Below, in pieces: positions 1-64,000 of a stretch of 64,000 nt of DNA; position 1 is the first letter of the stretch; each line of letters starts with the position of its first letter. The position numbers and the translations under genes are program-made. The notes beneath the pieces were generated by a model. The model was not told where the DNA came from, did no database searches, and saw nothing but the letters and a program-made list of their open reading frames with translations. Source of the stretch: Sipunculus nudus. Taxonomy: Eukaryota > Annelida > Sipuncula > Golfingiida > Sipunculidae. The stretch is from assembly GCA_026874595.1 (NCBI GenBank), contig CM049320.1, forward strand, positions 4,467,464 through 4,531,463. The letters are read 5' to 3'.

Positions 1-2279
1 TTGACCTTGAATAGGTCCATTTTTGCTGAAAATAACACAAATTCTTAAATATCTCAAGTAAGCTTGCATGGACTGGTCCATAATTCAAGGTGACCGAAGA
101 TCTTGGATAGCCTTGTGGTATACATGAAACTGGTGGCGCCACCTATTTAATATGTCCTATTATCCTTTTCTTGTTTTTACGCCTTTTAATACCCCCATAA
201 TTACCACTTGACAGTACTGTAAGCATTATTAGTCAAAAACTAATGGACAGATTTCTTTCATATTATGCACATATAGAGAGATCGGTTATGGGATAAGGTC
301 TATTTACATTTGGGTCATGACCCTTACCGTCAGAGTGGCCTTGACCTTTAATATGTCCATATTTGGTGAAAATCACACACCTCTTATGATATCTCCAGTG
401 TTGATAGCCATATGGATTTCAAACGTGACTTATGTATGGCCCACCACTAAAGTAAGAACCCTATAGGTTCTAGGGTCATGAGGTCAAAGGTCAAGGTCAC
501 TGGAATCGCATCTTAAAAGATACTGTGGATGCATTTTAAGCCAAACTTTCATCCCAGGTCTTCCATCTTGAATATTAGCTCACTTGCCAATAGTGGATGA
601 TCCATATCAATTTTGGGGTCACAAGGTCAAAGGTCAAGGCCACAGGAGCTATCTGTCAAAAAATTAGTTTCTGGATGATAATTCCTCTTTTTATTGATGT
701 ATTGATTTTAAACTTGCCATATATATATCCCATTGAAAAAGCAAGACTCCATTTGATTTTGGGGTCATGAGGTCAAAGGTCAAGGTCACAGGACACATCT
801 TTAAAAAGATTGTGGATGCATTTTCAGCCAAACATTTCATCTCAGACCTTTCATCTTGCACATATAGTTCATCTGCCAATAGAGGAAAACCGCTATCAAT
901 TTTGAGGTCACAAGGTCAAAGGTGAAGGTCACAGGATCCAACTGTCAAAAAATTAGTTTCTGGATGATAATTCCTGCTTTTATTGATGTATGGATTTCAA
1001 ACTTGACTTGTATATGACCCATTGTAAAAGCAAGACCCAAATTGATTTTGGGGTCATGAGGTCAAAGGTCAAGGTCACAGGACACATCTTCAAAAAGATT
1101 GAGTTTGCATTTTCAGCCAAACAATTCATTTCAGATCTTTCATCTTGCACATATAGTTCACCTGCCAAGAGAGGAAAACCCCTATCAATTTTGAGGTCAC
1201 AAGGTCAAAGGTGAAGGTCACAAGAGCCATCTGTCCAAAAATTAGTTTCTGGATGATTATTCCTGCTTTTATTGATGTATGGTTTTCAAACTTGACTTGT
1301 ATATGTCCCATTGGAAAAGCAAGACCCGAATTGATTTTGGGGTCATGGGGTCAAAGGTCAAGGACACATCTTTAAAAAGATGTGGATGCATTTTCAGCCA
1401 AACATTTCATCTCAGATCTTTCATCTTGCACATATAGTTCACCTGCCAAGCGAGGAAGAACCCTATCAATTGGGGCCACAAGGTCAAAGGTGAAGGTCAC
1501 AGGAGCCAACTGTCCAAAAATTAGTTTCTGGATGATTATTCCTGCTTTTATTGATGTATGGTTTTCAAACTTGACTTGTATATGACCAATTGGAAAAGCA
1601 AGACCCAAATTGATTTTGGAGTCATGAGGTCAAAGGTCAAGGTCACAGGACACATCTTTAAAAAGATTGTGGATGCATTTTCAGCCAAACATTTCATCTC
1701 AGACATTTCATCTTGCACATACAGGTTCCCTGCCAATAGAGGAAGAAGCCTGTCAATTGTGAGGTCACAAGGTCAAAGGTGAAGGTCACAGGAGCCATCT
1801 GTCCAAAAATTAGTTCCCGAGATGATAATTCAAGCTTGGATTAATATATGGATATCAAACCTTACTTATAAATGGCCCATCAGTAAATCTAGACCTCTAT
1901 TGATTTATATATAAAAGTTGATGATCAATATCAATTTTGGGGTCACAAGGTCAAATGTCAAGGCCACAGGAGCCATCTGTCAAAAAATTAGTTTCTGGAT
2001 GATAATTCCTGCTTTTATTGATGTATAGATTTCAAACTTGACTTACATAGGTCCCATTGAAAAAGCAAGACCCCAATTGATTTTGGGGTCATGAGGTCAA
2101 AGGTCAAGGTCACAGGACCAACATCTTCAAAAAGATTGTGGATTGATAGATGGAAGAAACAATAATTGCTTGCCAAGTGTCAGTATATGCTGCTAAAATT
2201 GGGGGCCTATTCTTAAAGGGGGGGGGGGCATAGTATGTCTTGGGATACTCTGGCACTTGCGAAGCCAAGAAATGTCTAG
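1..2279 (+). mobile_element. Family A element, 5' end cut off by the window
   Basis: The sequence matches the full copy at 59942-62256. Its core is a tandem of about 289 bp units; the shared phrase agtttctggatgataattcc starts at 666, 955, 1244 and 1523. Each unit carries clustered AGGTCA half-sites and a run that reads like a short open frame only because it repeats. The 3' end has the tail feature of the family: a gggatactc box, a degraded hairpin (tggcacttgcgaagcca) and CTAG at 2276-2279 followed by T. No transposase is visible. Confidence 0.8.
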
Positions 2280-2281
2280 TT

Positions 2282-2312
<31 letters not shown>

Positions 2313-2345
2313 TTATAATTATTATTATTACTATTATTATTATTA
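2280..2345. repeat. TTA/ATT trinucleotide tract
   Basis: A run of tattattatt with a few interruptions directly follows the CTAG end of the family A element. Confidence 0.9.
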
Positions 2346-2416
2346 TGATATACCCTATATTGTAAGTACATCCTCTGGATATTGTTTTACAGATTAAATT
2401 TGGTTTCCTTATAATT

Positions 2417-3594
2417 GTATCCGCAAAAACAGAGTTTTGCGGATACTATGTTTTCAGCCCACTGCTGCCGCCACCGCGTAGGTGTCCGGAGAACTCCTCC
2501 GTAACCGCTGGGCAGAATTTTACGAAACCCGGGATTTTGTTAGGGTCACATGTGAACTGCTGCGCCCCAATTTTGTTTTGACCTCTGACCTTTCCTCAGT
2601 GCTCTGCGTCTGTTTGTGCGTCTGTTTCCACACATAAACCCACATATCTCGGGAACCGTTTGACCGATCAGGAAAATTTTTTGCACAAATGTAGCCCTTG
2701 GACAGCTTTATAACATACACAAAAAATGGTGGCTCCACCTGCAACCATGTTTGCACAGTGTCCATCTGTTCGTCTGCCTTGGGTTAAAATCACTCATATC
2801 TCTTCAGTGGTTTGACTTATTCACCTGAAATTCGCAATGCGTATACATCCTGGATAGCTTTTCTGATTTTATGACAGGTGGCGCCACCTACATTCACGTT
2901 TACGCTGCAGACATCCAAGCTCATATCTCGGGAACCGTTTGACTGATTGGGCCAAAATTTTGCATGTGTATAGATCTCACATACCTCTTTATCATACACA
3001 AAATTGTGTGGCGCCACCTGCGGCCATTTTTGCACAGCTCCCGTCTATTTGTCTGCCATGGGATAAAATCACTCATATCTCAGGCAGTGGTTTGACATAT
3101 CTGCCTAAAATTTTGCAGGTTTATACATCCCCGACAACTCTCTTGATTTTATGACAGGTGGCGCCACCTTCATTCTAGTTTATGCAGCAGATATCCAAGC
3201 TCATATCTCGGGAACCGTTTGACCAATTGGGCCAAAGTTTTGCATGTATATAGTTCTCACATAGCTTTTTATCATACGCAAAACTGGTGGCGCCACCTGC
3301 AACCATTTTTGCACAGCGTCCATCTGTTTGTCTGCCAAGGGCAAAAATCACTCATATACATGTAGTGGTTTGACTTATCTGCCTTAAATTTTGCATATGT
3401 ATACAACTTGGACGGCTTTCTGGATTTTGTGGTAGGTGGCGCAACCTACATACACAATTTGGCTGCAGACATCCATGCTAATATGCAACACCTCACTCTA
3501 TTTCCCCTTGCCACTCAATCCATGCCTCACTTCACCCGTTCAACTCTGATTTAGGCGGATACACGTAGTCGCTTGTTGACTACCCGTATTCTAG
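2417..3594 (+). mobile_element. Family B element, complete copy
   Basis: The 5' hairpin is GTATCCGCAAAA / TTTTGCGGATAC (2417-2446), preceded by ATAATT. The 3' end has ggcggatacac, which complements the 5' terminus, then hairpin GTAGTC-loop-GACTAC (3565-3583), ccgtatt and CTAG (3591-3594) followed by T. The body is about 1.2 kb and is built from alternating units of about 130 and 150 bp, each containing the palindrome AGGTGGCGCCACCT (2876-2889, 3156-3169) or a close variant (3286-3297). The short open frames inside are not convincing genes. Confidence 0.8.
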
Positions 3595-3858
3595 TTAAAA
3601 TTTTAGGGATGAGCAAGTTTTCTTGAGCTCTGTGATCCATGATCATATTAAGTTCCAAAATTCTATATCTGTGTGTCTTCAGTTTTAATGCCTTCCCTTC
3701 TATACCCTTATTTGTTTTCCTTGTTGAAAAAGCATTCATTCAAATCATATCAACTGTAAAGTATTGCACGTTTTTGGAAAGATACCAGGTTGTAAAAGAT
3801 CGGGATTTTTGTTAGATCCTCTATCATTGGTGTATATGTATAAATGTGTAGGTGCATG

Positions 3859-4199
3859 TGGGTATTGCTAAACACTGAAAAGTTACCAAAAAGTAAACAA
3901 AAAGTTACTGAAGTAACTTTTGGTACTTATTGGTATTTCTTAGTCTTTTTAGTTTTAGTAAATTTGTAACATTTTGTTAATCTGTTGTGCGTTTCAGTCA
4001 CTTTTCATCATATAGGTTAAAAAGAGCACCCAATTGGCTGACTTTAGAAACAGTTTGAAATAACTTTTTTGTCATTTTTAGTGTTTTCATTAATTAAAAG
4101 TACTCATGTTGTCTTTTCAGTAATTTTTTGTAACTTTTCAATTACTTTTCCGTACTTGTAGTTTACTTTTGCATACTTTTCAGTGTTTAGCAAGTCCCA
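3859..4199. mobile_element. MITE-like inverted-repeat element, about 341 bp
   Basis: The left end TGGGTATTGCTAAACACTGA and onward pairs with the right end, which reads as its inverted complement up to TTTAGCAAGTCCCA. Arms are about 38 bp with a few mismatches. The interior is AT-rich, with several agttac/gtaact stretches that could fold. No open frame is present and a target-site duplication is not clear. Confidence 0.7.
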
Positions 4200-6209
4200 A
4201 TGTATGTCACTCACATAGACCATGCATTATTAAAAAAAAGTACTGGAACAGTATTAATAAAATTAAGAATGTACAGTCAATATTTAACTTACAATCAATT
4301 TTGTTACATAGCTTGTAAACATCAATTGATCACTGATCATGTTCTCCACCATTAGCTAGGTCACATGATAATGAACAGACAGGATAGTGATAAACCATTG
4401 AAGGTGCACAACCCTGGCTGCCAGGTGTTTCAAAATGAAGCTGGTGTCATCAAAATCAATATTCAACCTTTATGGTTTGGGTACTCTCACCTGAAAATAA
4501 GAAAAACTATAATTTTCCATAATTGATAGATTTTGCAAATTTTTTTCAACTGGATTATTTAGTTATCCTAAACAGACATGCATTTGTACGATAAAAGGGG
4601 GTATAGATGCATTATACAATGCTTACATTATGGAGGCTAAAACAACAACTGAACTCACACTCTTGTGTCTAAAAAAAAAACCCACTCAACTAGTGAACCT
4701 ACATTTTCATTTATACGGACTGCAACATTCTTTCTGTGAACCTACACTTATGAATCCACATATTTCAAAATTATTAAATACTGTTTTATATATATATTAT
4801 TCATATCATTTTAAAGTGGAAGACAGTTGCATGGGCATTGAAACCACATTTAAAGTTTTTTTAATGCTAATGTGTGTTCAGTTGCTGTTTAACCCCTGAA
4901 GTTCAGCCCCATATAGGGCACCTATACCTATAAAAGAGATAACATCTGTAAGACTGTAAACATCTTAATCAGCAGTACCATCACAGCCCAGCTCCCCTAA
5001 CACATACACAATGTTCTTGTAAAATTAATATTAACATTAAATATTTTGAGTGGACATGAAGATTAAGGAGACAAGATATAAACAGAGAAAAAGAATATTC
5101 TTGGCTGATGACAAATTTTCTACATTCCATTAACTAGGACCATCAGGACACAGGGGGGTATCTATTTATTGCAATACAAAGAAAGGTACATGTATCATAT
5201 CTGTATCATCAGAATAGCAGATGTTTCCATATTAATTAATTTGTTGATAATATTCTGTCATCAAGTTGAATTGATTCATTGAAATCAACTTCCAGCATTT
5301 AAAACCTTGTATACATTCTTCAGTGCCATTTGAACTGAAACCTTGTTTGTCATAGACAAAACAAGTCAGCTTATTGGCTTTTCTTATTGAACAAAATTAT
5401 TCAATGTTTAAAAAAAATGTTACGGTATAGATTTTTTAAAATAATCTGGCTATCTTTTTAAGATGTAGGCAAAGAGTTTCACTTACTTTCTTATCTATTT
5501 GCTTAATATTATTAATGGGCTGCAGTGTGGATAGTAATGTAAGTGTAGAATGGCCATACATATGTATTTATGTTATGATATAAGATCTCATCACAATCAT
5601 AACAGTAACATCAGCAAATTCATGTTCATCACAAAGACTGCATAAAATTCCCTGAACTTTAGAAGTTCATTTCAGTGGATGTATTCATAATTTTATAATA
5701 GAACCATGGAATGTAATTTGCACTATATATTGAATAAGTTGTTAAATTAGGATGTAAAAATCTGTTGATAATACATATGAGCTAAATTAGTGTTTTAACT
5801 TAATATCCTTTGGACTGGCATCTCTAAAGTCAATTCCTTTAACTTGTGTAGACCATCTCCTTTACCTTGCATAGAGAGTCTGTGTCCTGGCTATTTTTAG
5901 GATTCTGGGTCCAGGCCTGTGAATGAGTTGAGAGTTTTCATGTCATCAGGATGGTAATAAATTAAGAAATCATTGAGTCGTAGGGCACAATGAAGCCATA
6001 AAAGGTATACTAGTTTGGGGATAATTACTGGAGCAGCATTTCAGGTGTCTTGATTTAACTAAACTTGTGGGGAATTACTAATATCTCAAGCCACTGGCAG
6101 ATCCAGGAATTCGAGAACGGGGTGGGGTGGGGGGGGGGGCACTAATATGGTTTAGCGGTTGATGTGTAATAAGAAAAAATAAGTTCTTAAATTGTGTACA
6201 TAGTTTTTA
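4200..6209. other. No gene seen
   Basis: AT-rich non-coding sequence. The 89-codon frame at 4630-4899 crosses an A run, has no domain-like composition and no splice partners. Nothing else is recognised. Confidence 0.6.
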
Positions 6210-6722
6210 TATGCCCGTCATATGACAGGAGTATAATGGTATACCCTATTAAAGGTCCTTCGGTCCTTTAACTTTTAGTGACACTGCGATAACTTAGCAG
6301 GGCTTTGATGGATTTTCACAAAACTACTTCCCAACAGATTATCTCACATGAGTTCAATTATGGGCATACTTAATAAGGTCACGGGTCACTAGACTCCTTT
6401 ATGGTGTTACCCTGATCACTTATGAAGAATACAAAGGATTTTGATAAAACTCATAAAAAATGTTAATCAGTAAATTATCTTGCATAAGTTTTATTTCCAA
6501 CAAAATTGATGCATAATTAATGAGATCAGAAGTCACCACACTTTGGAGGTACCTTGGTTATTTACCAAAAAGCCTATGCATTTTCATGATACTCATTAAA
6601 AATATTTACTTATAAGAGTTTCTCACATGAATTACTTTCTCATCAAAATTCATGCATATTTAATGAGGTCAGGGGTCACCAGATACATGATAGGCATATT
6701 ATGCATATTTGTGGTCCTGTAG
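6210..6722 (+). mobile_element. Family D element
   Basis: The 5' end ATATGCCCGTCATATGACAGG is a near-perfect hairpin after TTTTT. Internal phrases such as aatgaggtcaggggtcacc recur in the copy at 46256-46653. The 3' end is decayed: atgataggcatatt, which complements the 5' terminus, then a weak hairpin region near 6700-6722. No gene is seen. Confidence 0.65.
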
Positions 6723-9700
6723 AAATGTACACATCATTTCTGATGTTTTTTGTGTGGTTTTTAAATTGCATGGAGGTTACCATCAAAACATTAGAACTGA
6801 CTTGGGCAAAGACCAGAATTCCTGCGCATATTTAAGTCTATTTTGCATGTGAAAAATGCCTGCTGCCCGTGAGGAAATTAAGCATGTTTGGTCTGATATT
6901 TGACCTCAACTTTGTCAATTAACCTTTATATGAGCATGGGGAGTATTTATACTCAGAGGCTATTTTTCGTGTGTGTGTACATATGTGGGTTCTGCGGTCA
7001 TCAATGATGATCTTTAATCCAGTCTTTTCCAGTTTCTTGACCATTACTGTAATAAGTCAGGACAACACTCCTGACAGTAAATACTACCTCTTATTTGCAT
7101 CATCATAGGTTTAACCAGTAAATCAATAATTCTAAAGTATAATCAGTCTCCATTCATAACCTCATCAATCATCCTTATTGTATTCTCATTTTATAGGAGG
7201 ACCAATATCTCAATAATTCCTGGCTGGAATGCCTTAAAATTATGCAGGTTGACCATTGTACTAAATCAGTTTTAAGTGGTATTCATTGGTCATAAATTTA
7301 TGTTTGATGATTGAGAGAAGAAAATGAATGATGACTGATGATAAATTAATTATTTCATGAACCTTCTTAATTACTGTGTATTCTTCTGTATAGAATTACA
7401 CCTAAAATACTGACTGTGTCTGTCTTGTACAACACACTGATTGTTCAAGATTACAGCCGAGTTCTTGACTCCTGTTTAGAGCACAAGGTCCAGTTTTGTC
7501 TTCTGGATCATAATTTTTTTGGGGATAAAATGACTATGACTCATTTTCATGTGAAAACATAATTGTTTGTGATCAATTTTGCATAAATGCAACCATTTTA
7601 ATCAATTATGAAAGAAAATGACCAATAATCAATTAATTGGCACACCTACAAGTTTCCTGTTTATGTTGAGAAGGAAAACTGCTGTCATATGACTTTTTAG
7701 CTCAGTTTGCTTTTGAGCTTCAAATAATGGAATTCAGTCAGGCACACATGTATATCCTTGGCATCTTGCACTGTTTTAAAACAAATAAAAAAAGTTTTTA
7801 ATGATGTGACCAAGATTTGTGTATGTCGGACTGTTATGTCATAGTGTCATCATAGAACTGTGACTTAGTGATTTAGGGGGAGGGGGCACAAAGGTCCAGT
7901 TTTATTGTCAGCCAAGTGTCATGACCCATGGGCAACCTGAGCCAACCTGTTTCTTGAATTTTGAGAAAGCCAAGTTATAGTCATATCATTTCAACAGATG
8001 TGGGTTAATAAACATCAGAGTACTTTACATGCCTTCAGGATGACAAAGAAACTACCCATTCCCTGGTTCATATCTCAGATCAGATTAAAGCTTGCATATT
8101 CTTGGATTTGTAATAGTTACAATTGTATTGTTATTGATCCTCTGTTCAAGTGATAATATAAGTAAAGTGGGCATAGATCATTTAAGTCCAGAAATTAAAT
8201 TTTCAGCTGTTTGTCAGAATTATATTGTAAAGTTATCTGCAAAACAAGCCTAGTATGCCCAAATGAACTTCAATAAAAATGTCACCCATATCAAGTTTTG
8301 TGATTCCTTATGTAAAGTTATCTGGTAAAAAGTAAATTTGTAAAATTCTTTTTTTGTTGAAAAGGCTTAGATACCGGCTCAGTAGCCAGTGGTTCCAAAC
8401 CATTTCTAATACGAATCCAATTATCCACTTCATGAATTTAGTGCTGTATGAACACTCAATTTGTTTCAGAATGGTTTAGACCTAGGTTTGAATCAGCAAA
8501 TGAGTCACAGCATGAGCTCTAAAGCTTGTGTGAGGATGCTGTTGTATTGTCCCACATATGAAATGTACACCTCATGCATTGAAAGCACACTATAGGCTTG
8601 AAACTGATTTGATCAATCTGCATTGGCAGCATTGCTAGAAATGTTATAAACTGGTTTTGTGTGTGAAAGAGGTAGCGATTATAACCTTTCAAAGAAACAA
8701 ATATTGATGTACCCTGAGGTGTGAATTTGAAGCTCTGGGTAAAATAAATCACTTTATCAGTCCCTGCCTCCAGGTCTCAGAGGAGGTTTTTGTCCTCGCT
8801 GTGAGGGGTCAAGGATGCTCTAGGCGGTCCTGTTTCTGGACAGGTTTATGAGGATGGGATGACAGGGGAAGAATAGGCTGAGTGTGTGAATCCAACAGGG
8901 CATGATTGTGAAAGGCACAACTTAGTGGGATAGGGGAATGAACTTGGTAATTTTATGTATTAGTTTTAAAAAAGGGATTCCTGGTACTGTCCCTGTCAGG
9001 AGGAAAATAAGGTTTGACCTCACAGCAGGCGACATGTATATTGGGTGGGATGATACATGGAAGAACAGAGTGCACCCATACTGTAATCAGGTCAGTAAAG
9101 GACTACTTGTGTAGATCAATGATTATATCAGAGGTGCAGGGTTTAACCATTGAAACTGACTTACACCCTAAGTATATCCCAAAACACCAGGAATTGTAGG
9201 AATCTATCTGTATACTACTAAAATTGTCCAGGCTGTTTGTTTGTTTGTTTGTTCCTGAACTTACACAGAAAAGGGCCATGACAGTGGGCCAGTTTTGCTA
9301 TCAGCATCAGTCATATGCTCTAACATACAGAATGCAGACCAATATGGCCCTTCCACTTTCACACAATACCCAGCAGCATCACATCGCAGGTCTGTCGCAC
9401 AAGATCACATCGCTCACCATTGCTGACCTTCACCTTGGCCCATTACCACAAAGAGGTATATAGATTGGTTCCATATCGACCACCAGACATCCATACCATA
9501 CAGGTCTGGGGAGTTTGCTGCCTTACGGGTCTGGCCACAAAAAAGCTGCAATATACCCCTCCAGACCTCTGCAACAGTCCCCTATTTTCTATTCTCTTAA
9601 CAGGTCACTAAAACTATGCAAAAATGTTTTTCCTCTACACTGTACACCTTTTAACTTGTCATCTGTATCTACAAGATAAGTCTCAATGTTGTGGCAACTC

Positions 9701-10467
9701 TGTCTGAATAATTTAGGCTAACAAGTGCAATTTCGAGACCAAGACTTGTTGCTGATTTTTTCAAGACAGTGTTACACCTCTGACTTACCCAGGTGGCTGC
9801 TAGGCTTGATTTTATAGACACAGTTTCCTTAGTCTCTGGAAATGGATATTTTGTCAGTAATCAATACATGGACCCATCATCATAATCAATACATCAAACT
9901 CCATAATCATAATCAACTGCTGTCTTTGTTCTTCACATAGCAGGACTTTCAGAAAGATTGGGGGGGGGGGGGGGGGGGGGGCAGTGGTAAGCACCTGTGA
10001 TGCTCCAAATCTGCTTCACATGCCTGTTTCTTCATGTCAGAGTGTCTGTGAATTTATGGCTATTGGACTAGGGGATTCAAAGCTGTCTCTTGTCTGTACG
10101 AGAAATGAAGATTATGCAAAAATTGCTGAAAGCATTATCACAAAAGTTTGTTTAGAAGTAGAAGGAATTGTTAATCTTTGAAGCAGCTCTGAAAAAAAGG
10201 ACAGGTCCCTTATGGTATCATGTTACCATGGCATAGTTGTGTGCTCCACTGAGCTCCCTCTATGCATTGCGTCTTGGCAGTGCAGACGTATGACACCATC
10301 TGTACCAGCCAGTGATGTTTACTCTGACATTCAGCATCCACTCATCCTGCTGGGGTTGTTTGACCGTCTTGTGTCAGTCAGTATTCGTAAACTGTTCAAC
10401 AGAATAGTATTGACGCATCACCTGCAGGCTACCTTTACTCCATTACACTACCCACGTCCATTTTTTT
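6723..10467. other. No gene seen
   Basis: Unique-looking non-coding sequence with short frames only (60-85 codons) at 8519-8752 (minus), 9014-9463 and 9984-10469. None shows a domain, and none pairs with exon borders in the phase needed to precede exon 1. A tttg tetranucleotide run is at 9236-9252. Confidence 0.6.
9960..9980. repeat. G homopolymer tract
   Basis: An uninterrupted run of about 21 G. Similar G or C runs occur near 6130, 11659, 25406, 30840, 53142, 55385, 56625 and 62563. Lengths are likely to be error-prone in the assembly. Confidence 0.9.
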
Positions 10468-13094
10468 AACTCACCTGACTGTAAGTCAACTGAGGTATAG
10501 AAGTGGCGCTTTGTCCGTCATCCGTCCAGCCATCTGGCTGTCCATTAGCAGGGCACAAATCATAACTGCTGGTCCTAGAAACATCTAAGTAAACATCCTG
10601 GGAGGTCAATAAAAAATCTCAGTGGAAACCTGAAATTAGGTCACTGCGACCTATATCCTCCGAGCTATGGGGCTTGCAAGTACCCCCCAGAATAATAAAA
10701 TAATTTGATACAAAACCTCCAATATCTTGATAAATAATGCATGGATTGTCATGAATCATTCCTTGAATATTGACCACGACTAGTTTTGTCAGTTCCCAAA
10801 AAGTGGTGGCACCACCTGTATTTTTAGCTCAGCTGACTATAAGTCATCTGAGCTATAGTCGTGGTCCATTGTCCGTCATCCGTCCGTCTGTCTGTCCGTC
10901 CGTCTGTCCGAATGCCCGTCCGTAAGACTTAGTTCCTTCGGGATATTAAGGAAAAACCTCAATTTTTTATTAGAAATCTATTTTCACACTTCAGGACTGC
11001 CTAATATCAAAACCACTCTTCTGGTTTTCTATATATTTACCATAAATATTCCTCTATATAGTTCCTATGTACATGCCAGAAATTAAGTCAGTATTATATA
11101 ATTTAAAAAAGTTATGGGCCCAAACATAATGGACTTTGTAAAAAACTCAGGAAAGATATTTGATCACTCATCACAAAACATGTTAAAGCTATGGACTTTT
11201 TTCCAGTAATATGACTTTAATTAATCAAAATTAAATTTTATACCCAAAATTAGATCAAAATCTTTTAAATTTTTTAAAATATTAGCAAAAATAAAAATTG
11301 GTACCTTAAATTTTGCCTACTTTATCCACGGTTTGTTTTTTCCTGTAAGTACTGTGGATTTAATTTTCAAAGCATGTGCACATAAGGATTTACTCTGTTA
11401 AAATCTGAAATTTGAAAATAAAAGCTGCAAAATTAGGCTAGATATTGAATTTTTTTGGAGGCTCTTGTTGTATTCCCTTACATTGTCAAGCAGTCCACTT
11501 GTGTGACTGTAGGTCATTCAGTGCAGCTCTCTATGCTCCCCAGGCGACCTAATGTTATGCAATCCCATCACTAGGGCAAGCCCTCTCCACTGAGTTGAGC
11601 TTGATCAGGCTGTCTGCAGTTAATACCATACCACAGGGAGCCTTTTTCTCTGGCACCCCCCCCCCCCCCACCCCACCCCATTCTGTTGACAGACCTGTAC
11701 TATGAACTAGATGAATCTTAAAATTAACATTTTTTTCAGCAACAAGCAGTAACAACGGAGACCCCTCCCCCCACCCACCCCTTCAATACACAGGACTAAT
11801 AAACAAGATGAATCTTATAATTTTAATGTTAAATAAATTCTTTTTTGATGAGACTTGGACAATTTTGAATTTTTTGAGAAAAAAATTTCAGGAATTTATC
11901 CTAATATTCAAATGTGATAAAATATTAGGATCTAATGTAAGTGCTAACTGACAAGATTTAAGAAGATATAAATACTTTGTAGCATTTCATTCATATATCT
12001 TAAAGTTGGCAGGGCCTAGGTGTGAATAACACTGTTAACTTAGTATTAAAATTAGGAATATTGGTCAAACTTTGTGGGGTTAATTTTTAACTCATATGGC
12101 CATATATTTAACTTTTGAAAACTTAATTACCTTCTCACATTATTTGTTTATGAAATGTTACTTTTATATAACACTTACCGTCGGCCTATTTGTTCCCTTG
12201 GTGCATCACTAAATGGTTTAGCTCATGTCCATTATTCTATAATTTACAGAGTTTCATTTTAGCAGGGCCATTTTCTCATAGCTTTTCTAATGATAATATA
12301 CATGAAAAACCAAAAGAAATATTTTGCAGTTACTAATATTTTCCAAAATTCAGCTGAGCGATGTGGGCTTGGGGCCCTTGTTTTGTAATTTTAACAATTT
12401 TTTTCTATATTTTAACAATAAAATGACAACAATCATGTCAGTTTCTCAGCTGTGATTACATCTTTTGTCCTAAATCTGGTGTGTTTATTGATGTCCTATA
12501 TAGTAATCACCGTCTGTCTTTTTGTCTGTCTGTCTATCTGTCCATCCGTCCATCCACACAAATTTGTTTCCAGATGATAACTGCAGGTTGGATTTACACA
12601 TGGATTTCAAACTTTACTTACATATGGCCCACCACTTAAGCTAGAACCTAAATGATGTTTGGGCCCATCCATTCAAAAATTAGTTTTCGGATGATAATTC
12701 TGCTTTGGATGGACATATTGGGTATCAGACTTGATTTATTAATGACCCAACACTTAAGTAAATTCATTTTGATTTTCAGGGTCCAGAGATCAAAGTTAAA
12801 GATCACAGGAGCCACATCTTTAAAAAGATTGTGGATGCACTGTAAGTCTGTAAATCAGTTGCCCAAAATTAGGAATTCTGTAGGTTTTGAGGTTACCTGG
12901 TCAGAGGTCAAGGTCACTTTTTAAAAAGATTGTTACAATAAATCTAAAAGCTGCAAGTTCAAAGATAATAAGTTCTAATATTTTTTTGTCACAGGGTCAT
13001 TGGTTAAGGTCACAGGACTGTCATTCTGAAAAATTTCTTTAAAAAATACCTTATGGACAAATTCAGCTGAGCGTCGATACCCATCGGTCCCTAG
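10468..13094 (+). mobile_element. Older family C-like element interrupted by another C copy
   Basis: A diverged C-type 5' end (AACTCACCTGACTG...AGTCAACTGAGGT) starts at 10468 after a T run. A younger C copy occupies 10826-12380. After it, A-like internal phrases run at 12560-13020 (ggatttcaaac, aaagattgtggatgca, ggtcaaggtcac). The 3' end at 13055-13094 is C-like: TCAGCTGAGCG, small hairpin CGATacccATCG, then CTAG followed by TTT. Treating both flanks as one element is inference. A 90-codon frame at 12652-12924 is repeat shadow. Confidence 0.5.
10826..12380 (+). mobile_element. Family C element, complete copy
   Basis: The 5' end AGCTCAGCTGACT-ataAGTCATCTGAGCT forms a hairpin, preceded by TTTTT. 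A gtccgtccgtctgtcc-type leader follows. The 3' end has CAGCTGAGC, which complements the 5' terminus, then hairpin GGGCttggGGCCC and CTTG before TTTT. The body (about 1.55 kb) is AT-rich with no gene. A C run of about 14 lies near 11659. Confidence 0.78.
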
Positions 13095-15459
13095 TTTACA
13101 ATATTATATTAATTCTCTTCTTTGTGCTTCCAGATAGCAAGACTACTTAATGTAAGACAACTCAGTTGAAAAGTTAAAGTTAAGTATCATACAAAATCAA
13201 GACCTGTTATAAAAGTTTCTTTAAACTATTAAATTGATGGAGGGACAATTACATGAAGGATATGTACATTTAAAATTACTCTTTGGGAAGAAATAACCCA
13301 AGATTGTCTACTATGAATCCTGGTGCATGCATGGATTAGTTTTTCTTGTTGAACAACAGCTCCATATACACTGGTTTACAAGCAAAAACAGGAAGGGACA
13401 ATGTCTTCTTAGTGGTGAATATTGATTACGAGAGAGGACAACTTAAATAATGCACGTAAACTTGTTCAGTCCAAGCAAACAGATGGATCTTACTGCACCA
13501 GCAGATCTATAAAATCAGCCAGGGCTGTGCTTGCTTTCTTTAATACTACTAGAGCTCCGGTTTTATACCATTAGTGAAACCACTCAGTTTAATTTGTGAA
13601 ATGGATGTGCGCCATTACTCTGATGACAAAAGATCTTAATGTAATCATTACCAGTTCTAAGGAAATGTTAAACAAAAGCATCAAAACACCCACTGAGGAT
13701 GTATGGATTTAATGATGTCTTAATTTAAAGGAATCTTCACTTTTGTTACATATTTTAATTTAGAGAATCCAGCTTTTTTTATAGGATTGTATAAACAAAG
13801 GTCATATTTTGATATAAAAACCTTGTTTGTTGCCTCTTGGCAAGGTTTTCTCATGTAATTGCAGTTTTGAGTATTATAACCTGTCTCAGCAGATTGGGGA
13901 TAGCTTGGTCATCTCTCTGTCTGTCCTGATATATCTGTAATTCACATGGGATATCTAAAAAATCATGATGTGTGCTGTACATCTTTTAATCAAAAATGGC
14001 AAATGTATTTAATGGGTAAATTCCTATGCAACTTACTGTCACACTTACTAAAAATTAAGTATTTCATATACCATATAATACCAGTATCTGAAAAGTTGTA
14101 ACTGTGATCTACTTAACATATATAAGATTTGATCACTCTGACATTTAAGATATTTTACAAATTTAAAAGTCTTGACTTTGATTCCATATTGGACATGATA
14201 TATAAAATAGTGTAACTTAAACCCCTTTTCTAATATTAATAAAAAAAGGGTAAATTTATTTTTTCTTTAGGTCTCCTCTGTTTGTGTGGTTAAGTTGCAT
14301 TCTGCATTCATATTTTATATACTAAAATAAGCCAAAGTACACATGGGACCTATATGTGTCGATCTCATACACAGTCAGACTAACACAAGTGATTACATAA
14401 GCTCCACAAAAGAATTTTGGTAAAGGGAATATTGGCTATTATTGATACAGTACCAAAAAAGTCTTACATCAACTGCTATTGTGCTGTAAGCTGACATGAC
14501 ATTTGGGTGTCAAACCAAACGACAAACGGAATTAAAAAGTCAGGAAAACATGATCAATACTAAGAAATTCTTGCCCATTTATGTTATACTTAGGTTATAC
14601 CCAAATGTTGACATGGTGTGCGACATGGGTCTTAGCATGTGCACAAAAGGCATCCTATATTTATGTGGTTTCAAGAACTGAGAGGAATGAGCCTGTCAGT
14701 GTTTGATATGGGGTTGCTTATACAACACAAAATTACACTAACAATAGTGTCCTGCTAAGAATCTAACTGTGGAGAGAGTATGGTGGCCAGACGACATATG
14801 TATTGCAAAAGATTAGTATGCTAGCGCTTTTTTGGACCATGCCCAAATACTAGGATTATGCCATTACCCTCGGTATAAGTCAGCATAGTGGCCTGAACTT
14901 TTTCAAAACAAGCATAATGGTTCACCATGCTGTAAAGTGCATGCCAGAACACTAGGGGTCATGGGGAGTACCATTATATGATTGTGATGATGATTGACAG
15001 TGCACTTCGATGACATCACTACACCAGAACAACACTGGCACAACAGAGTGTTTACACACTGAGCTGCCAAAACATGTGTAATGCTTTCCTAGGCTTGGCT
15101 TTTTTCTCTGTCAGTCACTTGTGCCTTTATCCAGAATACAGGGTATTGTTAAATTTAGGTTCCTCTAATGCCAGCTGGTCCTCAAACCTGGACAGGTAGA
15201 TCTACGCAGCTTGTGAACCCTGAAACCAGGAGCATCTGTCAGACTCAACAAGTCCATATGAAATGTATTAAAATGATAAACAGGACACCAGTAAACATGA
15301 CAAAATGAGCCAGGAACTAAATGTTAGTAAAATATGAAGGCAATGTAACAATAGGATAATATTCTTTTACAAGTATTTTAGTAATGTTTCCATCTTCTGT
15401 GTATGAAATTATTTTTTTTGGCTGTATCATTTCCATATACCTTATTGTGTCTTCTTGAA

Positions 15460-15670
15460 GAAAACCAGTAACAGGGGTGGATCTGGGATTCAGGAAAAGG
15501 GGGGTCCAACCCAGGAGGACTCATAAAATTCCTAAAAAAAAGATATCCAGGTCTGCAAAGGGGGGCGGGGTCCAGGCCATAAATTTGTTGTGAAACCCTT
15601 AAAAAATGGTTGCGGTGACAGGAAAAGGGGGGGGGGGATTCTGGACCCCCGGGACCCCTCCTCATCCACT
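15460..15670. repeat. Possible short interspersed repeat tail
   Basis: The text caggggtggatctgggattc followed by G-rich and C-rich runs resembles the ends of short interspersed repeats common in invertebrates. A similar phrase (ggcagatccaggaattcg plus a G run) is at 6097-6140. The family is not established, and the 108-codon minus frame over it is not convincing. Confidence 0.35.
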
Positions 15671-16499
15671 TATGAGTAAAATTTTCTCTTGCCACCCAAG
15701 TCATTCGCCAAATGAATTATTCCCGATCCAACGATCTTGAGCTGCCAGTTTAAGTCAGCTGACCTGAACAGCCTGCCATGAATACCAGGTCACAATAATA
15801 AGAATTTGTTATTATGAATCCCTACACACCTGTGTGGTTTGTTCATATTTGCAAGGGTGATATTTCATGATTCCTTCATATTGAATGTTTCTTGAGGGTT
15901 TCATTTTTGTGATATCATCAGAATCTGTGAAATCAAAAGTACAAAAGTATTTGCATTTATTATAAAATATGAATAAATCCCATCATACCTCACTCATTTC
16001 GGTTATAGTCATTGTATTATGACCTGTGTCAGATTCGATGTTTTGACAATTTTTATTGTGTTTGCTTCAGCCGCTTCCGATACCATCCACAGATTATGTT
16101 GTTGATTAACAAACCATGTTTCAAGAGTCATGATAACTGATCCATTTGTGCAGATGCATGTTAATGGGGCTTCATGTTCCCGAGGCATTCATACTCATGA
16201 TTATTTTGTGAATATCACAAAATTATAACCTTCATGAACAAAAGCACAACCACAGTCTGTACCCTACCCTCCAATCTCCACCACCTTGACCTCACTGTGG
16301 TCCTGGTACTGACACAAACATAAGGTTACACATCACAATAAAGCACAAGCAATGTGTACTGCTGTGAGGTCTGTGGCCAGTATGTGGAACCAGCAGAAAG
16401 AGGATTACAACCAAATAGATGTTTATTTAATGAGCTACCTGGATTTTAGTAATACGGTATGAATTCTTTTGCAAATTTTATATGTTAACTTTGTAATTA

Positions 16500-16595
16500 G
16501 AAGGTGCCGTCTGTGGGGGACATAGCAATGGTGAGCGTCTGTCCGTCTTTCCGTCCATGCTTAAACCATAGTATCCTGACTTTGTCTGGAGATAC
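16500..16595 (-). mobile_element. Family A 5'-end fragment, minus strand
   Basis: On the minus strand the segment begins GTATCTCCAGAC, loop aaa, then GTCAGGATACTATGG (16595 down to about 16567), flanked by ATT as in the full copies. It fades out within about 100 bp in a ccgtctgtcc-type leader. No 3' end is present. Confidence 0.65.
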
Positions 16596-17541
16596 AATTA
16601 AAAATTCATGTAGGGCATAGAAAAGCTAGATGTTACTTAGCCGTGACAACCCGACACACTTAGCCGTGACAACCTGACACAGTAGGCACTGATAATTGGG
16701 CTGGTGGGCCTACTTGAGTTGTGATAGAAGCAATATCCAGGAATACATTACATTGGTTTTCCATCATATTGCATTCATATTGTGGTAAACAGCCCATAAT
16801 CTTAACATTAGGCTATGAATAATAATTAACACAAGATAATACAAGTGAACTCACAACCCAAACTGAAATTCTGTCGCTATGGTAACAAGTCATTTCCTGT
16901 ATCACATACAAGTTGACTGCGTCCAGTAACCTGTGCGCGCTATGCTTGTATTCATGCTGTCAGAAATTTAACAAACATGCTGAGGGGTTTACCAATATGC
17001 TGAATTAAAACAGAACTTTTCTCACTCATGTTAGGTGTTGTTAGAAAGAATTGTAAAAAAGCTAACAATTAATCTGGTTTATTTCAATTGACAGTGTACC
17101 TGTAGGCCATGAGGCATTGTCAGAAATGATGAAAATATTTGTATCCTCATAGCGCCTTATAGTGTTTTCCTTGCTAAAGGATGTAAAGGCACTCTGACAG
17201 CCAATAAGCTGGTCGTACACTCACTAATGTAAGAGGGCCAGAATGGTGCTAGATGTTACTTGCCTTACTTGGCAAGTACTTCAAAAAGTTAATGTCAAGC
17301 CCTGATTCAGGAGGAAAAAAAATACACAATTCTAGTTCACTGCTCACTCCCCAGATGGTAGCAGGGTGAGAGTCTGTAGTCTCTGACTGTTATGTTTACA
17401 TGTCTTGGAACTTTAACTTCAGAATACTTAAGTTGATGAGACAAAGTATGGGAGTTTGTCACCTGGCTCAATCAGTGTTGGCACATGAAACTTATGTTTT
17501 ATTATAAACATAGAATGAAAAAAATGTTCTTGTTGTTTCAG

Positions 17542-17650
17542 TTTCACGGCAGAGCATAATGGGTGGCAGTTTTATCTCTCTGTTTGTCAACCGTTCAGCA
17601 TGCCTAAGGACCCCCACCAAGGCCGCGGAGACCATTGTTACCATGCCAAC
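17542..17650 (+). CDS. Exon 1 seen: first half of MRH-like domain
   Basis: The exon follows tgttgtttcag and precedes gtaagt. One base completes a codon begun upstream (incoming phase 2), then 36 codons run to phase 0. The segment HNGWQFYLSVCQPF resembles the early MRH pattern of a Tyr/Phe-rich strand followed by V-C-x-P. Cys15 and Cys32 are candidate disulfide partners. The exon ends GDHCYHAN, leading into the C-x5-C pair completed by the next exon. It is GC-richer than the surrounding intron, which supports coding. The other two forward frames are poorer: one has an early stop, and the other does not give a domain-like sequence. An open frame on the opposite strand overlaps it and looks like a shadow. 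The upstream exon was not located in the 17.5 kb before it. Confidence 0.72.
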
Positions 17651-19428
17651 GTAAGTCCTTGCTGTTTGGATATCTCCAGTCTTATCCTGATCCTTAACAG
17701 TCACATGACAATCCATGAAACAGCAGGATCAGAGTGCGACTGGCTACTAGAGGAATGTTAATTGATTCTTGACATGGTTTATAGTGTTTTAACAATAAAA
17801 GCTATCAAGAGTATTTATAAAAAGATCTTAATATATATAATTCTTATTAAATTATTGGTAAAATTTTTTATTGGTGTTATAATCAATAGAGTATTATTGT
17901 ATCGCCAGACAAAGTCTGGAGATACTATGGTTTAGGCACGGTTGCGCTGCCACCGCTGCCACAGAGATTTTGTTTGGACGCGATAACTCAAAAAATATTT
18001 TACAGATCTTTACCAAACTTGACATGTGCATAGATATGGATGAGAGGATGAAGGGTCATGACCTTTACTTGGAGAATGACCTTGACATTGAATAGGTCCA
18101 TTTTGGGGGAAAATTACACAAATTCTTAAATATCTCGAGGAAATCTTGCAGGGATTGATCCAAAAATCAACTTGACTGAAGATCTTAGATAGTGTTGTCA
18201 TGTACCAGGAACTGGTGGCACCACTTGTTATCCTTTTCTTGTTTTCATGCATTTAATACCCCCATCATTGCCACTTAACAGTACTGTGAGCATTATAGGT
18301 AAGATTTCTTTCATATTATGCATATTCATAGACATGGGTTATGGGATGATGTATAATTAAATTTGGGTCATGACCTTTCCTATGAGAGTGACCTTGACCT
18401 TGAATATTGCCATATATGGTGAAAGTCACACTAAATCACAAATATCTCAATAAGGGATGCATGCATTGGTCCAAAAATCAAATTGACCGAAGATCTTGGA
18501 TAGCTTTGTCTTTTGCTTATGACGGGTGGTGCTACCTTCTGTCTTCCTCTTGTTTTTCGTGGCTTTTAATACCCTATCATTGCCACTTGACAGTACTGTG
18601 ACCATTACAAGTCTAAAAGTTATTAGCGAACCTGTGAGCTTTTGCGATGGCGCAGCGTCGTCCGTCCATCGTCCGCTGTCCAGGGCTGGCTTTCCGCCGT
18701 CCATGGTTGTAAGTCAGTAACCGTCGGAGCTAGCAGCTCAAAATTATATGTAAGAATTAGTCACATGTGAAACTTTGTGCGCTGGAGCTTATTATCAGGT
18801 ATCTGCATTAATATAGATTTTATAGAGAAAAAGCTTAAAAACATTTAAAAAACTTCTTCTCTGTAACTGTTCAGCCAAATTGTCCAACATTTCACAGAAA
18901 TGATCATTGGAACAATCTCTCTCAAGTTTGTTCGAATGGTTCAAGTTTGGAGATTTTTGGCCGAGTTACAGGAGGTTGAAATAAGTCATCTGTCCAAAAA
19001 AGTACACTAAAATTAAAATCTCAGAAACGGCTAGAGCTATAATCACCAAATTTTATACCAATGTTTGTCACATATGTCATATCTGATTTTGAGGTATTGA
19101 TGGCGCCACCTACACTGATGTGTTTTTTACAAGCAAAAATGTAATTTTTAACTCTTCGAGCTCACACACTGATATATGATGAAACTGTTAAGCTCATTGG
19201 TTTAAACTTTACAAGAATTATTCTATGGTAGGGTTCTGCCAGTTTTATAAGAATAGATTGGGTAAATACAATTTTAAAAAAACATTGTAGCCAATTGAAA
19301 AAGGCTTTCTGTATTTGAAAACAGATTTTACAACATGCTGACTTTCAGCAGCCAAGTCAAGAGGTCACTCAGTACAAAGAGGTGGGGTCCAGACATCACC
19401 ATGGCAACTGACCTGGCTCTGGGTGGGT

Positions 19429-19495
19429 GTCTAGACAATGTGTCTAGACGTCTAGACACAGCGTCTAGACGTCTAGACACAATGTTTAGATGCAG
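19429..19495. repeat. Cluster of TCTAGA palindromes
   Basis: TCTAGA occurs five times in about 55 bp. The segment 19439-19460 is a perfect 22 bp palindrome centred on tctagacgtctaga, and 19461-19480 is a second copy with one mismatch. Short frames across it on both strands are mirror images of each other and not credible genes. Confidence 0.85.
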
Positions 19496-19567
19496 AATTC
19501 CTAGATTATTGGAACTATATCCTTCAACTGTTTTGGTTTGCATTTTAAGCTAATTGGGTTTATCATC

Positions 19568-20457
19568 AGGTCACATGTGAACTGGTGCGCCCTCATTTTT
19601 GGTTGACCTCTGACCTTTCCTCGCTGCCCAGCGTCCATAAGTGCGTATGTTTCCACACAAAAACCCCCATATCTCGGGAATGGTTTGACCGATCAGGCTA
19701 AAAATTTTGCACAAATGTTGCCCTTTGATAGCTTTATAACATACACTGTAAATGGTGGCGCCACCTGCAACCATTTTTGCACAGCATCGATCTGTTCATC
19801 TGCCTTAGGATAATAACACGTATATCTCAGCAGTGGTTTGACTTATTCACCTGAAATTTTGCAGGTTTATATATCTTCTTCATAGGCAAAACTGGTGGCA
19901 CCACCTGCAACCACTTATGCACAGCGTCCATCTGTTCATCTGCCTTGGGATAAAATCACTCATATCTCAGCAGTGGTTTAACTCATCCACCTGACTTTTG
20001 CAGGTTTATACATCCTGGACAGGTAGCGCCACCAACATTCTTGTTTACTCTGCAGACATTCAAGCTCATATCTTGGGAACCATTTGACCGATTGGGCCAA
20101 AATTTTCTTGTGTATAGATCTCACATAGCTCTTCATCATTAGCAAAACTGGTGGCGCCACCTGAAACCACTTATGAACACCGTCAATCTGTTCATCTGCC
20201 TTGGGATAACATCACTCATATCACAGCAGTGGTTTGACTTATCCACCTGAAATTTTGCAGGTTTATACATCCTGGACAATTTTCTTGATTTTAAGACAGG
20301 TGGCACCACCTACATTCATGTTTACGCTGCAGACATCCATGCTAATATGCAACACACCTCACCCTATTCCTTGCCACTTAATCCATGCCTCACTTCACCC
20401 GTCCCACTCTGATTTCTGCAGATACACATAGTCGCTTGTCGACTACCCATATTCTAG
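19568..20457 (+). mobile_element. Family B element, 5'-truncated, nested in family A sequence
   Basis: It begins with the B-type phrase caggtcacatgtgaactgg, equivalent to 2544 and 62904, but lacks the 5' hairpin. The 3' end is intact: hairpin GTCGCTTGTCGAC region, then CTAG (20454-20457) followed by TTT. GGTGGCGCCACC palindromes or variants recur along it, for example 20150-20161. Confidence 0.72.
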
Positions 20458-22973
20458 TTTTAAAATGTCCTAGTCTGAAACTTGCAGGTCCGAAATGTCC
20501 ATTTTGCTTAAATCATAATGACTAAGGTAGATATGCAGGACTTAAAAGGATCAATATTAAATTTTCAAAATAAACCTCCATTCATACTCCCAAACTTTGC
20601 ACAGGTTCGCATTAGGCCTGTAGGCCTTGTTGACAGATTAGGCTGAAATTGTGCATGTACATTGATCTTGGATACCTCCATCTTGTATTCAAGACTGGTG
20701 GGATCATCTGCAATCGTTTGCCGTGGCGTCCATCTGTACATGTGCTTTGGATGAAAATTGCTCATATCTCCAAGGTATTGGTCTGAAATTTGACATGTGT
20801 ATCCATTTTGGAAATTTTTCTCTTAAACCAGACAGATGGTGCCACCTACCTTCCCTTTTTTGTACAATAAATTAATGCCCTTTTCTGAGGAGTGATTTGC
20901 ACTATTGGCCTGAAATTGTGCCTATCAATAGATTTTGCACTCCTCCATCTTTTAGGCAAGACAGGTGGTGCCATCTGCAATTGTTTTGCTGTAGCGTCCA
21001 TCAGTACATGTGCTTTTGGTGAAAATTGCTTATATCACTGAAGTGGTTTCATGGTATTTGTCTGAATTTGGCATGTCCATCCATCTTTGTGGCCCCACCT
21101 ACCTTCCTTTTTTGTAGAATAAATTGATGCCCTTTTCTCAGGAGTGATTTTTGCCCATTGGCCTGAAATTGTGCATATCTATAGATCTTGGACTCCTCCA
21201 TCTTGTACACAGGACTGGTGGTGCTATCTGCAATTGTTTTGCCATGACGTCCACTTGTATATTTGTTTTAGATGAAAATTGCTCATATCTAAGTTGTCCT
21301 TCAATGTGTTGGTCTCCAATTTGGCATGTACTTCTGTCTTGGAGAGTTTTCTTGTCAACCAGATAAGTGGCGCCACCTTCCTTACCATTTTTATAGTATA
21401 AATTCATCCTTTTTCATAAGTGTGATTCTCTTTATTGGCCCCAATATTTTGTGAAAATATTGTTTCTCAAGTTGATAGATGGAAGAAACAATAGTTGCTT
21501 GCCAAATGTCAGTATTTGCTGCTAAAGATGGAGGGACTATTCTTAAAGGGGGAGGAGGATAAATTGTCTTGGGGTACTATGGCACCTGCGGTGCCAAGAT
21601 ATATCTAGTTATACTCCCTTTGTCTTTGTGTCCTTCTGAATGATTAAATTCAGTTAAAAGGGAATGAAAATTAAATAACTGAATGTATGGTTTCTGTTCC
21701 TTTGTTGGGGCAGAACATTTACAAAATTAAGAAATTCGAAGACCTGGGATATTTAAGGAGACTTTATGATAATGTGTGAACTCTGAAGTTGAAGTCAGAG
21801 CAGTACACAGTGACCACTGAACTGTGCTGTAAGTATTAACTGGGACTCCTGGGGTATCTTGCAATAAAGTGACTTAAGTCATGTAGGTGACTTAAGCCCA
21901 GTGGCATCTGTACATCACCATTATGACTGTCACAATTGTAACATCGGTATTTAGGCCTGTCTTGAATATGGTATAATCATATTGCAACAGGCCCCTGATA
22001 AAACATGAAGGAGACATGATGGAAAAGGGGCTCTGGACCTTCTGAAAAAGACACAGGAGGGGGCAATAAAAAAGGAGATTCTGACCCAGATCAAAATTAA
22101 GAGTGTACACCTAATTTTCTGTGTCTGGGAAGTGCATCTCATATCTGAAAAGACAGTAAAACTTCCATCACTTATTGAACCATTACTTGATCACTCCAGA
22201 TTATTGCAGTACATCACATAGTGACTCCAAATGTCTGATTTGAAACAAGAAAAAGTACACTCAGTTTTATATCCATTCGATCCCTGTGTAAAGACTAGTA
22301 AACAAACAGGTCTGGTAACAATGCCTCCTTAGCCGTGTTATAAACAGACTTACAAGATAAGTTTCCCATCAGTAAAGTGGACCAATGTTTGGTGTACCAG
22401 AATCATATCTGGTTAACCTTTGACCTCATGTTAAAGTGCACAGATGGCCAGACTGACTGAAGTTTAAGGTCAGGTCAGAGGTCAAGCCCGGACATTACAA
22501 AATTAGGGAAATTATTTACCATATGGTGTTGACATGCAGATTCAACATAACAGCGGTGAATTGATGGAGAGTTCATCTCAGGACTATCACAGATTGACTC
22601 CTCTTGTCTCAAAACTAATAGATTGACTCATTTTATCATAAAATGACCTTTGACAAGGTCAAGCATATAGTTGAGTTGTTGTTAGACTGTAACATCTTCA
22701 AATATTCAATGCATTGGATCAGAGACCGCCATTTATAATAATCAAATCCTGCAGTTATCAATTAAATTAATGATTAAATTTTACTATATATAATAACTCC
22801 ATACTACCAAGCCTGCAGGTACCGTTTCACAGGCCTTGATTCAGTGGGCTGCTCTGACATATATTTCATGAATAAGGAACAAGGCCATTTAACCAGTCCA
22901 ATGGCTCGCATACACTTGTCCTAAGTCAATGTCTGGTGCAATCTTTCTGTCAAACCTTTTGCAGTAGTCTCAA

Positions 22974-23240
22974 GAATCTGACCAATCAAATTAAACAGAA
23001 TCTAACCAATCAAATGAAACAGAATCTGACCAATCAAATTTAACAGAATATAAACAATAAAACTCAAGCAAAATCTAACCAAACAAAATCAAACAGAATC
23101 TAAGCAGTCAAATCAAACAGAATCTAACCAATCAAATCAAACAATCTGTCCAATCAAATTAAACAGAATCTAAACAATCAAACTCAAACAGAATCTAACG
23201 AAACAAAATAAAACAGAATCTGACCAATCAGATCAAACCA
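22974..23240. repeat. 24 bp minisatellite, about 11 diverged units
   Basis: The unit is close to aaacagaatctgaccaatca plus aatc. Units drift by substitution and small deletion, and many keep CCAAT. It lies in intron 1. Confidence 0.85.
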
Positions 23241-26200
23241 TATCAGTCTGTCCTCTTTATAGTATGTGTTCTTGTTTAGACAGCGTGTGAACAGTGTATT
23301 TTTATCCCTTTTTGTTCATTGAATTTGATTTTCAGTTGTGATTACAGCCCAAACTTTTGCAGGCTATGCCCCTCAAGCAGTGGTTACACAATGAGTTGTT
23401 CCAGATCACCTTCATTTTAACTGCTGCTTTATGTAGCCAGTTTTTTTTTAGTCTTGGTACAAGGGCTGGCCTAGTGCCAAAAGTCAGACTAAAGAGTATG
23501 GGTGTCACATGTTTAAAATTTGGTTAAAACAAAGGCGATCAGCAAGACTGTAGAGTATAACCACGCTATGAAAAAGGTGAACTTGCATTGTTGTTCATTA
23601 TTCCTGGAAAGACACCAGAGCGGCTTGCTTAATCAGGATCTGTCAAAGTGTAGCTAACTGATACCTTTTACGGTTTAGGTATACTGTGGAAGTGGTTTTG
23701 TTGGCAGGGTTTTAATTTTCGCGCTTTTAGGGGGAGCTAGATTTGCACTAAATTAAGAACTCATATTTCATACAACCTAGACAACTTTACCCTGAAGTAT
23801 AATGATGAGCCATTGAAGATTGTTGTCAGCTTTTTTGTTGTTCACACATAGCAGGCTGCTACTTCTTAATAATTACAGTTGTTGGTGTTTAACAATTCTA
23901 CAATTTACTCAGATGTCAAACAACTTGGCTAGGTGCATTAAATGTGATTAGTCTGTGTTTATTACATATGGTTCACTACTTCAATCATGGTACTCAGTCG
24001 CCTATACCATATATGCGGTCAACCAGAGCTTGTTAGGGGGGAGGAAGGTTGCGCTACAAACCTATCTTTTATATTTGTTTCAATATTGAAATAATTTTTG
24101 TCAATATGAATCACCTAAACTTGCTGATTTGTGCGAAAATTCGAACTAATGCTATAAAAAGAAAAAGCACAAAAATTCAGACAGGGAATTTTCAGGGGAG
24201 CTGTGAGTGGTCTGTAACCAATTTTTGGACCATTTTCTGTGACCCTGCTTGGCCTTTTTTGTATCAGAACTGTCAGATCATTATGCTGATAATTAGATTT
24301 AATTTTTTATGTTTTTTAATTGGGCAGACCCAGCAGGAAAGGGAAATAATTTAAAAAATAAAACCCTTATGAATAAGATGCCTAAACTACATGTAACAGG
24401 GATTGTAAAACTTCAAAATTTTCTCTTCCAAAAGAAAGGCATTCATACAGATTTTACCTTTCCGCATTAAAATTTCATTATACCGGTATTGTGTCAGTAC
24501 ACACAACTCAATGCCTGAGCGAGACCTTGTTGTCTAGATCGTTATCTAACTTATCTTCCAGACAAACCTTTTCAGAGTGGCATGTTCTCCAGAGCATCCT
24601 GTCAATCATCCAGGTGTCAGTAGTCTGATCAATGTCCGTTTACAGTCAAAGTACAGAAATGTCTGTCTTGTGATGAGTATGCCAAATTCTGATATCAAAA
24701 CTTTTCAAACACACTATGGTTAGCATTTTGTTTCAAATTTATGATATTCGCGTAAGGGAAATTATCACAAAAATTAATCTTTTATGAAAATGGTCCATTA
24801 TTATATACCTTAATTAGCATTTTATTATGTTATCCACGCATCACTCACTGGCTGTAGGTTTTAAACATTAGTTTCATGTTAACTGTGAATCAAAGATCAA
24901 CTTTATAAATAATATCAAATCATTCAAAGTATTTGGTTTGGGACAAAGATTTCTATTAGTTCTCGTGGATCCTGCTCAAATTGTTAAGATTAAGTCTACA
25001 TATTCAATGATCAGTGTGATACTTGATGTACATGTTATTTATGTAAGTTAACATTGCATCGTAACATTGTAATAATGGAACCCTCATAAAACAAAGAAAA
25101 AGTGAATATCTTGGAAAGATTAGCATTGCAAATATGAAGCAAGCCACAGTGTTCTTACCAGGTGATCTTTTTGTGGTTCTCCATCAGTTAGTAAAGAGAC
25201 TGAAGAAAACCTAGCCCTCCATCTGAACACTGTATTTATTCTTCTCTGTTTGTTTGTCTTGAATTTTAAGCTACAGATGCTTCAGTCATGAAATACTTAA
25301 ATATATCAGATATATGTAATGTTATTTGTATAAACCTCCATTTGAGAAGTTGGGGATAGCTGATTCCCATCTTCTTTTTCTGTAAGGTTTATGTTAATTT
25401 AGAGGGGGGGGGGGTTGTTAATTTAAGAAATAAATACTGGGATGGGGAGGAGCAACTTAATTGTCTCCACCTACAGTGTTTGTTTCAGCAGACTGTGTCC
25501 ATATTAACCATGCATCATTATCGTTATTATTTACTGAAAGGCTAGGAGCTAATCAGGAGCAATAAATTAAGGAAAATTTGATTTTATACTTGTCATAGCA
25601 TGTTCTATAATAATAAACTTAACACAAGTATTATCATAACATATAACCTTTGATTATGCCTTGAGGTTATGTAAATAGATTGCATATTTGCGTTCAGGCT
25701 CATATGAGGATTTTCTTGTGTGGTCTTTCTTCCATTTGTGAAGGTGTTTGTGTGTATTTTGTTATAGATACATATTAGACATGTGTAAAGTTCCTGATTA
25801 ACATCCATTTCTCCATTAGGTCCAAAGTGTAATATAACTCGCCTTGTATGGCAAATCTAAATGCATGTAAATTATAATGTGTATGAGTCATCTTTATACT
25901 ATCAAACCTTGGGCAGCTTTGCTGTCACAGACCTTGATTCTGCAAGTCACTAGTATCATGTTTGCTGGTTCAAGGTCTTAGTAGTATGAAGATAGTATAA
26001 CACGTTTTCTTGACTTATCAATTATATACAAGTCATTAAAAAATATAACATTGACTAACCTGATCAACAGACTTTGAGCAGGTAAAAGTATATGAAATAT
26101 GATATGTCATCATTTATTCATGGTCCATTACTTTGCATGATTTGTTTCTCTAATGCATATCATTATGTAAGATTTTAATTTTTAAAAATATAAAAAAAAT

Positions 26201-27274
26201 TATGCAGATATGCAGGAAATAGAATGAGCAGACTTTTGTCTACAGTAGTGACACTCGTTAATGCTGACTGACACTAAGCAACAATGAAAGATTTGTTAAC
26301 TCAAACAAAAAAAGTTGGAAAAGTATTATCCTTAAAAATGAGGTTCCTGTCTGAACCTCCAAATGTATTTTGTATCATTAAACAAGACCCACAGTACCAG
26401 GGTCAACTTACTGGAAGTATTGCATATATATAAAGCACATCCTTGTGAAAAATTATCTGATCTACAAACCAGAAGGAGCAGGAACTTGTCAGAGTGATAC
26501 AGTAATAATTTCACTTTTATTAACATGGGACTTGGTATGTGGAGGGTATATAAAAGTGGTGTGTCAGTTTATTATTTATATTGAGGATTGGTTGTTTTAT
26601 TTCATAATCAATTAAATCAGATGCATTTTACATAATTGATCAAAAACAATTATGTATGCACATCCAAAGAAGTCATATTATTTAGATAAAATATTTGTAT
26701 TCTGTCAGAGTTATGAAAAAAAAACCAGAACAGCAGAAAAAGTTTTAAAACCATAACTTTATGCAACAAATAAGTGTCAACAACCTTTCAAAGTGATGTA
26801 CAAGTACAAGACTGAATTAACTTGGTCAATACTGTAGGTGTGATTCTATACAGGATATTTAATGGTAAGGCTTATATAGATGGTACTGAAACTTATCAAT
26901 TAATAATAGATAAATGATTTAACAACTGATTCCTACTACAAGTTTATACAGCTGATACTGAAAAACATCTAATTTTCTCTCGAATTCTACTAAAAATGCA
27001 GTTTGTGAGGTGTTAGTTACACATGATGTCCAAGCAACTGAGCAGCTGTGAATGTGAAGCCCTGTATGTAAGGGTTTGTTTTGTGACCTTGTGATACTCT
27101 CAGCTGGTAAAGAGCTTGTCATTGCTGGCTGATAAGATAAAATAGTAGGAATGAGATAAGATAAGATTCCTTAGTACTTAGTTCATGTATGGGGCACATT
27201 CATCACAATAAATTTATGGTCTGACTGAAAATTATGTGGAAAATTAAGTATACTTTGAATTTGTGTGTTGATGA

Positions 27275-27314
27275 CTATATGTATGCATATGAATACAAGA
27301 ATGTGTTTGTGTAT

Positions 27315-27345
<31 letters not shown>

Positions 27346-27515
27346 CTACAGGTCTACAAACAAGAAAGTGGACAATTTCTTAACAAGCTTTAATTGCATC
27401 CTTATATTTACACAAAGGACACTCATATATTGAGAAACATGTTCCTGCTGGGCCATGCAGCTGTCTTCAGAATCCCTATATGTATGCATATGAATACAAG
27501 AATGTGTTTGTGTAT

Positions 27516-27546
<31 letters not shown>

Positions 27547-27676
27547 CTACAGGTCTACAAACAAGAAAGTGGACAATTTCTTAACAAGCTTTAATTGCAT
27601 CCTTATATTTACACAAAGGACACTCATATATTGAGAAACATGTTCCTGCTGGGCCATGCAGCTGTCTTCAGAATCC
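27275..27676. repeat. Direct duplication of 201 bp containing a GA microsatellite
   Basis: The segment 27275-27475 is repeated at 27476-27676 with no difference that I could see. Each copy holds a gagagaaagagagaga tract. The 66-codon frame at 27394-27594 spans the junction and is an artefact. Confidence 0.9.
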
Positions 27677-28539
27677 CTATATTTTTCATGTTTCCATTTC
27701 CTTCAGAAAATGGGGAAAAATCCAGATAGATGTTCTGTTTAGATTTTGTCATTTTTGGCTTGACAGCTCTGGAGGAAGTCAAACCTAAAACCCCATACTC
27801 CAAAATCCAGGACATAACCCCTTGCCACTAACTAAAACTACTGTAGTTTCCATATTGTTAAGAGATTTAATTATTTCATGCTGTGCTGCATGAGCAGCAG
27901 ATATAGTTATTCAGATCCACATATTATTAATTTACATGGCATGGTATATCTTATCAAACAGCATGATCAAATTTTTCGTTCTTGCTTGGTATTGTGTTGT
28001 GATATAACACAAGTCTGTCATCAACTTATTATTTCTGACTGACATAAAACTGTTAAATGGATTATATGATTCTTCATTACCATTGGATAATTTAGTTGAT
28101 GGTCAAAGCTTTTTTTACCCTTTCACAAAATTCTGACTGGTTCCTCTGTCTGTCCAGTGTGGTTCATTTATTATGGGTAGGTCATCAGGAGTAAAGATAC
28201 ATTACTGTGAAGTAAAAAAAACTATTATTCTCCAATGTTTCAGCAACCTATAACCTCATCAAATCACTTTTATTTAATGTCAAGCCTTCTAGATTCTAAG
28301 ATTACTAGGCACAGGGTAAGAAATAATCCAGAGCTCAGATTTAAGCTGTTTTTATGACCTGACAGCAAATCTCAGGTACTTTTAAGTTTAGATTTCCCTA
28401 GCTATAATCTGTGTATTTACGTCTGATCAAGACAGTACAAAAGACCCTTATTTCTGAAGTCAAATTCTGCACTGATGAGGGTACACCCTACCCTTAATTT
28501 TGACATCCTGTTTTAATTTTCATTGTTTTAATATTTCAG

Positions 28540-28676
28540 ATTTGCATGTCACAGCCCTCGGGGACTGGTATAGTGTACTACATGCTTGGTATCGACAAAG
28601 ACCACACCGTGCGAGAACCGACGGAACGCGAGAGGTCACAGAAAATTACTGCAGTTCTTCAGTTTCATGGTCAAAG
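28540..28676 (+). CDS. Exon 2 seen: middle of MRH-like domain
   Basis: The exon starts after atatttcag and ends before gtcagt, giving 45 codons plus two bases. In the frame set by exon 1 it reads ICMSQPSGTGIVYYMLGIDK and continues with a Glu/Arg-rich stretch to LQFHGQ. The C-M-S-Q then Y-Y-M-L-G spacing resembles the MRH pattern A-C-Q then S-L-G. A second frame is also open across this exon and beyond it, but it does not connect in phase with exon 1 or exon 3. The short open frames there that run past the donor are therefore probably not used. The exon is flanked by plain intron with no repeat boundary nearby. Confidence 0.72.
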
Positions 28677-29282
28677 GTCAGTCATCAAATCCTTTTTGCA
28701 GGACTCATAAATTATATGTAACAAAACGTGTGATTTACAGTGATAGTTACAGTAGCACTTTGCTTATCTGGACAGTTTGTACAGATAAAAAGAGGGTAGA
28801 CATATAAATTTGAACTGAAGTAAAGCGGTTATACATGCACTCATTAATGCAGTACATGAGCAACACTGAGATCTTAATCCATTGATTAACAATCCATGCA
28901 CAGAGATTCATGTCCCAAAGAAAATATTGCGGATTTATTTATCTTAATGTGTATGTGCATTGAGAATTGTTATTTGTCTGTTTCATCATTGTGTCACTGA
29001 CCGGATCCAAAATAAAATTGACTGTTTATTTCACACTAGGAACATGAGTATATTAAATTTAAAGGAGGTATGTACTTTTCAAGTGTTTGCCAAACCAAGC
29101 TAGGTTCTGTATGATTATTAATTGGCTCTGTCTTACCAGGGCCATGATTCAAGTAATCACAGGCCTAGCTATCTGTCAAACTTTGCTGGTGAATATAAAC
29201 CTGAATTATCACTTATATGTATACATTGTCTACTAAGATTATTCAACTGTCCAATCAGACATTTTGGACTGTTAAACGTTTT

Positions 29283-31861
29283 AGCTCAGCTGACTATAAG
29301 TCATCTGAGCTATAGTCATGGTCCATTGTCCGTCGTCCGTCTGTCTGTCTGTCCGTCCGTCGTGCCGTCTGTCTGTCTTGCCGTCTGGATGTCCGTCCGT
29401 AAGACTGGCATGTTTCGACACCATTGGACCTACGAATCTGAATTTCCGCATACAGTTAGATGTCCCCATAATCTCCTTCCATGCCAAAACTTGGGTCAAT
29501 AGGACTTAGTTCCTTTGAGATATTAAGGAAAAACCTCAATTTTTTATTAGAAATCTATTTTCACACTTCAGGACTGCCTAATATCAAAACCACTCATCTG
29601 GTTTTCTTCATATTTACCATAAATATTCCTCTATATAGTTCCTATGTACATGCCAGATATTAAGTCAGTATTATATAATTTAAAAAAGTTATGGGCCCAA
29701 ACATAATGGACTTTGTAAAAAAATCAGGAATATATTTGGTCACTTAAGACCAAAAGTGTTAAAGGTAGAGACTTTTTTCCAGTAATACAACTTTAATTAA
29801 TCAAAATTTAATTGTTTACCAAAAATTAGATCAAAATTTGTTTAAATTTTTTTAAATATTGGCAAAAATATAAAATTGGTACCTTAAATTTTGCCCAACT
29901 TTGGCCATGGCATGTTTTTTTCCTGTAAGTACTGTGGATTTAATTTTCACACCATGTATACATAAGGATTTAATCTGTTAAAATCTGAAATTTGAAAATA
30001 AAAGCTGCAAATTAGGCTAGTTATTGAATTTTTTCGGAGGCTCTTGTTGTATTCCCTTACATTGTCAAGCAGTCCACTTTGATGACTGTAGGTCATTCAG
30101 TGCACATCTCTATACTCCCCAGGCTGTTGACATATTTTTAGATGTCCCAAAAATCTCCTACCATACCAAAAATTGGGTCATTAGGACTTTGTTCCTTCGA
30201 GATATTAAGGAAAAAAAAACTCTGTTTTCCATAAAAAAAGCCATTGTTACACTTCAAGGCTGCCTAATATCAAAACCACTGATCTGTTTTTGATCATAAT
30301 TAGTATTCACATTCTTTTATACATTTTCTATGAACATACTAAAAATTAGGTCAGTATTGGGTATTATTTTGAAGTTATGGGCCAAAACAGAATGAGATTT
30401 TTTTAAAAATCAGGAAATATATTTACTCACCTAACATGAGAATTGCTGAACCTAGAGACTTTTTTTTCAGGAATATAACTTTATTTAATCAAGATTCAAT
30501 TGTTTACCCAAAATTAGAACTGAATTTTGCAAATTTTTCAAGTAATTAGCATAAATAAAAAATCAATACCTTAAATTTTGTCCAACTTTGGCACTGTTGA
30601 TTTAATTTTCCCAGCATATATGCATAAGGATTTAATCTTTTAAAATCTGAACTTTCAAAAGAAATTGATTGGAATGAATAGCTTTTATTCATGTTTTCAT
30701 ACACCATGTCAAGTGTCGTTTACATCTAGCCCACCTAGTAGTACAGCCTTCACTTGCATTATGTAACCCACCCCAGGCAGCTTACCTTGGCCCAGCTTGG
30801 CCACTACTAGCAGGCTTCCCCTCTGCCCTGCACTCAATCCCCCCCCCCCCAGCTGGTGCATAAACTAGATGAATGTTATAATTTTTCTGTATTTTATTTT
30901 ATTCTTGGACATGCTACATTTTAGAGTTTGTATTGAACCACCAGGGTTACAATGATTAAAGTGTACATTTAATTGTGTCCACAAAGTGGTGTATTGCTGT
31001 GAAAGTGTGGATGTTCATGAGATAAGTAATCCCTTACTTCAGAAGAGTAAAAACTTCACCAGGTGTGAAATTGACTATTAATTCCAGTAATTAATTAAAA
31101 CTGGGATAGTAATTAGCACAATGATATTGTTTGTCCCTCATTCAACCAACAGTGTGTATACTTTATTTGAAAAGATGTTTTATTTTATCAAATTTACTTT
31201 TATTTTATTTTGGTGAATAAAATTAAGCATGTCCTGAAAACTCCTATGTGCAAAACTTTTTAATAGTGATTCAAGTAATATTCTTGTAGATGCCATGTTG
31301 TGGCATTATTTTCTTTTAAAATCAGTTTAAACATTATTCCTCCATAGGTACCTATGTACATGCCAGAAATTATGTCAATATTGTGTAATATGTAGACATA
31401 GTGGGCATCACAATAATGTACCTTGTCAAGACTAAAGAGATATTGTGTCATACAGTCACATATTCATAAATCACTTCATCAGCATAGTTAATCATAACAT
31501 CATATCTGTCAAATTGAAAGCTTGCAGACTACCATACACTTTAGATCCTTCAACAAATAGCCTTATCATCATTCTACTACTGCTTATTACTGCTGTCATT
31601 GCATTCATATTTGCTCAAATATATCACAATTTTCAACCCCTCCTAAATAAATAAAAAATGAACCACTTTATTTGACTCAATTAATCCATCAGTCAGGTAA
31701 TTTCATTTATCATTTACTCACATATTACATTACATTCCTTTATAATAGCCCAACATGTCCATGATATTCATAAGCTTTATCGACTCGATATAGTATCACA
31801 GTGGAGAAACATTTATAGTCCAATCACGATCAGCTGAGCGCCGTGACCCATGGGTCCCTTG
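29283..31861 (+). mobile_element. Family C element, complete copy in intron 2
   Basis: It starts AGCTCAGCTGACTATAAGTC after TTTT and ends TCAGCTGAGCGCCGTGACCC, then the palindrome GACCCATGGGTC and CCTTG followed by TTT. The leader is ccgtctgtctgtctgtccgt. Open frames of up to 126 codons (29122-29502 and minus 29281-29499) come from the leader and recur in other copies, so they are not taken as genes. It lies between exon 2 and exon 3. Confidence 0.82.
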
Positions 31862-32143
31862 TTTGAGCATGTACTGTGGCTCCCTGACTAAATCACCCCT
31901 ATATGGCCAAGATTCCCATGGTGTATTCTGTTACTAACATTTTAGTTGAGTTGTAATCCTTGTTGCTGGTAAGACTAGTGATGCCTTGTATTTCATATAT
32001 TAACAAGCTACCTAATATGTTAATGAAGTAGCCTATGTACAGCTTATGACAGATTGCTTATTAGGATTAAGGCCTGTGAAAGCCCTTGCAGGCTTCTGTG
32101 TAAAAAAGCCATTACATTCTCATTTTGTACATGCTCATTTCAG

Positions 32144-32513
32144 GACTTTCCGTGATGCCATGACCGAAGTTTTCCTGAAGTGTTCCTTCGAATCATCCCA
32201 AGGTCTTCATGTTAAACCACGATCAGATAACCAGGCAGAGAGAAGTAATGATGAAACTCCATATAACACTCATCGTGAAAAACGCAGTAGTTCCAAAACA
32301 CCTAGTGATAAAAAGGACGCCAATATGAAGGATAATACATTTTTGCGAAAACTTTTATCTATTGGAGTTGTTGATAGTGAGAAAAATAATGGCAGTGGAA
32401 ATAACAGTGGTAGTAAGAACAGGAAGAAGACATCTACAGTGGCGCCCTCTGATGCCACCAAGCAGAATTTAAAGCTGCAGAGAAAAACTGAACTCCGGCA
32501 GGCTGGAAGTGTG
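32144..32513 (+). CDS. Exon 3 seen: MRH strand plus long basic insert
   Basis: The first base completes an Arg codon with exon 2, followed by 123 codons to GTG before gtgagt. Residues 2-15 (FRDAMTEVFLKCSF) look like the MRH strand R-x-T-x-x-F-x-C, with Arg3 a candidate sugar-contact Arg. Residues 16-123 are an insert rich in Lys, Ser, Asn, Asp and Thr that looks disordered. It carries R-E-K-R at residues 44-47 (32274-32285), which fits the furin consensus R-x-K/R-R, a second basic cluster K-N-R-K-K at 91-95, and sequons N-G-S (82-84) and N-N-S (86-88). Typical MRH domains have only about 20-30 residues here (from memory of the family). A GTGGTGAGT end allows an alternative donor 3 bases upstream, removing one Val. 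Confidence 0.78.
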
Positions 32514-33774
32514 GTGAGTCTAAATTCTTGCCTACACAGTTGTCACACCTATGGTTACCCTGTAGCATTCCTGGCAACAGTAACCATAGCAACATTCTGC
32601 ATGGTTACAGAATCTATAATAATGTAATGTGGCAGTCTTCATATTAACATTGCCTGTTGCTTTCTTAGTTAAAGAAATCCTAACTCAAAACCATACTCTA
32701 CGTTAAAAATATACATAAATCAATTTAAGAGACATCATTCAAACAAATATCTCTTAACAAAGTTGAAATACCTTGGAATTTGGTATGAAAACTAAAAGGA
32801 ATTGAGGGATATAAATTGTATGTTGTATTGTAGTATATATTCTGTACACAACAACAGTATATGTAAAGACACTAGAAAATATTTTTTCTTGACAGAACAT
32901 CGCTGTCACATACACTATTAAGAAGTGGTCATGTTTCATTGATGCCAACACATTCCACTTATGCACTGCTTGCAAAGTTCACCTTTCCCATTTACAGCCA
33001 CCAGGCCAAGGAACCATACCATGCCGAGTATTGACTGTGAGATATTTTCCACAATTGGCCTATGACCAAGCCCTTTACAAAACCCCACAGGGGCTGCCAT
33101 ATTGCCTGAACAAGTCACGTCATTAACAACCAGTGAAAATGAACGAGAAGAAAATTTTATGAACTTTGCAATACCACACTCTTATTGGTTGGAACAATAT
33201 TTGGCCATGTATCAGCACCCTGGTGGCTGTATAGGGCATATGCAGCTTATTGAAGCAGTTAGTGGAATGAGTTGGAACAAATGTTATATGAATTCTGCAC
33301 ATGGAATATGCTGTGCCATTGATAAGCATTTAATATGTGCCAACAGGGCAGGTCTCAAGAATTTGTAAACAGACAACCATCCGTTGTCTGACCATGCCAC
33401 GCAACAGGAAATCAATGTTAGCCAAAACAAAGTCACATTAGAGATAGTATTTACTGGCAACAAACAAGTATCTGAACTGTAACAAACATACATTTCTCCT
33501 AGATTTTACCGATGTTTTTCACTGACATAGTTGTAGTTAAAATGTATGCAGTTTACCTAAATCTCAGGGCGTTCTAGATTCCTGGATGTCAGCAAGACAC
33601 CAACTTGGATCAATTCCATTGATATTTCAGTAGGCGATGATCATTTACTGCAAGACTGTAAACTCAACATTCTTGTCAGCAGAGCATCAAGGCACTTTGG
33701 TAATTAACATGTTTTAGTATTAATAGTTGTGTGTGTTGTATTAGCTCTGTAAACTTGTGTTATTATTATTGTAG

Positions 33775-33919
33775 GATTTTGAGTTGTGGCATCCCTGTGC
33801 CTGTTATAATGCCTGCCAGGACGATGCCCCTCTGATTGGTCCAGGCATGATCCTCGAAGACACCGTGACAGAAGCTGTCAAGATCAATGACACTCTCCAA
33901 TCAAATAAAACGGATGTTG
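33775..33919 (+). CDS. Exon 4 seen: closing Cys-rich strand of MRH domain and stalk
   Basis: The exon starts after tattattattgtag and ends before gtgaga, giving 48 codons plus one base. It opens with DFELWHPCACYNACQ, close to the family ending F-E-W-x-T-x-x-A-C. Cys8, Cys10 and Cys14 are candidates to close the disulfides. The rest is an acidic, hydrophilic stalk with two sequons, N-D-T (residues 38-40) and N-K-T (44-46), which fits a lumenal or extracellular location. The exon lies 212 bp upstream of the 30 bp minisatellite, which sits inside the following intron. The frame joins exon 3 in phase 0 and exon 5 in phase 1. Confidence 0.8.
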
Positions 33920-34470
33920 GTGAGAAAATTTGTAATATGTCCCTACAGCATTGTAGCTTTAAATAGTTAATGGAACGTAGTGTCGTAATAAAGATTGGTA
34001 TGGGAACAGGACTTAACTGACTGCACAGTTGTGGCTTCACATTCTCTTCAGACTGCCCTGGATGCTCAGACTACTGGACCCAGTCTTCACCCCCAAGGGT
34101 GGACCCTCTCCACCCAGGACCCTCTCCACCCAGGAGTGAATGGTACTGGTCAGCAGTGACAGGAGTGAATGGGTACTGGTCAGCAGTGACAGGAGTGAAT
34201 GGGTACTGGTCAGGAGTGACAGGAGTGAATGGGTACTGGTCAGCAGTGACAGGAGGTAATGGGTACTGGTCAGGAGTGACAGGAGTGAATGGGTACTGGT
34301 CAGCAGTGACAGGAGGTAATGGGTACTGGTCAGGAGTGACAGGAAAGAATGGGTACTGGTCAGCAGTGACAGGAGGTAATGGGTACTGGTCAGCAGTGAC
34401 AGGAGTGAATGGGTACTGGTCAGCAGTGACAGGAGTGAATGGGTACTGGTCAGCAGTGACAGGAGTTAAT

Positions 34471-36630
34471 GGGTACTGGTCAGCTGTGACAGGAGTGAAT
34501 GGGTACTGGTCAGCAGTGACACGAGTGAATGGGTACTGGTCAGCTGTGACAGGAGTGAATGGGTACTGGTCAGTGGTGACAGGTGTGAATGGGTACTGGT
34601 CAGTATTGACAAGAGTGAATGGGTACTGGTCCACAGTGACAGGAGTGAATGGGTACTAGTCAGTACTGACAAGAGTAAATGGGTACTGGTCAGTATTGAC
34701 AAGAGTGAATGGGTACTAGTCAGTACTGACAAGAGTAAATGGGTACTGGTCAGCAGTGACACGAGTGAATGGGTACTGGTCAGCAGTGACACGAGTGAAT
34801 GGGTACTGGTCAGCTGTGACAGGAGTGAATGGGTACTAGTCAGTACTGACAAGAGTAAATGGGTACTGGTCAGCAGTGACACGAGTGAATGGGTACTGGT
34901 CAGCTGTGACAGGAGTGAATGGGTACTGGTCAGCAGTGACAGGAGTGAATGGGTACTAGTCAGTACTGACAAGAGTAAATGGGTACTGGTCAGCAGTGAC
35001 ACGAGTGAATGGGTACTGGTCAGCTGTGACAGGAGTGAATGGGAACTGGTCAGCTGTGACAGGAGTGAATGGGTACTAGTCAGTACTGACAAGAGTGAAT
35101 GGGTACTGGTCAGCAGTGACAGGAGTGAATGGGTACTAGTCAGTACTGACAAGAGTGAATGGGTACTGGTCAGCTGTGACAGGAGTGAATGGGAACTGGT
35201 CAGCTGTGACAGGAGTGAATGGGTACTAGTCAGTACTGACAAGAGTGAATGGGTACTGGTCAGCAGTGACAGGAGTGAATGGGTACTAGTCAGTACTGAC
35301 AAGAGTGAATGGGTACTGGTCAGCAGTGACAGGAGTGAATGGGTACTGGTCAGCTGTGACACGAGTGAATGGGTACTGGTCAGCAGTGACAGGAGTGAAT
35401 GGGTACTAGTCAGTACTGACAGGAGTGAAGGGGTACTGGTCAGCTTTGACAGGAGTGAATGGGTACTGGTCAGTGGTGACAGGAGTGAATGGGTACTGGT
35501 CAGCTGTGACAGGAGTGAATGGGTACTAGTCAGAACTGACAAGAGTAAATGGGTACTGGTCAGCTGTGACAGGAGTGAATGGGTACTGGTCAGCAGTGAC
35601 ACGAGTGAATGGGTACTGGTCAGCTGTGACAGGAGTGAATGGGTACTGGTCAGTGGTGACAGGTGTGAATGGGTACTGGTCAGTATTGACAAGAGTGAAT
35701 GGGTACTGGTCCACAGTGACAGGAGTGAATGGGTACTAGTCAGTCCTGACAAGAGTAAATGGGTACTGGTCAGTATTGACAAGAGTGAATGGGTACTAGT
35801 CAGTACTGACAAGAGTAAATGGGTACTGGTCAGCAGTGACACGAGTGAATGGGTACTGGTCAGCAGTGACACGAGTGAATGGGTACTGGTCAGCTGTGAC
35901 AGGAGTGAATGGGTACTAGTCAGTACTGACAAGAGTAAATGGGTACTGGTCAGCAGTGACACGAGTGAATGGGTACTGGTCAGCTGTGACAGGAGTGAAT
36001 GGGTACTGGTCAGCAGTGACAGGAGTGAATGGGTACTAGTCAGTACTGACAAGAGTAAATGGGTACTGGTCAGCAGTGACACGAGTGAATGGGTACTGGT
36101 CAGCTGTGACAGGAGTGAATGGGAACTGGTCAGCTGTGACAGGAGTGAATGGGTACTAGTCAGTACTGACAAGAGTGAATGGGTACTGGTCAGCAGTGAC
36201 AGGAGTGAATGGGTACTAGTCAGTACTGACAAGAGTGAATGGGTACTGGTCAGCTGTGACAGGAGTGAATGGGAACTGGTCAGCTGTGACAGGAGTGAAT
36301 GGGTACTAGTCAGTACTGACAAGAGTGAATGGGTACTGGTCAGCAGTGACAGGAGTGAATGGGTACTAGTCAGTACTGACAAGAGTGAATGGGTACTGGT
36401 CAGCAGTGACAGGAGTGAATGGGTACTGGTCAGCTGTGACACGAGTGAATGGGTACTGGTCAGCAGTGACAGGAGTGAATGGGTACTAGTCAGTACTGAC
36501 AGGAGTGAAGGGGTACTGGTCAGCTTTGACAGGAGTGAATGGGTACTGGTCAGTGGTGACAGGAGTGAATGGGTACTGGTCAGCTGTGACAGGAGTGAAT
36601 GGGTACTAGTCAGAACTGACAAGAGTAAAT
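34471..36630. repeat. Higher-order repeat 1: two copies of 1080 bp (36 units)
   Basis: Marker variants recur exactly 1080 bp apart: the ccacagtgac unit at 34621 and 35701, the gggaactggt units at 35041 and 36121, and the aggagtgaag unit at 35421 and 36501. The two copies run about 34471-35550 and 35551-36630 and differ at very few sites (for example cagtactgac against cagtcctgac), so the duplication is recent. Confidence 0.9.
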
Positions 36631-37620
36631 GGGTACTGGTCAGTACTGACAAGAGTGAATGGGTACTGGTCAGCTGTGACACGAGTGAATGGGTACTGGT
36701 CAGCAGTGACAGGAGTGAATGGGTACTGGTCAGCAGTGACAGGAGTGAATGGGTACTGGTCAGCTGTGACAGGAGTGAATGGGTACTGGTCAGTACTGAC
36801 AAGAGTAAATGGGTACTGGTCAGTATTGACAGGAATGAATGGGTACTGGTCAGTATTGACAAAAGTGAATGGGTACTGGTCAGTACTTACAAGAGTAAAT
36901 GGGTACTGGTCAGTATTGACAAGAGTGAATGGGTACTAGTCAGTACTGACAAGAGTAAATGGGTACTGGTCAGTATTGACAGGAATGAATGGGTACTGGT
37001 CAGTATTGACAAGAGTAAATGGGTACTGGTCAGTACTGACAAGAGTAAATGGGTACTGGTCAGTACTGACAAGAGTAAATGGGTACTGGTCAGTACTGAC
37101 AAGAGTAAATGGGTACTGGTCAGCAGTGACAGGAATGAATGGGTACTGGTCAGTATTGACAAGAGTAAATGGGTACTAGTCAGTACTGACAAGAGTAAAT
37201 GGGTACTGGTCAGCAGTGACAGGAATGAATGGGTACTGGTCAGTATTGACAAGAGTGAATGGGTACTGGTCAGTACTGACAAGAGTAAATGGGTACTGGT
37301 CAGCAGTGACAGGAATGAATGGGTACTGGTCAGTACTGACAAGAGTAAATGGGTACTGGTCAGCTGTGACAGGAGTGAATGGGTACTGGTCAGCAGTGAC
37401 ACTAGTGAATGGGTACTGGTCAGCTGTGACAGGAGTGAATGGGTACTGGTCAGTGGTGACAGGTGTGAATGGGTACTGGTCAGTATTGTCAAGAGTGAAT
37501 GGGTACTGGTCCACAGTGACAGGAGTGAATGGGTACTAGTCAGTACTGACAAGAGTAAATGGGTACTGGTCAGTATTGACAAGAGTGAATGGGTACTAGT
37601 CAGTACTGACAAGAGTAAAT

Positions 37621-40140
37621 GGGTACTGGTCAGCAGTGACACGAGTGAATGGGTACTGGTCAGCTGTGACACGAGTGAATGGGTACTGGTCAGCAGTGAC
37701 ACAAGTGAATGGGTACTGGTCAGCTGTGACAGGAGTGAATGGGTACTAGTCAGTACTGACAAGAGTAAATGGGTACTGGTCAGCAGTGACACGAGTGAAT
37801 GGGTACTGGTCAGCTGTGACAGGAGTGAATGGGTACTGGTCAGCAGTGACAGGAGTGAATGGGTACTAGTCAGTACTGACAAGAGTAAATGGGTACTGGT
37901 CAGCAGTGACACGAGTGAATGGGTACTGGTCAGCTGTGACAGGAGTGAATGGGAACTGGTCAGCTGTGACAGGAGTGAATGGGTACTAGTCAGTACTGAC
38001 AAGAATGAATGGGTACTGGTCAGCAGTGACAGGAGTGAATGGGTACTAGTCAGTACTGACAAGAGTAAATGGGTACTGGTCAGTACTGACAAGAGTGAAT
38101 GGGTACTGGTCAGCTGTGACACGAGTGAATGGGTACTGGTCAGCAGTGACAGGAGTGAATGGGTACTGGTCAGCAGTGACAGGAGTGAATGGGTACTGGT
38201 CAGCTGTGACAGGAGTGAATGGGTACTGGTCAGTGGTGACAGGAGTGAATGGGTACTGGTCAGTATTGACAAGAGTGAATGGGTACTAGTCAGTACTTAC
38301 AAGAGTAAATGGGTACTGGTCAGTATTGACAAGAGTGAATGGGTACTAGTCAGTACTGACAAGAGTAAATGGGTACTGGTCAGTATTGACAGGAATGAAT
38401 GGGTACTGGTCAGTATTGACAAGAGTAAATGGGTACTGGTCAGTACTGACAAGAGTAAATGGGTACTGGTCAGTACTGACAAGAGTAAATGGGTACTGGT
38501 CAGTACTGACAAGAGTAAATGGGTACTGGTCAGCAGTGACAGGAATGAATGGGTACTGGTCAGTATTGACAAGAGTAAATGGGTACTAGTCAGAACTGAC
38601 AAGAGTAAATGGGTACTGGTCAGCAGTGACAGGAATGAATGGGTACTGGTCAGTATTGACAAGAGTGAATGGGTATTGGTCAGTACTTACAAGAGTAAAT
38701 GGGTACTGGTCAGCAGTGACAGGAATGAATGGGTACTGGTCAGTACTGACAAGAGTAAATGGGTACTGGTCAGTACTGACAAGAGTAAATGGGTACTGGT
38801 CAGTACTGACAAGAGTAAATGGGTACTGGTCCGTACTGACAAGAGTAAATGGGTACTGGTCAGTACTGACAAGAGTAAATGGGTACTGGTCAGCAGTGAC
38901 ACGAGTGAATGGGTACTGGTCAGCTGTGACACGAGTGAATGGGTACTGGTCAGCAGTGACACAAGTGAATGGGTACTGGTCAGCTGTGACAGGAGTGAAT
39001 GGGTACTAGTCAGTACTGACAAGAGTAAATGGGTACTGGTCAGCAGTGACACGAGTGAATGGGTACTGGTCAGCTGTGACAGGAGTGAATGGGTACTGGT
39101 CAGCAGTGACAGGAGTGAATGGGTACTAGTCAGTACTGACAAGAGTAAATGGGTACTGGTCAGCAGTGACACGAGTGAATGGGTACTGGTCAGCTGTGAC
39201 AGGAGTGAATGGGAACTGGTCAGCTGTGACAGGAGTGAATGGGTACTAGTCAGTACTGACAAGAATGAATGGGTACTGGTCAGCAGTGACAGGAGTGAAT
39301 GGGTACTAGTCAGTACTGACAAGAGTAAATGGGTACTGGTCAGTACTGACAAGAGTGAATGGGTACTGGTCAGCTGTGACACGAGTGAATGGGTACTGGT
39401 CAGCAGTGACAGGAGTGAATGGGTACTGGTCAGCAGTGACAGGAGTGAATGGGTACTGGTCAGCTGTGACAGGAGTGAATGGGTACTGGTCAGTGGTGAC
39501 AGGAGTGAATGGGTACTGGTCAGTATTGACAAGAGTGAATGGGTACTAGTCAGTACTTACAAGAGTAAATGGGTACTGGTCAGTATTGACAAGAGTGAAT
39601 GGGTACTAGTCAGTACTGACAAGAGTAAATGGGTACTGGTCAGTATTGACAGGAATGAATGGGTACTGGTCAGTATTGACAAGAGTAAATGGGTACTGGT
39701 CAGTACTGACAAGAGTAAATGGGTACTGGTCAGTACTGACAAGAGTAAATGGGTACTGGTCAGTACTGACAAGAGTAAATGGGTACTGGTCAGCAGTGAC
39801 AGGAATGAATGGGTACTGGTCAGTATTGACAAGAGTAAATGGGTACTAGTCAGAACTGACAAGAGTAAATGGGTACTGGTCAGCAGTGACAGGAATGAAT
39901 GGGTACTGGTCAGTATTGACAAGAGTGAATGGGTATTGGTCAGTACTTACAAGAGTAAATGGGTACTGGTCAGCAGTGACAGGAATGAATGGGTACTGGT
40001 CAGTACTGACAAGAGTAAATGGGTACTGGTCAGTACTGACAAGAGTAAATGGGTACTGGTCAGTACTGACAAGAGTAAATGGGTACTGGTCCGTACTGAC
40101 AAGAGTAAATGGGTACTGGTCAGTACTGACAAGAGTAAAT
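37621..40140. repeat. Higher-order repeat 2: two copies of 1260 bp (42 units)
   Basis: The acaagtgaat variant at 37701 and 38961, the gggtattggt unit at 38671 and 39931, and the ccgtactgac unit at 38821 and 40081 are all separated by 1260 bp. The copies are 37621-38880 and 38881-40140. The order of variants is preserved, so this is a block duplication rather than independent mutation. Confidence 0.9.
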
Positions 40141-40230
40141 GGGTACTGGTCAGCAGTGACAGGAATGAATGGGTACTGGTCAGTATTGACAAGAGTGAAT
40201 GGGTATTGGTCAGTACTGACAAGAGTAAAT

Positions 40231-43200
40231 GGGTACTGGTCAGTACTGACAAGAGTAAATGGGTACTGGTCAGCAGTGACAGGAATGAATGGGTACTGGT
40301 CAGTATTGACAAGAGTAAATGGGTACTGGTCAGTACTGACAAGAGTAAATGGGTACTGGTCAGTACTGACTAGAGTAAATGGATACTTGTCAGTACTGAC
40401 AAGAGTAAATGGGTACTGGTCAGCATCAACAGGAATGAATGGGTACTGGTCAGTACTGACAAGAGTAAATGGGTACTGGTCAGTACTGACAAGAGTAAAT
40501 GGGTACTGGTCAGTACTGACAAGAGTAAATGGGTACTAGTCAGAACTGACAAGAGTAAATGGGTACTGGTCAGCAGTGACAGGAATGAATGGGTACTGGT
40601 CAGTATTGACAAGAGTGAATGGGTATTGGTCAGTACTTACAAGAGTAAATGGGTACTGGTCAGCAGTGACAGGAATGAATGGGTACTGGTCAGTACTGAC
40701 AAGAGTAAATGGGTACTGGTCAGTACTGACAAGAGTAAATGGGTACTGGTCAGTACTGACAAGAGTAAATGGGTACTGGTCAGCAGTGACAGGAATGAAT
40801 GGGTACTGGTCAGTATTGACAAGAGTAAATGGGTACTGGTCAGTACTGACAAGAGTAAATGGGTACTGGTCAGTACTGACAAGAGTAAATGGGTACTGGT
40901 CAGTACTGACAAGAGTAAATGGGTACTGGTCAGCAGTGACAGGAATGAATGGGTACTGGTCAGTATTGACAAGAGTAAATGGGTACTGGTCAGTACTGAC
41001 AAGAGTAAATGGGTACTGGTCAGTACTGACAAGAGTAAATGGGTACTGGTCAGTACTGACAAGAGTAAATGGGTACTGGTCAGCAGTGACAGGAATGAAT
41101 GGGTACTGGTCAGTACTGACAAGAGTAAATGGGTACTGGTCAGTACTGACAAGAGTAAATGGGTACTGGTCAGTACTGTCAAGAGTAAATGGGTACTGGT
41201 CAGTACTGACAAGAGTAAATGGGTACTGGTCAGTACTGACAAGAGTAAATGGGTACTGGTCAGCAGTGACAGGAATGAATGGGTACTGGTCAGTATTGAC
41301 AAGAGTGAATGGGTACTGGTCAGTACTGACAAGAGTAAATGGGTACTGGTCAGTACTGACAAGAGTAAATGGGTACTGGTCAGCAGTGACAGGAATGAAT
41401 GGGTACTGGTCAGTATTGACAAGAGTGAATGGGTACTGGTCAGCAGTGACACGAGTGAATGGGTACTGGTCAGTACTGACAAGAGTAAATGGGTACTGGT
41501 CAGTACTGACAAGAGTAAATGGGTACTGTTCAGCAGTGACAGGAATGAATGGGTACTGGTCAGTATTGACAAGAGTGAATTGGTACTGGTCAGCAGTGAC
41601 ATGAGTAAATGGGTACTGATCAGCAGTGACAGGAATGAATGGGTACTGGTCAGTATTGACAAGAGTGAATGGGTACTGGTCAGTACTGACAAGAGTAAAT
41701 GGGTACTGGTCAGTACTGACAAGAGTAAATGGGTACTGGTCAGCAGTGACAGGAATGAATGGGTACTGGTCAGTACTGACAGTAAATGGGTACTGGTCAG
41801 CAGTGACAGGAATGAATGGGTACTGGTCAGTACTGACAAGAGTAAATGGGTACTGGTCAGTACTGACAAGAGTAAATGGGTACTGGTCAGTACTGACAAG
41901 AGTAAATGGGTACTGGTCAGTAATGACAAGAGTAAATGGGTACTGGTCAGCAGTGACAGGAATGAATGGGTACTGGTCAGTACTGACAAGAGTAAATGGG
42001 TACTGGTCAGTACTGACAAGAGTAAATGGGTACTGGTCAGTACTGACAAGAGTAAATGGGTACTGGTCAGTAATGACAAGAGTAAATGGGTACTGGTCAG
42101 CAGTGACAGGAATGAATGGGTACTGGTCAGTACTGACAAGAGTAAATGGGTACTGGTCAGTACTGACAAGAGTAAATGGGTACTGGTCAGTACTGACTAG
42201 AGTAAATGGATACTTGTCAGTACTGACAAGAGTAAATGGGTACTGGTCAGCATCAACAGGAATGAATGGGTACTGGTCAGTATTGACAAGAGTAAATGGG
42301 TACTGGTCAGCACTGACAAGAGTAAATGGGAACTGGTCAGTACTGACAAGAGTAAATGGGTACTGGTCAGTACTGACAAGAGTAAATGGGTACTGTTCAG
42401 CAGTGACAGGAATGAATGGGTACTGGTCAGTATTGACAAGAGTGAATGGGTACTAGTCAGTACTGACAAGAGTAAATGGGTACTGGTCAGCAGTGACAGG
42501 AATGAATGGGTACTGGTCAGTATTGACAAGAGTGAATGGGTACTGGTCAGTACTGACAAGAGTAAATGGGTACTGGTCAGTACTGACAAGAGTAAATGGG
42601 TACTGGTCAGTACTGACAAGAGTAAATGGGTACTGTTCAGCAGTGACAGGAATGAATGGGTACTGTTCAGCAGTGACAGGAATGAATGGGTACTGGTCAG
42701 TATTGACAAGAGTGAATGGGTACTAGTCAGTACTGACAAGAGTAAATGGGTACTGGTCAGCAGTGACAGGAATGAATGGGTACTGGTCAGTATTGACAAG
42801 AGTGAATGGGTACTGGTCAGTACTGACAAGAGTAAATGGGTACTGGTTAGCAGTGACAGGAATGAATGGGTACTGGTCAGTACTGACAAGAGTAAATGGG
42901 TACTGGTCAGTACTGACAAGAGTAAATGTGTACTGGTCAGTACTGACAAGAGAAAATGGGTACTGGTCAGTACTGACAAGAGTAAATGGGTACTGGTCAG
43001 CAGTGACAGGAATGAATGGGTACTGGTCAGTATTGACAAGAGTAAATGGGTACTGGTCAGTACTGACAAGAGTAAATGGGTACTGGTCAGTACTGACAAG
43101 AGTAAATGGGTACTGGTCATCAGTGACAGGAATGAATGGGTACTGGTCAGTACTGACAAGAGTAAATGGGTACTGGTCAGTACTGACAAGAGTAAATGGG

Positions 43201-45770
43201 TACTGGTCAGCAGTGACAGGAATGAATGGGTACTGGTCAGTATTGACAAGAGTAAATGGGTACTGGTCAGTACTGACAAGAGTAAATGGGTACTGGTCAG
43301 TACTGACTAGAGTAAATGGATACTTGTCAGTACTGACAAGAGTAAATGGGTACTGGTCAGCATCAACAGGAATGAATGGGTACTGGTCAGTACTGACAAG
43401 AGTAAATGGGTACTGGTCAGTACTGACAAGAGTAAATGGGTACTGGTCAGTACTGACAAGAGTAAATGGGTACTAGTCAGAACTGACAAGAGTAAATGGG
43501 TACTGGTCAGCAGTGACAGGAATGAATGGGTACTGGTCAGTATTGACAAGAGTGAATGGGTATTGGTCAGTACTTACAAGAGTAAATGGGTACTGGTCAG
43601 CAGTGACAGGAATGAATGGGTACTGGTCAGTACTGACAAGAGTAAATGGGTACTGGTCAGTACTGACAAGAGTAAATGGGTACTGGTCAGTACTGACAAG
43701 AGTAAATGGGTACTGGTCAGCAGTGACAGGAATGAATGGGTACTGGTCAGTATTGACAAGAGTAAATGGGTACTGGTCAGTACTGACAAGAGTAAATGGG
43801 TACTGGTCAGTACTGACAAGAGTAAATGGGTACTGGTCAGTACTGACAAGAGTAAATGGGTACTGGTCAGCAGTGACAGGAATGAATGGGTACTGGTCAG
43901 TATTGACAAGAGTAAATGGGTACTGGTCAGTACTGACAAGAGTAAATGGGTACTGGTCAGTACTGACAAGAGTAAATGGGTACTGGTCAGTACTGACAAG
44001 AGTAAATGGGTACTGGTCAGCAGTGACAGGAATGAATGGGTACTGGTCAGTACTGACAAGAGTAAATGGGTACTGGTCAGTACTGACAAGAGTAAATGGG
44101 TACTGGTCAGTACTGTCAAGAGTAAATGGGTACTGGTCAGTACTGACAAGAGTAAATGGGTACTGGTCAGTACTGACAAGAGTAAATGGGTACTGGTCAG
44201 CAGTGACAGGAATGAATGGGTACTGGTCAGTATTGACAAGAGTGAATGGGTACTGGTCAGTACTGACAAGAGTAAATGGGTACTGGTCAGTACTGACAAG
44301 AGTAAATGGGTACTGGTCAGCAGTGACAGGAATGAATGGGTACTGGTCAGTATTGACAAGAGTGAATGGGTACTGGTCAGCAGTGACACGAGTGAATGGG
44401 TACTGGTCAGTACTGACAAGAGTAAATGGGTACTGGTCAGTACTGACAAGAGTAAATGGGTACTGTTCAGCAGTGACAGGAATGAATGGGTACTGGTCAG
44501 TATTGACAAGAGTGAATTGGTACTGGTCAGCAGTGACATGAGTAAATGGGTACTGATCAGCAGTGACAGGAATGAATGGGTACTGGTCAGTATTGACAAG
44601 AGTGAATGGGTACTGGTCAGTACTGACAAGAGTAAATGGGTACTGGTCAGTACTGACAAGAGTAAATGGGTACTGGTCAGCAGTGACAGGAATGAATGGG
44701 TACTGGTCAGTACTGACAGTAAATGGGTACTGGTCAGCAGTGACAGGAATGAATGGGTACTGGTCAGTACTGACAAGAGTAAATGGGTACTGGTCAGTAC
44801 TGACAAGAGTAAATGGGTACTGGTCAGTACTGACAAGAGTAAATGGGTACTGGTCAGTAATGACAAGAGTAAATGGGTACTGGTCAGCAGTGACAGGAAT
44901 GAATGGGTACTGGTCAGTACTGACAAGAGTAAATGGGTACTGGTCAGTACTGACAAGAGTAAATGGGTACTGGTCAGTACTGACTAGAGTAAATGGATAC
45001 TTGTCAGTACTGACAAGAGTAAATGGGTACTGGTCAGCATCAACAGGAATGAATGGGTACTGGTCAGTATTGACAAGAGTAAATGGGTACTGGTCAGCAC
45101 TGACAAGAGTAAATGGGAACTGGTCAGTACTGACAAGAGTAAATGGGTACTGGTCAGTACTGACAAGAGTAAATGGGTACTGTTCAGCAGTGACAGGAAT
45201 GAATGGGTACTGGTCAGTATTGACAAGAGTGAATGGGTACTAGTCAGTACTGACAAGAGTAAATGGGTACTGGTCAGCAGTGACAGGAATGAATGGGTAC
45301 TGGTCAGTATTGACAAGAGTGAATGGGTACTGGTCAGTACTGACAAGAGTAAATGGGTACTGGTTAGCAGTGACAGGAATGAATGGGTACTGGTCAGTAC
45401 TGACAAGAGTAAATGGGTACTGGTCAGTACTGACAAGAGTAAATGTGTACTGGTCAGTACTGACAAGAGAAAATGGGTACTGGTCAGTACTGACAAGAGT
45501 AAATGGGTACTGGTCAGCAGTGACAGGAATGAATGGGTACTGGTCAGTATTGACAAGAGTAAATGGGTACTGGTCAGTACTGACAAGAGTAAATGGGTAC
45601 TGGTCAGTACTGACAAGAGTAAATGGGTACTGGTCATCAGTGACAGGAATGAATGGGTACTGGTCAGTACTGACAAGAGTAAATGGGTACTGGTCAGTAC
45701 TGACAAGAGTAAATGGGTACTGGTCAGCAGTGACAGGAATGAATGGGTACTGGTCAGTATTGACAAGAGT
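40231..45770. repeat. Higher-order repeat 3: two copies of about 2.94 kb
   Basis: The ggatacttgt unit at 40381 and 43318, the gggtattggt unit at 40621 and 43558, and the 27 bp deleted unit at 41761 and 44698 are all 2937 bp apart (98 units minus 3 bp). Copy 1 runs about 40231-43167 and copy 2 about 43168-45770. Copy 1 has a five-unit block containing cagtaatgac twice (near 41930 and 42070) while copy 2 has it once, showing later unit loss or gain. Confidence 0.85.
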
Positions 45771-46255
45771 GAATGGGTCCTGGTCAGTACTGACAAGAGT
45801 AAATGGGTACTGGTCAGCAGTGACAGGAATGAATGGGTACTGGTCAGTACTGACAAGAGTAAATGGGTACTGGTCAGTACTGACAAGAGTAAATGGGTAC
45901 TGGTCAGCTGTGACAAGAGTGAATGGGTACTGGTCAGTATTGACAAGAGTGAATGGGTACTGGTCAGTATTGACAAGAGTGAATGGGTACTGGTCTGCAG
46001 TGACACGAGTGAATGGGTACTGGTCAGCACTGACAAGAGTAAATGGGTACTGGTCAGCAGTGACAGGAATGAATGGGTACTGGTCAGTACTGACAAGAGT
46101 AAATGGGTACTGGTCAGTTCTGACAAGAGTGAATGGGTACTGGTCAGTATTGACAAGAGTGAATGGGTACTAGTCAGTACTGACAAGAGTAAATGGGTAC
46201 TGGTCAGCAGTGACAGGAATGAATGGGTACTGGCCAGCAGTGACAGGAGTGAATG

Positions 46256-46653
46256 GTTCAAGTTTTATTATAGACAAAATCCACACATATTTAATTAGAT
46301 CAGAGGTCACTAAATTACTTTGTGCTGTTGATGTGATAACTTAGCAGGAAAGTGATGGATTTTGATGAAACTCAACAGAAATATTAACCAATATAATATT
46401 TCGCCTAAATTTGATTCCCAGCAAAATCTACAGATATATATTCAATGAGGTCAGAGGTCACCAGCCTACTTTATGGTTTCACTGCTTTCACTTAGCAGGA
46501 ATATTGTGGATTTTCATGAAACTCAATAGAAAATATTAACCAATAATATATCTCCCCTAAGTTTAATTCCCTCCAAAATCGATGCATATTTAATGAAGTC
46601 AGAGGTCACAAGAATTATGACGGGCATATTACGCACCCCTGTGGTGCTCTTTG
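46256..46653 (+). mobile_element. Family D element, 5'-truncated at the minisatellite edge
   Basis: D-type internal sequence starts immediately where the 30 bp array stops. The 3' end is well kept: ATGACGGGCATAT (46618-46630), hairpin GCACCCCTGTGGTGC (46633-46647), then tctttg followed by TTTT. The 5' terminal hairpin is missing. Confidence 0.7.
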
Positions 46654-46704
46654 TTTTCTGAATGTCCTGTATCGGCAAGATCTGTTGTCCTCAGACAACT
46701 TGTT

Positions 46705-46852
46705 GATTTGATAGCTTTATTTAACCCTTTGACCTGATTGAACCCCACATTCCTGATTTGATAGCTTTACTTAACCTTTGACCTGATTGAACCCCACATT
46801 CCTGATTTGATAGCTTTACTTAACCTTTGACCTAATTGAATTTTTGCTGCCA
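46705..46852. repeat. Three tandem copies of about 49 bp
   Basis: The phrase gatttgatagctttacttaa starts at 46705 (one variant), 46755 and 46804. Copies contain tgacctgattgaaccccac. The array follows the family D element. Confidence 0.8.
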
Positions 46853-47395
46853 GACATGTCTGTCATGTTAGATAAAATATCTAAATCCTATGTTGGCATT
46901 GTAATGAGAATAGGCTGTTGCTGACTTCATAAAAATTACAGGTCTTTGATGTTATCTGTACATGAAGGATTGATATTATGAATAATATCAAATCTGTGGT
47001 ATTATCTATCAGTGATTAACAGAATTTTCACTCATTCTTTGTACCCTTGGGTCCTTGTTGTTTAAGATAATTTCAGAATTTGTAGCATACTGTGGTTCTC
47101 TTGTTGTTTGCAAGGGTTTCAAGGGAAATTTTAGAGAAAATGTGCACAGGTTAATGGCCATTTAGAAAATAGCCGCATTTTATGATTGTTATCCACGCGA
47201 CCATGAGTGTACATTGGAAAATCAAAAGGTTAAATCTAATATTATAAATAAAGTAGATGTTATGTAACCTGAAATCAAAGACTGATGGTATATATAGTAT
47301 TAGATCTGTTAAATGATGTGCCCATAGGGGACCAGAGTTTCCATCTGTTTTTATGGGTCTCCGTCAAATTGTCAGGATTAAACATACAAATTAAA
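46853..47395. other. Intron 4 sequence, nothing recognised
   Basis: AT-rich non-coding sequence between the 49 bp repeats and the minus-strand family A element. The 83-codon frame from 47285 runs into that element and is not a gene. Confidence 0.6.
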
Positions 47396-49328
47396 CTAGA
47401 TATTTCTTGGCACCGCAGGTGCCATAGTATCCCCAGACAATTAATCCCCCCTCCTTTAAGAATAGGCCCCCCATCTTCAGCAACATTAATATCAGATCAC
47501 ACTCATAGAAAAGGTCACTCATGGAAAAGGTCATGACCCCCATTTCAATATACATCATCTCCTAACCCATGTCTATGTATATGCATAATATGAAAGAAAT
47601 CTGTCCATCAGTCTTTGACTTATAATACTCACAGTACTGTTAATTGGCAATGATGGGGTATTAAATGGCACGAAAACAAGTAAAAGAATAACAGGTGGCG
47701 CAACCAGTTTCTGGTACATGACAACACTATCCAAGATATTTGGTCAAGTTGATTTTTGGACTAATCAATGCATCCCTTATTGAGATATTAATGATTTTGT
47801 GTGATTTTCACCATATATGGCAATATTAAAGGTCAAGGCCACTCTCATAGGAAAGGTCATGACCCCCATTTCAATATACATCATCTCCTAACCCATGTCT
47901 ATGTATATGCATAATATGAAAGAAATCTGTCCATTAGTCTTTGACTTATAATACTCACAGTACTGTTAATTGGCAATGATGGGGTATTAAATGGCACTAA
48001 AACAAGTAAAAGAATAACAGGTGGCGCAACCAGTTTCTGGTACATGACAACACTATCCAAGATATTTGGTCAAGTTGATTTTTGGACTAATCAATGCATC
48101 CCTTATTGAGATATTAATGATTTTGTGTGATTTTCACCATATATGGCAATATTAAAGGTCAAGGCCACTCTCATAGGAAAGGTCATGACCCAAATTTAAA
48201 TAAACATCATCCCATAACCCATATCTATGTATATGCATAATATGAGAGAAATCTGTCCATTAGTTTTTGACTTATAATGCTCACAGTACTGTTAAGTGGC
48301 AATGATGGGGTATTAAACGGCACGAGAACAAGTAAAAGAATAACAGGTGGCGCCACCTGTTTCTGGTACATGACAATACTATTCAAGATCTTCGATCAAG
48401 TTGATTTTTGGACCAATCCATGCATCCCTTATTGAGATATTAATGATTTTGTGTGATTTTCACCATATATGGCAAAATTCAAAGTCAAGGCCAATCTAAT
48501 AGGAAAGGTAATGACCCCAATTTCAATATACATCATCCCCTAACCCATGTCTATGTATATATGCATAATATGAAAGAAATCTGTCCAATAGGTTTTGACT
48601 TATAATGCTCACAGTACTGTTAAGTGGCAATGATGGGGGTATTAAACGGCATGAAAACAAGTAAAAGAATAACAGGTGGCGCCACCTGTTTCCGGTACAT
48701 GACATTACTATCCAAGATCTTTGGTCAAGTTGACTTTTGGACCAATCCATGCATCCCTTATTGAGATATAAATGATTTTGTGTGATTTTAACCATATATG
48801 GCAATATTCAAGGTCAAGGCCACTCTCATAGGAAAGGTCATGACCCAAATTTAAATAAACATCATCCCATAACCCATGTCTATGTATATGTATAATATAA
48901 AAGAAATCTGTCCATTAGGTTTTGACTTATAATGCTCACAGTACTGTCAAGTAGCAATTTTTGGGGTATTAAACGGCATGAAAACAAGTAAAGAATAATA
49001 GGTGGTGCCACCAGTTCCTGGAACATGACAACCCTATCCATGATCTTCCATCAACTTGATTTTGGGATCAATCCATGCAAGATTTCTTGAGATATTTAAG
49101 AATTTGTGTGATTTTCCCCAAAATTGGATCTATTCAAGGTCAAGGACACTCTCCTAGTCAAGGTCATGACCTAATTTTAAATAGGCGTCGTCCTCTCACC
49201 CATATCTATACTTATACCAAGTTTGGTTAAGATCCGTGATATATTTTTTGAGTTATCACGCCAACAAGATTTATATGCGGCGGCGGCACGGGGGACCAGT
49301 ATGAAAACAGTACTTTGTCTGGGGATAC
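47396..49328 (-). mobile_element. Family A element, minus strand, with 327 bp tandem units
   Basis: Read on the minus strand it starts GTATCCCCAGACAAAGTA and ends with hairpin GGCACCTGCGGTGCC then CTAG (47396-47399) followed by T. Its body holds about five tandem units of 326-329 bp, with equivalent points at 47543, 47870, 48196, 48522 and 48851. Each unit carries the GGTGGCGCCACC palindrome or a mutated form of it. No protein gene is seen; the 93-codon minus frame at 48523-48804 is repeat shadow. Confidence 0.8.
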
Positions 49329-49582
49329 AATCATGTGATAATGGATAAACTATGGGTAGGTTACTGCATGTAAAGATCACAAAAAATGGAACCCTTGCAA
49401 AACAAAGACAAATTTGAAATTAAGTAGAATCAGCAATGTGACTGAATATGAAGTCGACCACAGTGTTAAATAATAAGGATCCTGATTGGACAGTGGTGTC
49501 TGATCCTGATCACATTATCTGTCCATCTGTCCATCCTTTCATCAGTTATGCTTTATTTTGCTTGCAGTATCTCATGTAGATA

Positions 49583-49816
49583 TGTCAAGGCCCAGATCCT
49601 GATTGGGACAAATCAGCGATTGGTCCAGCCCAGATGCCGATCAAGATTTGGTCTTGATCCTAATTGGGATTTAGTCCAGCCTTAAACACGATAGGGATCT
49701 GGTCTGGACAAGGGCTGGAACAGATCCCAATCAGGGTTTAGGCCGGACCAAATCCCCATCGGGATCTAGTCTGGACCAATCGGTGATTGGTCCAGATTGT
49801 GATCCGGGCCTTGACA
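49583..49816. mobile_element. Foldback (MITE-like) element, 234 bp, flanked by GATA
   Basis: It starts TGTCAAGGCCCAGATC and ends GATCCGGGCCTTGACA. The arms remain complementary for about 44 bp with mismatches (both contain gattggtcc-type sequence). The interior repeats gatcc/ggatc and ggtccagac-type words in both orientations. GATA is present on each side and could be a 4 bp target duplication. Confidence 0.72.
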
Positions 49817-50455
49817 GATACATTTGATCTTTCTAAAGGTTATAGCTATATTGGTGCCTGGCTATGAGGCAAAATCAAACATGGCCACCAGAGCACAGTC
49901 AGTGATTTTCTACATCCAGTAGAGAGGATTGCACCACTAAAATTCAGACCTGTAGGGTATACAGTATGGCTGCCAGACAGCAACTTATAAATTAACATTT
50001 AGCACACATTACCAGTATCTCAAGAACCATTAGAGCAGTTGCTATGAAAATTATACTGAAGATTAAGCCCCATTAGATGAAAAATGTGAACATATAACCC
50101 AGCTGATATGAAGCCATTCACAGTATTTATCTGTCCATATATTTGCCTGTCTGTCTGTCTGCTCTTCTCATCTGTTTGTTTCTTTACCGGTGTCAAGTTA
50201 TTGGAAAAAAATAAAGTGTGTTTGGATTCTTTTTTGTCTGTTTCCCAATTTTCCTTTCACCGTATTTTTAAATTGTACCTGAATATGCTGGTGAAGCCAG
50301 AAGATGATACACTACAGGCCTGCCAAATCACTCTTTTTAAAGGAGTCATTCTTCTTTGGAGGATTTAATGATGCTAATTAGTCTTCTTTCACTTTTATCC
50401 ACTTTTATATTTCAAGAGTGGGTTGAACGATTATTCTGATGTTTTCACAATTTTT

Positions 50456-50552
50456 AGCTCGGCTGACTATTCAACATTTGTCTACCCCTTCTTCCAAATC
50501 ATATTTTATGATCATAAATAACAGCTGAGCGCCGTGACCCATGGGCCCCTTG
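50456..50552 (+). mobile_element. Family C minimal element, 97 bp
   Basis: The 5' end AGCTCGGCTGACTAT follows TTTTT. Only about 40 bp later comes the 3' end AACAGCTGAGCGCCGTGACC with hairpin CCCATGGG and CCTTG followed by TT. Both ends of family C are therefore kept with almost the whole body deleted. Confidence 0.75.
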
Positions 50553-51012
50553 TTCCTCACCTACATTAAAGGGCAAATGGAGTAAACATGATTTAACATA
50601 TGACCTTTGACTTGTTAATTTGCATAAGCCTAGGGGATCCATCTTGTTCATGAAGTACTAAGGAATACTTTGTTATGACCATATACATAATGTGATGTTG
50701 GGGCGCAGTATATCATTTGACCTTTAACTTTATAAATTGCACAACTGTTATAGGATGTTGGGATTGCAGGATAATGTCCCGGTGATGGTCTTCCTGTCAT
50801 TAGTGATGGTATAACTGTCCTATTTTTCTCACTGGATGTCATTTTGCTGTCAAAACTGACCTGAATGTATTTGATGTCACCTGATCCACTTTGCCTTGGT
50901 GCAACCTTACCCCCATGTTGACTTGGCTTTCATCCAGTGTACATAGACTATAACCCCACTGAAATTCATGGTATCTCCTTTGTAGAGCTACAGGTATTGA
51001 AAAATAAATAAA

Positions 51013-51042
51013 CAGATAGTCAGACAGACAGACAGACAGACA
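51013..51042. repeat. Tetranucleotide (AGAC) repeat
   Basis: A run of about six agac units ends in agata. It lies in intron 4 outside any recognised element. Confidence 0.85.
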
Positions 51043-51619
51043 GATAAGATAACCTGGCAGACATTAGATAACTAAGGTACACTGTATACCAAAATATTTG
51101 ATTCTAATTCTACCTTCAATGTCTGACCCCTTAGGTAATTTTTTCTCACTCCTGTCTGTCAACAAGATGGAATTTCAATGCTTTACTGGTATGTATAAAG
51201 GCCATATAGCAATACAAATAATAAATGCATTGAATTGAAGCTTGCTATTATTACTTAATATTCAAGTTGGCAATGAAATAATTGAATAAGTTAATTTATC
51301 AGGCATTTACTGTCCTTTTTGTACCTTTTTATATCTGGTTCATGCCTAATTAAGGACAGTAGATATATTAAGTAAACCCTTCTGTTCAACCATACATTAA
51401 ATTTAGTGTTGTAATGCAAAATAAGACTTATTAAATACTTGGTTTATATAAATGCAATTTTATGTTCATTTTAGTATTGTCCCTGGAAAAATTTTATCAT
51501 TGTTTACAAAAGTCAATTTGAGATTGAAGTCAAAAGGCAGTGATCAGTAATTGAACTGAAAATGTCCTAGAAAATCACAAGCTGAATTTATATCTTCAGT
51601 AATGAAGTTTGGAATTTTT

Positions 51620-51674
51620 AGCTCAGCTGACTATAAGTCATCTGAGCTATAGTCGTGGTCCATTGTCCGTCGTC

Positions 51675-51706
<32 letters not shown>

Positions 51707-54700
51707 CGTCCGTAAGACTGGCACGTTTTGACACCGTTGGACCTACGAATCTGAAATTCGGCATACAGTTAGATGTCCCCAAAATCTCCTACCATGCCGA
51801 AAATTGGGTCAATAGGACTTCGTTCCTTCGAGATATTAAGGAAAAACCTCAATTTTTTTTTAGAAATCTATTTTCACACTTCAGGACTGCCTAATATCAA
51901 AACCACTCATCTGGTTTTCTTCATATTTACCATAAATATTCCTCGATATAGTTCCTATGGACATGCCAGATATTAAGTCAGTATTATATAATTTAAAAAA
52001 GTTATGGGCCCAAACATAATGGACTTTGTAAAAAAATCAGAAAGATATTTGGTCACTAAAGACCAAAAGTGTTAAAGGTAGGGATTTTTTTCCAGTAATA
52101 CAACTTTAATTAATCAAAATTTAATTGTATACCAAAAATTAGATCAAAATCTGTTAATTTTTTTTAAATATTGGCTAAAATATAAAATTGGTACCTTAAA
52201 TTTTGCCCAACTTTGGCCACGGCATGTTTTTTTCCTGTAAGGACTGTGGATTTAATTTTCACAGCATGTATACATAAGGATTTAATCTGTTAAAATCTGA
52301 AATTTGAAAATAAAAGCTGCAAAATTAGGCTAGTCATTGAATTTTTTTGGAGGCTCTTGTTGTATTCCCTTACATTGTCAAGCAGTCCACTTTGATGACT
52401 GTAGGTCATCCAGTGCACATCTCTATGCTCCCCAGGCTGTTGGCATAATTTTAGATGTCCCCAAAATCTCCTACCATACCAAAAATTGGGTCATTAGGAC
52501 TTCTTTCCTTCGAGATATTAAGGAAAAAAACTCTGTTTTCCATAAAAAAAGCCATTGTTACACTCAAGGCTGCCTAATATAAACCACTGATCTGTTTTTG
52601 ATCGTATTTAGTATTCACATTCTTTCATACATTTTCTATGAACATACCAAAAATTAGGTCAGTATTGGGTATTATTTTGATGTTATGGGCCAAAACATAT
52701 TGCAATTTTTAAAAAAAATCAGGAAATATATTTACTCACCTAACATGAGAATAGCTGAACCTAGAGACTTGTTTTCCAGGAATATAACTTTATTTAATCA
52801 AGATTCAATTAATTACCCAAAATTAGATCTGAATTTTGCAAATTTTTCAAGTTATTAGCATAAATAAAAAATCAATACCCTAAATTTTGTCCAACTTTGG
52901 CACTGTTGATTTAATTTTCACAGCATATATACATAAGGATTTAAACTTTAAAATCTGAAATTTCAAAGAAATTGATTGGAAAGAATAGCTTTTATTCATG
53001 TTTTCATACACCATGTCAAGTGTTGTTTACATCTAGCCCACCTAGTAGTACAGCCTTCACTTGCATTATGTAACCCACCCCAGGCAGCTTGCCTTGGGTC
53101 AGCTTGGCCACTACCAGCAGGCTTCCCCTCTGCCCTGCACACCCCCCCCCCCCCCAGATGGTGCATAAACTAGATGAATGTTATTATTTTCTGTATTTGA
53201 TTCATTCTTATTCTAGGCTATGCTACATTTTAGATTTTGTATTGTACCACCAGGGATAGTGTACATTTAATTGTGTCCACAAAGTGGTGTATTGCTATGA
53301 AAGTGTGGATGTTCATGAGATAAGTAATTCCTTACTTCAGAAGAGTAAAAACTTCACCAGGTGTGAAATTGACTATTAATTCCAGTAATAAATTAAAACT
53401 GGGATAGTAATTAGCACAATGATATTGTTTGTCCCTCATTCAACCAACAGTGTGTATACTTTATTTGAAAAGATGTTTTATTTTATCAAATTTACTTAAT
53501 CTTTTATTTTATTTTGGTGAATAAAATTAAGCATGTACTGAAAACTCCAATGTGCAAAACTTTTTAATAGTGATTCAAGGAATATTCTTGTAGATGCCAT
53601 GTTGTGGCATTATTTTCTTTTAAATTCAGTTTAAACATTTATGATTTAAAAATAATAAAATATATGTGTATGCATAATATGACCCAATATGAGATACACT
53701 CTGGATATATGATGATTGCAACTTTTGCAACAATTCTAATATTTTAACTTATAGTTTCAGTTTTTTACTCTGTATATATAATGATTGCAACTTTTGCAAC
53801 AATTCTAATATTTTAACATATATTTTCAGGTTCTTTTATTAAAAATTTATAAAACCTGTAAATAAAAAAATGATTCAGATAAAAACTTCTTAATGGAAAA
53901 AGTGGATATGCTTAAAAAAAATAGGATTATATATAAACTTAAATGCATTATTCCCTTGAAAGTGAAATAAAGGTATTAGTCCATTCTGTCCACTTGCCTG
54001 TCCATCTGTAAATTTTCATATGCATCACAGTATCTCAAAACTTTTACTGTTTTTCTTCATGACAGTCTTGTCAGATATTAGTTTGCAATCATATATTTAG
54101 AACTTTACTATAACCAAGTAGGAGGGCCCCTTTCCTCTTAGCTTTTCATATTCTTATATAAATGAAAAGCATTACAATAGAATATTTCTACATCCACCTT
54201 CGTGCTTCCCTCACTTTTCCCTTCTCCGAACCCCATCCCTAAGTCAGCCTCAGTAAGCAAGAACAAGATGAATCAGATATATTCATACTTTAATATTTTG
54301 TATAACTATTCGTCCATAGGTACCTATGTACATGCCAGAAGTTATGTCAATATTGTGTAATATGTAGACATAGTGGGCATCACAATAATGTACCTTGTCA
54401 AGACTAAAGAGATGTTGTGTCATACAGTCACAAATTCATAAATCACTTCATCAGCATAGTTAATCATAACATCATATCTGTCAAATTGAAAGCTTGCAGA
54501 CTACCATACACTTTAGATCCTTCAACAAATAGCCTTATCATCATTCTACTACTGCTTATTACTGCTGTCATTGCATTCATATTTGCTCAAATATATCACA
54601 ATTTTCAACCCCTCCTAAATAAATAAAAAATAAACCACTGTATTTGACTCTATTAATCCATCAGTCAGGTAATTTCATTTATCATTTACTCACATATTAC

Positions 54701-54833
54701 ATTACATTCCTTTATAATAGCCCAACATGTCCATGATATTCATAAGCTTTATTGACTCGATATAGTATCACAGTGGAGAAACATTTATAGTCCAATCACG
54801 ATCAGCTGAGCGCCGTGACCCATGGGTCCCTTG
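51620..54833 (+). mobile_element. Family C element, complete copy in intron 4
   Basis: Ends match the copy at 29283-31861 almost base for base. It is longer because of an extra segment of about 650 bp (roughly 53640-54290) that the other copy lacks. That segment contains a 69 bp direct repeat carrying TTGCAACTTTTGCAA. A 69-codon frame at 54417-54626 has an identical twin at 31445-31654 within the other copy, so it is part of the element; it has no recognisable domain. Confidence 0.82.
53701..53829. repeat. Two direct copies of a 69 bp sequence
   Basis: The phrase atgattgcaacttttgcaac begins at 53712 and again at 53781. It contains the inverted repeat TTGCAA ctt TTGCAA and lies inside the extra segment of the C element. 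Confidence 0.75.
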
Positions 54834-55820
54834 TTTTTTCTGATGGGCTCATGTCACCTGGGTTTATGGAAATCATTTGACCAGTAATTTCATAAATCTG
54901 GTGCTTACAAACAAACAGACTGAATAGTAAAAACATAACCATCTGGGCAGATGTAACAAACACAGATGAAAACATTACCTCCTTTGAAAATGTAATTTAA
55001 ACCGACATCATGGGTGTTAATTATGTGAGAAGTGATGTCCTGTTCAGGGAGTCTACCCTCTGGTGCATCTACAGGCACTCCAGTCAAGTGCATTCTTACT
55101 GAGGACACCTTGTCCTACATTAATAACAGGATGTGATCCACAGTATATCAAACACCTGTTGGTTTGTTGCCTCTATAAGATATTCCTGTCTTTTTGTTCA
55201 GTTCACTAACTTGGATGTTGGTGGTGCATTTGTTAAAGTGGCCTATTCTGTTATCTTGTTGTCTGTTTAACTAAAGATAATCCATTGAAACATAAATAAA
55301 AAGAAATTACAGAAAAAAAAATTATCCCACTGCACACAGGTTGTTTGTTCTGTTTATATAAAGATGTTTATAATTTGTTGTTTGGGGGGGGGGGGGCAGG
55401 AAATGATCCAAATACATTCAACAAGGATATCTTGTGACAAGATGAACCAGTATTTTTCAACTTCTACATATGTGCATCACAGGGGACAATGGCGTTATGC
55501 CCCACATTGTTTCCTAGAAAGGTGGCACTCACTTAACATTCATCCTGGTCGAGAACATTGATCATTGCATGTACGATATATAATCTAGGGCAGCAGTATC
55601 ACCATGCATGCACAGGGGTGCATTTCAAGCCACATTTCTGTCGAAGAAATATCCCGTGAACAATATTTGGTGAACGTCTAAGATTTCAGGTCACCATTTT
55701 GAGATGTTCTCATTGCGAATTATTTTCCATGCAGGGATTGTGTCCCCATGTGTGTTCCTTTTTTTCCATTATAATATTGTAATTTTGTAATCTGTAAGGA
55801 TCTATGTCCTCTCATTGCAG

Positions 55821-55967
55821 CTCAAGATGCTGTTGACCCCTCCCTTCATCAGCACGAGATGTACATCATCTTGGTCGTCAACATTGGGTTGATTGGAATC
55901 GCGGTTACCATCGGAGTGTTATGTTGTCGTACAGGTGGCGTCAGGGGCCCGTACCTCTCCCTTCCAG
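55821..55967 (+). CDS. Exon 5 seen: transmembrane helix and start of tail
   Basis: The exon starts after ctctcattgcag and ends before gtcagt. Two bases complete an Ala codon with exon 4, then 48 codons run to phase 1. A short polar lead (QDAVDPSLHQHE) is followed by a hydrophobic helix of about 21 residues (MYIILVVNIGLIGIAVTIGV). Then come L-C-C-R-T, a possible palmitoylation and stop-transfer site, and the beginning of a tail (GGVRGPYLSLP). With the lumenal-type sequons upstream this gives type I topology. Y-L-S-L could be a Y-x-x-hydrophobic sorting signal; that is inference. The downstream exon was not identified before the window end, where most of the sequence is repeat. Confidence 0.8.
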
Positions 55968-58014
55968 GTCAGTGTACACACACACACACACAAACACACA
56001 CTCTGGACAAGAGCTCACAGAGACTGCAGTTCACATTGTTTCACCATTAAATAATTTGCATTATTTATTATCTTAACATTTTGTGCCCATATGTATAGTA
56101 ATAATTAAGTGATACAGGTCATAATTACTAATTCTGTAATTATTGCTCAAGGAAATTTTACTGTATTTTTTTTATATCTAAGACAATAACTTTATCACTT
56201 AACTTGCTCAGCTCTAGTTTTGTTATAAATTGTATATTATGATATTTCGTAAATCATATATACTTGTGTGTGTGTATATATATATAATGCAGTTTTGTGT
56301 ACATATATGAAATTATTCATAAAGTCAGATACTGATATCACCTGAACAGACCTTGAGCTCACCTCTGAGGAGGGGGGAGGGAGGTTATATAGGTAGCCTT
56401 GAAATTTGAGACAACCCAGACAATCCACCAGTCCTCCTCAGCTTGGTGTGCTCAGCTGTGTTCTGGCTACACCCTGGTCATGTTATTATAACGTGGTCTC
56501 CTGCTGTTCAACATGGTTCATGCTCAGTCACCTGTATGTGTTCTGAGGTAACTGAGCTTGTCTATTTAAGAATGACAGATCAGGACTTATTAACCTAGTT
56601 GTGCATATTCCTATTATGGGGTTGGGGGGGGGGGGGGGGTGGTCATAGCAGCAGCCTGCCATCCTAACATCAAATTTTAGTTAACTGATGAGGTTGGGGT
56701 GGCAGCACAATCTATTTCGTTTGCATCATTTCTAGTACATGCAGATGTGCACACCATTTCTAACAGTACTTTTTCATGTTCATCTGCTTGTGGAACTGTC
56801 ATTTTTCAGAAGAAAGACATAAAGTGACATTATTCTGTTGGGAAAAATGAAATATATTACATTCAAGGTTGCCTTACATATAGTCATGCAGCAGTTTTTA
56901 ATAATGATGCTGGTTTTACTTGGAAGGTTTGTCTCTGCCTCTGTCATGATGGTCAGACAGCTTTGTGTGAGGTGACTAATGTAATTAATTTTGTGTAACA
57001 ACATTTTTTCTGCATTATTTATCAAATATAACACAACAATATAAGCCTCTGATGTCAAATAATACCACACATGAAATATTTTGATCTGACTTTTAGAAAG
57101 GGGGTTCTATTATGACTTGCATCATGACTCACAGGCCCCTATCAATTATTTTAGAAGGCCTGAGTGTCATGTTATCATGGCTAGAGGGGTCAGTGTATAT
57201 ATGGAGCTTTTAGCATTGTCTCCTGATGTACATGGTGAATGCTCAGTCACATGTTTGCCGCCTGGGTTAACTTAGCTTATCATATATGAACTTGTTAACC
57301 TAGCGCTGTGTAATCCTGGGGTAGGGTTGGGGGGGTTAGTGCATGTGGATGAGTACATAAATGAACAGACAAAAAACTCCAGCAATCTGGAGCCTGCATC
57401 AGCTCCTTAACCAATGACAAAAGTTCAGAAAAATTAGTTCATGGGTGTTTTGCTGCCAAATGTTGAAAAGAGAAAAAATAGCGCAGTCTTTGCAAGTATT
57501 TGTAGATGCAACACCAAGCCAACCACAAATGTATCCAAGGTTAGCTTTAGAACCATGAAAACAGTGCAATCTTTGCTTTCTTTATCAGCCAAGGAGCAGT
57601 ATTTAGTACCTATAAATCTGGCAACTGCTCTTAACTGTGATTGGGATAAGTAACCAATCAGGTGGGAATTTTTTTTTATAAAATTAGGGGGGGGGGGCAC
57701 CTGTTTAATAATGATTTAAAATAATATTCTTTAATATTGAGTATCAAATGGGTTATTAATTTTTGCAAATTGTAGAACCCAGAGAACTGGAGAAACCCCT
57801 CTGATATTTCAAGGATTATGTTGTTAACATTATATGTTAGAGCAAAACACTCTACACTGAAAGTTGTCTGAAAGACCACCTGTCTAATAGACCACCTATC
57901 TATTACAACCACTCCTGAGTGAACCCAAAGCACTCATATTGGTTATACCTGACCTATCTGATGAGACCACCTGTGAATGAAGACCACTTTTGGTCAGTCC
58001 CATTGGTGGTTTTT
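55968..58014. other. Sequence after exon 5, next exon not found
   Basis: It holds a CA run, a TG/TA run near 56263-56285 and G tracts near 56625 and 57690. A 70-codon frame at 57441-57653 is open and unmatched to any family I know; it is opposed by an 88-codon minus frame, so I leave it unassigned. The next coding exon should begin with two bases completing a Gly codon. Confidence 0.5.
55976..55999. repeat. CA dinucleotide repeat after exon 5
   Basis: A run of about ten ca units with one interruption begins about 9 bp after the exon 5 donor. Confidence 0.85.
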
Positions 58015-59567
58015 AGCTCAGCTGACTATAAGTCATCTGAGCTATAGTCGTGGTCCTTTGTCCGTCGTCCGTCCGGCCGGCTGGCCGGACGATAACAGGG
58101 CACGTTTTAAAACCGTTGGACCTACGAATCCAAAATTCTGCATTCCAATAGATGTCCCCAAAATCTCCTACCATACCGAAAATTGGGTCATTAGGACTTC
58201 GTTCCTTCGAGGTATTAAGGAAAAACCTCCGTTTTCCATAAAAAAGCCATTGTTACACTTCAAAGCTGGCTTATATCAAAACCACTGATCTGTTTTTGAT
58301 CATATTTAGTACTCATATTTTTCCATACATTTTCTGTGCACATACCAAAAATTAGGTTAGTATTGGTTATTTTTTCGAAGTTATGGGCCCAAATATAATG
58401 CAGTTTCTTAAAAAGCAGGAAATATATTTGCTCACTTAACATGAGAATTGCTGAAGCTGGAGACTTTTTTTCAGGAATATAACTTTATTTAATCAAGATT
58501 CAATTGTTTACCCAAAATTAGATCTGAATTTTGCAAATGTTTCAAGTTATTAGCATAAATAAAAAATCAATACCTTAAATTTTGTCCAACTTTGGCAATG
58601 GCACATTTTTTCCCTGTAAGCACTGTTGATTTAATTTTCACAGCATATATACATAAGGATTTAATCTTTTAAAATCTGAAATTTCAAAGGAATAGTTTGA
58701 AAAAAGTAGCTTTTTTCAAGTTTTCATACACCGTGTCAAGTGTTGTTTACATCTGGCCCACCTAGTAATACAGTCCTCACTTGCATTATGTTACCTGCCC
58801 CAGGCAGCTTGCCTTGGCTTAGCTTGACCACTACCAGCAGGCTTCCCCTCTGCCCTGCACCCCCCCAGCTGGTGCATAAACTAGATGAATGTTATAATTT
58901 TCTGTATTTTATTTTATTTTTGGCTATGCTACATTTTAGATTTTGTATTGTACCACCAGGGTTACAATGATTAAAGTGCACATTTAATTGTGTCCACAAA
59001 GTGATGTATTGCTATGAAAGTGTGGATGTTCATCAGAGTGCTCATTAAAGATTTTAATTTGTTTTACTTATAACTCATGGTTGTATCAGTTGCTACATGA
59101 TACTGGCTAAATAATCAAAATTTATATTGCTGATCCTTTATTTTAGTTCATAAAATTAAACATTCCCAACTCCAGTTTGCTCCTGGTATAATATATTGGG
59201 TGTTTTGATCCTTGGATTAATTTTAACACATGTATTAGTTTCATAGTTGAGAATACTTTTCTTTTTTCCTGATACCATTTAAAAAAATATAAATATTTAA
59301 ATTTTTCCTGTTAGTGCTGTGGATTTAATTTTCACAGCATGTACACATTAGCATTTCATCTGTTAAAATCTGAAATTTGAAACTAATTGATCAAAAACTG
59401 TAGATTTTATTCAAGTTTCCAGGTACCAAGTCTTCATTGTTTACATCAGGTCAGTATAAATGCAGTGTGTACTGGGCAGTTACATAACACCTTCAGGTCT
59501 GACCTACTGCCACTGTGAGTGTCTGGGTCAGGCTGGGTGAGGCAGTAATTTCCAGAGAGCCTCTCTT

Positions 59568-59606
<39 letters not shown>

Positions 59607-59632
59607 GGCAGTCCAGCTCTCTCTCTCTCTTA

Positions 59633-59664
<32 letters not shown>

Positions 59665-59691
59665 CTTTTTCTCTTTCTCTCTCCATCTTTC

Positions 59692-59724
<33 letters not shown>

Positions 59725-59780
59725 GACCCTTATTGCCTCCCTTCCTCCCTCCATCCCTTTCTGTTGACAGGTACTATAAA
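58015..59780 (+). mobile_element. Family C element, 5' end present, 3' end not recognised
   Basis: It starts AGCTCAGCTGACTATAAGTC after TTTT and tracks the other C copies (gatgtccccaaaatctcctacc near 58150, acaccgtgtcaagtgttg near 58730). It then diverges, with a second C-type subunit from about 59300. No CAGCTGAGC plus hairpin end is visible before family A begins at 59942, so the end given is approximate. Confidence 0.65.
59560..59725. repeat. CT-rich microsatellite tract
   Basis: Long ctctctct runs are broken by ttt, cctctgc and other interruptions. Low-complexity frames appear on both strands (114 codons on the minus strand, 89 on the plus) and are not genes. Confidence 0.9.
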
Positions 59781-59941
59781 CTAGATACATTAGCTATAAA
59801 TGTTGATGCAATTTAGAAATGTGAATCAACTGAAATATTCACAATCACATGTATGTTATACTGTAAATTTATAGTAACATTCATGAACCTGGATAAAAAT
59901 TATGTAATGAAAAAAAGGAATAAATGCAAATATTGTTAATT

Positions 59942-62256
59942 GTATCCCCCCCAGACAAAGTCGGGGGATACTATGTTTTCATACCGGTCCTGCTGCCGCC
60001 GCCGCATATAAATCTTGTTGGCGCGATAACCCAAAAAATATTTCATGGAACTTTACCAAACTTGGTATATGTATAGATATGGGTGAGAAGACGAAGCCTA
60101 TTTAAAATGAGGTCATGACCTTTACTAGGAGAGTGTCCTTGACCTTGAATAGGTCCAATTTTGGGGAAAATCACACAAATTCTTTAATATCTCAAGAAAT
60201 CTTGCATGGATTTATCCCAAAATCAAGTTGATGGAAGATCATGGATAGGGTTGTCATGTTCCAGAAACTGGTGGCGCCACCTATTATTCTTTACTTGTTT
60301 TCGTGCCATTTAATATCCCCAAAATTGCCACCTTACAGTACTGTGAGCATTATAAGTAAAAAACTAATGGACAGATTTCTTTTATATTATGCATATACAT
60401 AGGTATGGGTTATGGGATGATGTTTATTTAAATTGGGGTCATGACCTTTCCTATGATAGTGGCCTTGACCTTGAATATTGCCATATATGGTGAAAATCAC
60501 ACACCTCTTATGATATCTCCAGTGTTGATAGCCATATGGATATCAAACATGACTTATGTATGGCCCACCACTAAAGTAAGAACACTATAGGTTCTAGGGT
60601 CATGAGGTCAAAGGTCAAGGTCAATGGACTGGCATTTTAAAAGATACTGTGGATGCATTTTAAGCCAAACTTTCATCCTAGGTCTTCCATCTTGAATATA
60701 TAGCTCACTTGCCAATAGTGGATGATCCATATAAATTTTGGGGTCACAAGGTCAAAGGTCAAGGCCACAGGAGCTATCTGTTCAAAAATTAGTTTCTGGA
60801 TGATAATTCCTGCTTTTATTGATGTATGGATTTCAAACATGACTTGTATATGTCCCATTGGAAAAGCAAGACCCAAATTGATTTTGGGGTCATGAGGTCA
60901 AAGGTCAAGGTCACAGGACACATCTTTAAAAAAATTGTGGATGCATTTTCAGCCAAACATTTCATCTCAGATCTTTCATCTTGCACATATAGTTTACCTG
61001 CCAAGGGTGGAAGACCCCTTTCAATTTTGAGGTCACAGGGTCAAAGGTGAAGGTCACAGGAGCCATCTGTCCAAAAATTAGTTTCTGGATGATAATTCCT
61101 GCTTTTATTGATGTATGGATTTCAAACTTGACTTGTATTTGACCCATTGGAAAAGCAAGACCCAAATTGATTTTGGGGTCATGAGGTCAAAGGTCAAGGT
61201 CACAGGACACATCTTTAACAAGATGTGGATGCATTTTCAGCCAAACATTTCATCTCAGATCTTTCATCTTGCACATATAGTTCACCTGCCAAGAGAGGAA
61301 GAACCCTATCAATTTTGAGGTCACACGGTCAAAGGTGAAGGTCACAGGAGCCATCTGTCCAAAAATTAGTATCTGGATGATAATTCCTTCTTTTGTTGAT
61401 GTATGGATTTCAAACTTGACTTGTATTTGACCCATTGGAAAAGCAAGACCCAAATTGATTTTGGGGTCATGAGGTCAAAGGTCAAGGTCACAGGAAACCT
61501 CTTTAAAAAGATTGTGGATGCATTTTCAGCCAAACAATTCATCTCACATCTTTCATCTTGCACATATAGTTCACCTGCCAAGAGTGGAAGACCCCTATCA
61601 ATTTTGAGGTCACAAGGTCAAAGGTGAAGGTCACAGGAGCCATCTGTTCAAAAATTAGTTCTGGATGATAATTCCTGCTTTTATTGCTGTATGGATTTCA
61701 AACCTGACTTGTATATGTCCCATTGGAAAAGCAAGACCAAAATTGGTTTTGGGGTCATGAGGTCAAAGGTCAAGGTCACAGGACACATCTTTAAAAAGAT
61801 GTGGATGCATTTTCAGCCAAATATTTCATCTCAGATCTTTCATCTTGCACATATAGTTCTCCTGCCAAGAGAGGAAGAACACTATCAATTTTGAGGTCAC
61901 AAGGTCAAAGGTGAAGGTCACAAGAGCCATCCGTCCAAAAATTAGTTTCTGGATGATAATTCCTGCTTTATTGATGTATAGATTTCAAACTTGACTTGCA
62001 TATGTCCCATTGGAAAAGCAAGACCCGAATTGATTTTGGGGTCATGAGGTCAAAGGTCAAGGTAACAGGACACATCTTTAAAAAGATCAAAGTCACAGGA
62101 CCAACATCTTCAACAAGATTGTGGATTGTTAGATGGAAGAAACAATAAATATGCCAAGTGTCAGTATATGCTGCTAAAAATGGAGGTCTATTTTTAAAGG
62201 GGGGGCCTACTATGTCTGGGGATACTCTGGCACCTGCGGTGCCAAGAAATGTCTAG
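59942..62256 (+). mobile_element. Family A element, complete copy
   Basis: The 5' hairpin GTATCCCCCCCAGAC / GTCGGGGGATAC (59943-59971) follows TTAATT. The body has one unit of the 327 bp type, then five units of about 289 bp (agttnctgga-like phrase at 60791, 61080, 61368, 61657, 61944). The 3' end carries ggggatactctggcacc, the GGCACCTGCGGTGCC hairpin and CTAG (62253-62256). Unlike the other copies, the 3' flank is C rather than T. It and the copy at 1-2279 share both unit types in the same order. Confidence 0.82.
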
Positions 62257-62758
62257 CTTTTTATTGGCTCAGTAGAATGGGGAAAAAAATTATTTGCTTT
62301 GTTTCTCCATCTTTCTGCCTGTTTTAAATATTTAATGTTCATGAATAAACTTTTTTTTTTTATAAGCACTGTTGAATTAAATTTCATATCCTGTATGTAT
62401 ATGCAAGGGTGTTGTAACTCTCACCATCCCCATCTTCATCCCACTGAGCCTTTGCTCCTTGGCACTGTGAACAATAGTTCTATGGCTATAGCATAAAATT
62501 TAATAATTAAAGAAAATATCTACAGAGAGACAGAGGCGTTGTAACTCTGATCATAACACAACCCCCCCCCCCCCCCATCAAGTCATTGCACCTGTGGAGT
62601 GGGGACGTTATGGCAAAAGTATACATATCATAAAATTGATAAAAAAGGTTTACCAAATAAATTGAATCTCATCAGACAAATGTGTAAACTGTTGAACTGT
62701 CAACAGCTTATCAAAAATGTAACCAATGGAAAGGCATGGTTAGATCTCAAATATTATT

Positions 62759-62806
62759 GTATCCGCCAAAACGAAGTTTTGCGGATACTATGTTTTTGAC
62801 CGGGTT

Positions 62807-62837
<31 letters not shown>

Positions 62838-63679
62838 GTTCGTTTCTGGAGAACTCCTCTGAGACTACTGGACAGATTTTTCCGAAACTTACACAAATTA
62901 TCGGGTCACATGTGAACTGGTGCCTAACCAAGTGACCTTGACCTCTGACCTTTCGTCTCTGCCCAGCGTCCGTTTGTGCGTCTGTTTACACACATAAACC
63001 CATATATCTCGGGAACCGTTTGACCGATCCGGAAAATTTTTTTACACAAATGTAGCCCTGGGATAGCTTTATAACATACACAACAAAAGGTGGCGCCACC
63101 TGCAACCAGGTTTGCACAGTGTCCATCTGTTCATCTGCCTGGGGTTAAAATCACTCATATCTCTGCAGTGGTTTGACTAATTCACCTAAAATTTGGCATG
63201 CATATACATCCTAGATAGCTTTCTCAATTTTATGACAGGTGGCGCCACCTACATTCACGTTAACGCTCCACACATAAACCCATATATCTCGGGAACCGTT
63301 TGACCGATCCGGAAAAAAATTTTACACAAATGTAGCCCTGGGATAGCTTTATAACATACACAACAAAAGGTGGCGCCACCTGCAACCATGTTTTCACAGC
63401 GTCCATCTGTTTGTCTGCTGTGGGATAAAATCACTCATATCTCTGCAGTGGTTTGACTTTTCCACTTGAAATTTTGCATGTGTATATATCTTGGATAGTT
63501 TCTCGTTCAAATAACAGGTGGCGCCACCTACAATCATGTTTATGTGGCAGAGATCCAATACTAATATTTTACATATGTAACTCTATATCCCCTTGCCACT
63601 CAATCCATGCCTCACTTCACCCGTCCTTCTCTGATTTTGGCGGATACACGTAGTCGCTTGTCGACTACCCGTATTCTAG
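62759..63679 (+). mobile_element. Family B element, complete but short copy
   Basis: It opens with GTATCCGCCAAAA / TTTTGCGGATAC right after ATTATT and ends with hairpin GTAGTCGCTTGTCGACTAC (63650-63668), then CTAG (63676-63679) followed by TT. A (GCC) run at 62807-62839 replaces the mixed ccgccaccgcg of the copy at 2417. Palindromes AGGTGGCGCCACCT occur at 63088-63101, 63237-63250, 63368-63381 and 63516-63529. Confidence 0.8.
62807..62839. repeat. GCC trinucleotide repeat
   Basis: About ten gcc triplets lie just inside the 5' end of the family B copy. The equivalent position in the copy at 2417 is only ctgccgccaccgcg, so the run expanded after insertion. Confidence 0.9.
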
Positions 63680-63798
63680 TTTGCAACATTTTCTTCAATC
63701 ATGGCCCAAATTACCTCTTCCTCTCAAACTTTATCTACATTTCATCATATTTTTAATATTTTAACCTTCTAGGTGGTTCAGTACTGTTGACCATTTGT

Positions 63799-64000
63799 CC
63801 ATAGGTACCTATGTACATGCCAGAAATTATGTCAATATTGTGTAATATGTAGACGTGAGGGTCATCAAAATAATGTACCTTGTCAAGACCGATCTTGTCA
63901 AGATATCATGTCATACAGTCACAAATTCATAAATCCCCTCATCAGCATAGTTAATCATAACCTTGTATCTGTCAAATTGAAATCTTTCAGTTTTCCATAC
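63799..64000 (+). mobile_element. Family C internal fragment running off the window
   Basis: The phrase ccataggtacctatgtacat and about 200 bp after it match 31346 onward and 54315 onward in the two full C copies. The 5' boundary lies at about 63798 and the right side is cut by the window end. Confidence 0.7.

What the first reader, a model, noticed from the sequence alone, without database searches (positions are those of the whole stretch)
2417..63679. Four unrelated repeat families share one terminal architecture, like Helitron2/Helentron ends
Families A, B, C and D differ in sequence, yet each has the same layout. (1) The 5' end folds on itself: GTATCCCCAGAC/GTCTGGGGATAC in A, GTATCCGCAAAA/TTTTGCGGATAC in B, AGCTCAG/CTGAGCT in C, CCCGTCATATGACGGG-like in D. 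(2) The 3' subterminal region holds the inverse complement of that 5' end: GGGGATAC in A, GCGGATAC in B, TCAGCTGAGC in C, ATGACGGGCATAT in D. (3) A different short hairpin follows, then 4-10 bases ending CTAG (A, B) or CTTG/TTTG (C, D). (4) The right flank is T in nearly all copies and the left flank ends in TT. Asymmetric terminal inverted repeats, a 3' hairpin and insertion between T and T are what I recall for Helitron2/Helentron-type rolling-circle elements. The repeated use of one plan with new sequences suggests several lineages mobilised by related machinery.
Basis: partly seen in the sequence, partly recalled or inferred. Interest (0 to 1): 0.8.

Follow-up and report, generated by a model that had tools for sequence, protein, structure and literature searches.

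The report
Non-autonomous Helentron-type transposons with satellite cores
Much of the repeated DNA in this stretch of an animal genome, probably a bivalve's, looks like non-coding rolling-circle transposons of a kind already described in shellfish; one family shares its right end with likely helper elements elsewhere in the same genome.

Summary
In the window 13 of 13 left flanks end in TT and 12 of 13 right flanks begin with T. The 5' hairpin is strong in A, B and C copies with an intact second arm, not significant in the one D copy. "Unrelated" is too strong: A and B have homologous 5' ends and both end CTAG.

(1) 12,227 B 5' cores (control 1) and 10,402 B 3' ends (control 0). (2) Four insertion events (three B, one C) compared with paralogous empty sites show entry into T-runs with no duplication beyond Ts; B's target reads TNATT|T. 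(3) 143 Helitron Rep matches were listed; two elements tested further carry PIF1 helicase and an endonuclease match. Two Rep elements end in a family C terminus, one identical to it over 32 bases; a third, close relative does not.

So A, B and C fit non-autonomous Helentrons (HINEs; Pearl and Cg_HINE in bivalves); D fits by structure only. No partner was found for A, B or D. Known kind. Side lead: dense nuclear-receptor-type motifs.

The parts
1..2279 (+). Family A element, 5' end beyond the window; central 146/289-bp repeats; 3' end CTAG|T
2417..3594 (+). Family B element, both ends (5' hairpin GTATCCGCAAAA/TTTTGCGGATAC; 3' subterminal GGCGGATAC, hairpin, CTAG|T)
6209..6760 (+). Family D copy with a 5' end (ATATGCCCGTCAT) and a degenerate 3' part; right boundary approximate
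10468..13094 (+). Outer, degenerate C-like element interrupted by the inner C element; 3' end CCCTAG|T
10826..12380 (+). Family C element nested in the outer one; both ends; paralogous empty sites found
16564..16595 (-). Solitary family A 5' end with decayed hairpin; 3' end not identified
17899..21608 (+). Family A element, composite, with other repeats inside; 5' hairpin and 3' end CTAG|T
19541..20457 (+). Family B copy without 5' end inside the A element; 3' end CTAG|T; left boundary approximate
29283..31861 (+). Family C element, both ends; last 32 bases identical to those of a Rep element at C7
46257..46653 (+). Family D 3' half with ATGACGGGCATAT, hairpin, TTTG|T; abuts the 30-bp array
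47396..49328 (-). Family A element, both ends; second arm of the 5' hairpin missing
50456..50552 (+). 97-base family C copy, little more than the two ends
51620..54833 (+). Family C element, both ends; last 32 bases identical to those of a Rep element at C7
58015..59940 (+). Family C element with 5' end; 3' end not identified, right boundary a guess
59942..62256 (+). Family A element, both ends; right flank C (the one exception)
62759..63679 (+). Family B element, both ends

Best explanation
A, B, C and probably D are non-autonomous Helentron-type (Helitron2) rolling-circle transposons: short conserved ends around a core of satellite-like repeats, with no protein of their own seen. They are moved in trans by Helentrons in the same genome that encode a Rep nuclease, a PIF1-type helicase and, where that part was tested (two elements), a C-terminal endonuclease match. 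SHOWN: the end layout; insertion of B and C into T-runs without target duplication beyond Ts; B target preference TNATT|T; two Rep elements of one clade ending in a family C terminus. INFERRED: the Rep nicks at the 5' T|element junction, one strand is unwound and copied, the 3' hairpin with the 3' inverse complement marks the stop (the 5' arm pairing with the 3' arm in place of the 5' hairpin, as proposed in PMC3627910), and the strand is joined into a T-run opened at the target. Related cores under different ends suggest that cores are swapped or captured between elements.
For: Layout and flanks. Copy number: 12,227 B 5' cores at up to 1 mismatch, control 1; 10,402 B 3' ends at up to 2 mismatches, control 0. 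Target, 30 B loci: -1 T 30 of 30, -2 T 29 of 30, -3 A 25 of 30, -5 T 30 of 30; right TT 12 of 14 copies with a recognised 3' end (the two G copies look like one ancestral insertion). Background TT 0.11. Without L005, L019, L022, L023, which share an outer copy with another locus, TT is 25 of 26. Empty sites: B at H38 against H35 and H37; B in L010 against its own repeats and L018, B in L004/L005/L022/L023 (one event), and C at window 10826 (71-73% matches, the weakest). Partners: PF14214, 143 matches listed, 150 of 195 candidates scored. Pfam on five stretches: DUF6570, OTU and Helitron_like_N in L034, PIF1 and Exo_endo_phos in L061, both parts of one 2,235-codon frame; Helitron_like_N, PIF1 and an Exo_endo_phos match below its cut-off in H17; only Rep-side matches in L060 and L057, whose later parts were not given. 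H17's 3' kilobase against the genome (40 of 1,980 first-look candidates scored, 47 matches): 6 other copies cover it at 89-99% and stop within -1 to +6 bases of the C terminus (query 1022); 4 of the 6 have a Rep match about 3.7 kb upstream on the same strand. Of 16 matches that begin at query 870-926, 14 stop at 1020-1028, one runs to the query end (1031) and one stops at 998; one of the 16 (C15) is a piece of a longer copy. L079, 3.4 kb past a second Rep match: its last 32 bases are identical to window ends 31861 and 54833. H17, H13, L056, L058 and L060 form one group in a Rep tree.
Against: H13, 93% identical to H17 over 6 kb, departs from it 38 bases past the stop codon and shows no C end in 3.8 kb (only a one-mismatch TCAGCTAAGC). 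In one search several more diverged copies match only to 517-871 of the query and show no C end there. No partner found for A, B or D: six 4.5-kb 3' stretches and six 4-kb 5' stretches of the other Rep group were compared with the window by BLAST at E 1e-3, which can miss short diverged ends; H34, H17 and H13 also by motif. The 5' end of the C partners was not located. H17 is 58% and L079 68% alike to window C over the last 60 bases, below the 80% subfamily rule of PMC4067079; the window C end at 12380 has a different hairpin (34% ungapped to H17 over 32). 3' hairpins of C are weak as folds; D's 5' hairpin is not significant. The number of Ts exchanged is unresolved. The stretch between the Rep match at C7:71189229 and L079 was not fetched; continuity rests on the 1,658-codon open frame, and the endonuclease-like end in L079, recognised by eye only, lies in two frames. 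C copy number is unknown, so a chance neighbour is not formally excluded.
Confidence: 0.9

Rival explanations
1. They are MITE-like deletion derivatives of a DDE (cut-and-paste) DNA transposon with subterminal inverted repeats, as bivalve Pearl elements were first described.
For: Inverted repeats near both ends, thousands of copies of B; Pearl was first classed as MITE-like (PMC5874043, passages).
Against: Inverted repeats are asymmetric (5' at the end, 3' some 22-45 bases in, followed by another hairpin); no target duplication at four insertion events; elements sharing the C 3' end lie with Rep/helicase genes. No search for DDE genes was made.
Confidence: 0.03
2. They are canonical Helitrons (Helitron1), whose 3' ends are CTRR after a hairpin; CTAG in A and B fits.
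For: CTAG fits CTRR and a hairpin lies about 10 bases before it.
Against: 5' ends are not TC; insertion is T|T, not A|T; a 5' hairpin and asymmetric inverted repeats are present; C mostly ends CTTG and D TTTG; the two elements tested carry an endonuclease match.
Confidence: 0.04
3. They are satellite or segmental repeats with palindromic edges spread by recombination, not transposition.
For: Cores are tandem repeats related between families, elements are nested, and four B loci look like one insertion copied with its surroundings.
Against: Exact common ends, a target motif, empty sites and thousands of dispersed copies.
Confidence: 0.02

Closest known systems
HINE (Helentron-associated interspersed elements), PMC4067079
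   Same: Subterminal inverted repeats, 5' partner arm or palindrome, 3' palindrome, tandem or microsatellite core, T-rich target without modification, variable number of flanking Ts, Rep/helicase/endonuclease partner (passages).
   Different: End sequences were not compared with published ones; B shows a longer target preference, TNATT|T, where those passages speak of TT or T-rich sites.
Cg_HINE of Crassostrea gigas and Pearl/CvA/MgE/DTC84 of bivalves, PMC7492417, PMC5874043
   Same: Left module with inverted repeat and microsatellite (GTCY, as in family C's GTCCGTCC), satellite-like core, right module with subterminal repeat and palindrome; related flanks with unrelated cores and the reverse (passages).
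   Different: No sequence-level comparison could be made here; whether these families are already in Repbase is not known.
Helitron2 with asymmetric terminal inverted repeats, PMC3627910; FoHeli of Fusarium, PMC5148889
   Same: Same plan of two hairpins and asymmetric repeats; FoHeli1/2 insert between TNAT and T, close to TNATT|T here (passages).
   Different: That paper found no endonuclease domain in fungal Helitrons; the two elements tested here have a match to one.

Membership tests
HINE / non-autonomous Helentron | 5' near-terminal inverted repeat, self-paired by a downstream arm | tested here: met
   A 2 of 4, B 2 of 2, C 4 of 6 copies; D 0 of 1
HINE / non-autonomous Helentron | 3' subterminal copy of that inverted repeat followed by a separate palindrome | tested here: met
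   palindrome weak in C; D exact over 13 bases but from two copies
HINE / non-autonomous Helentron | Insertion into T-rich or TT target without target duplication | tested here: met
   B three events, C one event; A and D by flanks only
HINE / non-autonomous Helentron | No coding capacity of its own | tested here: inconclusive
HINE / non-autonomous Helentron | Family C shares its 3' end with a Rep/helicase/endonuclease element | tested here: met
   H17 and its copies, and C7:71189229; 5' end not located; H13 does not show it
HINE / non-autonomous Helentron | Families A, B and D share ends with such an element | tested here: inconclusive
   No A, B or D end attributable to a Rep element in the flanks fetched; B copies there are insertions
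HINE / non-autonomous Helentron | At least 11 identical bases of subTIR with the partner (family rule of PMC4067079) | tested here: inconclusive
   3' side identical over 32 bases, of which about 10 (TCAGCTGAGC) pair with the 5' end of C; partner's 5' end unknown
HINE / non-autonomous Helentron | At least 80% identity with the partner over the last 60 bases (subfamily rule of PMC4067079) | tested here: not met
   L079 68%, H17 58%: they are not the partners of the same subfamily
Canonical Helitron (Helitron1) | 5'-TC, A|T insertion, no 5' hairpin | tested here: not met
   the CTRR 3' end is met by A, B and one C copy only
MITE of a DDE transposon | Target site duplication of fixed length | tested here: not met
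   (B and C)
Helitron superfamily | Rolling-circle mechanism (circular or tandem intermediates) | not tested
   A head-to-tail junction pattern was sent repeatedly but the genome tool did not complete it

The most novel reading that the evidence does not exclude
These Helentron-type elements act as carriers of regulatory sites. Families A and B, and D at one site, hold AGGTCA nuclear-receptor-type sites (direct repeat with spacer 1: 18 in the window against 0 in 20 shuffles; A also the inverted AGGTCATGACC: 11 against 0), and A and B hold the palindrome GGTGGCRCCACC (30 counts over both strands, one of them in the outer C-like element, against 0). In B the direct repeat is among the best conserved 13-mers outside the ends, so it may be kept by selection, for the element's own transcription or by host factors; if the 13 of 14 copies examined are typical, B alone would have spread it about ten thousand times. 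Helitrons that spread heat-shock elements in Caenorhabditis (PMC6927752) are a precedent.
Probability: 0.12. Interest if true: 0.7.

Novelty: new member of a known kind. Interest (0 to 1): 0.36.

Why it matters
It shows that a sequence-only reading of end architecture correctly pointed to rolling-circle transposons. It ties a non-coding family to the terminus of Rep/helicase elements in the same genome, and sharpens the B target from TT to TNATT|T. The general picture, satellite-like repeats carried by Helentron-type elements in bivalves, is already published.

Tried and rejected
Rejected: A, B, C and D as four independent inventions (A and B share 5' ends). Rejected as a 5' end of H17: the C-like TTTTTCAGCTCACCTGA at H17:2293, because homology with H13 runs on upstream. 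H33, H34, H35, H37, H38, H41, H42: no termini of the Rep elements found in the flanks fetched. Viral contigs (3 scans) and genome contigs (1 scan): 0 hits. Searches for print on transcription-factor motifs in such elements: one search gave 0 papers; some searches listed 3, 1 and 3 papers that by title and start of abstract are about other things; they were not read, and no wider claim of absence is made. Tandem head-to-tail junctions and copy counts for A, C and D could not be obtained.
Full report
WHAT THE WINDOW IS. The window is C15:4467464-4531463 of an unnamed 1,426,538,692-base assembly in 153 contigs. No tRNA or tmRNA was found. I take it to be a bivalve because the architecture matches the published oyster elements; that is inference, no taxonomic test was made. 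Of the 51.9 kb outside a 12-kb array of a 30-bp unit (34134-46256), about 23 kb was assigned to the repeats discussed here.

NAMES. H34, H17 and H13 are Rep-gene regions at C11:50385293 (L061+L062), C17:35630192 (L063+L064) and C13:9109249 (L065+L066). H42, H35, H37, H38, H33 and H41 are the flanks L067-L078 of Rep matches at C13:66180677, C4:36174940, C8:80139053, C3:43366583, C7:31578448 and C11:18295342.

THE OBSERVATION. Ends were listed on both strands and folded with DNA parameters against 400 random stretches of the same length. Left flanks end in TT at 13 of 13 5' ends, right flanks start with T at 12 of 13 3' ends; the exception is 62257 (C). The 5' hairpin is clear in A (2 of 4), B (2 of 2) and C (4 of 6) and not significant in D (1 copy). 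A separate 3' hairpin is clear in A (3 of 4), moderate in B and D and weak in C. In D the 3' 13-mer ATGACGGGCATAT is the exact inverse complement of the 5' end of another copy, but no D copy in the window has two good ends. So the plan is real for A, B and C and likely for D.

CORRECTION. A and B are not unrelated: A 59942 aligns with the two B 5' ends at 80-81% over 40-43 bases, both run GTATCC...GGATACTATG into a CCG run, and both end CTAG. Where they differ, three segments differ together: A reads GTATCCCC / GGGGATAC / 3' GGGGATAC, B reads GTATCCGC / GCGGATAC / 3' GCGGATAC (best-preserved copies; other copies carry mismatches). That is expected if the 5' arm must pair with both partners. 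Central repeats cross family lines: the second A repeat type matches the repeats of the outer C-like element at up to 76% over 170 bases (E 9e-24), and the third A array matches B repeats at 68-85% over short stretches. So ends and cores are partly independent modules, as described for Cg_HINE in Crassostrea gigas (PMC7492417, passages).

COPY NUMBER. The B 5' core occurs 12,227 times in the genome at up to one mismatch (control 1) and the B 3' end 10,402 times at up to two mismatches (control 0). Counts for A, C and D were not obtained.

TARGET. In the 30 B loci fetched (the first 30 places on one contig), the base before the element is T in 30, the one before that T in 29, position -3 is A in 25 and T in 5, and position -5 is T in 30; of 14 copies with a recognised 3' end the next two bases are TT in 12. 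The two G cases and two others (L004, L005, L022, L023) look like one ancestral insertion carried in a larger repeat; without L005, L022, L023 and L019, TT is 25 of 26 and ATT 23 of 26. All 6 A and B left flanks in the window fit TNATT. The T at -5 is also present in empty relatives, so it belongs to the target. Fusarium FoHeli1/2 insert between TNAT and T (PMC5148889, passages).

EMPTY SITES. (i) B upstream of a Rep gene: filled GTCAGATATTT|B|TTTTTTGTAATTTT (H38), empty relatives GTCAGATATTTTTTAGTAATTTT (H37, H35). (ii) B in L010: filled CTGCTTATT|TTTCACAAGAGG, empty CTGCTTATCTCACAGGAGG in its own repeat and CTGCTTTTATTTACAGGAGG in L018. (iii) B in L004/L005/L022/L023: at CACCTGTATTTTT in a repeat present uninterrupted in the same loci. 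(iv) C in the window at 10826, in the same kind of repeat and at the same T-run (71-73% identity, the weakest case). None shows a duplication other than Ts; how many Ts change is not resolved, as PMC4067079 also reports.

AUTONOMOUS PARTNERS. PF14214 (Helitron_like_N) has 143 matches listed (150 of 195 candidates scored); seven lie in open frames of 2,229-2,426 codons. Pfam on five stretches found DUF6570, OTU and Helitron_like_N in one part (L034) and PIF1 and Exo_endo_phos in another part (L061) of one frame, and Helitron_like_N and PIF1 plus an Exo_endo_phos match below its cut-off in H17. This is the Helentron domain set of PMC4067079 (passages). In H17 the frame is followed 1 kb later by TCAGCTGAGCATCATGACCCATGGGTCACTTG|TTTTT, 88% identical over 32 bases to window C ends 31861 and 54833. 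Searching the genome with that kilobase gave 47 matches from 40 scored of 1,980 first-look candidates. Six other copies cover it at 89-99% and stop within -1 to +6 bases of that terminus; four of the six have a Rep match listed about 3.7 kb upstream on the same strand, two (C8:69023922, C17:37211172) have none listed. Sixteen matches begin at 870-926 of the query: 14 stop at 1020-1028 (terminus 1022), one runs to the query end and one stops at 998; most look like deletion derivatives, one is a piece of a longer copy. Several more diverged copies match only to 517-871 and show no C end in this search. A second Rep element, C7:71189229, has 4.5 kb downstream a terminus whose last 32 bases are identical to window ends 31861 and 54833, followed by TTTAG. 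A FastTree of Rep domains, midpoint-rooted, supports not examined, groups H17, H13, L056, L058 and L060, apart from 23 others and from L055 and L057; L031 and L032 were left out. L060 stands for C7:71189229, which has the same score but was not itself fetched.

AGAINST. H13 is 93% identical to H17 over 6 kb but leaves it 38 bases past the stop codon and shows no C end in the 3.8 kb that follow, only a one-mismatch TCAGCTAAGC. So the C terminus was seen in two of the three members of this group whose 3' flank was read. By the rules of PMC4067079, L079 and H17 fail the subfamily rule (68% and 58% over 60 bases) and the family rule cannot be judged without their 5' ends. No A, B or D end attributable to a Rep element was found; I read the B copies at H38, H17 and H13 as insertions (shown by empty relatives only for H38).

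HOW IT PROBABLY WORKS. The steps shown are the ends, the target and the partners' domains. Nicking, strand displacement, stop at the 3' hairpin and joining are inferred from the Helitron literature; no intermediate was tested. A planned search for head-to-tail copies did not complete.

SIDE LEAD. Against 20 dinucleotide shuffles of the window without the array, AGGTCA occurs 142 times (mean 26.7): in A 11.8 per kb, D 6.3, B 2.7, C 0.7, unassigned parts 1.2; AGGTCANAGGTCA 18 times (A 13, B 3, D 1, unassigned 1), AGGTCATGACC 11, GGTGGCRCCACC 30 counts on both strands, the last three with none in shuffles (an earlier set of 30 shuffles gave a mean of 0.03 for the direct repeat). Tandem copies are not independent, so these counts overstate the evidence. 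Of 14 B copies with both ends the direct repeat is present in 13 and the palindrome in 14. In 28 B 5' modules it is among the best conserved 13-mers outside the ends, 0.975 against a mean of 0.870, level with TCCGGAGAACTCC. Names such as nuclear-receptor or DR1 are recalled; no binding was tested. Helitrons that spread heat-shock elements in Caenorhabditis are a precedent (PMC6927752, passages).

VERDICT. A known kind of element, well identified for A, B and C; new families at most. Papers were seen as search listings and passages only, none in whole.

Noticed in passing
34134-46256: 12-kb array of a 30-bp unit (about 404 units, holding GTCAGTACTGAC) between exon-like sequence and the family D 3' half; it abuts D at 46257.
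   Followed up: no
A, B and D elements, e.g. 481-2106, 60605-62059, 2579-2591, 46448-46460: AGGTCA sites in direct and inverted arrangement far above shuffles, and GGTGGCRCCACC palindromes in A and B cores.
   Followed up: partly
18625-19540: Another repeat (AGCGAACCTGTGAGC...) and a TCTAGACACTGTG run interrupt the A element; ends not worked out.
   Followed up: no
50456-50552: A 97-base C copy that is almost only the two ends, without the second 5' hairpin arm.
   Followed up: partly
27275-27676: Perfect 201-bp tandem duplication, so probably recent.
   Followed up: no
   Followed up: no
L074 (C3:43369694-43373694), H17:2369-3222, H13:12-108: B copies or pieces lie upstream of Rep genes in three of the nine Rep regions read; the first is an insertion with empty relatives.
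   Followed up: partly
H34 = L061+L062, H13 = L065+L066: Rep frames carry coding tandem repeats near the start (KKQERLGSQRIRQNK-like; KKEMLRNNRSKLPDK-like), and diverged repeats of the frame's last part lie downstream of the gene.
   Followed up: no
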